The translations under genes were made by a program, and so were the position numbers. Positions 1 to 64,000 of a DNA stretch of 64,000 nucleotides are shown here, piece after piece. Under the pieces are notes generated by a model. The model searched no databases and was not told where the DNA came from. It saw only the letters and a list, made by a program, of their open reading frames with translations. Each line of letters starts with the position of its first letter. Position 1 is the stretch's first letter. Source of the DNA: an endosymbiont 'TC1' of Trimyema compressum (lineage in GTDB: Bacteria > Bacillota > TC1); the NCBI RefSeq assembly GCF_001584725.1, contig NZ_CP014606.1:186001-250000 (forward strand), written 5' to 3'.

Positions 1-64
1 GGCCATCAGCAATAATTCTAATATGATTGCAATTTTCACATTTTTTTGAAGATATTAATATCAT
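1..64 (-). CDS. Start of a short unidentified gene with a CxxC pair (partial)
   Basis: A reading frame enters from the window edge and starts at an ATG with the purine-rich stretch AAAGGAA directly before it. The first 21 residues include a Cys-x-x-Cys pair (KKCENCNH), which suggests a metal or redox site. The rest lies outside the window, so no family can be assigned. It could also be chance. Confidence 0.3.
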   Translation of the reverse strand, partial: MILISSKKCENCNHIRIIADG

Positions 65-123
65 TTCCTTTCATCAATAATAAATATAGTTAGGGGTATT
101 ATTATTTTTTATGACAATGCTTT

Positions 124-426
124 TTATAGGTTTCCCCATATTTCCATGGCTTTCAATACAGGCTTTAGACTTTTACCTGTATCTGTTAATGTATATTCTA
201 CTCTAGGTGGAACTTCTGCGTATACTTTTCTTGTAAGTAATCCATTTATTTCCATAGTTCTTAAATTTGATGTTAAAACTTTTTGTGTTATTTTACCAAC
301 AGCTCTTTGAAGCTGGGAAAAACGCATAGTACCATGTAAAAGTTCTCTAATAATCAGAGCTTTCCAAGAATCTCCCGTTAATTGTAAAGTCATTTCAACT
401 GGACAGTTTGGATATTCTTTTGTCAT
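124..426 (-). CDS. HxlR-family winged-helix transcriptional regulator
   Basis: The 100-residue protein has the HxlR layout: an N-terminal CPVEMTLQLTGDSWKALIIRELL segment, the recognition region RFSQLQRAVGKITQKVLTSNLR and the wing RKVYAEVPPRVEYTLT. Many HxlR proteins respond to reactive electrophiles or redox change and act on a divergent oxidoreductase gene. Here a pyridoxamine-oxidase-like gene is divergent. The frame stops just after IWGNL, while a neighbouring frame continues with YKKHCHKK and stops near 102. This suggests a one-base insertion that removed only the last few residues. The DNA-binding part is complete, so it may still work. A strong inverted repeat upstream is its likely operator. 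Confidence 0.85.
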   Translation of the reverse strand: MTKEYPNCPVEMTLQLTGDSWKALIIRELLHGTMRFSQLQRAVGKITQKVLTSNLRTMEINGLLTRKVYAEVPPRVEYTLTDTGKSLKPVLKAMEIWGNL

Positions 427-446
427 AGTAAAACCTCCTTGCTATA

Positions 447-474
447 GCTATAGTATCTTTAGGGATACTATAGC
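447..474. promoter_or_regulatory. Perfect inverted repeat, likely HxlR operator
   Basis: Arms GCTATAGTATC and GATACTATAGC (11 bp each, six-base spacer) lie between the divergent HxlR gene and the oxidase-like gene, about 20 bases upstream of the HxlR start. The position and symmetry fit a dimeric winged-helix regulator. The assignment is by position only. Confidence 0.65.
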
Positions 475-576
475 ACTTTTTAGTGCCTTCTTTACAATTG
501 GTCTATATAGAAGTATTATAAGTCTATCAGCAATTTATTGCAAATAAATGAAATTAATATAATGAAGGTTTTAATA

Positions 577-980
577 ATGTTTGATTATGGAAAGTTTTTC
601 GATGAGCATCCTAATGGTGTTTTAGCGACGTTTGATGAAGGGAAAATTAAAACAAGAATATTTCAATACCTTTTTACTGATAATAATAGAATCTATTTTT
701 TTACCAATGAGAATAAGCCTGTTTATAAACAGTTAGTAAAAAAATCTGAGGTTTCTTTTTGTTCCCACCATGAAGGGTATTCTCCTGTTACATCAGTAAG
801 AGGGAAAGCCATTTTTATTGATGATTTGAATTTAAAAAAAGAATATTTGGACAAAAATCCTAATATTAAGGCTATTTAAAATCTGCTGATAATCCTGAAC
901 TAAAATTATTTTATATTGATATTGAAGAGGTAGAAACATTCAGTTATGAAGAAGGTCCTAAAAAATTCCAAATAAATTAA
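577..980 (+). pseudogene. Pyridoxamine 5'-phosphate oxidase-like flavin-binding protein, frameshifted
   Basis: The frame from the ATG at 577 gives MFDYGKFFDEHPNGVLATF, typical of the small FMN-binding split-barrel (pyridoxamine oxidase-like) family. It includes the strand TRIFQYLFTDNNRIYFFTNENKPVYKQL and the motif SPVTSVRGKA. Translation ends at ...NIKAI near 876. A shifted frame continues with SADNPELKLFYIDIEEVETFSYEEGPKKFQIN up to 980, giving the usual length of about 130 residues. One single-base indel near 875 therefore separates two otherwise good halves. Such genes are often controlled by a divergent HxlR regulator, as here. The substrate is unknown. Confidence 0.75.
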
Positions 981-991
981 TTAAGATGATT

Positions 992-1026
992 AAAAAGATG
1001 TAACAATTTCTTGTTACATCTTTTTA
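992..1026 (+). terminator. Rho-independent terminator
   Basis: The arms AAGATGTAACAA and TTGTTACATCTT pair around a short loop and are followed by a T run. It lies directly after the oxidase-like gene. Confidence 0.85.
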
Positions 1027-1182
1027 TATGTTATGAATAAATAAATAAAGTTATCCTAGAGCAACTAGTGATGGTTTTTATTTTTGCTTATTGAAGAACT
1101 CTATAAGTAAAGGGTATAGACCTGGAGAAAATAACATGCTATGATTTGCATAAAGAATAGTATAAAGGAAGGGGGAAGCATA

Positions 1183-2633
1183 ATGGGAAAACCAATTATG
1201 ATTCAAGGCACAATGTCTGGAGCAGGGAAATCAATTGTGACAACAGGTCTTTGTAGAGTATTTAAAGAAGCTGGCTATAAGGCGGTTCCTTTTAAAGCGC
1301 AAAATATTTCCTTAAACTCCTATGTTACTAAAGAAGGATTAGAAATGGGCAGAGCCCAAGTAGTACATAGTGAAGCGTGTGGTTTAGAACCAGATGTTAG
1401 GATGAATCCTATTCTTTTAAAGCCTGCAGGTATGAGGGGGGATACAAGTTATTGCCTTTGGTAAGGTTGTAGGAAATATGAAAATAGGTGAGTATGGGCA
1501 GTATAAGGAAGAGATTAGAGAGCAGGTTAAGGCTACCTATGAGGATTTATTAAAAGCAAATGATATTGTAGTTATTGAAGGGGCTGGAAGCCCAGCAGAG
1601 ATTAATTTAGGCTTTGAAAATGATTTAGTCAATATGGGAATGGCTAACTATTCTCCTTGTTGGTGATATTGATAGAGGGGGGTGTGTATGATGCTCTCTA
1701 TGGTACAGTTATGTTATTTGACGAGGCTGAAAGAAGTTATTTTAAAGGTCTTATTATTAATAAAATGAGAGGGAATTTAGATGTTTTAAAAGAAGGCAAT
1801 GAAAAGCTAGAAAAACTTTTAAATGAACCGATGGTAGGGATTCTTCCTTATTTAGAAATGGATATTGAAGATGAAGATAGTATTACAGAGCGTTTTAAGG
1901 CGAGGGGTTATGGAGATTATTTAAATATTGCTGTTATTCGTTTGCCGAGTTTATCTAATTTTACGGATTTTGCAGCTCTAGAAAGAATGGAAGGGGTTAA
2001 CATTCACTATTTAACTTCTTTTAAGAAAGATTCATCATATGATTTAATTATTATTCCTGGCAGTAAAAATACTATTGAGGATTTGCGATGGTTAAAAAAA
2101 TCAGGCATTACAGACTCTATTATAGAGGCTGAAAAAATGATACTCCGATTTTAGGCATTTGTGGCGGTTATCAGATGTTAACAGAATATGTTGAGGATCC
2201 TTCCAATGTTGAAAATGGAGGATCTTGTAATGGATTAGGGCTCTTATCAGGCGCGACAACATTAGGAAAAGAAAAAGTACTTAAGCAAGTAAGGGGTAAA
2301 ATTAATGCACTTACAGGTTTGTTTAAACCATTAGAGGGGGGGCTGGATTTAGAGGTTACGAAGTTCATATGGGAAAGACAGAATTTAACGATTATCCTAT
2401 TGCTAGCTGTGGTAACTGCTATGGCACATATGTTCATGGTATTTTAGATGAAAAAGCAATTGTAGAAAAACTGATATCTATTTTAGCTTTAAAAAATAGT
2501 ATAAATGTAAAAAAGCTGTGGTGTTGATATACACACCTATAAAGAAAAGCAGTATAAGGAGTTAGCAGAGCGAATACGAAAGTATTTAGATATGGATTTA
2601 ATTTATTCAATTATAGAAAAAGGTTTATTATAG
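1183..2633 (+). pseudogene. cobQ: Cobyric acid synthase, multiply frameshifted
   Basis: CobQ amidates four side chains of adenosylcobyrinic acid diamide in cobalamin synthesis. The start at 1183 follows GGAAGGGGGAAGC. The N-terminal segment [20 protein letters not shown] is the nucleotide-binding loop. The C-terminal glutaminase domain is recognisable from ILGICGGYQML (nucleophile Cys) to CGNCYGTYVHGILDEKA. At least five frame changes break it. Three lie in G tracts that should be five G long but are six (1436-1441), six (1677-1682) and seven (2336-2342). Others lie in A runs near 2140 and 2510. No intact product can be made. No other cobalamin gene lies in the window. Confidence 0.92.
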
Positions 2634-2662
2634 TGGCTTAATCATAATAGGAGGCTATAAAG

Positions 2663-3567
2663 ATGTTAGATAAGAAAGTCTACACAATTGGGGAAATTGC
2701 AGATTTATTTCATATGTCTACAAAAACATTGCGATTTTATGAGGATAAAGGACTACTTGAACCAGAGAGCAGAGGTGTAGAAAATTGTTATCGCTACTAC
2801 ACAAAAAAGCAGATTTTACAGATTATTTTAATTAAGGAGTTAAAACATTTAGGATTTGCTTTAAATGAAATAGCTGAATTTAAAGAAGATAAAACATTAG
2901 AGCAGTTAATTCTTACTTTAGAAAAGAAGAAAGAAACTATAAAAAAAGAAATTAAGGGGTTAGCAAAGCAAAGAAAGAGTATAGAGAAAGCTTTAAATCG
3001 TATTATTAAAGTTTATTTACTAATGAATGAAGATTATTATGAAGAAGGCTTAAATGATACTGAAGATGTTTATCATTTTGAATTAGTAGCCGTTCCTGAG
3101 TCCTATATTGTTTATACAGTTGCTGATTATGATTATAATTTAAATGAACTTTTTGTAGACCGATATGCAGATTTAGTTAAAATTAGAGATCGTTGTAATT
3201 TATTTGCGCAAGGTTCTTTTATGGCTACTTTTCGTGGGGAATATATTGGAGAAGCATCCCATATTGCTTAAGAAGCAATTTATAGAAAAGGTTCTTTGGA
3301 AGTTTTTATGCCAATTCTCAAAGGTAAAAAAGCCAATTTATCCTGTGTAAAAAATATGGTGGCTTTTTGGCAGCAAAGACAATTTATAAAGGGCATTATA
3401 GAAAACTAATTCGTGTTTATGAAAATTTTTTAGAATGGGGTCTTGCTAATGCGTATCGCTTAAGTGGTGCGCCTGTAGAAGAATACATTGTAGATCCTAT
3501 TACTACAGATTGTGAAGATGAGTATGTAACAGCTGTTTATTTTCCTGTAGAAAAGAATCCTTTGTAA
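2663..3567 (+). pseudogene. MerR-family regulator with GyrI-like effector domain, broken
   Basis: Residues 1-75 form a MerR helix-turn-helix (VYTIGEIADLFHMSTKTLRFYEDKGLLEPE...YRYYTKKQ), followed by a coiled-coil of about 40 residues and an effector-binding domain. Two lesions truncate it: a TAA inside the frame near 3270 (after GEASHIA) and a frame change near 3360. After that the domain resumes with AAKTIYKGHYRKLIRVYENFLEWGLAN and ends at 3567. The complete gene would be about 300 residues, normal for this family. It immediately precedes the amidohydrolase gene and probably once controlled the cluster from about 3.6 to 13.5 kb, which is an inference from position. Confidence 0.85.
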
Positions 3568-3648
3568 TAAATTATAAAATGTTCTTGACCTTCCTTTTAC
3601 TGGAAGCTTTATGATGAAAGTAGAAAAATAGAATGGAGGGTCATTATT

Positions 3649-5350
3649 ATGTTACATGCAGATATGATATTTGTGAATGGAAAAGTTGTGACTGTAGATA
3701 AGCATTTCAGTTTTAAAAAAGCAATTGCAATTAAAGATGGTTGGATAATAAATGTAGGCGAGAAATAGTGACATTAAACCTTTTATTGGACCTGGAACTC
3801 AGGTAATTGACTTAGCAGGTAAAATGATTTTACCTGGGGCCCATGATGCTCATATGCATGGGATTTGGTATGGGGTTTCAAAACCACCAATTGCTTTGGA
3901 TATTAGTTACTCTAATGTAAAATCTATAGCTGACATTAAGGAAATGGTTTATGAAAAAAGAAAAACAGCGCCTAAAGGAACCTGGATTAAAGAAGTAGGT
4001 TTTACTGTAGGTCATTTGTTAGAGTGTAAAGATGATCCAAGTCGTGTGCCACGAAAAACGGACTTTGATGATATTAGCCCAGATCATCCTATTGCATTAT
4101 ATGATTTTAGTTTGCATACATTAGTTGTAAACAGTAAAGCATTAGAAGTATGTGATGTTAATAGACATACTGAAAATCCAGCAGGTGGAGAAATTGAACG
4201 GGATGGTAATGGAGATCCAACTGGTGTTTTCAGAGAGTTTGAAGCTCAAGGGGTTATTATGAAAAAATTTCCTAGGTTGACAGATAAAGAGCTTAAGCTT
4301 GCAATTCAATAAACTCAAAAAGAATTAAATAAAAATGGAATAACAAGTTATAATGATTCTGCTCTCGGGCCAGGAGGTGACCTTACATTTGGAGGTGCCT
4401 TAGGCCAGAGGGCGATTTCTGTTTATGGGGGAAATGGCTGAAAAAAAGAAATAACAGCTAGAGTATCCGTTGGACTTTTAATGGGGGATTATGATGTGTT
4501 AAATTATGATGATGTAGTTAAAGGTTTTGAAACTATTAAATTTCCTAAGATTACAGATGAAAACTGGATGAATATTCCTATGTTGAAAATATTTGCAGAT
4601 GGTATTCCTGTGGGCTATACCGCATGGCTTTTGGAAGACTATGCCAATAGACCAGGATTTAGATGAAGTTCTTGTTTGCCGGGAGAAACAGATGAAGCTC
4701 AAGAACAAGAGCTCCATAAAATTATTCTCTATGCCCATAAAAAAGGCTATCAAGTGGGGATTCATGCAACCGGTAATCGCTCTATTGATGTTTCATTAGA
4801 TGGTTTTATTAAAGATATTGAAACTTATCCAGGGCCATCAAAAAGACACTATGTTATTCATGGTGATATGATTACCAATGCTTGGGCTAGAAAAGCCATT
4901 CCCTATGATGTTGGTTTAACTTTAGAACCAGAAGTTGGGACATTAATATATGAGGCAACAACACCCTTTATTGGCAAGAAAGCCAGTCGCATTTATGGCG
5001 TGAAAGAGCTTTTAGATTGTGGTCTTTGGATTTCTGGCGGTTCTGATTGTCCTATTACTTATCCTAACTGGCGAAAAGGTTTGGAGGCAGCTGTAACGAG
5101 ACGTTCTGCCACAACGGGTAATAAACATTGTCCTGAACTAGGGGTTAGTGTAGCAGAAGGTATTAAAGTGTATACTTATGGAGGGGCTTATCAAGAACGA
5201 TTTGAAAAAGTTATAGGTTCAATTAAAATTAATAAAGTTGCAGATTTTCAAGTCCTAGAGAAAGATTTATTTTCAGTGGAGCCAGAAGCATTAGGTTCTG
5301 TAGATGTTGTTATGACAGTTACTGGTGGAAAAATAGTTTATGAAAAATAA
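3649..5350 (+). pseudogene. Metal-dependent amidohydrolase (YtcJ-like), broken
   Basis: The start at 3649 follows GGAGGG. The order of motifs matches the amidohydrolase superfamily: the N-terminal beta-sandwich strand ADMIFVNGKVVTVD, the metal site GAHDAHMHGIW (HxH), a later histidine in YVIHGDMITN and the C-terminal Asp in ISGGSDCPITYPNW. The C-terminal strand KVADFQVLEKDLFSVEP closes the composite domain. Lesions are a frame change near 3765, a TAA at about 4310 and further indels near 4435 and 4665. Members of this subgroup hydrolyse N-acyl or amide bonds, but the substrate cannot be read from sequence. An MFS transporter gene follows after 14 bases. Confidence 0.88.
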
Positions 5351-5364
5351 AGGAGGGTATTAAA

Positions 5365-6204
5365 ATGAAAGATGAAAAATTAAGTGAAAAGAAAATTCTA
5401 GGTTGGAAATCCTATGAATTTACCATTTTACTCACTCAAATGGCAGGCTGGGTTAATTGGCGAGCTGCATTTTTAGTGGCTAGCATTCCCACATTTATAG
5501 TGGGCTTTATTATGTTAAAAGTTATTAAGGAAGTAAAAGTAGAGCCACCCCAGGGGTTAGTGCAAAGGGAAGTGGCTTTAAAAATTTTAGTGCCGTTTTA
5601 AAATACCGAAATGTAGTATTGTGTTTCTTAATTGGCATGTGTAGTATGGCTGGCTATTGGATACTGCTTACTTTTAGACCATTGTATGGGGGAAAAAATT
5701 GGTGGTTTTGATATTGAAACAATAGGTATTATTATTGCAGTTATGGGCTTTATTGGCATTTTCTATGCATTTATGATACCTAAAATTTCAGATAATATTG
5801 GCAGAAAACCAACATTGCTTATTTTCTACTTTTTATCCTTTATTGTACCTTTAAGCATGTTTTTCTTTCCTAATTCTTCAGTTGCCTTAATTATATTCTG
5901 TTTATTTGCATCCATACCAGGTTGTATGACACCTTTATTTATGGCCGTAATACCAACCAGAAACGTTACCTGAACATTAGCAGGAACTGCTCAAGGATTA
6001 ATTTTAGGATTTGCAGAAATTATTGGAGGAGCACTTTGGGTGATTTTTGTAGGTATGATAGCAGATACACAGGGATTACAAGTAGCTATGCTTTCAGGAG
6101 CTGCTGTATTATTAATAGCTGTTATCTTAGCAGCATTTCTTATTGAAACTAATACAAAAGAAAAGATAGCTGAAGTTAAGGCATTGAGAATGAAAGGAAA
6201 ATAA
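5365..6204 (+). pseudogene. Major facilitator superfamily transporter, internally deleted and frameshifted
   Basis: The start ATG has the ribosome site AGGAGGG. The first 25 residues (MKDEKLSEKKILGWKSYEF) are followed almost directly by WVNWRAAFLVASIPTFIVGFIML, which in MFS proteins belongs to helices 5 and 6. About 100 codons encoding the first helices have therefore been deleted. The C-terminal half shows the helix 8-9 motif ISDNIGRKPTLLIFYFLSF and the segment ETLPETLAGTAQGLILGFAEIIGG, the latter readable only by changing frame twice between about 5950 and 5975. It is dead. It was probably the uptake system for the substrate of the neighbouring amidohydrolase. Confidence 0.85.
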
Positions 6205-6259
6205 TAGAATTAATATATATTAAATAAAAAAAATTGAGGAAATAAAGGGAGGTTTAGTT

Positions 6260-7663
6260 ATGGGTAACAAAGAAGTTGTTTATCCTTATATACCTAATTC
6301 AGTACCAGAAATTAAGGCTGAGATGTTAAAGGCAGTGGGCGCTAAAGACGAAATGGAACTCTATGAGGAAATTCCAGAAAATCTAAAATTAAAAAGGGCT
6401 TTGAATTTACCGGAACCTATTTTAGATGAATATTCAATAAAGTGTCATGTGGAAAACATTTTGGCAAAAAAATAAGAACTGTAAAGAGTATATTAATTTT
6501 CTAGGTGCTGGATGCTGCCAGTATTTTGTACCTGCTGTTGTTGATGAAATATTAGGCAGAGGAGAGTTCTTAACCTGTTATGGCGCTGAAACATGGGCTG
6601 ATCATGGTAAGTATCAAGCTTTTTTGAGTACTGTAGTCAGATTTCTGAGTTAGTAGATATGGATGTTATGAGTGTGCCTCTTTACGATGGTTATCAGGCC
6701 ATGGCTACCAAGCCTATGTATGGCTAATCGCTTAAATGGTCGCAAAAAAATATTGATTCCAAGTACTTTGAGTGTCGATGCAAAGTCACTGATAACAAAT
6801 TATACAGGATCTGCTCATGATGCTAATGTTTTAGATATTGTTGAAGTGAATTGTAATGAGAAAACAGGGGGGAATGGATTTAGAGGATTTAGAGAAAAAA
6901 CTGACTGCTGATGTTTCAGCTGTTTTAATTGAGAACCCCTCCTATTTAGGTTTTGTGGAAACTAATAGTAAGGCAATAGGTGAAATGGCTAAAAATGCAG
7001 GTGCAGAATTTATTGTTAGTGTAGATCCTATTTCACTAGGGGTTATTGAGGCTCCAGGACAATATGGAGCAACGATGGCTATTGGTGATTTCCAGTCATT
7101 AGGAATGCATATGGCTGCTGGAGGCTGTTGTGGCGGTTTCATAGCAACACCAGATGAAATGAAGTATATGATGGAATTTAAAGATATTATGAATGGGGTG
7201 GTAGAAACTACAGTAGGAAGAGAGGTTGGTTGGGTTCCAGTTTTAGTGGAACGACTTCATTATGCTGTCCGAGAAAAAGGCAAAGAATTTAACAGGGACA
7301 GGTACTATTTATGGTCAATTGGAGTAGGTGTTTATTTAACATTAATGGGCCCTCAGGGTATGGCTGAAGTGGGACCAGACTATTATGCAAAATGCTCAGT
7401 ATGCTGCCAAGAAAATTAATGATATTAGAGGGGTTCAATTAAAATTTGAAACACCTTTTTTCAAAGAGTTTGTGGTGGATTTTAAGGACTCTAAGATGAC
7501 GGTGAAGGCTATTAACAAAAAGCTTTTAGATAAAGGTATTTTTGAAGGTTCGGATTTGGAAAAAGAAGGCCTTCCAGATTGTGATCTTTACTGTGTGACT
7601 GAGATTCATACAAAAGATAAAATTGATGAATTAGTAGATGCCTTAAAGGCTATAGTGGACTAA
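6260..7663 (+). pseudogene. gcvPA: Glycine dehydrogenase (decarboxylating) subunit 1-like, frameshifted
   Basis: Sequence such as YPYIPNSVPEIKAEMLKAVGAKDEMELYEEIPENLKLKRALNLPEP, LGAGCCQYFVPAVVDEI and AGGCCGGFIATPDEMKYMMEF matches subunit 1 of the two-gene P protein. That enzyme is PLP-dependent and decarboxylates glycine in the glycine cleavage system. The gene is cut by frame changes near 6460, 6650, 6715, a G tract at 6867-6872 (six G where the frame needs five) and one near 7390. The sister subunit gene follows after 14 bases. No gcvT, gcvH or lpd gene is present, and the neighbours are catabolic enzymes. The pair may have been recruited for another amino acid substrate, which is an inference. 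Confidence 0.88.
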
Positions 7664-7677
7664 GGGGGGGATGAAAA

Positions 7678-9236
7678 ATGAGAAGAGATTATATGTCATA
7701 TTTGAGGAAATTTCATGAAGCTAAGTGGGATGAAGAATTTATTTTTGAATTAAGTGTTCCAGGGCAACGAGGCGTTTTAGTACCTGAAGCAAGTGAGGGT
7801 ATTAAAAAAGCAGTAGGAGATGGTATCAGCATTTTACCTTCTAGTTTAAGACGTAAAGAGCCTCCTAAATTACCCGAGGTTCATCAGATGAGAGTTAATA
7901 GACATTTTATGCGTTTATCCCAAGAAGTTTTAGGAGCCGATATTGTACCTGGTATTAGTCAAGCGACTTGCACTATGAAGTATAGTCCTAAAGCGCAGGA
8001 ACATCTCATGAGTAGAGATCCTAATATGACAGAAATTCATCCTTTGTAACCAGAGGAAACTCTCCAAGGATTATTTGAAATTTACCATCAGACTGAGTCC
8101 TTTTGCAAGGAAATTTCCGGTATGGATGCTTTTTCCTTTCAGCCAGGAGGTGGGGCTCATGCAACCTTTGCAGCAGCGGTTATTATTAGGGAATACTTTA
8201 AGGAAAAAGGTGACTTTAAAAGAGGTGAAGTCATTACTACTATTTTTACTCATCCTTGTGACGTTGCCACACCGGCTGTTGCTGGTTTTAAAATTATTAC
8301 ACTAATGCCTGATGAAAATGGTTACCCTGATTTAGAAGCTTTTAAAGCAGCTATTTCTGATAAAACTGCAGCTATTTATATTACCAATCCTGAAGATACA
8401 GGAATTTTTAATCCAAGGATTAAAGAGCATGTGGATATTGCTCATGAACATGGTGCAATTTGTTATTATGATAAAGCCAATGTTAATGGGGTAATGGGTG
8501 TATCTCGAGCAAAAGAAGCAGGTTTGATATGATTCACTATAATCTTCATAAAACATTTTCTTCGCCCCATGGTGGTATGGGACCTGGCTGTGGTGCATTA
8601 GGGGTGTTAGAATATTTAGAAAAATATTTGCCGAGTCCTAGAGTAGCTTATGATGGCGAAAAGCATTCTCTTATTACTAAAGATGGCAGTATTGGTAAAG
8701 TGCGTTCTTTTATTGGCAACGCTTCTATTGTTGTTAGAGCCTATATGTGGATTATGCAGTTGGGACCAGCTGGTATTAAAGAAGCAGCTGTTATTTCTGT
8801 ATTAAATAATCAATATATGATGAAGCAAATAGAGAAAATTCCAGGTGTAACTATTTGGTATGCTGAGGGTAAACGCAGAATGGAACAGGTTCGCTATAGT
8901 TGGCAAAAACTTAAGGAAGATACAGGAGTTGGTACAGAAGATGTAACTAGAAGGCTTATTGATTTTGGTTATGAGCATTATTGGATGTCCCATCATCCTT
9001 GGGTTGTACCAGAGCCATTTTCTTTAGAACCTTGTGAATCTTATAGTAAGGATGATATTGATGAATTTTGTACAGTTTTGAGACAGATTTCTAAAGAAGC
9101 TTATGAAAATCCAGAGTTTGTTAAAAATGCTCCCTACAATGCTCCGATTCATAATATTGAAAATCCTCATGTAGATGATTATGAAAAAAATTGCTACTAC
9201 TTGGAGACAATGGGTGAAAAGAAAGATGCGATTTAA
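7678..9236 (+). pseudogene. gcvPB: Glycine dehydrogenase (decarboxylating) subunit 2-like, nonsense and frameshift
   Basis: Subunit 2 of the two-gene P protein carries the PLP lysine, visible here in NLHKTFSSPHGGMGPGCGALG. It also has the family segments FHEAKWDEEFIFELSVPGQRG and DAFSFQPGGGAHATFAAAVII. TAA at 8047-8049 sits where HPFQPEE is expected (HPL-stop-PEETLQGLFE), best explained by CAA to TAA. A frame change near 8525 then separates KEAGLI from MIHYNLHK. The rest to 9236 is uninterrupted. The ribosome site contains a seven-G run (7664-7670), which is unusual and may itself be an expanded G tract. The stop codon directly abuts the start of the next gene. Confidence 0.9.
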
Positions 9237-9961
9237 ATGAAATAAATTGGTTTAATTGTTAACCCTTATGCAGGGATTGGTGGCCCCAGTGGTTTAAAAG
9301 GCAGTGATGGAGCAGAAATTAGAGATTTGGCTTTTAAAAGAGGAGCTGTACAAAAGCTGCTAGCCGAGTGGTGGATACTTTGACTTACGTGAAAAAGCAT
9401 TATAATGGGGATATTAAATTTATTACTTACACCCTTATGACATGGGGGCTAATGAAGTGCTTGCAGTTGGATATAAGCCTGTTATTAAAGGGGTTTTAGA
9501 GGAGGGGGGTCAATTACCTCCTCCTCGGATACAAAAAGGGCTGCAGAATTGATTTTAGCTGAAAATATTGATTTGCTTCTTTTTGCTGGAGGGGATGATA
9601 TGGCTCGAGATATACGAAAGGCTATAGGCGATGCTCCTATTCCCGTTATATGGAAGAAATATACTATATTTTATTGGACCAGGAAGCACTACTAAGGAAA
9701 TACCTAATTTATTAAATTTTAAAGGCACTCTTTTAGGTGTTGATGCTATTTTAAATAGGAAACTAATTGGCGCAGACTTAAGTAGTGGGGATATTCAACG
9801 TTTAATTAAAGAGAAGGGTGAAAAAGGCATTAAAATTATAGTGACTGTTATTGGTAGTCAAGGTTATTTATTTGGTCGAGGCAACCAGCAGTTTACACCG
9901 GATATATTAGAGCAAGTAGGTAAGGAAAATATTATTGTAGTAGCTACAAAAGATAAATTAC

Positions 9962-11226
9962 TGGAAGAATGTCAATAGAGTAGATAGAAAAAGTGAAATT
10001 AAGTTTTAATAGAAGTGAAAAAATAGTCTTCTTTGGAATTAGGAGAAAGAATGTTATTAGCAGAGTGGGGACGTATAGGGGGTTGTAGAAGCCCTCAATG
10101 TGTTCAAAGCAGGAAAGCTTAATTTGAGCAAAGGAAGAAAAAGACCTACGAAGAATTTCTTCTTTTTTCATATATTTAAAAAGGACTCAACGACAGCATT
10201 GTCCCAAGGATGAGAAAGCTTAGAAAAAGATTGAATGATACCAAAAGAATCAAGGAGCTTTCTAAAGATAAAAGAAGTATATTAGGAACCTCTGTCAGAA
10301 TGAAAAATAAGAGAAGTAGAAGGTTTTTGAGAATAAAAGGCTTTGATAAAAGTATCCTTAACAAGAGAAGTATCAATTTTAAGAGAGAGCTTCCAAGCAA
10401 TAATTTTACGAGAAAATAAATCCATAATAACACAGAGATAAGCAAAAGAGGCATTTAAATTAATATAGGTAATGTCACTAGCCCAGACTTGATTGGGCTG
10501 AGGAACATTAAAATTTTGATTTAGGTAGTTAGGGCAATCAAAATTGGGAATAGACCTCGGATGAATAAACCGAAGTTTGATAGTAGGCATTTTAGGAAGA
10601 TTCATGTCAGTCATCAGGCGGCTCGCTCTACCAATACTGATGTTGATGCCATAGTCATAGGAAAGAAGAGCCTTAATCTTAGATGGGCCAATACGTCTCT
10701 TAGTAAGATGACAAATCTCCGAGAATAAGCTGACGGAGTTTTTAATTCTCAATAGTTCTAGGAGAAAGTTTTTCCGAAAAGTATTTGTAATAGGAGCTGC
10801 GGTTCACTTTAAGGACATGACAAAGAAAAGAGATAGCGTGCTGAAAACGAAGGGTATGAACAGCCATTAATCTTTGTCTGAGTGAGGCGTGAATATGGCA
10901 ATTGCTTTTTTTAAAATGATATTTTCCTCCTAGAGTCGAGCATTACGCTTTTGAAGATCCTTAATCTGCTTAGCGGTTAGAATAGTATCATCATCAATTC
11001 TAACCTGAGAATAAAGTTTAATCCACTTGTGTAAAGCAGACATGGAGACACCATATTCTTTAGAAAGTTGGGATTGAGTTTTACCGTTTTGGTGTAAATT
11101 AACAATACTTTTTTTAAATTCTTCATCGTATTTCTTGTAATTATTCATAATTTTATCCTTTCTTATGTGTCTACTTATTTAAAACATGTTTCACTTTTTC
11201 CTGTCTACTTTTTTAGTATATGTCCA
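9962..11226 (-). mobile_element. IS3-family insertion sequence, copy 1
   Basis: This is a 1,265-bp element in minus orientation with imperfect terminal inverted repeats. One end begins TGGACATATACT and the other TGGAAGAATGTC, and both continue into a shared AAAAAGTGAAA block. Copies with the same ends and length lie at 33820-35084 and 50889-52153. It interrupts the AcoX-like gene. No target duplication is evident. Copy 1 differs from the other two by one base noticed near 10290, which turns CAA into TAA in the second transposase frame. Confidence 0.93.
9999..11148 (-). pseudogene. IS3-family transposase (OrfA plus OrfB), dead, copy 1
   Basis: OrfA (start 11148) is a 72-codon helix-turn-helix protein (KKYDEEFKKSIVNLHQNGKTQSQLSKEYGVSMSALHKWIKLY). 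It ends at a TAG where RLEEENIILKKA is expected. OrfB contains the DDE integrase core (SDITYI, HSDRG, NAVVESF) but is broken by a nonsense codon after SPRTIEN, a frame change about 20 bases later, another near the E of the DDE triad and one near GFYN. Copy 1 has an extra stop directly after HSDRGS, so it lacks even the core found in the other copies. An AAAAAAG slippery run, as used for frameshifting in this family, follows the OrfA stop. Confidence 0.9.
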
Positions 11227-11373
11227 AAAGGTTTCTCTAGTGCCAAGACCATTTATTGTGGATACAGGTAAGGAGAGAGTACTAATAAAATGTTAGAGGG
11301 CTACATAAAAGTTATTGTTGGCTTAACCGATTATACTTATTATAAAGCGAGTCAATAAAAAGGAGGAATTAAA

Positions 11374-12151
11374 ATGTTTTTCTTTAGAAGGAAAAGTAGT
11401 GATTGTTAGTGGTGCTTCACAAGGTGTAGGTTTAGCTATATCTAAGCGCTTTACTGAAGCGGGAGCAAAAGTAATAATGGCGGATATAAATGAGGATCTA
11501 GGTATTGCAGAAAGTGAAAAAATTGGTGCTGACTTTATTAAAATAGATGTGAGTAAGGAAGATGATGTTAAGTCTTTAGTAGACTATGTAATAGAAACAT
11601 ATGGTACTATTGATGCTTTAATTAATAATGCAGCTATTATTATTCCTGAAGAAGATGTGCCTGATATAGATGTGGAAACAGCTAAGAAATTATTTGATAT
11701 AAATTATTTTGGCTATTTCAGAATGATTAAGTATTGTGCACCCTATATGCCGAGTCAATCCGCTATTATTAATTTGGCTTCCAATGCTGGGGTTCAAGCA
11801 TTTCCAGGCTATGCTGCCTATAACTCATCAAAGGGCGCTATTATTTTATTAACGAGGACTGTAGCTCTTGAATTAGCAGATCGAGGCATTCGTGTTAACT
11901 CTATTTGTCCTGCTAGTATTGATACTCCTATGCTCTATCAAGAGGTTTGCGAAAATGAACTAAAATGAGTCAATATGCATGGCCTTTAGGGGGGCACAAG
12001 GCCTTGTAAAGCTGAAGAGGTTGCTGCTGCTTTGGCCCATTTTCTAGCAACAGATGATTGCTTATATATAACGGGTGAAGATATTCAAATTGATGGAGGC
12101 TATAAAGCAGGTATTGGTAGAAAAGGAATGCAAAAGTGGATTGAAGATTAG
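11374..12151 (+). pseudogene. Short-chain dehydrogenase/reductase, frameshifted
   Basis: The Rossmann start VVIVSGASQGVGLAISKRF (TGxxxGxG-type), LINNAA, NLASNAG with catalytic Ser and YAAYNSSK (YxxxK) define a classical SDR that oxidises an alcohol or reduces a ketone with NAD(P). Initiation is good (AGGAGG before ATG 11374). However, the run of T after ATG is too long: MFFFRRKSSDC is read instead of MFSLEGKVVIVSG. A second lesion near 11985 adds about seven bases between PLG and RPCKAEEVAAALAHFLATDD. The C-terminal GEDIQIDGGYKAG is conserved. It is part of the catabolic cluster, and the substrate is unknown. Confidence 0.88.
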
Positions 12152-12172
12152 CATTAGAAAGGGAGATATCTC

Positions 12173-13539
12173 ATGATGGATAAAAAAATAGAGAATTTAA
12201 TATGTAACAGTGTAGAGGTTCTAAGAGAAGAGCTTATTAGAGCAGTTTCCGAAACTGTTAGAATTCCTAGTGTTAACCCTTTGTATGAGGGGCCTTTAGA
12301 GGAATCAGAAAATGGAGAAACTTTAGTAAATGCCTATATGGAAAGTATTATGAAATCTATTGGTTTATTTACAGATGTGTGGGCTGAGGCCGAAGGGCGC
12401 AATAATCTTGTTGGCATTTATAAAGGTGATGGTAATGGTAAATCTTTACTGTTTAATGGTCATGTAGATGTAGTGCCTCCTGGTAATCACAATCAATGGC
12501 AAGAACCTCCTTTTAGTGGAACTATTAAAAACGGGAGTATTTGGGGGCGAGGAGCAGTTGATATGAAAGGTGGTAATGCTGCCATTCTATTTACCTTAAA
12601 AGCCCTATTGATGAATAATCTAAAACCTAAGGGTGATGTTTTAATTCACAGTGTTGTAGGTGAGGAAACTAAGAGTAATTTGTTAGGAACTACCGCTTGC
12701 CTTAAAAAAGGCTATACAGCTTACGCTGCTATTGTTGCAGAACCTACATGTGGTGATAACCATTTTATATTAATCCGGCTTCTTCAGGTATTTTTGAAAT
12801 GAAGTGGACTGTAGAAGGTAAAGCAACCCATGCTGGTTTACGGCGGGAAGTAGTGAGAGATGGAGGAGCTGGGGAACTTGTAGGCGTTGATACTATTGAA
12901 AAAGGTGTGATTATTTATAGAGCGCTTAAGTACTTAGAAATTCGATGGGGACAGACTAAAAAACACCCTTTATATAAAACGGGAAATTTTTGTATTAATG
13001 GTGCTACTATTAATGGTGGAACAGGTCCTAGAATTATTCCTGATAACGTAGAAATGAGCTATGCGATTTTTTATCATCCTCAAGACAGTCCTGAAGCAAT
13101 AAAAAAGAAGTTGAAGAACAAGTTGAAGCCTATGGAAACACTGACCCATGGCTTAGAAAGCATCCACCAAAAGTAGAATGGCTTTTTAATTGGCTGTCTT
13201 TTGATATTTCTGTGAACTCAGATATTTGTAAAACATTACAATCAGTAGTACGAAAAGTAACACCAACTGGGGGGAGAAATTACAGGGATGTTTGCTGTTT
13301 GTGATGGCTCATTTATTAATGAGTATAATATTCCTGTTATGGTTGTTGGTCCTGGCCAGTCAAAATATGCCCATACTGTTGAAGAACATTTAGCTATTGA
13401 AGAATTAGTTAATGGCGCTAAAATATATGCTTTGCTTATAGCAGAATGGTGTGGGATTCAAAAAAATTTAGTATTATCAAAGATATACATATTACATAAC
13501 ACAAGTGTATTAGGATATTCTATAAAATATTTCTATTGA
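12173..13539 (+). pseudogene. M20-family metallopeptidase/deacylase (ArgE/DapE/CPG2 type), frameshifted
   Basis: The metal-binding motifs are visible: LLFNGHVDVVPPG (His and Asp), WGRGAVDMKGGNAA (bridging Asp) and SVVGEETKSN (Glu-Glu). The dimerisation domain follows and then a C-terminal TPTGGRNYRDVFAVCDGS segment. Frame changes lie near 12770, 12870, 13115 and 13290. M20 enzymes remove acyl or peptide groups from amino acids. With an amidohydrolase and a glycine-dehydrogenase-like enzyme in the same run, an N-acyl or peptidyl amino acid is a reasonable guess for the former substrate. The natural stop may be near 13460, because the last 25 residues do not look conserved. Confidence 0.85.
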
Positions 13540-14282
13540 GAAAATGTAAAACAAGATTGACAAGCTGTACTATTTAAGACTATAGTACGATTGAAAGATA
13601 AAATAAAATGATTTAACTAATTGAAATAAATCTCCTATATGAGAAAGTTTTGAGTTCATTTATATAAGTGTAGTATGGGTATTTGCTAATATAGGTTAAA
13701 TGAACTCTTAATTGTTTCTTTAAAAGTTGAGCGCAAAGTTTAAGAATGGGCTTGGTCAAATGAAGAATATTTTGATAACCAATGTATTAAGAAATTACAA
13801 AAATAAAAAATGATAATTACAAGTGAAGTTATTTTTCCTTGTGATTTTTTGCATCAATAGACTGGAAACATAGAAAGAAAGGAGTGGAAGTATTAATTAA
13901 GATGTAATAAAACCCTGTTTCATAAAAGGACAAGTATTCTAAAAAAGGTCTAGTTTAAAGTTAATGAAATTCATTATTTTTTATTGCAATTATTATATAT
14001 TATTTCTCATCATTATAAACAAACTAGCATATATTTTTTAAAATACGAATCATTATTTTATGAATGGTTTAAAAGATTATTACAGACATAAATGTTTCCT
14101 AGTTTTTTATAGATATAAAAGTGATTTTATTTGAAGTCAAAATGTAAGTCTTATTAATTACATAAGACTATATTACTATTGCTATATATAAAATTTAATA
14201 CTGAGACTCCAAATAAGGTCAAATTATTGATCTATTTTCATTTGTCTTTGTATGATAAATGAATTAAAGGAGGAAGAACATT
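13540..14282. other. Non-coding stretch, about 740 bp
   Basis: No coding frame of note. It holds one copy of a diverged repeat (about 13565-13690), an inverted repeat with arms GAGTTCATTTA and TAAATGAACTC (about 13650-13710) and a hairpin with a T-rich tail near 13820-13850 (ACAAG and CTTGT arms). The rest is AT-rich with no recognisable gene. Confidence 0.6.
13565..13690. repeat. Diverged intergenic repeat A, copy 1
   Basis: It resembles 15350-15480. Matching blocks occur in the same order: CTATTT...ACTATA, GATAAAA..AATGATTT, AAATCTCCT / AAGTCTCCT and TTTTGAGTTCATTTA / TTTTGAGCTCATTTA. It is non-coding in both places. Each copy follows a broken gene. Confidence 0.55.
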
Positions 14283-15178
14283 ATGAAAAAGCATTTATTA
14301 GCCTTATTAGGCTTATTATTTATTATAAAACAGGTTGTGGTACAGGTGATACCATTACAGATAACCCAATAAACCATATCTACGGACCTAATGAAGTCAT
14401 TAATATTTATGATAATGTTGATACAGGTGATTTAATTGGAACCTTAAGAGTTACCTCTGCAAATGTTTTATCTGAAGGCCCTAACTATATTAGCCAGATG
14501 GCTTCTATTGATGAAGAGGGGAATTCTGTTTATGAAGAAGTTCCTTATGCTCAGATTATTCAAATTAATTATGTTTATGAAGGAACTGCCGGTGCATCAA
14601 AAAGAATTAGTGGTGTCCAATTTTGATGTTGAGGATGGGGGGGGTGGAAATAGGGCCATTAATAATCCTGATATTGCCTACAATATAATTCCTGTTGAAA
14701 ATGTTCAGAGTTTTGTAGTTTTAACTAAAAATAATACTACAGTTTTAAATATTGATTTTAACTATAAGGCTTTTCAATTTGAACCTACAGCTAAAATTAT
14801 AATGAGAATATCAGATAATGAAGTTGGCGAGCCAATTGTTGCAGAGCCTCAAGACACAAAGCCTGAACCCGTTAAGGAAACACTTATAACGCCAGCATCT
14901 ACTAGAGTAGTGAATCGGAATACAGATGGTTTCAAAGATAGAATTATAGAATTACAAATATTATTGCTGAAAGAGATAAAACCATTGAAGGCTTAAAAAA
15001 GACCACTGATGAATTAAATAATGAAAAAGTGCTGAGTGAAGGTAAGAAGAACAAAGACCTATTAGTTTTTCTTGTTTCAGGGCTAGGGATTACAGTATTT
15101 ATATTAGCAATGACTATTTATGGAAAGAATAAAGATATAGCAAAGTTATTAGCTCAGTTAGAAGATAAAAAAGAGTAG
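14283..15178 (+). pseudogene. Cell-envelope protein with signal sequence and C-terminal membrane anchor, frameshifted
   Basis: The N-terminus MKKHLLALLGLLFII runs out of frame, and the neighbouring frame continues with TGCGTGDTITDNP. This resembles a lipobox cysteine broken by an indel near 14330. The body has strands such as GPNEVINIYDNVDTGDLIGTLRVTSANV. It changes frame near 14605 and again near 14985. After a stretch rich in Pro, Glu and Thr there is a charged, probably coiled-coil segment (IIAERDKTIEGLKKTTDEL) and a final membrane helix (LLVFLVSGLGITVFILAMTIYG). I do not recognise the family. It looks like a surface or envelope protein. An eight-G run occurs at 14637-14644. Confidence 0.6.
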
Positions 15179-15202
15179 TAATTGTTTTTGAATTATGAAG
15201 TA

Positions 15203-15252
15203 AGATGGACAGTTTGAATTCTTAGTGAATAAGAGATGGCTGTCCATCTGCT
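15203..15252 (+). terminator. Possible terminator or RNA hairpin
   Basis: The arms AGATGGACAG and CTGTCCATCT pair across a loop of about 28 bases shortly after the envelope-protein stop. There is no clear T tail, so it may be an RNA processing or attenuation structure instead. Confidence 0.4.
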
Positions 15253-15349
15253 AGTATTATTAAAATTAAAAACTTGATGGGAAAGAGTAGTCTATTTATT
15301 CTACGATCAGAGTGTAGAATAAAACCTTTCTATAAAAAATGCATAACAA

Positions 15350-15480
15350 TATTAACTATATGTGCTATTTTAACTATAATACAACCGAATGATAAAAATG
15401 CAATGATTTGATTAGTTGACATAAGTCTCCTTATTAAGAATATTTTGAGCTCATTTACATAAGGTCTTGATTTGTGGCAA
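15350..15480. repeat. Diverged intergenic repeat A, copy 2
   Basis: Partner of the sequence at 13565-13690. It lies directly upstream of the methyltransferase gene, so it could include that gene's promoter region. Unlike copy 1, the AACTC arm of the downstream inverted repeat is missing. Confidence 0.55.
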
Positions 15481-15516
15481 AGTTGCGTAATATTTATTTT
15501 TTGAATAGGGGATATA

Positions 15517-16296
15517 ATGGGTAAATTTGAATTTGATGGTGAAAAATACAAACAAGCTTCGAAGCATCAAAGGGAATGGGGAAATAAGCTAATATCAGGA
15601 ATTGATATCAAAGGGAATGAAGCTATTTTAGATCTTGGCTGTGGTGATGGCATATTATCAAAAAAATTATCAACATTAGTCCTGATGGGAAAGCAATAGG
15701 TATTGATGCATCTGTTAATATGATTCAAACAGCAAAGAAACTTGAAGCAGAAAATTTAACATTTATTTGCTTGGATATTAACGATATTGAGTATAAAGAT
15801 TCTTTTGATATTGTATTTTCAAATGCGGCTTTGCACTGGATTAATAACCGTCAACAGCTATTGCAAAATAGCTTTACCGCATTAAAGAAAAATGGAATGC
15901 TAATATGGGACTTCGCTGGAAACGGTAATTGCGCTACTTTTCTTGACACTATAAGAAAAGTAATTGACATGCCTTTATATCAAGATTATTTCAGTAGTTT
16001 TGAATGGCCTTGGTATATGCCTGAAAAAGATGATTATATGAGTTTAGTTGAGAAGGCAGGCCTCAAACAATTTGATATTTCTTATGAAAATGCTGATAGG
16101 TATTTTTTAAATAGTAATGAAATGATTAAATGGATAGATCAACCAAGTATAGTTCCCTTTCTGAAATATGTTCCTGAGAATAAAAAAGAGGATTTTCGTA
16201 ATACTATTGTTGAAATTATGAAAGATAAGACGACACAATCCTGATGGAAGCTGTTTTGAAACATTTAGAAGGATTAATATTAAGGCGGTAAAGTGA
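15517..16296 (+). pseudogene. SAM-dependent methyltransferase (trans-aconitate methyltransferase-like), frameshifted
   Basis: Class I methyltransferase. Motif I reads AILDLGCGDGILSKKL, and the acidic loop after strand 2 is GIDASVNMIQTAKK. The motif FDIVFSNAALHWINNRQQLL is typical of Tam and related enzymes. The first frame stops near 15697, about 40 bases before motif II is complete. The second frame runs to 16244, where KDKTTQ should continue as PDGSCFETFRRINIKAVK to 16296. Two small indels therefore break it. A paralogue, also broken, lies at 44296-45075. The acceptor substrate is unknown. Confidence 0.85.
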
Positions 16297-16401
16297 AATT
16301 TTTGCTATTAAGAAAAATATTGTTTATAAGGATAACGCCGATTTTTTTGAGTTGCGTTTCACCTTAGATTAATAGAAAAGAGTAGGGGTTAGATTTAAAA
16401 T

Positions 16402-16434
16402 AAAAAGGCATGAATAAATATTCATGCCTTTTTT
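16402..16434. terminator. Bidirectional terminator between methyltransferase and typA
   Basis: The arms AAAAGGCATGAAT and ATTCATGCCTTTT pair perfectly, with A and T runs on either side. It can serve both converging genes. Confidence 0.9.
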
Positions 16435-16489
16435 AATTTACGTTATTTATTAATTTAATTTACGTCTTGTTGCCTTAGCTCTTAAAGTG

Positions 16490-18262
16490 TTATTTAAGAT
16501 TTTTTCTAAGACGAATATTCTTTGGGGTTATTTCAACTAATTCATCGTCTTCAATAAACTCAATAGATTGTTCTAAGCTTAGGTTTTTCTTAGGATTAAT
16601 TCTTAATGCTTCATCGGCGCCAGAAGAACGCATATTACTTAAATGCTTTTGTTTGCAGACATTAATTGTAATATCTTCTCCTCTTGCATTTTCGCCTACA
16701 ATCATGCCCTCATAAACATCGACACCAGAGTCAATAAATAATGTCCCTCTATCCTGAGCATTAAATAGACCATAATCTGTTGAAGTACCATTTTCAAATG
16801 CTACAATAACTCCTTTTTTTCTAGAAGTGATTTCGCCTTTTGCTGGTTCATAACCAAGGAAGCTATGGTTCATAATACCATTACCTTTAGTATCTGTCAT
16901 AAACTCTGAACGGTAACTAATTAAGCTTCTGGCAGGTATTTTAAATTCTAAACGTGTGTAGCCTTTATTACCTGTTGTCATATTGACAAGCTCAGCTTTT
17001 CTAAGACCAACTTTTTCCATAACGGCGCCCATAAATTCTTCTGGAACATCAATAACTAAGTTTTCAATTGGCTCATTTTTGACACCGTCGATTTCTTTGT
17101 AGATAATAGACGGTTTTGAAACTACAAATTCATAGCCTTCACGACGCATAGATTCAATAAGAATTGAAAGGTGAAGCTCTCCTCTGCCTGAAACTTTAAA
17201 ACTTTCTGCAGAGTCTGTATTTTCAACTTTTAAACTTACATTTGTTTCTACTTCTTTAAAAAGGCGGTCTCTTAAGTGTCTTGAAGTAACATAATCACCT
17301 TCAAGACCTGCAAAAGGACCGTTATTTACGGAAAATGTCATGGAGACTGTAGGCGCATCAATATCTGTAAAAGCTAATGGTTCTACATGATCTACATCAC
17401 AAAGTGTTTGACCTATGTTAATATCGCCTAAACCTGAAATTGCTACAATATCACCTGTTTCTCCTATTTCAACCTCTTCCCGGTTTAGCCCTGAATAGGT
17501 GAAAATTTTACCAATTTTAGCTTGTCGTTTACCTTCATCTGTTGTTGTAATGATAATAGGTTGAAGTCTTGTTGGTCGTCCTCTTTTGATTCTACCTAAG
17601 GCAATTCTACCTAAGTATTCATCTCCTTCGATATTTGAAACTAACATTTGAAATGGACCTTCACTATTACCTTTATGAGGGCCTACAATATCTATAATGG
17701 TTTCAAAAAGAGGCTCCATAGTTTCCCCAGGAGTATCTAAGTTAAGCGTTGCAATACCTTGTTTTGCAGATGCAAAAACTACAGGAAATTCTAGTTGTTC
17801 ATCATTTGCATCTAATTCTATAAATAAGTCTAAAACTTTGTCGATTACTTCCATTGGCTGTGCGCCTGGTCTATCAATTTTATTAATGACTACGATTGAT
17901 TGTAAATTTTGCTGCAAAGCTTTAGACAATACAAAGCGAGTTTGAGGCATTGGCCCTTCGAAAGCATCGACTAATAAGAGTACACCATCAACCATATTTA
18001 AAACACGTTCAACTTCACCACCAAAGTCTGCGTGACCTGGTGTGTCTACAATGTTAATCTTATTTCCTTTGTAATAGACAGAAGTGTTCTTTGAGAGAAT
18101 GGTTATACCTCTTTCTCTTTCAAGATCATTAGAGTCCATTATTCTATCATCTACTTGTTCGTGAGCACTGAAAGTACCCGATTGTTTTAAAAGCTCATCT
18201 ACCATAGTTGTTTTACCATGGTCAACGTGGGCTATAATGGCTATATTTCTTATTTGATTCAT
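16490..18262 (-). CDS. typA: Translational GTPase TypA/BipA, with a 3'-terminal frameshift
   Basis: This ribosome-binding GTPase is involved in stress adaptation and 50S assembly. All G motifs are intact: AHVDHGKTT, the RERGITI switch, DTPGHADF, NKIDRPGA and SAKQG. Domain II, the EF-G-like domains III and V, and the TypA-specific C-terminal domain follow. The frame stops after NIRLRKNLK (590 residues). The neighbouring frame encodes the missing tail ILNNTLRAKATRRKLN with its own stop at 16450. The switch point is a run of six A (coding strand, about 16500-16505). Only the basic tail is lost, so the protein may be functional, or polymerase slippage on the A run may restore some full-length product. 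Confidence 0.95.
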   Translation of the reverse strand: MNQIRNIAIIAHVDHGKTTMVDELLKQSGTFSAHEQVDDRIMDSNDLERERGITILSKNTSVYYKGNKINIVDTPGHADFGGEVERVLNMVDGVLLLVDAFEGPMPQTRFVLSKALQQNLQSIVVINKIDRPGAQPMEVIDKVLDLFIELDANDEQLEFPVVFASAKQGIATLNLDTPGETMEPLFETIIDIVGPHKGNSEGPFQMLVSNIEGDEYLGRIALGRIKRGRPTRLQPIIITTTDEGKRQAKIGKIFTYSGLNREEVEIGETGDIVAISGLGDINIGQTLCDVDHVEPLAFTDIDAPTVSMTFSVNNGPFAGLEGDYVTSRHLRDRLFKEVETNVSLKVENTDSAESFKVSGRGELHLSILIESMRREGYEFVVSKPSIIYKEIDGVKNEPIENLVIDVPEEFMGAVMEKVGLRKAELVNMTTGNKGYTRLEFKIPARSLISYRSEFMTDTKGNGIMNHSFLGYEPAKGEITSRKKGVIVAFENGTSTDYGLFNAQDRGTLFIDSGVDVYEGMIVGENARGEDITINVCKQKHLSNMRSSGADEALRINPKKNLSLEQSIEFIEDDELVEITPKNIRLRKNLK

Positions 18263-18343
18263 GTTTTCTCCTTTGTTGTTTAAGTATGGTATTCTTTTTG
18301 GATTTGTTACAACACCTAATTATACCATTTTCATATTAAAAGT

Positions 18344-18376
18344 AAAAGCACCTCAATAAAATTAAGGTGCTTTTAT
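18344..18376. terminator. Terminator after the lysozyme gene
   Basis: The arms AAAAGCACCT and AGGTGCTTTT flank an 11-base loop. It lies between the lysozyme stop and the typA start on the same strand. Confidence 0.8.
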
Positions 18377-18466
18377 GGGTGATTTATGGGATATTTTTTA
18401 GCTAACTAGGTACAGTTAACTAAGTAATTTTTTCAAATAAATTTATAATGATTCAAAACAGCTTTG

Positions 18467-19210
18467 TTATTGTATAATAATACTTTCTAAATCCTGTTTA
18501 TTTCCTCTGAAAATATTAAAGTCCACAGGGCCTTTAATTCCTTCTATTAAGCCAGATTCAGTGTATTGCCAGAATGTCCAAATACTTTCATCCAAAGCTG
18601 GTTCATCAGCATAGTCTGCATACCATATCATATAGTCATTAAAAACACCTTCTACGTATGTATGAAAAGTATTTTTATTAATATAGAAAATTGGTTTGAC
18701 TTCATAATGCTCTTCAATTTTATTAACAAATACTCTTATTTCTGTAATAATTTCTTCTCTATTTTCACCTATTAACTCTAAATCAATTACAGGTGTCAGT
18801 ACATTCTTTTCTTTTGGGACCTGAGCAATAAATGCTTTAGCCTGGTCAGCACCACTAGTACCTACAGTGAAAAAATGGTAAGCACCTTTGAGAAAGTTGT
18901 ACTCGCTAGCATTTTGCCAATTACCTTTAAAGAAAGGGTCATTATATGTAGTGCCTTCTGTTGCTTTTATAAAAACATAGTTGATTTTATCATGGGGAAG
19001 TGCCTGCCAGTCTATTTTACCTTGGTGATTGGAAACATCAATTCCTTTTAAATTTTTGCCATTACCAATTGTAAAGTGGTTTACTGGAGGTTGTACCATT
19101 AAAGTTATAAATACGCCTATCATCAATAGACCTACTAGAAGAATTCCTATAATTAGGATTTTCTTATCCTTAAGTGTAATGGCCTTTTTTCTGTTGTTTT
19201 TTCTTTTCAT
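18467..19210 (-). CDS. GH25-family lysozyme (N-acetylmuramidase), membrane-anchored
   Basis: The 247-residue protein starts with a basic segment (MKRKNNRKKAITLKDKK) and one membrane helix (about residues 18-38, ILIIGILLVGLLMIGVFITLM). A GH25 domain follows: KGIDVSNHQGKIDW with the first catalytic Asp, YVFIKATEGTTYNDPFFKGNW, GAYHFF and the acidic pair in TPVIDLELIGEN. It closes with WTFWQYTESG and DFNIFRGN. It cleaves the muramic acid-glucosamine bond in peptidoglycan and should act outside the membrane in wall turnover. The gene is uninterrupted, with terminators on both sides, so it is probably transcribed alone. Confidence 0.92.
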   Translation of the reverse strand: MKRKNNRKKAITLKDKKILIIGILLVGLLMIGVFITLMVQPPVNHFTIGNGKNLKGIDVSNHQGKIDWQALPHDKINYVFIKATEGTTYNDPFFKGNWQNASEYNFLKGAYHFFTVGTSGADQAKAFIAQVPKEKNVLTPVIDLELIGENREEIITEIRVFVNKIEEHYEVKPIFYINKNTFHTYVEGVFNDYMIWYADYADEPALDESIWTFWQYTESGLIEGIKGPVDFNIFRGNKQDLESIIIQ

Positions 19211-19280
19211 GTTAACTCCATTTTAAATATTTACATTTCTACATTATAGTATAATTTTAAAAAAATTCCAATTAAAACAA

Positions 19281-19314
19281 CAAGAGTACCGGATGGTGTA
19301 TTCCGGTACTCTTG
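19281..19314. terminator. Strong hairpin between ZIP and lysozyme genes
   Basis: Thirteen-base arms (CAAGAGTACCGGA and its complement) flank an eight-base loop. Read on the minus strand it follows the broken ZIP gene and precedes a T-rich stretch, so it most likely ends that transcript. Confidence 0.8.
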
Positions 19315-19441
19315 TTTCCTTAAATATATTAAGGGTATTAAAATGAAAAAATTTGTATAGGGTGTTCTACAAGTATTAGTATGCTTGAGGCATGTGTCTT
19401 TTGTGTGTGTTTTATGTTAAGTTTAGCAAAAGATAGTTCTT

Positions 19442-20263
19442 CTAACCTAAACTTACATCAAGAACCATCATTAAAATGAAACCTAGCATCAGTCCAAATA
19501 TACCAAAATGATTTTTACCGGAAGTAGTTTGTTGAGCTTCAGGAATAAGTTCTTCTGATACAACATAAATCATAGCTCCAGCAGCAAATGCTAATGCATA
19601 AGGTAAAAGTAGATTTATTTTAGTAACGAGTAAAGCGCCAATAACACCTGCAATGGGCTCTACAATACCCGGAAGCTTGACCATAGAAAAAGCCTTTGGA
19701 TGACTTAAACCTTCTTGGCGTAAAGGAATAGAGACCGCTGCCCCTTTCTGGGAAATTTTGGATACCAATACCGATAGTTACTGAAATTGCTGCTAAAAGA
19801 GCAATTTCAGGAGAAGCTGCTTGACTAATTGCACCAAAAGCAACACCTACAGCCAGGCCTTCAGGAATATTGCGTAAGGTTATGGAGAATACTAAAAGAA
19901 TAGTTCTTTTTATATGGCTCGGCAGCCCTTCCTGTTTCTTATGTTTACCAAAGTGGATATGAGGAATAAGGCGATCTGCTAGATATAAAAAGAGACCACC
20001 TAGAGCAAATCCGATACCAGCTACTAGCCAGGTAATACTACCATTTTCTTCAGCCAGCTGGATAGCAGGATCAAGGAGTGACCAAAAGCTTGCAGCAATC
20101 ATGACGCCAGAAGCAAACCCTAACATTAGACTTAGAATATTTTTGCCAATGCCAATGTTTTTAAAAAAACCAGAGCCGCCCCAAGGGCAGTCATGCCATA
20201 AGTAAACAAAGTACCAACTAAAGCTTGTTGCCAAACTTCTAATCCTAATAACCAGTTAATCAT
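19442..20263 (-). pseudogene. ZIP-family divalent metal transporter, two single-base frameshifts
   Basis: ZIP proteins import zinc and related metals through eight membrane helices. The start MINWLLGLEVWQQALVGTLFTYGMTALGAAL is followed by a frame change in a T run near 20165. Helices 2-5 then include LGFASGVMIAASFWSLLDPAI and the metal-site helix RNIPEGLAVGVAFG. A second indel near 19750 breaks QNFPEGAAVSIPLRQEG, the other conserved metal-site helix. The remainder through VLDVSLG is good. With only two one-base changes it is a recent pseudogene. Spacing to lysozyme is large and the two are not an operon. Confidence 0.88.
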
Positions 20264-20418
20264 TATGCAATCTCCTTTCAAGTTTTCTTTATTAATTTAA
20301 TTATATCATTAATATTGTTCTGTTAATATAGTAGGCAATTAAATGAGGAATGCCTATAAATGAGGATTTTATTTTCAAATAATGTTAAAATTGGAATGAA
20401 AGAGCAGGTGGAATTTAT

Positions 20419-21673
20419 ATGGAAGAAATAAGTATATTAGTATGTGTTAATATTAATAATCAGGAAGCATTGGATTTTGATTATTCTATGGAAGAGCTAA
20501 AGCAACTATCTGAAGCCTGTGGCATTAATGTCAAGGGACAGGTTACCCAGAATTTAAAGGCAATCCATAAAGACACCTATGTAGGGAAAGGTAAAATAGA
20601 GGAAATCAGAGCAGTTGTTGAGGATAATGAAGCTACTGTTTTAATTGTTAACGATGAGTTATCACCTTCACAAATAAGAAATTTAGGTAAAGCCTTGGCT
20701 ATCTGTGTTATTGATCGTTCTATGGTTATTTTAGAAATATTTTCTTATGGGGCTAAAACTAGGGAAGCGAAACTTCAGGCGGAGGTGGCTCAACTTCAGT
20801 ATATGCTTCCAAGATTAATTGGCTCAAGACTCTATTTAAGTAGACAGGGTGGTGGCTCAACTTTAAGAAATAGAGGGGCCGGGAAAACTAAACTTGAATT
20901 AGATAGAAGACAAATTGAAAAGAAAATTGTCACTTTAAATAAAAGACTGGAAACTTTAGTTAAAGAAAGACAAGTTCAAAGAAATAGAAGAAAAAAGCAA
21001 CATTTACCTATTGTAAGTCTAGTAGGCTATACAAATGCGGGGAAATCTACAATAATGAATCGGATAATTGAATTATTTGGACATTGCAAAGAAACTAAAA
21101 AAGTTCTTGAAAAAGATGCTTTATTTGCAACGTTAGAAACATCAGTGAGACAAATTGTATTAGAGGATAAAAAGAGTTTTCTCTTAACAGATACAGTTGG
21201 CTTTGTGGATAAGCTTCCCCATCATTTAGTTAAGGCATTTCGTTCGACTTTAGAAGAAGTAATAGAATCTGATTTATTAATACATGTTGTTGATGCTTCT
21301 TATGTTAAGATGGAAAACTTAATAAAGGTTACTGAAAAAACCCTTGATGATATTGGCGTAGATTCTATTCCTATGATTTATGCTTTTAATAAAAATGATT
21401 GCTTAGATATGGTTATTCCTAAAATTGTAAGAGAAGGTATATATCTTTCAGCTAAAGAAAACATAGGTATTGAGGAATTAGTAGGAATAGTTAAGGAGTA
21501 CTTATATAAAGACTATCTGCTTTGTGAATTGCTCATTCTAAAGGAGATGTTGAGGCTTATTTTAATCAAGTCAGTACTGTGCTTTCAACCACTTATAAAA
21601 AAGAAGGCATTCTAATGAAGGTAGAATGTCAGAAAAAGACTATGAAAAGTACCAGGAATATAGGTTTAAGTAG
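20419..21673 (+). CDS. hflX: GTPase HflX, damaged in the last 60 codons
   Basis: HflX is a ribosome-associated GTPase that splits stalled ribosomes. The N-terminal domain includes HKDTYVGKGKIEEIRAV, the glycine-rich linker RQGGGSTLRNRGAGKTKLELDRRQI and a coiled segment. The G domain carries GYTNAGKST, DTVGFVDKLPHHLVKAFRSTLEEV, NKNDCLD and SAKENIGIEEL. After KDYLLCELLI about seven bases are missing relative to the expected PYSKGDVEAYFNQ. The conserved tail then continues in another frame, with a further one-base shift near 21633, to a stop at 21673. In the read frame the protein ends at 21615 (398 residues). The catalytic part is complete, so partial function is possible. Confidence 0.9.
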
Positions 21674-21835
21674 TCTTTTATAGCATGACAAGTATATAGG
21701 GATATGTTATGATTAAGTGTATTGAAGATAGGGCGTTATAACATTGGATGATTTGTATTGGTTTCCTGAAAGCAGATTTCCTATTTTATTAAGTATCTTT
21801 AATGTAAAAGAAAACCGAGTAGGAAAGAGGTAAAT
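21674..21835 (+). other. Short region upstream of the helicase gene
   Basis: A frame between about 21745 and 21830 reads TLDDLYWFPESRFPILLSIFNVKENRVGKR and ends just before the helicase start. It may be the end of a lost gene or a coincidence. I do not recognise it. Confidence 0.3.
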
Positions 21836-23464
21836 ATGGAACAGAAAAATTTTTCAGAGTTAGGTATATCAGAAGCCATACAAAAAGCAGTTAATGATAT
21901 TGGGTATGAGGAGGCTACAACTATTCAGTCAATGGCTATTCCTTTAATATTAGAAGGAAAAGATGTGATTGGTCTATCTCAGACAGGGTCTGGTAAAACT
22001 GCGGCTTTTAGTATTCCGGCTATTGAAATGATTGAGAACGGGTCTTCAAGAAAACCCCAAGTTCTCATTGTATGCCCAACTAGAGAGTTGGCAATACAAG
22101 CTTCCGATGAAATTAGAAAATTTTCTAAATATAGAGAGGGCATTAAAACTGCGCCAATCTATGGAGGTCAACCGATTGATAGACAAATTCGTCTTTTGAA
22201 AACTGGCTCAGCCATTGTAGTAGGAACACCTGGTCGTTTAATGGATTTAATGAGACGTAATGTTTTAAAACTAGATCAAGTTAAAATGGTTATTTTAGAT
22301 GAAGCAGATGAAATGCTTACAATGGGCTTTAAAGAAGATATTGAAACTATTTTAAAAGAAGTGCCTGAAGAAAGACAAACTATTTTATTTTCAGCTACTA
22401 TGTCTGCTCAAATAATGAAAATTGCTAAAAGATTTCAAAAGGACCCAGTACAGTTAAAACCTATGCATCAACAGTTAACTGTACCAACTATTGATCAATA
22501 TTACTTTGAGGTACCAAGAGGAGCTAAAATAGATGTATTATGTAATGCGCTAGATGTTTATAATCCCACCCGTTCAATTGTTTTTTGCAACACGAAAAGA
22601 CAGGTAGAAGAGCTTCAAAGTGAACTTCAGAGTAGAGGCTACTTAGCAGTTGGTCTTCATGGTGATATTAGACAAAGTAGTAGAACTCAGATTTTAAATT
22701 CATTTAAATCAGGGACTAATGATATTTTAATTGCTACAGATGTGGCTGCTAGAGGTATTGATGTCGATGATGTTGAGATTGTATTTAACTATGATATTCC
22801 CCAAGATGAGGAATATTATGTTCATAGAATTGGCAGAACTGGCAGAGCCGGTAAACATGGTGAAGCTTATACATTTGTTGTTGGCAAAAAACAAATATAT
22901 GCGTTAAATGAAATTAGACGCTTTACTGGCAAAAAAATAAAATTAAAAGCAATTCCGACAAATGATGATATTTTTGAAACAAAACAGAATAAATTAATAG
23001 AAGATATTAAAGAAATTTTAGAAAAAGGTAAAGATTTATCAAAGTATGCAGCTGTAATTGATTCTTTAATGGAAGAAAATTATACAACTATTGATATTGC
23101 TTCCGCTCTTATTAAAATGAAACTTAAAGTTAAAAAGAAAAATAATCCATTGCTAACTAAAGAAAATATGAGTCGCTCTCATAGTGATGAAAATATGGTT
23201 ACTTTTAAAATGAATATTGGTAAAGCAAATGATATTTCCGTTAATAATATTTTAAGTGCAGTTGCTAATGCAACAGGTCTTTCAGGAAAAGTAATTGGTA
23301 AAATTACAGTTAATGACAAAGTCAGCTATTTTGATGTGCCAGCGGAAGAGGTGGAGCATGTGGAAACAGCCATGGTTAATACGACAATTAAAGGTCGTAG
23401 AATAAAAGCTGTTTTATCTGAACGCAAACCAGATAGAAGACCACCAAGAAAAAGAAGACGTTAA
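21836..23464 (+). CDS. DEAD-box ATP-dependent RNA helicase (CshA/DeaD type)
   Basis: The complete 542-residue protein has the motifs in order: Q motif (FSELGISEAIQKAVNDIGYEEATTIQ), Walker A SQTGSGKTA, PTRELAIQ, TPGRLMDL, DEAD (LDEADEMLTMGF), SATMS, IVFCNTKRQ, ATDVAARGIDVDDVEIVFNYD and HRIGRTGRAG. Residues about 460-530 form the RNA-binding DbpA-like C-terminal domain (NIGKANDISVNNILSAVANATGLSGKVIGKITV), and the last 12 residues are basic. It should unwind structured RNA in ribosome assembly and mRNA decay, especially at low temperature. The ribosome site is AGGAAAGAGG. A terminator follows directly, so it is a single-gene unit. Confidence 0.96.
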   Translation: MEQKNFSELGISEAIQKAVNDIGYEEATTIQSMAIPLILEGKDVIGLSQTGSGKTAAFSIPAIEMIENGSSRKPQVLIVCPTRELAIQASDEIRKFSKYREGIKTAPIYGGQPIDRQIRLLKTGSAIVVGTPGRLMDLMRRNVLKLDQVKMVILDEADEMLTMGFKEDIETILKEVPEERQTILFSATMSAQIMKIAKRFQKDPVQLKPMHQQLTVPTIDQYYFEVPRGAKIDVLCNALDVYNPTRSIVFCNTKRQVEELQSELQSRGYLAVGLHGDIRQSSRTQILNSFKSGTNDILIATDVAARGIDVDDVEIVFNYDIPQDEEYYVHRIGRTGRAGKHGEAYTFVVGKKQIYALNEIRRFTGKKIKLKAIPTNDDIFETKQNKLIEDIKEILEKGKDLSKYAAVIDSLMEENYTTIDIASALIKMKLKVKKKNNPLLTKENMSRSHSDENMVTFKMNIGKANDISVNNILSAVANATGLSGKVIGKITVNDKVSYFDVPAEEVEHVETAMVNTTIKGRRIKAVLSERKPDRRPPRKRRR

Positions 23465-23473
23465 AAAGTGTTT

Positions 23474-23503
23474 AAGCCATTCTTAATAAGGATGGCTTTT
23501 TAA
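23474..23503 (+). terminator. Terminator after the RNA helicase gene
   Basis: The arms AAGCCATTC and GGATGGCTT surround a TTAATAA-type loop and are followed by TTTTTAA. Confidence 0.88.
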
Positions 23504-23577
23504 TTACTGAAAACTTGAATAGAAGGAGGATTTTTTGTACAATGGATTAAGTAGATAAATATTGAGAGGAGTCTGAA

Positions 23578-24510
23578 ATGGATAAGAAGACAATTGCTGT
23601 TTTAGTACCTTGTTATAATGAGGGGTTGACAATTGCTAAAGTTGTGGCTGATTTTAAAGAGGCCCTACCAGAAGCTACAATTTATGTTTATGATAATAAC
23701 TCCAAAGATGATACGGATAAAGTTGCTTTAGAAGCAGGAGCTGTTGTCTGTTACGAGTATCGCCAGGGTAAAGGTAACGTTATTAGGAGTATGTTTAGGG
23801 ATATTGATGCTGATTGCTATATTATGATTGATGGAGATGATACTTATCCTGCTGACCATGCTCGAGAAATTGCCAATCTGATTTTAGAGAATAAAGCAGA
23901 TATGGTTATTGGTGATCGTCTATCTTCAACCTATTTTACAGAAAATAAAAGAGCTTTTCACAATTCTGGGAATAAAACAGTACGTTTTCTAATTAACAAG
24001 CTATTTAAAAATAATGTGAAAGATATTATGACTGGTTACAGAGGTTTTAATAAAGAGTTTGTTAAAACTTTTCCAATTCAAGCAAAAGGATTTGAAATTG
24101 AAACAGAAATGACCATTCATGCTCTTGATAAAAATATGCGAATAAGAGAAGTGCCTGTAGATTATAGAGATAGACCTAATGGTAGCGAATCTAAATTGAA
24201 TACAATATCTGATGGTATGAAGGTTATGAAAACTATTTTTTCTTTATTTAAAGATTATATGCCTCTGAAATTTTTTGGTATGTTTTCTTTGCTAACATTA
24301 ATTATCAGTGCAATTTTATTTATTCCAATTTTTATAGAATTTTTTCAAACAGGTTTGGTTCTGAGATTCCCAACATTATTTGTTTCTTTAGTATTTTTAT
24401 TAATTGCTGTATTCAGTTTTTTTACAGGTGTTATTCTAGATGTTGTTAATAAAAAAAATAGACAGTTATATGAATTAATGGTAACTTTAAATTATAAAAA
24501 TATAAAATAA
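23578..24510 (+). CDS. Family 2 glycosyltransferase, polyprenyl-phosphate type, membrane-bound
   Basis: The 310-residue protein has a GT-A fold: LVPCYNEGLTIAKVV at the start, the nucleotide-binding DNNSKDDT, the metal motif MIDGDDTYPAD and the acceptor segment MTGYRGFNKEFVKTFP. Two C-terminal membrane helices (about 238-258 and 272-298) anchor it. This architecture is that of enzymes that transfer a sugar from a nucleotide to undecaprenyl phosphate for cell-wall polymer decoration. It is intact and preceded by GAGAGGAGT. A GtrA-like flippase and a second enzyme of this kind lie at 27.3-28.5 kb but are both broken, so this is the only surviving member in the window. Confidence 0.9.
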   Translation: MDKKTIAVLVPCYNEGLTIAKVVADFKEALPEATIYVYDNNSKDDTDKVALEAGAVVCYEYRQGKGNVIRSMFRDIDADCYIMIDGDDTYPADHAREIANLILENKADMVIGDRLSSTYFTENKRAFHNSGNKTVRFLINKLFKNNVKDIMTGYRGFNKEFVKTFPIQAKGFEIETEMTIHALDKNMRIREVPVDYRDRPNGSESKLNTISDGMKVMKTIFSLFKDYMPLKFFGMFSLLTLIISAILFIPIFIEFFQTGLVLRFPTLFVSLVFLLIAVFSFFTGVILDVVNKKNRQLYELMVTLNYKNIK

Positions 24511-24513
24511 ACT

Positions 24514-24543
24514 AGCCCCTATTGTATTTGACACTAGGGTTTT
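24514..24543 (+). terminator. Weak terminator after the glycosyltransferase gene
   Basis: The arms CCCTA and TAGGG, followed by TTTTTATT, lie immediately after the stop codon. Confidence 0.6.
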
Positions 24544-24630
24544 TATTGACTTTTTTATGACCATGTTATAATTTAGTGAGCTAATTTCATAGCAATATAT
24601 AATTATGAAACATAATTACAGGAGGAGAAG

Positions 24631-25226
24631 ATGATTAAAGTAATTGGCATTTGCGGGAGTCCAAGAATATGTTCTTAAAGAATCATTAAAGGTATATGAA
24701 TTAAGCTGAGAAGTAGAAGTTGAATATATTATGCTAAATGGTAAAGAAATAGCACCCTGTAATGGCTGTGGTTATTGTAGGGAAAATAAAACCAACTGTG
24801 TGATTAAGGGCGATATGAATGATTTATTAGAAGTATTTTTAACTGGTGATGCCTATGTAATTGCTTCACCAGTTTATGTTCTTAATGCTACGCCTCAATT
24901 AGGGGCTTTTTTTAGTAGAATGCGTTCTTTGTTCCATATAGCCAAAAACACCATTAAGAGATAAGTTTGGCGTTGCAATGGCTGTTGGTGGAACCCGTAA
25001 TGGTGGTCAGGAAGCGACGGTTACAACTATTTTAAATATGATGATGGCTAAGAGGCATAAATATTATCAGCAATGAAACAAGAGGGTACTCAGGTGCCTT
25101 TATTTGGTCTGCTGATCAGGGTGCAGAAGGTGCTGAAAATGATTCTTTTGCTTTGGACAAAGGCAAAGCTTTAGTTAATAAACTAGTGGAAATAACAAGT
25201 TGTGCTATAAGCAAGGCAAACAGTAG
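24631..25226 (+). pseudogene. NADPH-dependent FMN reductase-like flavoprotein, broken
   Basis: The ATG after GGAGGAG starts MIKVIGICGSPR, the FMN phosphate-binding loop. The rest is readable only in pieces: EIAPCNGCGYCRENKTNCVIKGDMNDLLEVF, a YVIASPVYVLNATPQLGAFFSRMRSLF segment, then VAMAVGGTRNGGQEATVTT and GYSGAFIWSADQGAEG. Most of the region between residues 12 and 35 is corrupted. It is a paralogue of the intact protein at 52298-52915, with the same Cys-x-x-Cys region and GGTRNGGQE motif. It sits directly upstream of ubiD and may have supplied reduced FMN for prenyl-FMN synthesis, which is an inference from context. Confidence 0.8.
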
Positions 25227-25235
25227 GAGGTTACC

Positions 25236-26590
25236 ATGAATAAAATTAAAGATTTAAGATCATTTATTGATGTGCTAAAAGAATATAATGAAGTAGTTTT
25301 TGTTGATAATGAAGTGGACTCTAAATATGAATTGTCTGCTGTAATAGCAACCTTAGAAAAAAGAAGGACCTGCCCCCCCGTTTTAAAAGAATGTTAAGGA
25401 TAAAGATTTTTCTGTTTGTGGTGGAATATTAGGTTCCATGAATAGAATTGCTTTGGCATTAGGTTGCGAAAAAATGAAATTACAGATTTTTTAGGGGATT
25501 CTTTAGAAAAGCCAATAAAACCAATTGTATTTCAAAAAGGCGTGTGTCAGGAAAATATTTATATAGGTAATGCTGTAGATTTAGAAAAAATACCTATTCC
25601 TATTCATGCACCAAAAGATGGTGGTCCATTTATTACAGGAGGAGTTGTTGTTAGTAAAGGTCTGTATAGTGAAGTTCAAAATCTTTCTTTTTAGAGAATG
25701 CAAGTTAAAGGAAAAGATAAATTGAGTATTATGATTAATGAGTGGCGTCATTTAAAAGATTTTTATGATGAAGCAGAAAAGGAAGGAAAACCATTGCCTA
25801 TTTCTATAGTAATTGGAGCAGACCCTGTTATCTATATAGGCGCAGGGTTACGATATGGGGGGGAGATGAAGCAGAAATAGCTGGAGCAATAAGGGGGAGA
25901 AGCCTGTTGAGGTTGTTAAAAGTATTACCTCGGACATTAAGGTGCCCCGGTAAAGCTGAATTTGTTATTGGAAGGCATTATTATGCCTAAGGAGAGAGGC
26001 TGAAGGGCCTTTAGGAGAATTTACAGGACATTATAGCGCTCCTGGTCTAGTCCCATTATTAAGGTGACAGCTATTACTCATAGAAATAATGCTATATATC
26101 AAACTATTAATGGCGCTTCATTTGAACATATTAATTTAGGCAATGTTTTGCCAAGAGAGCCATTGTTAAAGAAATTTACAAGCTATGTTAGCTCTGGTGT
26201 TATTAATGTTCACATTCCTCCTTATGGATCAGGTTTTATAGCTTTAGTGCGTATCAATAAGAAAAACCCAGGAGAACCAAAGAATATTGCTTTAGCTGCA
26301 ATGATGACTTATGTAAATATTAAAAATGTAATTGTTGTAGATGCAGATTTAGATATTTATAATCCTACAGATATAATGTGAGCTTTATCTACCCGTGTGA
26401 TACCAGAAAGAGATGTTTTTCATGTTCCTAATTCTCAAGGCCATGAACTAGACCCTTCATCTGATATGAGAGGGGTTCAGACTAAAACTGCTATTGATGC
26501 CACATTAAATGAAGAAAGCAGAGGCTTTGAAAGAGTGGTCTATTCTGATTGTCGATTTAAAAGCATATGGCATATAGGAGGGCATACTGT
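25236..26590 (+). pseudogene. UbiD-family prenyl-FMN-dependent decarboxylase, heavily broken
   Basis: UbiD enzymes reversibly decarboxylate aromatic or unsaturated acids. Family segments can be recognised through the decay: the N-terminal DLRSFIDVLKEYNEVVFVDNEVD, VYIGNAVDLEKIPIPIHAPKDGGPFITGGVVVS-type text, RMQVKGKDKLSIMINEWRHLKDFYDEAEKEGKPLPISIVIGADPV, PREPLLKKFTSYVS and PERDVFHVPNSQGHELDPSSDMRG. Lesions include a seven-C run near 25375, a stop near 25692, a seven-G run at 25857-25863 where five fit the frame and several indels near 25890-26060. The 3' end merges into ubiX with no clear stop of its own. It has the size of a stand-alone UbiD (about 450 residues). Confidence 0.88.
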
Positions 26591-27206
26591 GGGAAATTAT
26601 ATTGTTGGTATTACAGGAGCCAGTGGCGCTGTTTATGGAAAACGCTTAATTGAAGTTTTGATTGAAAAAAGCAGCGTGTTTTTTAACCATTACCCTTGCT
26701 GGAAAACTAGTAATTAAAGAGGAGTTGGGCTTGGAACTTCAAGAGGATGTTTTACTTACTTCAGAACAGTTGCGAAGTTTTTTTAAAGCCAGTCAAGATG
26801 AATTGACTTACTATGATATTAATCAAGTTGGTGGAACCATAGCTAGTGGTTCATTTCAAACAGATGGCATGCTTATTGCACCCTGTTCTATGGCAACTGT
26901 ATCTGCTATTGCTTATGGATCATCTCGAAACTTACTTGAAAGGGCTGCAGACGTTATTATAAAGGAAGGAAAACATTAATTTTATTGCCTCGAGAATCTC
27001 CTTTAAGTGCAATTCACTTAGAAAATCTTTTAAAACTTGCTCAATCTCAAGTGGCTATTATTCCTCCTATGCCTGCTTTTTATAATCATCCAAAAACTAT
27101 AGATGATATTATAGATGATATTGTGGATTTTACTATAGGTAGAATATTGGATCAGTTGAATATTCAACATGAATTATTTAAGAGATGTCTTTTGGTTATT
27201 AATTAG
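26589..27206 (+). pseudogene. ubiX: UbiX-family flavin prenyltransferase, frameshifted
   Basis: UbiX prenylates FMN to make the cofactor of UbiD. The GTG at 26589 starts VGNYIVGITGASGAVYGKRLIEVL, the FMN-binding glycine/serine loop. Later pieces are TITLAGKLVIKEELGLEL, IASGSFQTDGMLIAPCSMATVSAIAYGSSRNLLERAADVIIKEGK and LPRESPLSAIHLENLLKLAQSQVAIIPPMPAFYNHPKTIDDIIDDIVDF, all signature UbiX text. Frame changes near 26672 and 26978 break it. The immediate upstream UbiD gene and the flavin reductase form a sensible three-gene unit, all of it dead. Confidence 0.9.
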
Positions 27207-27290
27207 AACAATACTTTATTAAAAATATTGTTTTAGGTTTTTCTTTCTGCTAAAACGAAAGGTACTTGAAGAATAAGAGAGAAGGGAAAA

Positions 27291-27747
27291 ATGAAAGAAA
27301 TGAAAGCACTTTTAAAAAAATATAAAGCACCTATTATATATTTCATAGCTTCATGTTTAGCACTGGTTCTGGATACAGCCATTGTGTTCTTAATTACGGG
27401 TTTAGCGCCTCTTGGACAAGATGGACTTATTGAAACAACTGTTTTAACTACAGCAAATGTAGCTGGAAATGTTGCCGGATTCTTATTATCCTATGCTTTG
27501 TCTTCTAAGCAGGTGTTTGATACAAAATTGGGAGTGCCAGGTTTAATTATATTCCTATTTGGTCTTTGTCTTAGCTGCAACTATTATATGGCTATTTATG
27601 AAGCCGATAGGCTTAGAAAATTTAGGTGACTTAGGATTATTAATTAGCAAAGGCTTTTCAGTTGCATTGCCATTCTTTGTTCTTTACTATATAAGAAAAT
27701 ATGCATTTAATCTATTGAGAGAGAAAGGAAATGAAAAAAGTGAATAA
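27291..27747 (+). pseudogene. GtrA-family membrane protein, one frameshift
   Basis: GtrA-like proteins have four membrane helices and are thought to flip polyprenyl-linked sugars. Helix 1 (PIIYFIASCLALVLDTAIVFLITGL) and helix 2 (VAGNVAGFLLSYALSSKQVF) are in one frame. Helices 3 and 4 (VFVLAATIIWLFMKPIGL and GFSVALPFFVLYYIRKYAF) continue in another, so one indel lies near 27560. The gene overlaps the next glycosyltransferase start by 17 bases, which indicates a former operon. Confidence 0.85.
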
Positions 27748-28496
27748 TTTATTTGTTTTGTTACCAAGCTATAATGAGGATGAAAATATTGAAACCTTAA
27801 TAAATTCTTGGCTTGCAGAAGAGAATAAAATTAACGAAGAAGGATATAACTTAAATACAATAGGTATTGATGATGGTAGCAAAGATAACACCAAAGCTAT
27901 TATTCAAAAAAATGGCTGATAAAAATAAAAAATGTAATTTTAGTTGCTCATGAACAAAACTCTGGTTTAGGAGCAGGGTTTAATGCTGGTCTCCGCCATT
28001 TCCATAAAAATGGAAAACCAGGTGACTTAGGATTAATTATGGATGCAGATAACACTCATGAGCCACGATATGTTCATTCTATGCTAAAAAAATAAAGGAA
28101 GAAAACAAAGATGTTGTTATTGCCTCCAGACACTGTGAGGATTCTTCAATTGTAGGTGTTCCAAAACATAGAAATTTTTTAAGCTCAGGAGCAAAATCCT
28201 TTTATACTTTAATGATGAGAGCTCCTAATGTAAAAGACTACACTTGTGGCTACCGTTGCTATACATATGATGCTGTCGATAAAGCTATTGGAATTTATGG
28301 ATATGATTTTATTAAAGAAAATAGTTTTGCTTGTATGATAGAAGTTTTATATAAGCTACATAAAACAGGAGCCCGGTTTGACGAGGCTCCTTTTGAACTC
28401 CGCTATGATCAAAAGTTGGGTGAAAGTAAAATGCGTGTTTTTAAAACCATGCGCAATAGTGTTTTTACAACAATTAAGCTAAGATTTACTAAGTAA
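27731..28496 (+). pseudogene. Family 2 glycosyltransferase, frameshifted
   Basis: The gene begins MKKVNNLFVLLPSYNEDENIETLINSWL, with GIDDGSKDNTKAII and the metal-binding GLIMDADNTHEPRYV. The C-terminal half (DYTCGYRCYTYDAVDKAIGIYG, RYDQKLGESKMRVFKTM) matches polyprenyl-phosphate glycosyltransferases without membrane helices. Frame changes lie near 27915 and 28090. With GtrA and the downstream membrane protein it formed a surface-glycosylation unit similar to teichoic-acid or lipid-A-like decoration systems in other bacteria. Confidence 0.87.
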
Positions 28497-28508
28497 TGGA
28501 GTTGAACT

Positions 28509-29775
28509 ATGGAAAACATATCACTAGAAAAAGAAAGTAAGCTTGTCGTCTGTTTAAGAAGGTTATTTCCGTATTTTGTAATATTATCAGGTGTATTGTT
28601 GTTATTATTGCAGAGTCTATTTGCGCCTGGAGCGGGAAAAGCTCCTTCGTGGGATGATTCTTCTATTTATAATTATGTTGGCTGGTTAATGAATCAAGGA
28701 TTTACCCCTTATATTGATATCCGGGATAGTAAAGGTCCAGTTTTTTATTTTATGGAAATGTTGGGTATTTATGGAGGAACATTAAGTTTATGGGTTTTTG
28801 AAGGAATTCTATTATTTATCGCTTTTCTGTTTTGCTATAAGATGTTTAAAATGCATGTTAACAAAAACATTGCAATTTTTAGTACCCTTTTTATTATAAT
28901 TTCAACAGTTTTTATTTTCGATAGAGGTAATATGGTAGAGGAATTTGCATTACCATTTTGCTTTATTGCACTTTATATATTGGCTAAATACCCACTACAG
29001 AACTATAGCTTGAAAATTCACCAAATTCTTATTTTGGGAGGAACCTTCGGAGCTGTTTTATTAATGAGACCGAATATTCCTATGCTATGGCTAGCATTTT
29101 GTTTTGTAATATTAGTTCACTCTATTATTATTAAAAAATATAAACGTTTATTAATTTATCCGTTAACATTTATATTAGGTGTAGCCATTATTATGTTACC
29201 ATTTATAATCTATTTAGTAGCCAATGGAGCATTGGCAGCCTATATAGATCGTACAATGTTTATAAAAAGTGGTTTTGTTCCTTGTCGATAAGAGAATGAT
29301 GTTTTTCAGCGGTTGGCGAGATTTTTTCTTTTTAAATGAAGGTGGTGCCTTAGGTACTACAACATTGATTGCTTTTATGGCTGTTACACCAATTATGTTA
29401 ATGCTTAAAAAGATAAAAACAACATCAGGAAAAATGATTATAGCATTTACCTTTGTTGGCTTTGTGCTTACTTTTGTAGCCAATGCTGCAGTTGGGGTAT
29501 GTTTTTCCGCATTATGCTATAACATTTATCCCTATTCTAGCATTTCCAGTAATGTACGGCTTTCGTTATAGTTATATAAATAGCTTTATTGAAAATACTT
29601 TTTCCTTTAAGAAAAGTGGAGTACCACAAGGTATTGTACTTTTTGCTGTTTGTATTTTTCTTGGTTCCCCTGCTTTAGGAGAGAGCTTAGACAGAATCCA
29701 TACTAATTACTTTATTAATGAATACTCTGAATTTTATAGTTATGTGGCAGATAATACTGCTAAAATGATACTGTA
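28509..29775 (+). pseudogene. Multi-helix membrane glycosyltransferase-like protein, truncated by prophage DNA
   Basis: After a 35-residue start there is a membrane helix (YFVILSGVLLLLLQSLF), then a loop APGAGKAPSWDDSSIYNYVGWLMNQGFTPYIDIRDSKGPVF that resembles the catalytic loop of GT-C type glycosyltransferases (the aspartates in the first extracellular loop). Seven or more helices follow. A stop and frame change near 29290 and a frame change near 29500 break it. The text ends at YVADNTAKMI, where the sequence passes abruptly into the convergent prophage repressor gene. About half of the expected C-terminus is missing, so the prophage junction removed it. Confidence 0.8.
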
Positions 29776-30479
29776 TTTTTTGCGGATTTTCATTTTAATT
29801 TTATGAGACTGCGTATCTATTTCTGATTCATAAGGCAATAAATACATCCGTTCAATTTCTGCTAGGGAAGGCATGTTATTTTTTTCATACTCGTTTAATT
29901 TACTAATTTTGTTTTCATAATTCTTGTGCCCATATTCTTCTATTGTACAGCCCATTTCTTCACATAATTTTATAGTTTCTAGAGTATTTTCAATTTCGGT
30001 ATAATCATTAAAAATATCATTAAATAACTCTATAATTTTTGTTAAATGAAAGGTAACATAATCCTTACCATCATTAAAATATTTTTTATATGTACCTGTG
30101 CAATAGTCATTTAATGCAAACATAAATTCAAAAAAATATTTACTTTCAAGAAAATGATTAAATAAACGTTTTAGATTATAATTTTCTTCATCTAAACAAA
30201 AAATGTTAACAATTGCAGTATCAGAGAGTTTCAATTGATTTCCAGCATCTAAATTTTCTCTAAATAGATTGTCGCTCCAACCTAATAGATATTCTAAAGT
30301 AACACCAAAGAAGTCTGCTATTTTTGCCAAAACTTCAATATCAGGTGTTCTTTCAGCTTTTTCATAAAATCCTATACTCCCTTTTGAAACACCTATATAA
30401 CTAGCTAATTCAGCTTGTGTAACTTCTCCTAATTTTCGCAACTTTTTAATTGAATTGAAAATGATTGTTTTACATTCAT
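29776..30479 (-). pseudogene. XRE-family phage repressor, frameshifted and truncated
   Basis: The natural start at 30479 gives MNVKQSFSIQLK. An A run one base too short then shifts the frame just before KLRKLGEVTQAELASYIGVSKGSIGFYEKAERTPDIEVLAKIADFFGVTLEYLLGWSDN, a full Cro/CI-type helix-turn-helix domain. The rest is a 160-residue acidic effector part with no known motif. The last residues before 29775 read into the glycosyltransferase remnant, so the natural C-terminus is missing. It would have controlled the divergent early phage genes. Confidence 0.8.
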
Positions 30480-30780
30480 TTTCTTATGATTTCCTAAATG
30501 TTTATTTGTTGATTTTTCAACTTTTTTTGCATTTCATTTTCCTATGCACATATATTTGTGTCATTTACTACTAAAAGGACACAGTAGAGCTTACTAGCAT
30601 TCTTTCGTGTCTTAATATAAAGATAAGTATATTAATGTGTCATTATCTATATTGGTAGCATAAGTTATCTAAAGAAACAAGTCAATATAGATTAGAAAAA
30701 AGAAAACGAAGATATTACAAAGGAAGAGCTAATAATTTCTTTTATGGATACAGAAAGTCAAATATAAAAGAATAAGGGTA
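30480..30780. other. Phage control region
   Basis: AT-rich non-coding DNA between the repressor and the first rightward phage gene. It should contain the divergent phage promoters and operators. Several TGTGTC/GACACA words occur (for example near 30559, 30578, 30608, 30648), but I could not define an operator with confidence. Confidence 0.4.
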
Positions 30781-30787
30781 TATTCAA

Positions 30788-30960
30788 TGCAATAAAAAAA
30801 TACGACAATGGAGACTTACCACAAGGCTTCATTAATATATTATTAATGCTTTAAGGCTAACAGTGATGAAGAGCGCGAACTGATATGCTTAACAATTCAA
30901 TCATGAATGGCTGGGAAAGTTAAGGGTACTCCTAGCGAGTTTAAAGGCTGAACAAAAAGA
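30788..30960 (+). repeat. Diverged partial copy of the phage replication gene segment
   Basis: The text KKYDNGDLPQGFINILLM and NSIMNGWE..VKGTPSEF resembles MRKYDNGDLTQGLINILL (32139-32200) and NNSIVNSWEIVYEIKGSPKR (32475-32540), with the region between them deleted. It is a decayed duplicate, in the same orientation, about 1.4 kb upstream. Confidence 0.65.
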
Positions 30961-31003
30961 GAATGGAGAGGAGTTATTTTAATAACAACAATTAAATGTT
31001 TAA

Positions 31004-31207
31004 TTGACGAAAAAAGAGCTAAAATTATTGATTGAAGAATCGGAAAGATACAGGGCTTTATGTGATGATTATATTTGTAATTCTAAGCCTTGTGTAGCTT
31101 CAATAAGACAGTATTTAGCTAAAAGAGATGTGCAATATTTTCATGAATTGGCAGATGAAAGAATCGCAAAATATGAGACTATAAAAGTGAAAGTTAAGGA
31201 GGAATAA
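31004..31207 (+). CDS. Small phage protein, uncharacterised
   Basis: A 67-residue acidic helical protein with a TTG start and no recognised domain (MTKKELKLLIEESERYRALCDDYICNSKPC...). It ends one base before the HNH gene start, consistent with translational coupling. It is uninterrupted, one of the few intact frames in this remnant. Confidence 0.55.
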   Translation: MTKKELKLLIEESERYRALCDDYICNSKPCVASIRQYLAKRDVQYFHELADERIAKYETIKVKVKEE

Positions 31208-31208
31208 A

Positions 31209-31525
31209 ATGGCAAATAACAGAAAATCATTAAGTGAAAAAACTGGATTTGAAGTTTTTAAAAAAGATATGTTTGCTTGTAAATATTGTGGTAGGCAATC
31301 ACCTTTAGTGGTATTAGAAGTTGACCATATAAAGCCGGTTGCAGAGGGTGGAACTAACGGAATAAAAAATCTTATTACTTCTCTTGTTTTGACTGTAACA
31401 GGGGAAAAGGAAAAAGAAAGTTAACTGATCTAACAGAAGCGCAAAAATCTTCTGATGAAATAATTAAATTAGCAATGAAAACAGAGCAATCAAAGATGAT
31501 TCTAAAATGGAAGGATAACTTTTAA
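31209..31525 (+). pseudogene. HNH endonuclease, frameshifted
   Basis: The zinc-binding CKYCGRQ, the core LEVDHIKPVAEGGTNGIKNL and a second pair CFDCNRGKG (in the shifted frame) define an HNH nuclease. One indel near 31378 separates the two parts, so the metal-binding fold cannot form. The tail DLTEAQKSSDEIIKLAMKTEQSKMILKWKDNF ends at 31525. In phages such proteins cut DNA during packaging or homing. Confidence 0.82.
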
Positions 31526-31533
31526 AACAATCA

Positions 31534-31764
31534 CATAAAGAAGTTGTTGAAGTGCTAAATATATTCCATGAATGTTATGACAACGTAATTTTAAATGAAG
31601 ATGAATTTGCGAAAAACAATAAAGATTATCAGACCGTAGCAAAGGCTATTTCGGAATTTGGATTAGTAAATGTTATACAGGGTCCATTTACCCTTTACTC
31701 TCAATATTCAAATATTTACAGAGCAGTAAGTAGCCTTGGAGGGCTTTTGTATAATCGCCCATAA
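31534..31764 (+). CDS. Phage protein fragment, uncharacterised
   Basis: An open stretch encodes SHKEVVEVLNIFHECYDNVILNEDEFAKNNKDYQTVAKAISEFGLVNVIQGPFTLYSQYSNIYRAVSSLGG, mainly helical. It starts nine bases after the HNH stop and could be a fragment of a longer protein fused to it in other phages. No motif is recognised. Confidence 0.4.
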   Translation, partial: HKEVVEVLNIFHECYDNVILNEDEFAKNNKDYQTVAKAISEFGLVNVIQGPFTLYSQYSNIYRAVSSLGGLLYNRP

Positions 31765-31780
31765 AGGTGGGGTGTTAAAA

Positions 31781-32348
31781 ATGGCAAACAGAAACGTAAA
31801 CAGTTATTTTTGGGAAGATGAAAAAGTCACCAACTTTACACCAGAAGATAGATATTTTATGTTATTTTTACTTACCAACCCTAATTCAAATTTACTTGGA
31901 ATCTATCAAATTACACTTAAAAAATATCATTTTACACTGGGTACACTGATGATACTATTAAGTATTTGCTTGAAAGATTTGAGAAATACGGAGTTATTAA
32001 GCATTCAAAAGAGACCAGCAAGAAGCTATATTAAAGTACCTAAACATATGGTATTACAAAGGGTGGAAAGCCTATAGAGGACTGTATTACAAGAGATTTG
32101 AAGAGGGTTAAAATAAGAACTTGATTAGGGATGTACTTAATTCGATGAGAAAGTACGACAACGGAGATTTAACACAAGGATTGATTAATATACTATTAAT
32201 ACTTAATACTTATATTAATGATATAGATATAGATATGGATATAATCGTACCCCCTATCTTTAACGATACGTTGGACGATTCATCAAAACTAAAATCAGTG
32301 CGAAAACAAGAAAAGAAGAAAGCGGTTTATTTTGAATCTGAATCTTGA
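31781..32348 (+). pseudogene. DnaD-like phage replication initiator, broken
   Basis: The N-terminal winged-helix part reads MANRNVNSYFWEDEKVTNFTPEDRYFMLFLLTNPNSNLLGIYQITLKK, which is typical of phage replisome organisers. The following helix-turn-helix is corrupted near 31930-32000 by indels. The C-terminal part IRDVLNSMRKYDNGDLTQGLINILL..YINDIDIDMDI is in another frame. The DnaC-like gene downstream is its expected partner. Confidence 0.75.
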
Positions 32349-32596
32349 ATACAGTATTTCTTGAATTTCTAGAACTTAGAAAATCACTTAAAGCTAAAAA
32401 CACGGATAAGGCTATCAGGTTACTAGTTAATCAGCTTAATAAAGCAAGTAATGATTCAGAACGAGAGCAGATGCTTAATAATTCTATCGTGAATAGCTGG
32501 GAAATTGTATATGAAATTAAGGGTAGTCCTAAAAGACAAACATTGCCGTTTGAGCCAAAAAGGAAATGGGACAGTGGAATGGAGGATAAAGTGTGA
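32345..32596 (+). CDS. Phage protein, uncharacterised
   Basis: An 83-residue frame (NTVFLEFLELRKSLKAKNTDKAIRLLVNQLNKASNDSEREQMLNNSIVNSWEIVYEIKGSP) with a helical repeat-like pattern and a basic tail. It could be the C-terminal part of the preceding initiator gene in an intact phage, because replisome organisers often end with such a KxNSWEIVYEIK region. It overlaps the previous stop by four bases. Confidence 0.5.
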   Translation: MNTVFLEFLELRKSLKAKNTDKAIRLLVNQLNKASNDSEREQMLNNSIVNSWEIVYEIKGSPKRQTLPFEPKRKWDSGMEDKV

Positions 32597-33195
32597 TTAA
32601 GAATATGCTCGATAAATTAAAAATAAATAACACGCCTAGAAGCTATCAATGCAATAAGTGCAAAGACACACTGGCTATATGCTTGGGAGTAAAGGCACAT
32701 ATAGTCTATGTGATTGCATGAAAGCCAAATCCTTTAAATCAACTATCCCGGCTAAATACATAGACGAAATTGACACCATTGATTTTGACGTTTACAAGAA
32801 CAAGCAGGCAATTACAACTGCTTAAAAAAAGTAAATTCAAATAGCATGGATAGCGATTGGTTAGGCTATTACATTTACGGCTCATATGGAGCAGGAAAAA
32901 CCTTACTGGCTTGCAAGATGCTAAAGCTCTTAGATTAAACAGCATATCGTAAAATTCATAACTTCAAGTGATTATGTTGAAAAAATCAAGAAAACATTTA
33001 ACAGTATTCGTAGCTAGTGAAATGTTCAACTTGATTAATTATCGCAACAATCAGAATTTAATAACAATCATCACAAGTAATTTTAAACTTGATGATGTTG
33101 CCGAAAAGTTTGGCGATAGAGGGGAAGCGATTAGTAGCAGGTGTTGTCAACTTGGTTATTTGAACGTATTTACAGATGAGGATATGAGGAGATGA
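32593..33195 (+). pseudogene. DnaC-like helicase loader, broken
   Basis: The N-terminal zinc motif QCNKCKDT...LCDCMKAKSFKSTIP is followed by YIYGSYGAGKTLLACKM (Walker A). After several stops near 32940-33010 the text resumes at MFNLINYRNNQNLITIITSNFKLDDVAEKFGDRGEAISSR (sensor region and arginine finger). The Walker B part is deleted. The normal protein of about 270 residues loads the replicative helicase. Confidence 0.78.
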
Positions 33196-33500
33196 GAGTA
33201 GGGTTATTGCAAGTTGATGACCTGGAATTCCAACAGCGGAATAGAAGAAAACACGAATTAATTAAATATATTCAAAATATGTTAAAAGATACATATGATA
33301 TTATTATTCATTCTGAGGGATACTCCGACGATAGGACTATTTTGTTAAAATCAAAACAGGAATATAAAACGGAAGAAGAGAGACAATGTATTTAATGAGG
33401 TTGCTGTACTATTACATGGTGAGAATGACTATAAGTCTAGGGGCTTTAATGGCTTAACTAAAGTACCATTTACTCCAACAGTAAAACTTTAGTTTAATGA
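33192..33500 (+). pseudogene. Phage protein remnant
   Basis: A frame encodes MRVGLLQVDDLEFQQRNRRKHELIKYIQNMLKDTYDIIIHSEGYSDDRTILLKSKQ before stops. Further text to about 33500 gives HGENDYKSRGFNGLTKVPFTPTVKL in another frame. Unrecognised. Confidence 0.35.
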
Positions 33501-33557
33501 CTAGGAGGATTGAATCATGGTATTAACAAGAGAAAATAAGGAATAATAAAGAAATAT

Positions 33558-33819
33558 TTAATCCTTCCCACCTTTAGGAACTTGAAAAGAGAAATGCAGG
33601 AAACCGTCGCTAAGGTAAGGAATATACATAAGCAGTTTTTCTATAGAAGGGAGGGTAAAATTAATAGACATATGCCTCTTTCTTCTTTTATAATCATTCA
33701 ATGCTCTATCTTCTGAATCGAATATGCTTATGTGTTCTATCTTGTCACTGTCCCACTTATCACATACTATCCATACTGACTGCATAGCCTTCTTTACATT
33801 ATGATAAGAGTTTACCTTT
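33558..33819 (-). pseudogene. Uncharacterised phage-type gene cut by IS copy 2
   Basis: Minus-strand text KVNSYHNVKKAMQSVWIVCDKWDSDKIEHISIFDSEDRALNDYKRRKRHMSINFTLPSIEKLLMYIPYLSDG looks like a small phage protein. Its N-terminus is removed at the IS edge, and no matching start is found beyond the IS. The insertion was therefore accompanied by loss of DNA. Confidence 0.45.
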
Positions 33820-35084
33820 TGGACATATACTAAAAAAGTAGACAGGAAAAAGTGAAACATGTTTTAAATAAGTAGACACATAAGAAAGGATAAAATTATG
33901 AATAATTACAAGAAATACGATGAAGAATTTAAAAAAAGTATTGTTAATTTACACCAAAACGGTAAAACTCAATCCCAACTTTCTAAAGAATATGGTGTCT
34001 CCATGTCTGCTTTACACAAGTGGATTAAACTTTATTCTCAGGTTAGAATTGATGATGATACTATTCTAACCGCTAAGCAGATTAAGGATCTTCAAAAGCG
34101 TAATGCTCGACTCTAGGAGGAAAATATCATTTTAAAAAAAGCAATTGCCATATTCACGCCTCACTCAGACAAAGATTAATGGCTGTTCATACCCTTCGTT
34201 TTCAGCACGCTATCTCTTTTCTTTGTCATGTCCTTAAAGTGAACCGCAGCTCCTATTACAAATACTTTTCGGAAAAACTTTCTCCTAGAACTATTGAGAA
34301 TTAAAAACTCCGTCAGCTTATTCTCGGAGATTTGTCATCTTACTAAGAGACGTATTGGCCCATCTAAGATTAAGGCTCTTCTTTCCTATGACTATGGCAT
34401 CAACATCAGTATTGGTAGAGCGAGCCGCCTGATGACTGACATGAATCTTCCTAAAATGCCTACTATCAAACTTCGGTTTATTCATCCGAGGTCTATTCCC
34501 AATTTTGATTGCCCTAACTACCTAAATCAAAATTTTAATGTTCCTCAGCCCAATCAAGTCTGGGCTAGTGACATTACCTATATTAATTTAAATGCCTCTT
34601 TTGCTTATCTCTGTGTTATTATGGATTTATTTTCTCGTAAAATTATTGCTTGGAAGCTCTCTCTTAAAATTGATACTTCTCTTGTTAAGGATACTTTTAT
34701 CAAAGCCTTTTATTCTCAAAAACCTTCTACTTCTCTTATTTTTCATTCTGACAGAGGTTCCCAATATACTTCTTTTATCTTTAGAAAGCTCCTTGATTCT
34801 TTTGGTATCATTCAATCTTTTTCTAAGCTTTCTCATCCTTGGGACAATGCTGTCGTTGAGTCCTTTTTAAATATATGAAAAAAGAAGAAATTCTTCGTAG
34901 GTCTTTTTCTTCCTTTGCTCAAATTAAGCTTTCCTGCTTTGAACACATTGAGGGCTTCTACAACCCCCTATACGTCCCCACTCTGCTAATAACATTCTTT
35001 CTCCTAATTCCAAAGAAGACTATTTTTTCACTTCTATTAAAACTTAATTTCACTTTTTCTATCTACTCTATTGACATTCTTCCA
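33820..35084 (+). mobile_element. IS3-family insertion sequence, copy 2
   Basis: Same 1,265-bp element as at 9962-11226 and 50889-52153, in plus orientation, with TGGACATATACT at the left end and the complement of TGGAAGAATGTC at the right. The two flanks do not belong to one gene: phage text on the left, another IS's OrfA on the right. A deletion or rearrangement thus happened at this copy. The left flank CCTTT before TGGACA also occurs at copy 1. Confidence 0.93.
33898..35047 (+). pseudogene. IS3-family transposase, dead, copy 2
   Basis: OrfA occupies 33898-34116 and ends at the shared TAG. The OrfB core reads in one frame from 34294 to 34878 (SDITYI, HSDRGSQYTS, NAVVESFL). It stops at TGA just after the catalytic Glu, where a base is missing before YMKKEEI. 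The shared nonsense (ENK to EN-stop near 34303) and frame change lie upstream of the core. Copies 2 and 3 seem identical over the parts I compared. Confidence 0.9.
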
Positions 35085-35393
35085 AGCCTCCTCATAGTAT
35101 ATTCGCTTCCATACTATCAACGTTGAGTCAGATGGTATCCCGAAATGAATGGCTGTTTGAAATAGAGATAGCTTTTTATCATGCATATATTCTATTACAG
35201 ATGCTTTAAAATTACCAGAATAACTACTTTTTTCATTATTAAACCTTCTGGCCCATATTGTTTGTACATTTCTACCCATCCATAGACTGCTTTTTTATCT
35301 GCCCTAATATTTTTGCACTTGCTCTTAAGCCCATTCCTTTTTCTAATACCCTTAGTACTGCTTCTAGTTTTTCTTCATCACTGTATTTTGACA
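35085..35393 (-). pseudogene. Remnant of a second, unrelated IS3-type OrfA
   Basis: Minus-strand text MSKYSDEEKLEAVLRVLEKGMGLRASAKILG, a frame change near 35285, then VYGWVEMYKQYGPEGL and NFKASVIEYMHDKKLSLFQTAIHFGIPSDSTLIVWKRIYYEE show the duplicated helix-turn-helix of an IS3-family OrfA. It differs from the OrfA of the three repeated copies. It is cut off by the right end of IS copy 2, so it is the older insertion. Confidence 0.8.
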
Positions 35394-35525
35394 TGAAAAA
35401 TGCACCTCCTTATATTTGTCCAATATTTGGGGTTCACTTCACAAATAGCTTAAGGAGTTTTGCTATACAGATAAAATATGATGTGGTATAATTTTTAATG
35501 TACCCATTAATGATAAGTGGTATTC

Positions 35526-35574
35526 ACTAACAAGAGAAGACATAGTCTGGAAAGAAATGTCTTTTTTTGTTAGT
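35526..35574 (+). terminator. Long interrupted hairpin, probable terminator
   Basis: The outer arms ACTAACAA/TTGTTAGT and inner arms AAGACAT/ATGTCTT form a stem with small bulges, and the 3' side contains a run of seven T. Confidence 0.6.
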
Positions 35575-35585
35575 TAAAAAAGGGC

Positions 35586-35835
35586 AACAAAAAAGCCAAT
35601 CTATAATGGGCTGGCTTCTTTGCTATGCTACAAAATTTGGGGTACTATTAAATGAAAAATAGTACAATAAAAATACAACATGATATATTAAATTATACAA
35701 CCCCTAAGTTAATATTTTTTGCTATATATAATATTAAATCTGTATTTAGGTAAAAAGTGTTTTCTGTAAAAATGTTACTAAATTGTTACTTTTGTATATT
35801 CGGGTGTTGTGAGATGGCTTTAAATAAGGGGTTTG
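35586..35835. repeat. Diverged intergenic repeat B, copy 1
   Basis: It resembles 45478-45665. Both copies begin with an AAGCCAATC hairpin, continue through an AATTATACAAC..CCTAA block and share TGTAAAAATGTTACTAAA. It is non-coding. It lies directly against the truncated 5' end of the aldehyde oxidoreductase gene, so it may mark a deletion end point. Confidence 0.6.
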
Positions 35836-35841
35836 TGATAA

Positions 35842-37111
35842 TTAAGCTATTAGAGGTACAAATGAAGTGCAAATTGCTGACTCTGCTAAATTTAAAAGCG
35901 CAATTTCAGCTATTTTAAAAGAATTTAAAGCAAGTCCAATGGCGTATCCTGTTTTCTCTAAAACGGGGTTCTCTGCCTGTGCTATTGATGCAACTGCTGC
36001 ATTAGGTGTATTTCCGTCCTATAATTGGCAAAATAATACTGAAGAAGAATGGGAAGAAACTATTGGACCAAGAGAGCTCTAGCTAGTTTTGATAAAACCC
36101 GTAACCCATGTTATAATTGCCCAATTGCCTGCAGCCAAGTAAGAATGTCTGAAGAGGGAGACTATGCTGGTATTTCATCGTAAGGACCAGAGTATGAAAT
36201 AATGTATTCCTTAGGATCCATGATTGGGGTTTCTGATCCAGCTGCAATAATTGCAGGTGATCGACTTTGTGATGAATTAGGAATTGATTCTATTTCAGCA
36301 GGTGTTTCAATTTCCATGGCTATGGAGCTAATTGAAAAAGGCCTTTATAAAACAAATGATATTGCAGATTTAAAGTTTGGTAATGCAGATGCTGCATTGA
36401 CTATGCTTCGTAAGTTAGCTTATAGAGGAAGGTATTGGAGAAATTTTTGCAGATTGTACTAAACGAGCTGCAGAAATTATTGGTAACGGCTCTGACTACT
36501 ATGCACTACATGTAAAAGGCTTGGAACTTCCTGCTTATGATGTTAGAGGTCTAAAGGCTCATGGTTTGAATTTTGCTACCTGTGTTACACAGGTGCAGAC
36601 CATAATAAAGGTTATTCAAATCAAGAAGTATTTGGGTTGCCAGTTCCTTATCCTGTAGAACGTTTGGATATTAAGGGGAAGGGTATTCTAACTAAGTTTA
36701 ATCAAGATTTTTGTGGAACCTATGATGTTGCTACATTATGCGAGTTTCCAGCAACCTTAGCATTAGCAGAAACAGCTCAAAAATTAATCGGTGATTTACT
36801 GACAGCTACAACTGGCTGGGGTTATTCTGAAGAAGAAATTTGGGTTGTTGGAGAGCGTCTGAATAATATTTGTAGAATGTTTAATGTGAGAGACGGTTTC
36901 TCTAGAAAAGAAGATACTATGCCAGAGAGAATTATGGTTGAACCATTAAAATTTGGAGTATCTAAAGGAGAAGTGATTTCTCAAGAGAATTTAAGACACT
37001 ATGTTAGATGAGTATTATGAAGCTAGAAATTGGACCCAGAATGGTATTCCAACAATTGAGAAATTAAAAGAGCTAGGACTAGAGGATACTATTAATGATC
37101 TTCCTGCATAA
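35842..37111 (+). pseudogene. Aldehyde:ferredoxin oxidoreductase, 5'-truncated and broken
   Basis: This tungsten or molybdenum pterin enzyme oxidises aldehydes to acids with ferredoxin. The recognisable part starts at RGTNEVQIADSAKFKSAI (about residue 190 of 600) and includes RNPCYNCPIACSQV (the iron-sulfur cysteines), GPEYEIMYSLGSMIGVSDP, HVKGLELPAYDVRGLKAHGLNFATC and the C-terminal ERIMVEPLKFGVSKGEVIS. TAA at 36181-36183 replaces the Glu of the conserved EGPEYE. Frame changes lie near 36080, 36430, 36590 and 37000. The first third is deleted. A MoaD-like gene follows, as in many tungsten enzyme operons. Confidence 0.9.
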
Positions 37112-37136
37112 ATAATGGGATAGGAAGTGAACTGTT

Positions 37137-37437
37137 TTGATTCAAATAGAAGTAAAAGGTGTGGGTTTTTATAGAGATATTTTTAAAAAGGGGCACTTAA
37201 CAATTGATATTCCTTTTTCAGAAAATAATACGCCTACTGTTTTTACAGTTTTAAAAATATTAGATGAACTGTATAAAGGAGAAGTTGGAAAAGAACTCTA
37301 TTTAGAAGATGGAACCATAACAGATTGGTCAAGGATTCTTTTAAATGGAAGAGATATTCGTTTCCTAGCAGGGGATAAACTTTATGTAAAGAAACAATCA
37401 CTCTCTAATTTTAATGTCTGTTCTTGCTGGAGGATAA
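37137..37437 (+). pseudogene. MoaD/ThiS-family sulfur-carrier protein, frameshifted near its C-terminus
   Basis: The small ubiquitin-fold protein starts at TTG 37137 (MIQIEVKGVGFYRDIFKKGHLTIDIPF). It contains SRILLNGRDIRFLAGDKLYV, typical of the MoaD partners of aldehyde oxidoreductases. The carrier function needs a C-terminal Gly-Gly. In the read frame this is lost, but an adjacent frame gives SVLAGG and then a stop at 37437. One indel between about 37385 and 37415 therefore separates the body from its active tail. Confidence 0.8.
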
Positions 37438-37445
37438 GAAGATTT

Positions 37446-37482
37446 AAAGGCTACAATCAAATGATTATAGCCTTTCTTTTTT
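37446..37482. terminator. Terminator after the MoaD-like gene
   Basis: The arms AAAGGCTA and TAGCCTTT, with an added inner AAT/ATT pairing, are followed by CTTTTTTATT. Confidence 0.85.
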
Positions 37483-37553
37483 ATTGCAAATTGTAAATTA
37501 GTTTGTTGTCAAAAAAATGTTCTTATACTTGAGTTAATTGCCTTACAATTATT

Positions 37554-38474
37554 TTATCCAATACTTAATTTGTTCCATGATATTTCGGGTAAATTAGTAC
37601 CAATAACCCCAATAATTATAATAATAGTGCCAATAACTTGCATTAAAGAAAAACCTTCATGTAAGAAAATAACCCCAGAAAAATGGTGATTACAATAGAT
37701 AGATTTCCGAAAATGCTCATTTTTACTGCATTGATTTTTGAAAGTGAATAATTTGAAAGAAATGATGATGCCAATGATCCTGATAAACCTAGATATAATA
37801 TTGAAATTAAATATAAAGGATTAATAAGCGGTAGCCAATAACTGCCTAAGTTAGGATTAATTATATGATTAAATAAAGCCATTATATTGAAAAAAACAAA
37901 ACCCATTAGTGTCATTACATAAGTTAAACGGAATACGGAATATTTTTGAGTTTTTTCTAGCAAGAATACTGTAAATAGCAAATGACAAACAGGACATTAT
38001 GAATTATGATAAGAATAATACCAATTAATTTACTGCCTCCATCGTTCATGCCTTTTATACTAAATATTAAAATTACGCCTACAACAGATAAAATTGTAAA
38101 TATTTTTTGCGATAATGTAGTTTTTTCTTTAAAAAAATACTAGCTAAAATTAAAGTAAATATAGGTATAACTGCCTGAATAACCCCTGCTTCAGATGTGT
38201 TTGTTAACTCAACGCCAAAAACTTGAAAAACAAAAAAATAAAACAGGAAAAAGTAGCCAGTGGCAATATAGAAAGCAATTCACGACCTTTAATTAATAAA
38301 GATTTTTTTAATAAGAGCAATGATAACAATAATAATATATGCAAACAAAAATCGGTGAGCTAAAGCATCAATTGTATTACTATTTTCTAATGCAATTTTC
38401 AAAAATAAAAAAGAAAAACCAATAATTAAAGAATATACCAAAGCACCTAATGTACCTTTAGTTGTAGTTGTCAT
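37554..38474 (-). pseudogene. EamA-family (drug/metabolite) membrane transporter, broken
   Basis: The start MTTTTKGTLGALVYSLIIGFSFLFLKIALENSNTIDALAHRFLFAYIIIVIIALIKK gives the first two helices of a ten-helix EamA protein. After frame changes between about 38290 and 37980, more helices follow (LTYVMTLMGFVFFNIMALFNHII, YLISILYLGLSGSLASSFLSNYSLSKINAVKMSIFGNLSIVITIF). The last helix FSLMQVIGTIIIIIGVIGTNL is again in another frame and ends at 37554. The substrate is unknown. Confidence 0.85.
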
Positions 38475-39126
38475 TTTACGACCTCTTTCATAAATATAAT
38501 CTAAACTGTTTTTATAAATGCCAATCTTCTATGATAGAATTTAGAAATAGAGTTCCTGGATTTTAAATAACAGATTCTTTATTTATACTTTATGATAGTG
38601 CAAATGTCAAGAGGTAATAATTATATTATTTTATTTGCTTCTGGTATACACTTAGAGGTAGCATTTATTATTAATGCTAAATGCCCTAATTATTTTGTTT
38701 CAAAATAATTAAATTTTCATGAAAATACCTTTTACTGAGGTATTTTAGAAAAATGGAGAAAGAGTTTTTCTTAGAAATGACAATTGTTAATTTATTACTC
38801 AAAAAGAAATGAAGTATTTTGAAAAAAGTTAAAGAAAGTATTAGATATCTTTAAAAATTTAAAAAAAGTATGGTTTTTAAGCAAAAATATGTAATTCTTA
38901 ATGCATAAATCCTAATGCTGAACTTGAAAATGAAACGTTTAGTGACATGTTATGTGAAATATTAGTTTATAAGAGGTTAGAAGAAGACCTTTTTATAAAA
39001 AAGAATACTAGCTTCTAGAAAGCATTTTTTAGATATGAAGTTTTACTTACCTTGCTTGTTAGGTATTTCAATAGTCTTATGATTTAGCTTACTATTTTAC
39101 TTTTTCTCTTAATATGACCAATAAAT
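38475..39126. other. Non-coding or decayed stretch, about 650 bp
   Basis: AT-rich DNA without a clear gene. A 30-residue stretch near 38920-39010 (NPNAELENETFSDMLCEILVYKRLEEDLFIKK) might be the end of a lost gene. I cannot assign it. No RNA structure was recognised. Confidence 0.45.
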
Positions 39127-39191
39127 AGGTACCTTAATAATTGCCTTGCTTTTTTAGTAAAAAGGTGCTAATATATAAATGCGAGGTACCT
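39127..39191 (+). promoter_or_regulatory. marR promoter flanked by two AGGTACCT palindromes
   Basis: AGGTACCT at 39127-39134 and again at 39184-39191 bracket a promoter with -35 TTGCTT (39146-39151), 17-base spacer and -10 TAATAT (39169-39174). The sites share the extended form TAGGTACCT or AGGTACCTA. This fits autorepression by the downstream MarR protein. Confidence 0.7.
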
Positions 39192-39214
39192 AAGTATTTA
39201 AAGGAGGTGTAATT

Positions 39215-39748
39215 ATGGATAACACTATAAATGAAAACAAAGATGTATCGCAAAAACTATATACGCTTTTTCGACGGTGCTCACATAGCTTAAGTCGAGG
39301 GCATCAGTATGGTGGCAGTATGCATCCTAGCCAATTCCGAATATTGATGCTAATATCTAAAAAGGAATCTGTTACTCAAGGAGAGCTTTTGGCGATTATG
39401 GGAATAAGGGCGGCTTCATTAAGTCAACTTCTATGTAAAATTGAAAGAAAAGGGTTGATTAGTCGTTCGAAAGATCTAGAAGATAAACGCTCGGTAGTTA
39501 TTTCTATAACAGATCTTGGAGAAGCAGTTCTTAAAGAAAGTATGAATGATCAACAAACTAAATTTAAAGAGCTTTTTTCTTCTTTATCTGAAGAAGAACA
39601 GTTTAATTTGAGTAATCTTTTAGAAAAATTACTAACATCATGGAATGAAGATTGCTATTACAACAGTGATAAAAGAAATAAAAATCAACGTAGAAAAAGG
39701 ATGTGTGGACATTCTTATAAAGAACGCCATGGTAATGATGGTGATTAA
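39215..39748 (+). CDS. MarR-family transcriptional regulator
   Basis: The intact 177-residue protein has a winged helix (HPSQFRILMLISKKESVTQGELLAIMGIRAASLSQLLCKIERKGLISRSKDLEDKRSVVISIT). The wing motif DKRSVVISIT is characteristic. The dimerisation helices flank it. The last 25 residues (NSDKRNKNQRRKRMCGHSYKERHGNDGD) form an unusual basic tail with Cys and His residues, perhaps metal-responsive. It follows AAAGGAGGTG. No intact transporter lies beside it, although MarR genes often precede multidrug exporters, so its remaining target may be itself. Confidence 0.9.
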   Translation: MDNTINENKDVSQKLYTLFRRCSHSLSRGHQYGGSMHPSQFRILMLISKKESVTQGELLAIMGIRAASLSQLLCKIERKGLISRSKDLEDKRSVVISITDLGEAVLKESMNDQQTKFKELFSSLSEEEQFNLSNLLEKLLTSWNEDCYYNSDKRNKNQRRKRMCGHSYKERHGNDGD

Positions 39749-39766
39749 TAGCTTTAAAGATTTTTT

Positions 39767-39814
39767 AATCAAAATAGAAGTCTGCTTTTATAAAAGCAGA
39801 CTTCTATTTTGATT
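39767..39814. terminator. Terminator of marR: 24-bp perfect inverted repeat
   Basis: The arms start AATCAAAATAGAAG and are exactly complementary over 24 bases with essentially no spacer. It contains A and T runs suited to termination in both directions. Confidence 0.88.
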
Positions 39815-39829
39815 AAGTTGTGTTTTTAT

Positions 39830-40140
39830 AAACTAGTTGTCAGCATGAATATAAAAATCTGAATCTGTTTTAAAATTAAGTGTTGCAAAATGAAGTCCTT
39901 GAGAAGGATAGTTTACTTTTCTTAGAATTTAATTATGATTAGAAATAATTAAGGCAATAACTCTTTTTTGAACCATGTTTTGTAGACAATACTTTCAATG
40001 GAAATTCTTGATTCCTTAGTATCAGCAATAATTTTAATTGTAAAAATATCATTTCCAGATTCCGGCTGTGTTTATCTGGAAATGAGACTATTATTAATCC
40101 CTCCTGGATAAAAAGTTGAAAGAATACCATCTAACCATAG
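39830..40140 (-). other. Unidentified gene remnant
   Basis: Minus-strand pieces such as RKVNYPSQGLHFATLNFKTDSDFYIHADN and IFLQLKLLLILRNQEFPLKVL lie in different frames with many stops. It looks like a decayed gene of at least 90 codons, but no family could be recognised. Confidence 0.35.
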
Positions 40141-40354
40141 TTCTAAGTAGGTAGCTGAAATAATTAGTGTAGTCAATTTAATTTCTAAATTTTTTTACCT
40201 TCAATATATGAAATAGATGATATGTTTTTGTCTTAAATTATTAGATTTGGCAATATTCTTTATTAAAGGAATCTTAATGTGATTAAGTCGCTGAGTCTAG
40301 TAATAACTATTTGTATAATAATACCTAAAGTCTAAAGCTGAAAGTAGGGAGAAT

Positions 40355-40560
40355 ATGAGAAAAATGCTTTTGTCAAGAAAAAATATTGTGTTGCTTGTGG
40401 TACTTGTTTGTCTGCTTGTCCTGTTGGGGCTATTAAAATTCCTAGGGGAATACAGGCAATGGTTAATTTTGAAGCATGTGTTGGATGTGGAAAATGTATT
40501 AAGGCATATCCAGCAGATACTATTGTTATGAGAGAAAGGACAATAAATAATGAGAACTAA
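40355..40560 (+). pseudogene. 2[4Fe-4S] ferredoxin, frameshifted and missing one cysteine
   Basis: After a frame change near codon 4, the sequence KYCVACGTCLSACPVGAIKIPRGIQAMVNFEACVGCGKCIKAYPADTIVM is read. The first cluster motif CxxCxxCxxxCP is complete. In the second the fourth Cys is replaced by Tyr (TAT for TGT: CIKAYPA instead of CIKACPA). Both a frame lesion and loss of a ligand show decay. The stop overlaps the start of the next gene, so the two were co-translated. Confidence 0.85.
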
Positions 40561-41136
40561 CAAAAATGCGCAAAAAAGATGGTCAGATTATCTTTATATT
40601 TTTACAATTGTATATTTATTACTAGGTTTTTTTAATATTGTATTTGCTTGGTTAGGCATGCTCTGTTTTATGATTCCTATTATTTTTGCATTGTTTGGTG
40701 GTAAAAAAGGCTATTGCAATAACTATTGTGGCAGAGGTAAATTACTTCTATTATTGGGTAATCGTTTTAAGTTGTCTAGAAATAAATCTATGCCTAAGTG
40801 GATGCGGAGTCCCTATTTTAGATATGGCTTTCTGTTATTTTTTATGACTATGTTTGTGATAATGATTATTAATACTTTTTTAGTTTTTAGAGGTGATGAT
40901 TTAAAGGCGGTTGTAACGCTTTTTGGACATTTAAAGTTCCTTGGCATTGGGCCTATTATGGTGGTGTGGCCCCTTGGTTTGCTCAATTTGCCTTTGGCTT
41001 TTATAGTATTATGTTAACTTCTACTTTATTAGGTTTAATTAGCATGCTTCTTTTTAAACCTAAAAGCTGGTGTGTTTATTGTCCTATGGGTACAATGACT
41101 CAGTCTATCTGTAAAATGAAGTATAAAGAAGATTAA
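40550..41136 (+). pseudogene. Membrane-bound 4Fe-4S protein (NapH/YccM-like), frameshifted
   Basis: It has four or five membrane helices (for example DYLYIFTIVYLLLGFFNIVFAWLGMLCFMIPIIFALF). Cysteines in GYCNNYCGRGKLL and in the C-terminal KSWCVYCPMGTMTQSIC (after a frame change near 41015) resemble polyferredoxin-type quinol or electron-transfer proteins. Together with the preceding ferredoxin it formed an electron-transfer pair. The natural end is at 41136. Confidence 0.8.
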
Positions 41137-41246
41137 GGAAGTTGATTTTATTTAATGGTTCAAAGCAATAAAATTTGAAAAATGTTTAAAAAAATAAAAT
41201 TATGATATAATAATAGTTATTCTAAAATAAGAAATGATGTGAAAAA

Positions 41247-42134
41247 ATGACAAATGTATTAGTAGTAGGCTACGGAAATGTTGGAAAAAAGTGGTACAGG
41301 CTGCATTAAATGAATCTGATTTAAATTTAGTAGCAATCCAAAAAATACACGAGGTGGAAGCATTAGGTATTAATGTACCAATTGTAAAATCCGTTGATCA
41401 AGTAAAAGAAAAAATTGATGTGGCTATTTTAAGTATCCCTTCTCTTGGCGCGCCAGCTATTGAGTCTGAATTTTTAGCAAAAGGAATCAATACAGTTGAC
41501 TGCTTTGATATTCATAGTGAAGTGCTTTCGACTCAAGCTAATTTAGAAAAAATTGCTCAAGAAAACAAAAGCGTATCTATTTTGTCTGCAGGTTGGGATC
41601 CGGGCAGTGATTCTGTAATGCGTGCATTAATGGAAGCTATGGTTCCTAAGGGCATAACGTATACTAATTTTGGACCTGGAATGAGTATGGGACATTCTGT
41701 TGTTGTTCGTGAAATTGAAGGTGTAGAGGATGCCTTTTCATTAACTATACCAATGGGAGCAGGAATTCATAGAAGAATGGTATATGTGCAATTAAAAGAG
41801 GGTACCGATTTTTTCAAAAGTAGCACAAACAGTGAAAAATCATCTTTACTTTATAAATGATGAAACTCATGTTATTGAAGTTGAAAATATTAATGAGATG
41901 AAAAGCTCAAGTCACTGTGTAGATATTCAGCGCATTGGTATGAGTTCTGATGTAAATAATCAGAGAATTAGTTTTAAAATGACTATGGATAATCCGGCAT
42001 TAACAGCTCAAATTATGGTTGCTTGTGCTAGAGCCACTATGAGACAAGAGCCTGGTTGTTATACAATGATTGAGATTCCTCCAGTAGATTGTTTGCCAGG
42101 TGCAAAGGCAGAATGGATTGAGAAGTTAGTTTAG
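41247..42134 (+). pseudogene. ddh: meso-Diaminopimelate dehydrogenase, frameshifted
   Basis: This enzyme makes meso-diaminopimelate from tetrahydrodipicolinate in one step. The NADPH-binding start MTNVLVVGYGNVGKK is followed by an A-run frame change near 41289 and then VVQAALNESDLNLVA. SAGWDPGSDSVMRALMEAMVPKGITYTNFGPGMSMGHSVVVREIEGVEDA is the substrate-binding part. A second indel near 41815 joins to VKNHLYFINDE and ends PPVDCLPGAKAEWIEKLV. With lysA also broken at 48.5 kb, the DAP/lysine branch is damaged at two steps here. Other routes to diaminopimelate are not visible in this window. Confidence 0.88.
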
Positions 42135-42277
42135 AAAAAATCATGTAATTAAATATACTGAGAATATTACGTAAGTTAAAGTATTTAAAAATGCTTTAAC
42201 TTACTTTTTTATGTGTTGCTAAAAAAAATAAAAATGTTTAGAACTATTGACTTTTTAATGAAAAGAGAATATAGTTA

Positions 42278-42754
42278 GTGCAAGCTAACTTAATGAATTT
42301 GATGAACAGATTCAATTTGAGATTAGCTCTGCCTACCTCTATCTTGCTATGTCAATTAAAATGCATGAACTTAACTATAAAGGATATGCAAGTTGGTTGA
42401 AAAAGCAATATGAGAAAGAGCTAGAACATGCAGATGAATTTATTGAGTTTGTACAAAAAGAGATGCTATGCTTACATTAAAAGCAATCAATGATACGGTA
42501 GTTACTCAAGAAACTCCCCTTGAAATTGCAAAAGCAGTTTTAGAGCATGAAAAAAGGTAACAGCATCAATATACAAAATGCATGATATAGCAAAGAAAAA
42601 CGGAGACTATGCAAGTGAGATTTTTTTACACTCATTTATCAGAGAGCGAATTCAAGAAGAAGATTGCGCTTTAGATATTATTGACAAGTTTGAGTTCGCT
42701 GGAGACAACATGGCTGCTCAATACGCCGTTGATAAGGAATTAGGTTGCAGTTAG
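42278..42754 (+). pseudogene. Ferritin, frameshifted
   Basis: The four-helix ferritin text is clear: NEQIQFEISSAYLYLAMSIKMHELNYKGYASWLKKQYEKELEHADEFIEFVQK with the ferroxidase Glu and His, then LKAINDTVVTQETPLEIAKAVLEHEKKVTASIYKMHDIAKKNGDYASEIFLHSFIRERIQEEDCALDIIDKFEFAG. Frame changes lie near 42310, 42465 and 42555. The start is uncertain (GTG 42278 fits VQANLMNLMN). The loss of an iron store is notable in an organism with many iron-sulfur proteins. Confidence 0.88.
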
Positions 42755-42790
42755 AAGCCTATTAAAAGTCTATCCCTTAATAAAATATCA

Positions 42791-42839
42791 AAAACCTAAA
42801 AACACCTTAAGAATTATTCTTAAGGTGTTTTTAGGTTTT
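42791..42839. terminator. Terminator after ferritin: 24-bp perfect inverted repeat
   Basis: The arms begin AAAACCTAAAAACACC and are complementary over 24 bases around a single T. It is rich in A on the left and T on the right, so it can act in both directions for ferritin and the convergent flavodoxin gene. Confidence 0.9.
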
Positions 42840-42904
42840 GCTAGAAAAATAGTTTTAGGTTTTTAATTTTTAAATTTTCATGGAATGAAAGTTTAAAATC
42901 ATAG

Positions 42905-43340
42905 CTAATTACTATTTTCAAATGCATCTATTAGCTGGCGGCACTTTTCTAAATCTTCATCTTCTGGTGCTTCATTAACAATTAAGCCGGTGGGACTATA
43001 AGCTCGAGTCCCATTGTGGTTATTCTTGTTTCCCAGTCTGTCATCCATTCTCCGTCACCCCAGTCATAAGAGCCGAATAATATGGTTTTTTATTCTTAAT
43101 AAGCTCAGAAGAAGTCATGTTATTCATGAAGCTCTCCATTTCATCTTCTAATTCTTCAGCTCCCATGGCTGGGCAACCAAATGCTAAGTAGTTACTTTTT
43201 TTGACATCCTCTAGGGTAGCATTTTCTACACTTTTTAGAACAGATTCATAACCTTTAGCTTTTGCAGCCTCGTTAATGGTCATTGCCATTGTTTCTGTAT
43301 TACCTGTGCCACTCCAATAAATTATAGTTAATGTTTTCAT
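42905..43340 (-). pseudogene. Flavodoxin, frameshifted at the 3' third
   Basis: The FMN loop IIYWSGTGNTETMAMTI is at the N-terminus, followed by NYLAFGCPAMGAEELEDEMESFM. After a frame change near 43045 the tail GDGEWMTDWETRMTTMG...APEDEDLEKCRQLIDAFENSN ends at 42905. The total of about 145 residues is the usual flavodoxin length. The second flavin-side loop (usually around residue 90) is at the break. Confidence 0.88.
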
Positions 43341-43619
43341 TCTAATACCTCCTAAAATTTTAGTTTCTAAATTAAGTTTAGGATCCTTAACTTTTTATAG
43401 CAAGAGGTAATTTTAATATTAAGTAGATATTCTTTTGTGATAATGAAAGTATCTAGATTTAATATAATGAGATTCATTAATTGATGGCAACAAGAAGGAA
43501 GTGATATCAGATGGCAGAAGCAAAAAAAATGTTCAAATTCTAGTATCTTGTGATGAAGAAAATCATATTTAAAGTAGACTTTGTAAATATTAAATGTATA
43601 GTTTCTGTTATTGTTTTAT

Positions 43620-44162
43620 TTATATCAATTGGAGATTAATATCTGACAAAATCTTGGCAATTTCTTTTGGACTTATATTAGCTTCATTTTCAATCCGATG
43701 GTTTAGAATACTCCAAAATCCCCCTGCTTGAAATGAAATTACATATGCAATATTATTTTGGAACTTTTCATCAAATTCTTTGGTTACAACATTTTTGTGT
43801 AAAAGTGGTAATAGCTTATTAATTTCATAAAATAAAAAGAACATTAGCTTTTGTTTATGTAATGCTTTTAAAAACGAAAGATGATTGTAGCAGGCTGTGA
43901 AAAAAATTTCTGCTATTATATAGGTATCTAATAAATGTGCGTTTACAAGCCTATGATAATATTCGTTGCTTATTTTACTCAGTTGATATATTAGAATATC
44001 CTCTTTAGATTTGAAGTGGCGATAAAATATTCGTCTACTGACACCTGCTTTATTTGCTAGCTCAGTTATGCTTATTTGGGAGGATGATTTTTTCATGAGA
44101 TGGATTAATTCATTAGTTAACTGTTATTTTGAATATTTGACAGAGGGATTGATTGTCTTCAT
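43620..44162 (-). pseudogene. TetR-family regulator with an N-terminal nonsense codon
   Basis: From ATG 44160-44162 the text is MKTINPSVKYSK, then TAA (44125-44127), then QLTNELIHLMKKSSSQISITELANKAGVSRRIFYRHFKSKEDILIYQL, a complete TetR DNA-binding domain if the stop were sense. Re-initiation at the internal ATG (44096) would yield 158 residues lacking the first helix. The ligand domain is uninterrupted to 43620. The function is probably lost. The divergent methyltransferase gene was a likely target. Confidence 0.8.
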
Positions 44163-44295
44163 AGCTTCCTCCAAGACACATTAAAATAAGGTTTGTAGCA
44201 CTTTTGGTCTAAATGTTGACTTTTTTCTACGCATACCATTATAATAAAAAACAGAAATGACACAAGTGTGACAAGTAGTTAGTTTATGAGGAGAT

Positions 44296-45075
44296 ATGAA
44301 TATGTCATATTGGAAACCTAATTTATACTTAACTTTTAAGCAAGAGCGTACACAACCATCAATTGATTTAGTTGGGAAAATTGAAAAAGAAAATCCTTTA
44401 AGAATTATTGATATAGGTTGTGGACCAGGTAATAGTACTTTTGTTCTTAAAAATAGATGTCCCGGTGCAGAAATAATTGGTATTGATAATTCGGAATCAA
44501 TGATTGAACAAGCAAAAGAAAAAGATAATGATATACAGTGGATTTGCAAAGATGTACAATTTGCTTTATCAGAATTGGGAACATTTGATATTGTGTTTTC
44601 TAATGCTGCTATTCAGTGGATTCCAGATCAGCATTTACTTTTGCAAAGATTATTTCAAATGTTAAATAGTGGAGGCATTTTAGCTGTACAGGTGCCATGC
44701 ACAAAAAATGCCAATTCATATAGGGTTGCAAAAACTTAGAAAAATGTCAAAGTGGGAATAGTATTTTGCATCTATTTATTCAACTTATTCTACTCATACA
44801 GCTGATTATTATTATGATGTTCTATGTGGGATAGCACAGAAGCTAGATTTATGGGAGGCTGATTACTACCATGTTATGGATTGTCATAAGGATATTTAAA
44901 ATGGTATAGTGGTCCAGGTTTAAGACCATATTTGGATTGCCTTACTAATGAAAGTATAAAAGAAGAATTTTTAGAGGAGTATTAAAAATTGTTAAAAGAA
45001 TATTACCCAGCACAAAAAGATGGGAAGATATTGTTTCCATTTAATAGGATATTCTTTACTGCTAGTAAATTATAA
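44296..45075 (+). pseudogene. Trans-aconitate 2-methyltransferase-like enzyme, broken
   Basis: SYWKPNLYLTFKQERTQPSIDLVGKI is the typical N-terminus (W-P-Y-x-x-F-x-x-E-R-T-x-P), followed by IIDIGCGPGNSTFVL and FDIVFSNAAIQWIPDQHLLLQRLFQML. Frame change near 44735, further breaks near 44900 and a stop near 44985 destroy the C-terminal half, whose pieces (GLQKLRKMSKWEYFASIYSTYS; KWYSGPGLRPYLDCLTNESIKEEFLEEY; FPFNRIFFTASKL) are still recognisable. It is a paralogue of the gene at 15517-16296 and more decayed. Confidence 0.85.
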
Positions 45076-45477
45076 AATAAGAGAATATTGCTTCATTTAA
45101 AAATTTAAGTTGTACTCTTTGAAATAAAAAGGTTTAAAAAATAAGTGATGTATATTTTTGTTTATATGCTTTTAAAAGCAGGAATATCTTAATAGATTGT
45201 AGTAGAAAATGATGGTATTTTAATAAAGAAATAATGCGTAGATAAGATGTAGAATTATATGGATAGATTAAGAGGGTAATTGATAAAAAAGTTATTTACA
45301 AAAATAAATAGTTGTGGTATTATTATTGAGTAGTAATTAAAATGACTACACCAACCACCTTTTGTTGAAATAATATAATAATGTAGGATGCCCCTAAACA
45401 ATAAGTTTAGGGAATTTTACTATTTAAGCCATATTTTGAAAAGATATATCTTTTTATTTGATAAATAAGAATATAGA

Positions 45478-45665
45478 ATAACAAAGAAGCCAATCCACAA
45501 TGGATTGGCTTCTTTGTTATTTTGAGATAATTAACATAAGATTGATATAGTTAAATATATCACTTATAATATAATTATACAACTCCTAAATCTATATTAT
45601 TTACTTTTTTTGTAAAAATGTTACTAAACAATTATTTTATGTGTTTTGGCGTTATGGAATGGTTT
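45478..45665. repeat. Diverged intergenic repeat B, copy 2, with terminator-like hairpin
   Basis: It starts with a perfect inverted repeat (AACAAAGAAGCCAATCC and its complement around a short loop), then shows the same AATTATACAACTCCTAA and TGTAAAAATGTTACTAAA blocks as 35586-35835. It is non-coding. Confidence 0.6.
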
Positions 45666-45977
45666 TTAGTTCGAGAGTTATTAGTAGAATGATATTTCTA
45701 TTTGATAATAATAGTATGGTGTGGATTTTAAGTGTTTGCTATATTGTGTTTAATATGATTGCAATAGAATAATATTTTTCCTATGAGAAAATATTATGGT
45801 TGGATAGGTATGCTTACATGGTAATTTTTTGAATGAGTATTTATGGATTAAGTTTTATTCTGTCTAACTTTTTTGCTCCATTTTACTGACTCCATATCAT
45901 AGAAAAAGTGAAAATGTTTTGATAATAATATGTTAAATATTATACTTTTGATTTAAAGCTATTGCAAAATTTCTTCT

Positions 45978-46004
45978 TGACGCATAGTCAAATTTGACTA
46001 TAAT
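45978..46004 (+). promoter_or_regulatory. Promoter overlapped by an 18-bp perfect palindrome
   Basis: -35 TTGACG at 45978-45983 and -10 TATAAT at 45999-46004 are 15 bases apart. The palindrome ATAGTCAAATTTGACTAT (45984-46001) fills the space. It lies about 300 bases upstream of the PadR-like gene, so a PadR or TetR protein is a candidate ligand. Confidence 0.55.
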
Positions 46005-46305
46005 AAGAATATATAGAATTATATAGAGACATTTAAAAATATTTACTATTAATGAATCTCGTTATGCCACTTTTAAAAATTGCTCTGTCAGAATTTAACT
46101 TAAAGATTGAAAGAAATTTATTGTCAGTTTTTTAAATATATTTGTAGTTTAATAATAACCAATATATTCAGCAATCAGTTAGGGAATGAATCCTGCAACT
46201 TTTAAAACCATTTACTTTTCCATTGTCTAATTTTTTATTACTTGGGAAATTCTTAATGCATGAACGAGATTAATAATTTTAGTATTAAATAAAAGGGGTG
46301 ATGAT

Positions 46306-46898
46306 TTGTCTATTAAATTAGTTGTTTTAGGTTTGCTTATGGAGGATCCTAGACATCCTTATGAAATGCAACAAATATTCAAACAAAGAAAAATGGAAAG
46401 ATATATTAATTTCCAAAAAAAGGATCTTTATATTATGCAGTCAATAAGCTTGAAGAAGAAGATTTAATTACGATTGAAAAAATAATAAAAGAGTCAAATA
46501 GGCCAGATAAAACAATATATAAAATAACAGATAAAGGACAAAATAAATTTTTTGAGTTACTTTCAAAACAGTTTATTATTCATTCCACTTATAATAACCC
46601 GTTAAATGTCGCATTATCATTTATTGATTATATAGATAATAATAAAGTAATAAAATTACTTAAAAAAAGAATAGATATTATTAAAAATACTCAGAAACTA
46701 ATAAATGAAACATATAATAGTGTGAAAAAGAAGCTTACTCGCGCAGAGCATCATATATTTAGGGGATCAATAATACAAAATGAAGCCGAGCTTGTTTGGC
46801 TTCATTGTATATTAGAAGATGTTATCGAGGAATCACTAACTGAAATTATTTTAGGTGAGGAAAATAAGAATATTGATGAATTGAGTAGAGGGGAATAA
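46306..46898 (+). pseudogene. PadR-family regulator, frameshifted in an A run
   Basis: TTG start after AAAAGGGGTG. The text VVLGLLMEDPRHPYEMQQIFKQRKMERYINFQKGSLYYAVNKLEEEDLI is the PadR winged helix, but the QKGSLYY motif is split because CAAAAAGGA has become a longer A run (two extra A near 46416-46422). The C-terminal domain (ELLSKQFIIHSTYNNPLNVALSFIDYI, LVWLHCILEDVIEESL) is otherwise clean and ends two bases before the next start. It was coupled with the hydrolase gene downstream. Confidence 0.85.
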
Positions 46899-46900
46899 CT

Positions 46901-47646
46901 ATGATAGAAATACTAGATGATGTCTATTTAATTACTAATAGAATGGGTGCTAATGTGTTTCTTTTAGATAATTGGGCGATAGTTTTGATTTAGTTGATAC
47001 TGGACTATTTAAAGAAACCAATGAATTGATTTTACAAATTGAAAAACAAGGGTTTAATATTAAATTGTTGCATAAAATAATTCTCACGTATTGTCATTGT
47101 GATCATATAGATGGAGGAGAACAGTTAAAAAGACAAACTGGCATATTAATTGCAGCTCATTCAGAGGATAAACCTTTTATTTTGCAGGAAAAAATAATAG
47201 GTGGGCTATATCGAAGTATGATGGCTTATGAACAAAAATTAATGAAAAGGTTTGATTGCAATATTTCTAGCATTGATATTGTTTTAAAAGATGGAGATAT
47301 AATTGATTCATTAGGTGGTTTGCAGGCAATACATGTGCCAGGACATACACCAGGTAGTATTGCATTGTATCAAGCTGAGCGAAAAATAATGTTTTTTCAA
47401 GACGTAGTCAGAAATAAAGTAAATAAAGGACTTGTTATTGGAGTGCCAGAAAAGTTTAATATTGATACTGAACAGATAGTTAAAGATGCTTATAAATTAA
47501 TGCAATATGATATTAATTATGCACTCTTTGGTCATGGGGAGCCAATATTAATTAATACTAATTACCTATTAAAAGCAGCAAAAACGCCACAAGAATTTGC
47601 AATGTGGAAAAAGAATGCAAAAAAAGAATTGATGATGAAGATTTAA
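46901..47646 (+). pseudogene. Metallo-beta-lactamase-fold hydrolase, frameshifted and missing a metal ligand
   Basis: The start MIEILDDVYLITNRMGANVFLLDN is followed by a two-base insertion near 46972 before GDSFDLVDTGLFKETNELI. In the metal motif HxHxDH the first His is Tyr (TYCHCDHIDGG), which fits one C-to-T change. The later ligands in AIHVPGHTPGSIALY, FFQDVV and YALFGHGEPI are intact. The family hydrolyses thioesters, lactones or lactams. The PadR-like gene before it was its probable regulator. It is inactive both by frame and by ligand loss. Confidence 0.87.
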
Positions 47647-47812
47647 AAAGATAAAGCAAATAGTAATAAATCAATGGAAAATTAGATGAGTTATTTTAAA
47701 GGCAAAACTCTGTTAGATATGAAATGTATGTGTTCTTAATAAAAGATGAGGACAGAGTTCTTATGTGAAAAAATTTTAACAGATAGTCATGATTAGACAT
47801 TTATAATTATGA

Positions 47813-47846
47813 AAAACTCAAGAGTGTTTATAATCTTGAGTTTTTA
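47813..47846 (+). terminator. Terminator
   Basis: The arms AAACTCAAGA and TCTTGAGTTT plus a T run, in the gap after the hydrolase gene. Confidence 0.88.
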
Positions 47847-47953
47847 TGTATAATAATGAATATCTGGGTAAAAACATAAATGCTTCTAAAGTATAGAGGG
47901 ATATTATTTTAAGGTTATTTAGAACAATAAAAAACTAACTGAGGTGCGACTTG

Positions 47954-48414
47954 ATGAATAAAGATAATGAGAATTATAAATCAATTGGCTTTGTTGCAGC
48001 AGAGTTTCTTGATAATGACTATACATGTTTACAGTCTGTTTTTCTGGCTTTAAAGAGTATTTTTGATGAATTAGATAAAATTGATGAAAATATTTTTTCA
48101 GGTTTTGGAGGAGGTTTCGCATGTACTGGAAATACTTGTGGAACAATAGTAGTGCAACTGCAGCGCTTTCTTTATATCTTATTAACGAGGAGGATAATAA
48201 AAATCGAAAAGAATTGTATACACAACTGCAAATCTTTTATGAAGATATCAAAGAAAAATTTGGCAGTCTGAATTGTTATGAGATTGTGGGTGTGAATTTT
48301 TTGTGTCCTCAAGATGCAAGTCGATATAAAGATGAAAAACATGAACAAGCTTGTAAACCCTTAGTATCATATATTACTAATAAAATAGCATATATAATAA
48401 AAAATGAAGTATAG
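47954..48414 (+). pseudogene. C_GCAxxG_C_C-family redox protein, frameshifted
   Basis: A small protein of the family named after its spaced Cys/Gly motif. The body reads YKSIGFVAAEFLDNDYTCLQSVFLALKS...FSGFGGGFACTGNTCGTIV, then a frame change near 48150 joins ATAALSLYLINEEDNKNRKELYTQLQIFYEDIKEKFGSLNCYEIVG...ACKPLVSYITNKIAYII. Members occur next to flavin or electron-transfer proteins in anaerobes and their function is not established. A second, also frameshifted member lies at 52984-53401. Confidence 0.8.
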
Positions 48415-48523
48415 GATAATTGATGTTGTATAATGTGTTAATCAAAACAAGCTAACTGAGTTATTTTTATTCTGAAAATAGACTTGTTGTAATAAACATC
48501 ATAAATAATTAAGGAGTGAATTA

Positions 48524-49745
48524 ATGTTTCTATCAGACAGATGAAAAGGCAAAAAAACTAGTGAAAAAATATGGAAGTACTCTATATGTGTATGATAAAA
48601 AGATACTCAGGGACAGATGTAAAGAAATAGCAAACTTATTAAAAATAAAGAATTATAGGGTTAACTATTCAGCAAAAGCAAACAGTAATATTGAGTTGCT
48701 TAAAATAATTAAAAATGAAAATATTGATGTTGATGCTATGTCTCCAGGAGAAATATATTTGCAAAAGAAATCAGGATTTGAGAGTAATCAAATTTTTTAT
48801 ATTTCAAATAATGTATCTGCAGATGAGATGCAATATGCAATAAATTAAGGGGTTCTTGTTAGTGTGGATTCAATTGAGCAACTTGAGCTATTCGGGGAAA
48901 TAAATCGAGGTGGCGAAGTTGCAGTTCGTTTTAACCCGGGTATTGGAGTTGGGCATCATGAAAAGGTTGTAACAGCAGGAAATAAAACAAAATTTGGCGT
49001 TCAAATTGACTATATTCCTCAAGTGAAAACAATTCTAACGGAGTATAATCTTAAGTTAATCGGTATTAATCAACATATGGGGTCACTATTCCTAGATTAT
49101 CAGGACTATCTTGCTGGTGTCAAATGTTTATTGGATATTGCTCAAAATTTTAAACAACTAAAATTTATTGATTTTGGAGGTGGCTTTGGTGTTCCGTATA
49201 GAAAAGAAGAATATAGGTTAGACTTATCTAAATTAGCCAAAGGAATGACAAAGTTAATTGATGAATTTTTAATAACATATGAAAATAAGGATGTTGTTTT
49301 CAAGGTAGAGCCAGGTCGGTATTTAGTAGCTGAATGTGGACTTTTATTAGGAACTGTATATTCAGTGAAGAAAAATTATGATACTAAATACATAGGTACT
49401 GATTTGGGTTTTAATGTATTATCAAGACCTGTAATGTATGATTCTTATAATGAAATTTCATTAGTTAAGGATATAAATGATGGCGATAAAAAAGTTGAAG
49501 AAGTAACTATTGTAGGTAATATTTGTGAAAGCGGTGATATTATTGCTAAAAATAGAATACTACCTGTAATGAATCAAGGCGATTTAATTGCTGTTGAAAA
49601 TGCAGGTGCTTATGGATTTTCAATGTCTTCAAATTATAATTGTAGGTTGAAGCCAGCAGAGATATTGATTGATTCGAATGGGGAAGATAGATTGATTAGA
49701 GAAAGAGATGTTTTGAAGGATTTAGTTTTTAAATTTTTTAATTAA
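48524..49745 (+). pseudogene. lysA: Diaminopimelate decarboxylase, broken at the start and by a nonsense codon
   Basis: This PLP enzyme makes lysine from meso-diaminopimelate. An extra C after ATGTTT changes FYQTDEKAKKLVKKYGSTLYVYDKK. The PLP lysine is in VNYSAKANSN. TAA at 48846-48848 follows YAIN. The rest is one clean frame: INQHMGSLFLD, FIDFGGGFGVPY, EPGRYLVAECG and the catalytic Cys region GNICESGDIIAKNR, then the AGAYGFSMSSNYN substrate site. Only two point lesions suggest recent inactivation. Confidence 0.9.
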
Positions 49746-50150
49746 TATATTATGTTATTGTCAAATATATGAAAAACATAGGGAAGCATGGAGTGACAAA
49801 AGAAAAGTAGATACAAGAGTTAAGTGAAATCGTTGGAATATTGAAATTCAAAAGGGGTAAGATAATTGAAACTAGAATGAATGCATTTAGCGTTATAATA
49901 AATTTTTAAATAATCAATAACATTGATGATAGCTTGTGATTTTGTTTGATACAATTAATGAGGCAAAACTTTACGTTTAAAAGATTAATAAAAAAATTTC
50001 ATTTATGAGAAAAATAATGAAAGAAAATAAAAGAAGATAAATAATTCATAATTTTTTTAGAATGGTACTTAAACGCAATAAAGTCGTTTGTTAAATGAAT
50101 TCTAATCTGTAGGCCGGAGATTAGAATTCCTCCTGACACGCCAAGAAAAA

Positions 50151-50186
50151 GCCCTTAACCAATTTGGTTTTAGGGCTTTTTAATTT
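50151..50186 (+). terminator. Terminator
   Basis: The arms AAAAAGCCCTTAACCAA and TTGGTTTTAGGGCTTTTT are followed by AATTTAAA. A typical strong hairpin with no gene directly upstream any more. Confidence 0.85.
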
Positions 50187-50631
50187 AAAATTTCTTGAAG
50201 AATCAGTTTTGAAATCCTTAAGAACAATATTAGCATGATAGAAATTCAATTTTATATAAATTAAGTACAATTGATTTGGATTAAGGATTAAAACTCATAG
50301 ATTTATTAATTACTAATGGAAAGTAAACAGTTAATATTTAGCTCTAAATACTATAAGCATAAAAGATAACTTGAATAGAAGCTAATAAAATGGCATAGAA
50401 TATTTACCATATTGATATCAATTCAATGACAGATCTAAAAAGCAAAATCACAATTAATTCTTGACAAATATTTTTTATATAATAAGATAACCATAATAAC
50501 AGTTCAACTAAATAAACAAATACAATCATAATGAAATGAAAAGGAACTGACTTTATGAATACTGAAATGGTGTTTAGCATATTCATAAAAAATCAGCAAT
50601 TATTTAGGGTGAAGAAAAAGATTAAATTAAT

Positions 50632-50668
50632 AAATCACAAGTGAGAATATTTTCGCTTGTGATTTTTA
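50632..50668 (+). terminator. Terminator
   Basis: The arms ATCACAAG and CTTGTGAT are followed by TTTTATTTT. A similar hairpin occurs near 13820. Confidence 0.8.
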
Positions 50669-50799
50669 TTTTAATGGTTTAAAATATTTTTCTTAAAGGA
50701 GTAGGCGGAGGATTGTAAAATGAAAAAGATAATAATCTGGGTGTTAAGGGTAATTTTATTGAGAGCTGTTGAAAACAAGGAATTAAATATAGGAGGTAA

Positions 50800-50888
50800 T
50801 GGAAATACATAAGATTAAAAGTAGATTTTTCAAGCTATCTTTTTCTATAATTATATTTAGTTTAATATTTAATTCAAGTATTATTCCC
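50800..50888 (+). pseudogene. Start of a secreted protein cut off by IS copy 3
   Basis: After AGGAGGTAATG the text MEIHKIKSRFFKLSFSIIIFSLIFNSSIIP looks like a signal peptide with a basic start and a hydrophobic core. It runs straight into the IS end. The sequence beyond the IS does not obviously continue it. Confidence 0.5.
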
Positions 50889-52153
50889 TGGAAGAATGTC
50901 AATAGAGTAGATAGAAAAAGTGAAATTAAGTTTTAATAGAAGTGAAAAAATAGTCTTCTTTGGAATTAGGAGAAAGAATGTTATTAGCAGAGTGGGGACG
51001 TATAGGGGGTTGTAGAAGCCCTCAATGTGTTCAAAGCAGGAAAGCTTAATTTGAGCAAAGGAAGAAAAAGACCTACGAAGAATTTCTTCTTTTTTCATAT
51101 ATTTAAAAAGGACTCAACGACAGCATTGTCCCAAGGATGAGAAAGCTTAGAAAAAGATTGAATGATACCAAAAGAATCAAGGAGCTTTCTAAAGATAAAA
51201 GAAGTATATTGGGAACCTCTGTCAGAATGAAAAATAAGAGAAGTAGAAGGTTTTTGAGAATAAAAGGCTTTGATAAAAGTATCCTTAACAAGAGAAGTAT
51301 CAATTTTAAGAGAGAGCTTCCAAGCAATAATTTTACGAGAAAATAAATCCATAATAACACAGAGATAAGCAAAAGAGGCATTTAAATTAATATAGGTAAT
51401 GTCACTAGCCCAGACTTGATTGGGCTGAGGAACATTAAAATTTTGATTTAGGTAGTTAGGGCAATCAAAATTGGGAATAGACCTCGGATGAATAAACCGA
51501 AGTTTGATAGTAGGCATTTTAGGAAGATTCATGTCAGTCATCAGGCGGCTCGCTCTACCAATACTGATGTTGATGCCATAGTCATAGGAAAGAAGAGCCT
51601 TAATCTTAGATGGGCCAATACGTCTCTTAGTAAGATGACAAATCTCCGAGAATAAGCTGACGGAGTTTTTAATTCTCAATAGTTCTAGGAGAAAGTTTTT
51701 CCGAAAAGTATTTGTAATAGGAGCTGCGGTTCACTTTAAGGACATGACAAAGAAAAGAGATAGCGTGCTGAAAACGAAGGGTATGAACAGCCATTAATCT
51801 TTGTCTGAGTGAGGCGTGAATATGGCAATTGCTTTTTTTAAAATGATATTTTCCTCCTAGAGTCGAGCATTACGCTTTTGAAGATCCTTAATCTGCTTAG
51901 CGGTTAGAATAGTATCATCATCAATTCTAACCTGAGAATAAAGTTTAATCCACTTGTGTAAAGCAGACATGGAGACACCATATTCTTTAGAAAGTTGGGA
52001 TTGAGTTTTACCGTTTTGGTGTAAATTAACAATACTTTTTTTAAATTCTTCATCGTATTTCTTGTAATTATTCATAATTTTATCCTTTCTTATGTGTCTA
52101 CTTATTTAAAACATGTTTCACTTTTTCCTGTCTACTTTTTTAGTATATGTCCA
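50889..52153 (-). mobile_element. IS3-family insertion sequence, copy 3
   Basis: The third 1,265-bp copy, minus orientation, with the same terminal sequences as the other two. No target duplication is visible (CCC on one side, TTA on the other). Sequence compared by eye is identical to copy 2 and one base different from copy 1. Confidence 0.93.
50926..52075 (-). pseudogene. IS3-family transposase, dead, copy 3
   Basis: OrfA from 52075 ends at the TAG shared by all copies. OrfB (core 51679-51095) carries the DDE residues but has the same four lesions as copies 1 and 2. The last OrfB piece lies out of frame near 51000. It therefore cannot supply transposase for its own movement. Confidence 0.9.
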
Positions 52154-52298
52154 TTATAAAATGGATTTAAACATCCATTCACCGGCTCAAGTTGAAATTT
52201 TTAATATGACAACAGGAAACATTTTTAAAGCAGGTGGCATAAGAGAAGATATTATTTTAAAAAGTTTCTTTAAAAATAAAAGGCAGGTGCATCTTTAA
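52154..52298 (+). pseudogene. C-terminal fragment of an unidentified protein
   Basis: An open frame joined to the IS end reads MDLNIHSPAQVEIFNMTTGNIFKAGGIREDIILKSFFKNKRQVHL and ends one base before the next gene's ATG. The spacing suggests the lost gene was in an operon with the FMN reductase. I do not recognise the family. Confidence 0.45.
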
Positions 52299-52915
52299 TG
52301 AAAAAGAAAGTTGTTGGTATTTGTGGCAGTACTAGAAAGAATGAAACTGATTTTGCTGTACAACATGCTCTGAAAATTTTAGGTGAAGAATATGATTGTG
52401 AAACATTTTATTACACAGTAAGAGGTAAAAAAATCAATCCCTGCATTCACTGTAACCAATGTATTAAAAAAGAGTTAACATACTGTCCATTATATGAAGA
52501 TGACGACATGATGCCTCTTTATGAGAAGGTTTTTAATGCGGATGTTATTATTTTAGGAAGTCCTGTATTTGGAATGGGTATGACACCACAATTAAGTGCT
52601 GTCCTTAGTCGTTTTAGACCAAACTATATTTTAATAAGGGATAACCCTAATGCCTTTTATGATAAATTAGGGGCTGCTATTGCTGTCGGTGGCACTCGGA
52701 ATGGTGGTCAAGAAATTGCCATTACATCTATGCATGGTTTCTTTCATACTAATGGTATTATTCCAATTGGTGCTTCTTTAGGCATTTATGCTGGTGCTTC
52801 TATCTGGAGCCAGGACAAAACTCCTTTTGATGAAACCGTTGACCCACAATGTATTAAAAATTTAGAAGTATTGACTAGAAAAGTCGGTGAAACGCTGAAA
52901 TTAATCAGTAAGTAG
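52298..52915 (+). CDS. NADPH-dependent FMN reductase-like flavoprotein
   Basis: The intact 205-residue protein starts MKKKVVGICGSTRKNETDFAVQHALKIL (FMN phosphate loop GSTRKNE) and has NPCIHCNQCIKKELTYCPLYEDDDMM, a Cys-rich insertion typical of iron-sulfur flavoproteins. VIILGSPVFGMGMTPQLSAVLSRF and AIAVGGTRNGGQEIAITSMHGFFHTNG follow. Members reduce FMN or act as electron carriers in anaerobes. The gene abuts an unidentified fragment left by the IS, and a terminator follows. A decayed paralogue lies at 24631-25226. Confidence 0.88.
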   Translation: MKKKVVGICGSTRKNETDFAVQHALKILGEEYDCETFYYTVRGKKINPCIHCNQCIKKELTYCPLYEDDDMMPLYEKVFNADVIILGSPVFGMGMTPQLSAVLSRFRPNYILIRDNPNAFYDKLGAAIAVGGTRNGGQEIAITSMHGFFHTNGIIPIGASLGIYAGASIWSQDKTPFDETVDPQCIKNLEVLTRKVGETLKLISK

Positions 52916-52920
52916 ATTAT

Positions 52921-52962
52921 ATAAGGGAAAGCTGATACACAAAATACTCAGCCTTCCCTTAT
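52921..52962 (+). terminator. Terminator after the FMN reductase gene
   Basis: The arms AAGGGAAAGCTGA and TCAGCCTTCCCTT pair with one bulged base. A TATATTA tail follows. Confidence 0.82.
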
Positions 52963-52983
52963 ATTATGGCCATGAGGTGGAAA

Positions 52984-53401
52984 ATGACAGAAAATATGAT
53001 TGGGAAAATAACAGCAAATTATTTAAACAAAGGCTATAATTGTGCGGAATCTATTCTAAAGAGTTTTAGAAATACGTATGCTTCACTGAGACATATTGAA
53101 CCACAATTGTTTAGCGGCTTTGGGTGGCGGTTTTGCCAAAAGAGGAGAAGTTTGTGGCGGTATTGTTGCGACTACAGCTGTAATCAGTTATTTTATAGTA
53201 AGTGAAAGAGACCCAAGACAAAGAGGGAATCTTTACAGTATTTTAAATGAGTTTTATGATAAAATTGAAGATAAGTATGGCAGTATTCGTTGTCATGAAA
53301 TTAAGTCTAAGTGCAAAAACGATTGTCCAAAAGATGAGGTGCGCAAACCTCTTTTAATGGATATTGCATTAATGACTGATGCAATTATCTCCAGCGATTA
53401 G
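52984..53401 (+). pseudogene. C_GCAxxG_C_C-family redox protein, one frameshift
   Basis: The text MTENMIGKITANYLNKGYNCAESILKSFRNTY...FSGFGGGFAKRGEVCGGIVATTAVISYFIVSERDPRQRGNLYSILNEFYDKIEDKYGSIRCHEIKSKCKNDCPKDEVRKPLLMDIALMTDAII contains the family's spaced GYNCAES, GEVCGG and C-x-x-C-like residues. A single indel near 53115 separates the halves. The ribosome site GAGGTGG precedes ATG 52984. Compared with the paralogue at 47954 it is less diverged from the family pattern. Function is unknown. Confidence 0.82.
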
Positions 53402-53456
53402 CAATGAATGTAATCCTTAATTATGTTATAATGAAAAATAAGGATTGAGGTTACTA

Positions 53457-54212
53457 ATGGAACTAGATTATTTTGAAATTGAAAAAAAAATTATTAGATT
53501 TATACAAAATACAGTAAAAACAGCCAATAGCAGAGGAGTTGTTATTGGTATTTCTGGTGGAATTGATTCTTCAGTAGTGGCAACCCTTTGTACTAAAGCC
53601 CTAGGAAAAGAAAATATACTTGGTATTGTTTTGCCTTGTGAAAGTAAACCAGAAGATGTTGAACACGGGATTTTATTGGCGGAGACTATAGGCATACCAT
53701 ATAAAGTAATTAACTTAGATGAAACATATAGTGCTTTAGTTAATGCTGTCAATCCTGCTATAGAAAAAAATGATAATCCAATGGCCTATGGGAATATTAA
53801 ATCACGTCTAAGAATGACCACTCTCTACTTTGAAAGTGCCTTGAAATGTTATTTAGTTGTTGGAACAACGAATAAAAGTGAATGGATAACAGGTTATTTT
53901 ACAAAATATGGAGATGGTGGAGCAGATTTTGAGCCAATTGGAGATTTGCTAAAGAGAGAAGTAGTTGCTTTAGGACATCATCTAGGACTACCTGAACTAT
54001 TAGTTAATCGCGTTCCTGATGCTGGCTTAATTAGTGCTCAAACAGATGAAGATGAATTCGGATTTACTTATGATGCATTGGATACATATATAGCAACAGG
54101 TAAAGGAAGTCCAGACATAATTGAGAAAATAAATAGATTATATAAAATAAATAACCATAAGAGAGAAATGCCTTCTATGCTGAATTTGGAAAGATATTTT
54201 TTTCTAAAATAA
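53457..54212 (+). CDS. nadE: NAD synthase, ammonia-dependent type
   Basis: The protein converts nicotinic acid adenine dinucleotide to NAD. The start at ATG 53457 is favoured by AGGATTGAGG upstream; a TTG four codons earlier is less likely. The PP-loop VIGISGGIDSSVVATL, GNIKSRLRMTTLYF, VGTTNKSEWITGYFTKYGDGGADF and LLKREVVALGHHLG are conserved. The length of about 251 residues corresponds to the short form without a glutaminase domain, so it should use ammonia. It begins a run of intact housekeeping genes. Confidence 0.95.
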   Translation: MELDYFEIEKKIIRFIQNTVKTANSRGVVIGISGGIDSSVVATLCTKALGKENILGIVLPCESKPEDVEHGILLAETIGIPYKVINLDETYSALVNAVNPAIEKNDNPMAYGNIKSRLRMTTLYFESALKCYLVVGTTNKSEWITGYFTKYGDGGADFEPIGDLLKREVVALGHHLGLPELLVNRVPDAGLISAQTDEDEFGFTYDALDTYIATGKGSPDIIEKINRLYKINNHKREMPSMLNLERYFFLK

Positions 54213-54226
54213 AAGGAGTGATTGTT

Positions 54227-54967
54227 GTGGCTGGCCATTCAAAGTGGGCAAACATTAAACACAAAAAAGGAAAGCAAGATGCCAAAAGAGCAAAAATATT
54301 TACTAAAATTGGTAAAGAAATTATGGTATCTGTAAAATTAGGCGGAATCGACCCAGAGGGAAACTCAAAATTGGCTTTGCAAAATGCCAGAGCAAACAAT
54401 ATGCCAAATGATAATATTAAACGCCTAATTCAAAGAGCTTCTGGGGAAGATAATAGTACCCAATATGAAGAACTGGTCTATGAAGGATATGGCATTGGGG
54501 GCGCAGCTGTTATTGTTGATGTCATGACAGATAATAGAAATAGAACCGCTGGCGAAATTAGACATATTTTTGATAAATGTGGTGGCAATTTAGGAGAAAC
54601 TGGTTCTGTAGCTTGGCTTTTTGAAAGAAAAGGTCAACTAACTATTACACTTGAAAACCAAGATGAAGATTTTTTAACATTGGAAGCTATTGAGGCAGGT
54701 GCAGAAGATGTTGTAGTTGAAGGTGATGAGTTAATTATTTTCACAGCTATGGAAGATTTTGATAAAGTTCGCAAAATATTTGAAGATAAAAATATTGCTA
54801 TTGGACAAGCAATGCTTACAAAAATTTCTGAGAATACTATTGAAATAACTGATATTGAACAGGCTAAGCAATTAATCAAAATGATGGATTTACTAGAAGA
54901 TAATGATGATGTCCAAGATACCTATAGTAATTTTGACTTTAGTGAAGAAATTATGTGGCAATTATAA
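54227..54967 (+). CDS. yebC: YebC/PmpR-family protein
   Basis: The family is highly conserved and acts as a transcriptional regulator or translation factor. The preferred start is GTG 54227 ([31 protein letters not shown]), the universally conserved N-terminus, with AAAGGAGTG five bases upstream. Other signatures are [67 protein letters not shown] and the acidic C-terminus. A five-G tract here (IGGAA) is intact, unlike those in the pseudogenes. The last base overlaps the ruvC start. Confidence 0.95.
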
Positions 54968-55455
54968 TGCGTATTCTAGGCATTGACCCTGGTACTGCAA
55001 TTTGCGGGTTTAGTATTTTAGACTATGAAGGTAATCATTTTAAACTCGTGGACTTTGGTGTGATTACCACGCCAGCTAAAATGGATTTGGAAAAAAGATT
55101 ACTTCATATTTATGATAAGACCCATGAGCTAATTACAAAGTATGAACCAGAACATATGGCTGTTGAGGATTTATTTTTTAATAATAATGCTAAGACGGCT
55201 CTCTCAGTAGGTCAGGCAAGAGGTGTAAGCCTTTTGTTAAGTGCTCAAAAGAATATGATCCTTGCTTCTTATACGCCATTGCAGGTTAAGCAAAGTGTTG
55301 TAGGGTATGGTAGGGCTGAAAAGAGACAAGTGCAAGAAATGGTTAAAATTATTCTGAAAATGGATAAGATTCCTAAGCCAGATGATGCAGCAGATGCTAT
55401 TGCGGTTGCAATTTGTCATGGCCATTCTTATAAAATTAACAGCATATATAAATAG
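54967..55455 (+). CDS. ruvC: Holliday junction resolvase RuvC
   Basis: RuvC cuts four-way DNA junctions. The start overlaps the yebC stop by one base (TAATG). Catalytic acids are in [13 protein letters not shown] (Asp), MAVEDLFF (Glu) and [16 protein letters not shown] (two Asp), in the standard order. At 162 residues it has family length. It forms the first gene of ruvC-ruvA-ruvB. Confidence 0.96.
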
Positions 55456-55470
55456 AAATGAGGAAATAAA

Positions 55471-56073
55471 GTGATTGGTTTTTTAAAGGGCAATGTATTT
55501 AAAAAGAAAGAGCAGAGTATTTTACTTGATGTAAGAGATGTAGGTTATGAAGTATTTCTGACTGTTTCTGATTTGACTCAATTAAAGGAAAATGAAAATG
55601 TTCTTCTATTTATACACTATAAGCAAAAGGAAGATGGCACATCTTTATTTGGTTTTATGTCAGAGGAAACCAAGGACGTTTTTGAAGTCTTAATTGATAT
55701 GAATGGTATTGGACCTAAAATGGGGATGGTTATTTTATCTGCAATGGACAAGGATATGCTAATAGCTTCTATTCAAAGAGAAGATGTTTTTGCATTGACT
55801 GAGATTCCGGGAGTAGGTAAAAAGACAGCTCAGAGAATGATAGTTGAGTTACAGGATAAATTAAATCACTATGTAATAGATGATACAATGGAACTGGAAA
55901 TGAAAATAGAAAAAGATAATAGAACAGCCTTAACAGATGCTGAAGAAGCATTGATATTCTTAGGTTATAGTAAAAAAGAAATTGATCAAGTGTTAAAGAA
56001 GTTATTAAAGAGAGATAAAACTTATGAAACAGATGATTTAATTAAATTAGCCTTAAAGGAGTTAGGTAAATAG
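55471..56073 (+). CDS. ruvA: Holliday junction branch-migration protein RuvA
   Basis: The junction-binding subunit. GTG start 55471 after GAGGAAAT. It has an N-terminal OB fold (MIGFLKGNVFKKKEQSILLDVRDVGYEVFLT), the two helix-hairpin-helix motifs (LIDMNGIGPKMGMVILSAM and LTEIPGVGKKTAQRMIVEL) and the C-terminal RuvB-binding domain (DAEEALIFLGYSKKEIDQVLKKLL). Directly followed by ruvB with no gap. Confidence 0.96.
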   Translation: MIGFLKGNVFKKKEQSILLDVRDVGYEVFLTVSDLTQLKENENVLLFIHYKQKEDGTSLFGFMSEETKDVFEVLIDMNGIGPKMGMVILSAMDKDMLIASIQREDVFALTEIPGVGKKTAQRMIVELQDKLNHYVIDDTMELEMKIEKDNRTALTDAEEALIFLGYSKKEIDQVLKKLLKRDKTYETDDLIKLALKELGK

Positions 56074-57075
56074 ATGGAAACAAGATTAATGGATGGAGAT
56101 TTTCTACAAGAAGATAGAGAAATTGAAGTAAGTCTTCGACCTAAAACCCTTGAAGAATATATAGGTCAAGAAAAAGTAAAGGAAAATCTTAAGGTTTTTA
56201 TTAAAGCGGCACAAAATAGAAATGAAAATTTAGATCATCTTTTACTTTATGGACCACCAGGATTAGGTAAAACCACTTTAGCTAATATAGTGGCAGGAGA
56301 AATGGGTGTTCAAATTAAGGTAACATCTGGACCAGCAATTGAAAAAGCTGGGGATTTGGCAGCTATTTTAACTAATTTACAAGAAAATGATATAATCTTT
56401 ATTGATGAGATACATCGTTTAAATAGAAGTGTAGAAGAAATTTTATATCCTGCACTAGAAGATTTTGCTCTAGATATAATTATTGGTAAAGGACCTAGTG
56501 CAAGATCAATTCGAATTGATTTACCTCGATTTACTCTTGTTGGAGCAACGACTAGAATTAGTCTTTTAAGTAATCCCTTGAGAGATCGATTTGGTGTTAT
56601 CAGTCGCTTGGAATACTATAATACTGAAGAATTAAAAGCTATCGTTGAGCATAATGGAAAGCGTTTAGGCATTGATATTGACCCTGAAGGAGCTACTGAA
56701 ATTGCCCGTCGCTCAAGAGGAACACCTCGTATATCAAATCGACTTTTAAAGAGAGTTAGAGATGTTGCTGAAGTAAAAGGCGATGGTTATATTGATAAGG
56801 CTCTAGCCATAAGAGCTCTCAATATGCTTGAGGTTGATGAGTTTGGCTTAGATGAAATTGATAGAAAAATTCTTATTTTATTAATAGAAAAATTTAGTGG
56901 TGGACCTGTTGGACTAGATACCCTTGCTGCTATGGTTGGAGAAGAAGGTTCAACAGTAGTTGATGTGTATGAACCATTTCTTCTTCAATTAGGGTTTATA
57001 AATAGAACCCCTAGAGGAAGAGTGGCTACCCATTTAGCTTATAGACGTTTAGGATATCCTATACCAGAGGAGTAG
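56074..57075 (+). CDS. ruvB: Holliday junction helicase RuvB
   Basis: Hexameric AAA+ motor for branch migration. Features are [22 protein letters not shown], Walker [19 protein letters not shown], Walker [12 protein letters not shown], sensor 1 [22 protein letters not shown], sensor 2 [24 protein letters not shown] and the winged-helix end AYRRLGY. At 333 residues it is complete. Confidence 0.97.
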
Positions 57076-57077
57076 AG

Positions 57078-57665
57078 ATGATTACAGGGATTATATTATC
57101 AGGTGGACAAAGTAGTCGTATGGGTAAGAATAAAAGTTTGCTACTGTATGAAGGAAAGCCTATTATTGCCTATGTGGTAGAGGCTATTCGTTCATTTGTT
57201 AAAGATGTAATGGTTATTACAAATGAACCTGAGTTCTATAGTTTTTTAGAAAATGTTACTTTTAAGGAAGATATTATAAAAGGGAAAGGGCCTATGGGTG
57301 GTATTTACACTGGTCTTCACTATGCTGAAACGGATCTTTCCTTTGTAGTTGCTTGTGATATGCCTTTTATAAAGGGTGAACTGATTCCTTTTTTGGAAAA
57401 AAGAATTGGTGATGCATGGGGATGTATACCTTTTGACGGAGAGTACTTTGAGACTCTAGCTGCTTTATACAATAAGGAACTTGAAGGTTTTTTTTATTCT
57501 TTTTTGAAAGGCGAAATAAAAAAGCTTCAATACCTACTTAAAGGACTTAATGTAGTCAGAGTAGATGATAGGATAATTTATAAGGAGTTTGGAAAACACA
57601 TTTTTTATAATATGAATACTCAAGAATCTTATGAAAAAATAAAAAGGGAAACCAGTAATGAATAG
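57078..57665 (+). CDS. mobA: Molybdenum cofactor guanylyltransferase
   Basis: MobA attaches GMP to molybdopterin. The nucleotide loop LSGGQSSRMGKNKSLLLYEGKP, GKGPMGGIYTGL and VACDMPFIKGELI define the family. At 195 residues it is full length. It is intact although the only molybdopterin or tungstopterin enzyme seen here (aldehyde oxidoreductase) is dead, so another such enzyme may remain elsewhere. The gene ends inside the next start (ATG overlap of eight bases). Confidence 0.92.
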   Translation: MITGIILSGGQSSRMGKNKSLLLYEGKPIIAYVVEAIRSFVKDVMVITNEPEFYSFLENVTFKEDIIKGKGPMGGIYTGLHYAETDLSFVVACDMPFIKGELIPFLEKRIGDAWGCIPFDGEYFETLAALYNKELEGFFYSFLKGEIKKLQYLLKGLNVVRVDDRIIYKEFGKHIFYNMNTQESYEKIKRETSNE

Positions 57666-58152
57666 TAGAAAACTTGTGCCTGTACTAACAATTGCTGTCT
57701 TAATATTAGCTATTATTGCTTTGTTTATTAGCTGTAGTAAGAAAGACAGCAATAGTAAAGCAATTTTATATTATATAAATGGTAGTAGTTTTAAATTAGT
57801 AGCTGTTGAAACTTATTTAGGCGTTCCTGTTACAGTCGAAAAAGTATTAGAAGCTTTGTTTGCTGGTCAAGATAAAGGGTATCTTGAAAACTTAGTACCA
57901 GAAGGCACTAAAGTACTTAGTGCTACAGTAGAAAAGAATACATTAACACTAAACCTATCAAAAGAATTTACCAAAATTAGCCGAGGACTAACTAGTGATA
58001 ATTTGCTGGTGATGTCTGTTGTCAGTACAGCTATTGATGCTGCCGGTGTTAAACAAGTAAAGATTTTAATTGATGGTAAAGAAAAACCAGTATTTAATAA
58101 TAGCGTATATCTTAAAAGTCCTATCCAAAAAGATAGTTCTTTGATAGAATAA
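57658..58152 (+). CDS. GerMN-domain lipoprotein
   Basis: A 164-residue secreted protein with a basic start, a hydrophobic stretch (LVPVLTIAVLILAIIALF) and a lipobox ending at Cys (ISCSKK). The GerMN domain follows (VEKVLEALFAGQDKGYLENLVPEGTKVLSATVEKNTLTLNLSKEF...DAAGVKQVKILIDGKEK). The domain occurs in spore germination protein GerM and in envelope proteins of Firmicutes. It overlaps mobA and so shares its transcript. Confidence 0.85.
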   Translation: MNSRKLVPVLTIAVLILAIIALFISCSKKDSNSKAILYYINGSSFKLVAVETYLGVPVTVEKVLEALFAGQDKGYLENLVPEGTKVLSATVEKNTLTLNLSKEFTKISRGLTSDNLLVMSVVSTAIDAAGVKQVKILIDGKEKPVFNNSVYLKSPIQKDSSLIE

Positions 58153-58160
58153 TAAAGGAA

Positions 58161-58524
58161 TTGGAATTACGAGATAATCGCACGGATAGAAATATCTGTG
58201 AGGAAAGTCCTGGCTGGCACAAGCTGCGATGTGGTTTACACAAGGCGTGGAGCCTGCTTGTAGAGAAAATGCCAAGGGCAACCTTGGGGAGGGTAACCTT
58301 ACGGAGACTGAAAATATCCTACTAGGGAATGAGTAAGTCATAAAGTGCTATAGAGACGAGTCTATTTGGTAACAAATAGAGTGAGACGACGTAAACCCCA
58401 TTTTGTCAGAAACCCTCTGAGAGGGGAACCTGCTAAAGGGAATAGGAACTGAAAGCGGGTATCTGTTTTTAACAGGTAAGATAGATGATTATCCTTGACA
58501 GAATCAGGCTTATTGTAATTCCAA
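58161..58524 (+). ncRNA. rnpB: RNase P RNA (bacterial)
   Basis: The catalytic RNA that trims the 5' ends of tRNA precursors. The ends pair as TTGGAATTAC and GTAATTCCAA. The conserved core motif GAGGAAAGTCC lies at 58200-58210 and the 3' signature ACAGAA...GGCTTAT at about 58498-58512. Between them are several stems including the TGAGACGACGTAAACCC-like region near 58382. Length about 364 bases fits the family. It lies nine bases after the gerMN stop. Confidence 0.95.
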
Positions 58525-58549
58525 CCTCATTTTAATGTGAGGAAGTATT

Positions 58550-59114
58550 ATGGAAAAGAAAGACGTACTTGTTTTATTTGGTGGTCCGAGAAAAAGCATC
58601 TTTAGGCTATTTAGTAGATGCTTTTTTGGCGAAAAACTATGATAGTGAAATTATTTATTTAAATGATTTAAATTTTAGAGGTTGTCAGAGTCGTTTTTAT
58701 TGTAGAACCCATGAAAGCTGTGTGTTGAAAGATGATTTGACACCTATCTATAATAAAGTAGAAAAAGCGGACAAGATATTATTAGCGATGCCTGTATTTT
58801 ATGGTTCTATACCGGGATAATTAAAATTGGCTATGGATCGTATGTTTGCTTTTGCTGATATTCGCTTAAATAAGGACAATGGAAACAATTATGGCAGTAA
58901 ATTGGAAGATACGAGAAAAATTTTCTTAATTGCTACTCATGGGAATTCCATTCCTTCTGTTCTTGAATGTCTAGAGAGACCTTTTCGTTATTTAGCTGTT
59001 GAAATAAATGGAATTTATACAGGGATGTATGCTTCTCCAAAATTAGACTTTGTATCTGTTTATAATAATGAAGGTGTTATTGAAGAATTGCTGGATAAAG
59101 GGAAAGATTTTTAG
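58550..59114 (+). pseudogene. Flavodoxin/NADPH-dependent FMN reductase-like protein, frameshift and nonsense
   Basis: After ATG 58550 (MEKKDVLVLFGGPRK) the frame is lost near 58592 and resumes with ASLGYLVDAFLAKNYDSEIIYLNDLNFRGCQSRFYCRTHESCVLKDDLTPIYNKVEKADKILLAMPVFYGSIPG. Then TAA at 58818-58820, where Gln is expected (CAA to TAA), precedes LKLAMDRMFAFADIRL. The rest (IFLIATHGNSIPSVLECLERPFRYLAVEINGIY) is clean to 59114. It is related to the flavoproteins at 24631 and 52298. The single nonsense plus one indel imply recent loss. Confidence 0.85.
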
Positions 59115-59124
59115 AGGGAAGTAA

Positions 59125-59723
59125 ATGAATAAATTAATGGGTTTTTATGAACTTAAGGATTCTTCTTTACCAACAGTTCCTTGGCAAGAATATACAGGTC
59201 AGGCGATTTTACCTGAGGGATTTCTTTGGACTATCAGAACAGCAGTCTATAAGGGTAGAGATATTGGTTTAACAAGATATGTAGGTATTGGAACAAAAGA
59301 AGCAAACAAAAAATTAATAGAATTATATAGAAAATATAAAGAGATAGGCATGGTAGTGTACTATCCTTTTTTGTTACAGTAAAAAGTGGTACATTAAGTA
59401 TTTCTCAGATACAACAAGTTATTGAAGCAGTAGAGGGAGACTTGTGGCATTTAGTAGATGAATCAAGGGTGGATGTAACATTGATTAAAGATAATGAAGA
59501 ACCTTGGGAGATAATTGGTCAGAGTCATTTTTTAACAGATTTTGAACTAAAGGAAATAGAAAAATATATTCCTTCAATACAACAGATTTTTAGAAAGCTA
59601 ATAAAAGAAGGTAAAACATTATTATTAGAATGGTCTTTTACTTATGATTCTAATTTAATAGGTGAGGCCATTGGAAATCCCTATCTGGTTTTTTATGAAA
59701 TGAGAACTATTGAGTCTAAGTGA
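59125..59723 (+). pseudogene. Conserved protein of unknown function, one frameshift
   Basis: The text KLMGFYELKDSSLPTVPWQEYTGQAILPEGFLWTIRTAVYKGRDIGLTRYVGIGTKEANKKLIELYRKYKEIGMVVYYPF breaks at about 59375 and continues as VTVKSGTLSISQIQQVIEAVEGDLWHLVDESRVDVTLIKDNE...FLTDFELKEIEKYIPSIQQIFRKLIKEGKTLLLEWSFTYDSNLIGEAIGNPYLVFYEMRTI. The ordered architecture looks like a soluble protein of about 195 residues that I believe is conserved in anaerobic Firmicutes, but I know no function. It sits ten bases after the preceding gene. Confidence 0.6.
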
Positions 59724-59824
59724 CTCTGGTTTTCGTAATCTTTAGAAGCGTGACCTAGTCTTGCTTTTTAAGGGGAAACAATATAAAATAAGAGAGCTAA
59801 GTATTTGCCAAAGGAGGAAGTAAT

Positions 59825-61642
59825 ATGTGTGGCATAGTTGGTTATTTCGGTAAAAGAGAGGCTAAAGATATTTTAATGAATGGTCTTTTCCGTTTAGAAT
59901 ATAGAGGTTACGATTCAGCTGGTATCGCCTTATTTTGTGATGGTGATATTAATGTAACAAAAGCTCAAGGTCGATTAAAAGAACTTGAAATAAAATTAAA
60001 TTGTGAGAATAGAGGTTCGATTGGAATTGGTCATACAAGATGGGCTACTCATGGCAAACCATCTGATGAGAACTCTCATCCCCATATGGGCTGTGAGGGT
60101 ACTTTTTGTGTTGTTCATAATGGAATTATTGAAAATTATATGGAATTAAAAGAAGCCCTTCAAGAAAAAGGGTGTGATTTTTTATCTGAGACTGATACAG
60201 AGGTAATTCCTAATTTACTTGAAGTTTATAATACAGGTGATTTTTTAGAAACTGTACAGAAGGTAGTGTCTATGCTTGAAGGGGCTTATGCATTATGTGT
60301 TCTTTCCAAAGAATTTCCAGAAGAAATGATTGTTGTTAGAAAAGCCAGTCCTCTTGTAGTTGGAAAATGTGATGGAGAGTATTTTGTTGCATCGGATATT
60401 CCGGCTATTTTAGAGTATACAAAAGATGTATATATTCTTGAAGAAGATGAAGTGGCTCATATTAAAAATAAAACCATTGCTTTTTATAATGGTGAGGGGA
60501 ATGCTATTGATAAAGAAATAACTGAGATTACATGGGATTTAGAATCCGCTGAAAAGCAAGGTTATCCTCATTTTATGCTTAAAGAAATTCATGAACAACC
60601 AGAAGCCGTGGAAAAAACCTTAGCAGGTCGTATTAAAGATGGTACTGTGCAATTGGATTTAAATCTAACAGATGATTTTATTAAAAGTATTGATAAAGTA
60701 GCTGTCGTTGCCTGTGGTACAGCAAGTTATGCTGGACGAGTTGGCGGTAATTTTATTGAAAAATATTTGAGAATTCCAGTCGAAGCAGAATTTGCTTCGG
60801 AATTTAGATATAATGATCCTATTATTACGGATAAGACACTAGTAATAGTTGTAAGTCAGTCAGGAGAAACAGCGGATACATTGGCTGGTTTACGTGAAGC
60901 TAAATCAAAAGGGGCAAAAATTGTGGCTATCACAAATGTAGTAGGCAGTTCAATTGCTAGGGAATCAGATGAAGTGATTTATACTCAAGCTGGTCCTGAA
61001 ATTGCTGTTGCTTCAACTAAAGCTTATGTAACTCAATTAATTGCCTTATATTTATTAGTATTACAGTTAGGTAAAATTAGAGGGGCTATTGATGCTGCTT
61101 TTGAAAAAAGCTGGATTGAAGCTTTAATAAAGTTACCAGAACAAATTACAAGTATTTTAGAGCAAAGCGATATTATGGAAGTTTATGCAGCTGGTTTAAA
61201 GGACTACACCAGTGCTTTCTTTATTGGCCGTGGCGTTGATAATGTTAGCTCTCTTGAAGGCGCTTTAAAGCTTAAGGAAATATCCTATATTCATGCAGAA
61301 GCCTATGCGGCTGGAGAGTTAAAACATGGCACATTGGCATTAATTACTGATGATGTTCCTGTTATTGGTATTGCAACTCAAAAGCATTTATTAGAGAAAT
61401 CAATCAGTAATATAATTGAGGTAAAGGCTAGAGGGGCAATTACCTATGGTATTGGATTTGAAGGAGAAGGTCAATTGAGAAGAACTGTAGACCATTTTTA
61501 TCCTATTCCAGATGCTTTAGAAGACTTTGCTCCTATTCTAACAGTAGTGCCTTTGCAATTACTAGCATATTATGCATCTTTATTAAAGGGAAATGATGTT
61601 GATAAGCCTAGAAATTTAGCTAAAAGTGTAACTGTAGAATAA
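59825..61642 (+). CDS. glmS: Glutamine-fructose-6-phosphate aminotransferase (isomerizing)
   Basis: GlmS makes glucosamine 6-phosphate, the entry to peptidoglycan amino sugars. The N-terminal glutaminase has Cys2 (MCGIVGYFG), GHTRWATHG and DTEV. The two SIS sugar-isomerase domains show VACGTASYAG, VSQSGETADTLAGLREAK and GRGVDNVSSLEGALKLKEISYIHAEAYAAGELKHG. The end is the universal DKPRNLAKSVTVE. At 605 residues it is complete. Ribosome site AAAGGAGGAAG. No glmS ribozyme is recognisable in the 100 bases before it. Confidence 0.97.
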   Translation: MCGIVGYFGKREAKDILMNGLFRLEYRGYDSAGIALFCDGDINVTKAQGRLKELEIKLNCENRGSIGIGHTRWATHGKPSDENSHPHMGCEGTFCVVHNGIIENYMELKEALQEKGCDFLSETDTEVIPNLLEVYNTGDFLETVQKVVSMLEGAYALCVLSKEFPEEMIVVRKASPLVVGKCDGEYFVASDIPAILEYTKDVYILEEDEVAHIKNKTIAFYNGEGNAIDKEITEITWDLESAEKQGYPHFMLKEIHEQPEAVEKTLAGRIKDGTVQLDLNLTDDFIKSIDKVAVVACGTASYAGRVGGNFIEKYLRIPVEAEFASEFRYNDPIITDKTLVIVVSQSGETADTLAGLREAKSKGAKIVAITNVVGSSIARESDEVIYTQAGPEIAVASTKAYVTQLIALYLLVLQLGKIRGAIDAAFEKSWIEALIKLPEQITSILEQSDIMEVYAAGLKDYTSAFFIGRGVDNVSSLEGALKLKEISYIHAEAYAAGELKHGTLALITDDVPVIGIATQKHLLEKSISNIIEVKARGAITYGIGFEGEGQLRRTVDHFYPIPDALEDFAPILTVVPLQLLAYYASLLKGNDVDKPRNLAKSVTVE

Positions 61643-61689
61643 ACTTAAAACAGACACAAAATATGTACTAAATGTAGTTAAAAACATTG

Positions 61690-61962
61690 ACAAATAAAGG
61701 AAAACAGCGTAAAATGTCAAGTACAGGAGAAACGAAGACAATGTCTTTTTAGCAGAGAGTCAAGAGAGTAGATGTTTGGTGTGAAGTCTATACTTAATCA
61801 CTAAAGAGAATATCCCTTCTAGCAGATTCTCTGAAATTCAGTAGGAGAAAACGGGTGTGCCCCGTTATAGCACTAGTTATTGATAGATGCTGATTGAGTT
61901 ATAAAACAGGGTGGTAACGCGAATATCTCGCCCCTGGCGTGAAGCTGGGTGCGAGTTTTTTT
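61690..61962 (+). promoter_or_regulatory. T-box leader, isoleucine type
   Basis: A tRNA-sensing riboswitch. Stem I region 61740-61835 includes the specifier-loop context AGAGAATATCCC; the specifier codon is read as ATC (61812-61814, Ile). The T-box sequence AGGGTGGTAACGCG (61908-61921) contains the TGGT bulge that pairs with an ACCA tRNA end, expected for tRNA-Ile. The terminator (CTCGCCCC...GGGTGCGAG and T run) is at 61927-61962. It allows transcription of the ilv genes when uncharged tRNA-Ile accumulates. The structure looks intact. Confidence 0.9.
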
Positions 61963-61986
61963 ATACAATTTTAAGGAGGGAAAATC

Positions 61987-62103
61987 ATGAGCATTATTAA
62001 TAAAATAGGAAAAGTAATTTCAGTGTTTGATCATGGTTTGCTGAGTTATATTAAAGTTTTCAAGGGATTTGAAGACCACAAGGGCCTAGTCGCAAAGCTT
62101 TAA
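61987..62103 (+). pseudogene. ilvE: Stub of branched-chain aminotransferase
   Basis: A 38-codon frame with a good ribosome site (AGGAGGG) reads MSIINKIGKVISVFDHGLLSYIKVFKGFEDHKGLVAKL. The core VSVFDHGLL..VF.G matches the N-terminal signature of IlvE (VSVFDHGLLYGDGVFEGIR), with the Tyr-Gly-Asp-Gly part corrupted. Everything after it, about 250 codons, is deleted. ilvE as first gene of a T-box-controlled ilv operon would be normal, so the identification is reasonable but rests on about 20 residues. Confidence 0.6.
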
Positions 62104-62163
62104 TAAAGCATTGAATAATTGTATGAAAATAAATACGTAGAAGAATAGAAGACGAGGTGTAAC

Positions 62164-63833
62164 ATGAAAAGTGAAAAAATGAAGTCAGGAGTAGCTAAGG
62201 CTCCCCATCGCTCATTATTTAAAGCATCTGGCTTAACAGATGAAGAGATAAAAAGATCTATAATTGGTATTGTAAATTCCCAAAATGATATTGTTCCAGG
62301 ACATATTCATTTAGGTGCAATAGGTGAAGAGCCGTTAAAGCTGGGGTTCGTATGGCTGGCGGCGTGCCTTTACAATTTCATACAATTGCAGTTTGTGATG
62401 GCATAGCTATGAACCATACTGGTATGAAATATTCCCTTATAAGTAGAGAGCTTATTGCAGACACAATTGAAGTAATGGCCAGTGCTTATACCTTTGATGG
62501 ATTAGTATTTATTCCAAACTGCGATAAAGTTGTGCCAGGCATGTTAATGGCGGCTGCCAAACTGAACATCCCTTCTATTTTCATTAGTGGTGGTGCTATG
62601 TTACCAGGAAAACATAAAGGTAAAAAATAAGTTTAACAGATATGTTTGAAGCTGTTGGTTCAGTAGCAGCAGGTAAAATTGATGAATCTGAACTCTGTGA
62701 CATGGAAAATTCCGCCTGTCCTACTTGTGGTTCTTGTTCAGGGATGTTTACAGCAAATTCTATGAACTGTTTAAACAGAAGTTATTGGTATGGGATTACC
62801 AGGCAATGGTACAATACCAGCCGTTTATTCAGAGCGAATCCGTTTAGCAAAAACTGCAGGTATGAGAAATATTAGATTTAGTTGAAGAAGATGTGAAACC
62901 AAAAGATATTATGACTGAAGGGGCTTTCCATAATGCAATTGTTGCCGATATGGCTCTTGGTTGTTCAACTAACACTGTTTTACATTTACCAGCAATTGCT
63001 CATGCAGCAGGATTTGATGTTGGCTTTGAGACCCTTAATGATATTGCTCAAATTACACCTCAAATTTGTAAGTTGGCACCTGCAGGAAATCATTTTATTT
63101 CCGATTTATATGAAGCCGGTGGTATCCGAGGGGTTTTAAAATCTCTTGATAATGCTGAAGGATTGATTAGAAGAGAATGTTTAACCGTTAGTGGTAAAAC
63201 TGTTGGAGAGCAAATTGATAAAGCTTATATTTCAGATTCAGAAGTAATTCGCAGCAAAGAAAATGCTTATAGTCAAGATGGTGGATTAGCAATTCTTTGG
63301 GGTTCATTGGCTCCAGAAGGTTGTGTTGTTAAAAAAGGTGCTGTAGCTGAAGAAATGATGATTCATACTTGACCTGCTAGAGTTTTTGAATCAGAAGAGG
63401 AAACTGTAGAAGCTATTTTTAATAAAACCATAAAAGATGGGGATGTAATAGTAATTCGCTACGAAGGTCCTAAAGGAGGACCAGGTATGAGAGAAATGCT
63501 TTCACCAACAGCTGCAATTGCTGGTATGGGACAAGATAAGACTGTCGCCTTGATACAGATGGCCGTTTTTCAGGCGCTACAAGAGGAGCATCTATTGGAC
63601 ACGTTTCACCTGAGGCAGCATCTGACGGACCAATAGGTCTTGTAGAAGAAGGGGATTTAATTGAAATAAATATTCCTAAAAATTCACTTAATTTATTAGT
63701 AGAAAAATCAGTGCTAGAAGAGAGGGAGAAGCATCTTAGAAAGAAAGAAAATAATTTAGCTATTGGCTATTTAAAAAGATATGCTTCATTAGTAACTTCA
63801 GCTAATACAGGAGCGGTGTTTAAAGATGAGTAA
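62164..63833 (+). pseudogene. ilvD: Dihydroxy-acid dehydratase, heavily broken
   Basis: An iron-sulfur enzyme for valine, leucine and isoleucine synthesis. The pieces [97 protein letters not shown] and [24 protein letters not shown] are unmistakable. Lesions include frame changes near 62330, 62370, 62628, 62785, 62860 and 63550 and a TGA at 63370-63372 in the conserved HTGPARVF (GGA to TGA). The 3' part to 63833 is clean. Its stop overlaps the ilvB start. Confidence 0.93.
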
Positions 63834-64000
63834 TAAGTTATACCCGGGTGCAGATATTATTTTAAAATCACTTGAAATGGAAAAAGTTAAAATAGTTTTT
63901 GGCTATCCAGGAGGCAGTGTGTTGCCATTATATGATTCCTTATATCATAATGATAATATTAAGCATATATTAACACGTCATGAACAAGGCGCAGGTCATG
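63826..64000 (+). CDS. ilvB: Acetolactate synthase large subunit (5' part)
   Basis: The start overlaps the ilvD stop (ATGAGTAA), indicating translational coupling. The visible 58 residues [57 protein letters not shown] contain the ThDP-binding Glu in RHEQGA and the GYPGG loop. No lesion appears before the window edge, so its state downstream is unknown. Confidence 0.88.

Follow-up and report, generated by a model that had tools for sequence, protein, structure and literature searches.

A probable case of recent, selective gene erosion in a 1.62-Mb genome with broken mismatch repair

Within one 64,000-nucleotide stretch of a 1.62-Mb genome (the window), genes carrying disabling lesions lie among genes that are clean from end to end. 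Are these lesions real and, if so, what decides which genes break? Our analysis indicates that the pattern is probably genuine selective erosion of a known kind, recent and sped by a mutator state.

Broken and open genes in the window

Lesions are documented for 20 named genes, with further fragments left unnamed; the initial annotation, which spoke of about forty genes with lesions, holds for the pattern, and its count was not reproduced. The features below lie on the plus strand unless noted. A cobQ/cobyric acid synthase-like gene (1195–2309) is broken, its two domains (CbiA and GATase_3) lying in different frames, and an amidohydrolase family gene (3800–5341) has three in-frame stops. They are followed by gcvPA (6242–7654; six frameshifts against its homologue in relative G006), gcvPB (7699–9222; two frameshifts, one stop) and a NAD-kinase-like gene (9246–9960) with four frameshifts and deletions, which ends at an insertion sequence (IS) copy. 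Two in-frame stops interrupt a short-chain dehydrogenase (SDR, 11351–12109), three frameshifts and one stop an M20 peptidase (12308–13452), and a ZIP metal transporter (19440–20234, minus strand) is split over two frames. The adjoining FMN reductase, UbiD and UbiX genes (24631–27185) are all broken, with 14 frameshifts and four stops in total, and have open counterparts in relatives at 63–77% amino acid identity; UbiD alone has 12 lesions at 77% identity to its open relative.

Further along, an aldehyde ferredoxin oxidoreductase (AFOR_C, 36076–36996) is broken across two frames, diaminopimelate dehydrogenase (ddh, 41285–42130) is broken and shortened, and a ferritin-like gene (42301–42694) and a C_GCAxxG_C_C redox protein (48020–48390) are each split over two frames. 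The diaminopimelate (DAP) decarboxylase gene lysA (48537–49742) has a single in-frame stop at 48846. An MCH-like gene survives as a 3′ remnant (52149–52289; residues 280–325 of 325) that abuts an IS copy, and an FMN-reductase-like gene (58559–59111) has one frameshift and one stop. Near the right edge, ilvD (62164–63830) has five frameshifts and one stop at 76% amino acid identity to an open relative, and ilvB starts at 63829–64000, its continuation just past the window end (L118) carrying three frameshifts. Long parts of the window, such as 31.4–33.8 and 35.1–35.8 kb, have no coding signal.

Among these lie typA (bipA; 16490–18262, minus strand), at whose edge the frameshift-tolerant aligner called one frameshift although the gene is open, a GH25 lysozyme-like gene (18467–19210, minus strand) and a GTP-binding protein (GTP-bdg_N/M, MMR_HSR1; 20419–21615), both also open. 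The genes earlier named as clean are indeed open or complete: the DEAD-box helicase (21836–23464), nadE (53445–54212), yebC (54218–54967), ruvC, ruvA and ruvB (54955–57075), a MobA-like nucleotidyltransferase (57078–57665), the class B RNase P RNA gene rnpB (58165–58517, a full-length model match) and glmS (59825–61642).

Lesion clustering across the genome and the sequencing-error explanation

The erosion reaches beyond the window. We sampled 464 kb, about one third of the genome, as the window plus 20 other 20-kb stretches. Of 78 orthologue-like loci, 29 are broken, compared with 5 of 174 loci read the same way in relatives, the latter chosen as holders of homologues of interest and not as a random genome sample; three of those five match reference ORFs of 102–122 aa, ORFs that are possibly spurious themselves, and the same doubt applies to one of the 29 (L114 10480). 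ORF density, computed from the longest stop-to-stop ORFs that do not overlap and span 100 aa or more, is 0.60 for the window, 0.53–0.97 (mean 0.76) for the 20 other stretches and 0.84–0.97 (mean 0.92) for 20 stretches taken from relative G002. By both measures the pseudogene load is large relative to relatives.

The breakage is strongly associated with function: the core class comprises 32 open and no broken loci and all others 17 open and 29 broken (Fisher P 1e-9), with class labels that were assigned by the analyst after status had been seen. Genes for translation, replication, recombination, cell wall, glycolysis and core nucleotide functions are kept open. Those breaking, often with several lesions apiece, serve histidine, branched-chain amino acids, free lysine, cobalamin and folate steps, phosphate uptake and several catabolic routes; a pst-type phosphate uptake cluster and a pabA/trpG gene are lost, and the his operon is half open and half broken. 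Outside the metabolic set, radC, rex and a Clp ATPase are broken; radC, like mutS, mutL and mutS2, was read in targeted loci. The sparing of housekeeping genes proposed at the outset therefore describes translation, replication, cell wall, glycolysis and recombination well, and fails for mutS, mutL, mutS2, radC, rex and the Clp ATPase. Likewise, lysine synthesis is lost at ddh and lysA, whereas the DAP trunk required for the wall (asd, dapB, dapL, dapF) is open. Loss of the cell wall, which broken ddh and lysA had raised as a candidate, was rejected, as dapF, dapL and six of seven Mur-ligase matches are open.

Could the lesions be sequencing or consensus errors of a long-read assembly? The assembly consists of two contigs, frameshifts outnumber stops in broken loci (104 vs. 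27), and 31 of the 104 have a homopolymer run of 6 or more no further than 8 bases away, against 7.8% expected (reached in 0 of 200 permutations). In addition, all 30 copies of an IS element share identical lesions, as context-dependent errors would, and their identity does not exclude such errors; because the copies share sequence context, we used a homopolymer comparison as the error test instead. Runs of 6 or more have a nearby frameshift in 34 of 122 cases in broken loci and in only 1 of 226 in open loci, which makes sequencing error a poor explanation. An even error rate would also leave fewer clean loci: the 92 lesions of the window and the 20 stretches sit in 29 of 78 loci and leave 49 open, whereas even scattering gives a mean of 28.1 lesion-free loci and a maximum of 41 in 20,000 simulations, so the lesions are clustered (overdispersed). 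Indel errors do not produce the stop codons, the IS insertion and 290-codon gap seen in mutL, the deletions of mutS or the noncoding stretches, and although homology-guided frame correction might spare conserved genes, ilvD, UbiD and mutS stay broken despite close open relatives. We consider an artefact of this kind very improbable, and the initial claims of selective erosion and of lesions beyond random sequencing error are both supported.

Recoding of a stop codon, under which genes would merely appear broken, might be suggested by genes of the lysA type with just one in-frame stop. The 27 stops, however, are spread evenly over all three codons (10 TAA, 9 TGA, 8 TAG), frameshifts are commoner than stops, and open loci lack such stops apart from their ends. 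Its probability is negligible, and we dropped it.

Mismatch repair, an amplified insertion sequence and the cause of the losses

Mismatch repair is destroyed in this genome. mutS has eight frameshifts, one stop and deletions; mutL, its lesions counted with the IS copy masked, runs from residue 1 to 86, stops exactly at an IS copy and resumes only as residues 378–568, leaving a gap of ~290 codons; mutS2 has eight frameshifts and four stops. The genes on either side of the broken mutSL, miaB and miaA, are both open. Among relatives, a mutS frame of at least 770 aa is open in 37 of 40, including 9 of 9 of the family and order. The genome thus carries one mark of a mismatch-repair-deficient mutator, inactivated mutS and/or mutL.

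The copy inside mutL belongs to an IS3-family element present in 30 near-identical copies (37.9 kb in total), which differ at three variable sites, leaving aside one copy with a lost end. Three lie in the window, at 9962–11232 (minus strand), 33821–35085 (plus strand; its own transposase broken) and 50889–52153 (minus strand). The 12 relatives searched have 0–7 matches each, at 25–43% identity, and proliferation of the element is therefore evident here. Target-site duplications were looked for at the IS copies and none was found. The IS copies and the broken mismatch repair, both relevant to mechanism, had been overlooked in the initial annotation.

Our preferred reading, to which we give a probability of roughly 75%, is early reductive erosion in which selection spares core genes and mismatch-repair loss speeds the breakage of weakly selected ones. 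Purifying selection still holds core genes open in a lineage that has lost MutS and MutL and harbours ~30 near-identical IS copies, including the one that cuts mutL. Loss of mismatch repair would raise the rate of single-base frameshifts and IS-linked deletions, and weakly selected genes may then have broken faster than they diverged; a rich or host-linked niche is the most likely source of the weak selection.

A niche shift alone is a serious competitor, to which we assign somewhat less than an even chance: relaxed selection would lie behind all losses, with the mismatch-repair genes as further casualties of no causal role. Losses do track function, in the analyst-assigned classes given above, and mismatch-repair loss is frequent in reduced genomes, according to PMC4494066. 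Set against this, genes that gathered many lesions while changing little by substitution, UbiD for example, suggest an indel-rich mutation process. Frameshift enrichment at homopolymers is expected in mismatch-repair-deficient mutators, and the enrichment found here fits such a loss, though ordinary slippage would enrich too. Slippage would explain only part of the spectrum, since 58 of 104 frameshifts lie away from any run of 5 or more. Insertions of a single base are about as common as deletions of one (35 vs. 41).

Conversely, mutation and not niche may drive the collapse, a reading that we regard as unlikely. The IS insertion in mutL and the lesions in mutS would have created a mutator that rapidly lost genes which would have survived at a normal mutation rate, and an IS with a dead transposase would have spread to ~30 places through another transposase or recombination.

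Age of the losses and comparison with known systems

Judged from substitutions, the losses look recent. The (pos1 + pos2)/pos3 ratio of unique changes is 1.15 in this genome and 1.21 in its sister over 17 broken loci, and 1.09 and 1.05, respectively, over 20 open loci; there is no clear excess of amino-acid-changing substitutions in the 17 broken loci on this genome's branch. For gcvPA and gcvPB, the homologues in G002 (32 and 40% identity) seem doubtful as orthologues, and leaving both genes out gives broken-locus ratios of 1.16 and 1.09 (hand arithmetic) and the same conclusion. This fits recent loss but offers no positive sign of relaxed selection. G+C content is 32.3%, against 32.0–33.7% in G002, and no A+T shift is seen. 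Genome size (1.62 Mb) lies within the 1.1–1.7 Mb of five family members, two of them only 76–79% complete, and below the 2.1–2.6 Mb of four members of the sister family. Lowered G+C and a size below that of family members, both common signs of prolonged reduction, thus appear to be lacking.

Loss of his genes, ilvD/ilvB, the pst-type cluster and the pabA/trpG gene fits the rich niche proposed in the initial annotation, and host association is plausible. The sole host hint is that, among the three closest named relatives of the helicase, one carries the sample label Gsp477, which in a paper denotes a bin recovered from a Glyptotermes termite.

The genome is a further case of a known kind of reductive erosion. 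PMC4494066 describes two Coxiella-like tick endosymbionts: CRt, with 1.7 Mb, a very low coding content of 48.5%, very many pseudogenes and no expansion of mobile elements, and CLEAA, for which mutSL loss was proposed as an accelerator of genome reduction. Our genome resembles CRt in having many pseudogenes at a similar size and CLEAA in having lost mutSL. There, however, mutSL loss falls in an already small genome and not in the pseudogene-rich one, whereas here both occur together, with one IS at ~30 copies, unlike CRt. Nascent Sodalis endosymbionts of Columbicola lice show quick gene inactivation followed by deletion, with intact beside broken genes and piecemeal pathway loss as in this genome (PMC11137140). 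They differ in being Gammaproteobacteria for which both the hosts and a free-living relative are known, and their apparent mutL inactivation is an in-frame linker deletion, compared with the IS-cut mutL found here.

Laboratory mutator strains deficient in mismatch repair offer a third parallel, in broken mutS/mutL and in the homopolymer-enriched frameshifts expected of them, whereas the spectrum here is deduced from lesions already fixed.

Most reduced genomes come to notice only once the losses are over. In this one, operons such as his are half open and half broken, broken genes still resemble working relatives, and the DAP pathway is cut exactly where need ends, with DAP kept for the wall and lysA and ddh broken. 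With open relatives at hand, this genome offers a workable case for testing whether the loss of repair comes before the loss of genes and accelerates it.

Distribution of broken genes

The genome of endosymbiont TC1, 96.9% complete and assembled as two contigs, totals 1,622,248 bases; the window spans bases 186001–250000 of contig 1. Segmentation by codon usage revealed repeated frame changes and in-frame stops across the window, and the broken pieces were named by Pfam searches of read-through frames. The RNase P RNA in the window (58165–58517) is of class B. The window has an open reading frame (ORF) density of 0.60, and 20-kb stretches sampled at 20 places along the same contig range from 0.53 to 0.97, versus 0.84–0.97 in 20 stretches of a relative, G002. 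The TC1 genome is therefore uneven, with some 20-kb stretches matching the relative’s density and others wrecked.

The nearest genomes compared were five from the same family, in a different genus, and four from the same order. Using an aligner that tolerates frameshifts, and with the amplified insertion sequence (IS) masked, we compared 801 ORF proteins of relatives with 464 kb of TC1 (the window and 20 stretches); the resulting counts cover loci with a recognisable relative. At 45% identity or above, 49 of 78 loci are open (55.7 kb) and 29 are broken (24.1 kb), the latter carrying 74 frameshifts and 18 stops; the window contributes 17 of these loci (9 open, 8 broken). Removing the identity limit yields 145 loci, 90 open and 55 broken. 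The identical procedure on 310 kb of four relatives (G001, G003, G005, and G006) found 169 of 174 loci open and 5 broken.

The initial annotation considered random sequencing error an unlikely source of these lesions, and the counts bear this out: 49 of 78 loci are lesion-free, against 28 expected at an even lesion rate. Across 98 random and targeted loci, a frameshift lies within 14 bases of 34 of 122 homopolymers of at least six bases in broken loci, but of only 1 of 226 in open loci. The 104 frameshifts (41 of −1, 35 of +1, 18 of +2, and 10 of −2) fall within 8 bases of such a run in 31 cases (expectation 7.8%). Because frameshifts at homopolymers occur in broken and hardly in open loci, slippage is a contributor confined to genes released from selection.

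Functions retained and lost

In the random sample, 32 loci of the core class are open and none is broken, against 17 open and 29 broken for all other functions; the labels are our own, assigned once gene status was known, and the core class takes in translation, replication, recombination, wall, glycolysis, and nucleotides. In the histidine operon (stretch L128, 5772–11533), hisZ, hisG, hisD, hisB, and hisF are broken, alongside open genes interpreted as hisH, hisA, and hisI. All five phosphate genes (read as pstC, pstA, pstB, phoU, and phoB) and a pabA/trpG gene are broken; ygeY, a carbamoyltransferase gene, ygfK, and ssnA, which form a selenium/purine-linked cluster, are open.

The proposed loss of lysine synthesis stands only for the genes lysA, which has one stop, and ddh, which is broken and short; dapF and dapL, directly upstream of the window, and genes read as asd and dapB are open. 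From this combination, the cell appears to retain DAP for wall synthesis while abandoning free lysine. Among seven Mur-ligase-family genes, six are open and the seventh (contig 1, 971886–972578) has five stops within the domain. A second guaA-like copy (stretch L119, 12159–13155) is broken and ends at an IS copy, near an open guaA at 848–2377.

Mismatch repair genes and the insertion sequence

Other housekeeping genes, chosen on purpose outside the random sample, qualify the view that housekeeping functions are spared, which holds for the core class but not for mutS, mutL, mutS2, radC, rex, or a Clp ATPase gene. The mismatch repair (MMR) genes mutS and mutL are both broken in TC1 (stretch L172, 6636–11175; contig 1, about 1.006–1.011 Mb), flanked by open miaB and miaA. 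In mutS there are 8 frameshifts, one stop, and deletions. What remains of mutL is residues 1–86, followed from the very next base by an IS copy, and residues 378–568, with about 290 codons gone. mutS2 carries 4 stops in addition to 8 frameshifts, both radC and rex are broken, and the Clp ATPase gene, presumably clpC (its NCBIfam matches fall below cut-offs), is frameshifted and interrupted by an IS copy. A stop-free MutS domain was found in all 40 relatives searched; the open frame around it reaches 770 aa or more in 37 of them and 299–366 aa in three distant genomes (G022, G027, and G039), whose short frames could reflect contig ends or genuine breaks. In the family and order of TC1, all nine relatives have a MutS frame of at least 840 aa, and mutL is open in all three relatives checked (G001, G002, and G006).

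The IS belongs to the IS3 family (window copy analysed, 33821–35085) and has at least 42 genomic matches, with 40 of the 89 candidates scored; 30 of the matches are complete or almost complete. In 12 relatives there are 0–7 matches per genome at 25–43% identity. The 30 copies (37.9 kb) differ at three variable sites, each common to 4–6 copies, and one has lost its right end. In the window copy, orfA of the transposase is broken by a TAG and orfB by a TAA plus three frame changes; given the near-identity of the copies, every one should bear these lesions, and 24 of 30 have one additional stop. An element with a broken transposase in about 30 copies may have moved in trans or been homogenised by recombination. 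No target-site duplication was found at the copies; the base immediately to the right is A in 13 and G in 17 of 30.

Age and pace of gene loss

For loci with sister and outgroup sequences, changes unique to TC1 and those unique to the sister were sorted by codon position and counted. Dividing those at positions 1+2 by those at position 3 gave 1.15 in TC1 and 1.21 in the sister for 17 broken loci, and 1.09 and 1.05 for 20 open loci, without a clear sign of long relaxed evolution. The losses appear recent: 27 stops over 35 kb of broken loci, with an assumed value for the nonsense share among random changes, give roughly 1–2% neutral change since, as an order of magnitude only.

In the parts of the literature available on MMR, pseudogenes, and insertion sequences in Clostridia symbionts, we found no description of the TC1 lineage, which does not prove its absence in print. 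A Coxiella-like tick endosymbiont has been described with a 1.7 Mb genome of which 48.5% is coding and which holds very many pseudogenes; loss of mutSL was put forward as the reason for the faster reduction in its relative (PMC4494066). Decay in Sodalis is summarised as rapid inactivation followed by deletion (PMC11137140). MMR loss is likewise discussed for termite symbionts in a study where Gsp477, the label on one of the three closest named helicase relatives, is a bin name from Glyptotermes (PMC11707648).

From the function of MMR and the homopolymer enrichment, we infer that its loss raised the mutation rate in TC1. Selection determines which genes survive, and the pace of loss is probably set by the IS and the loss of MMR.
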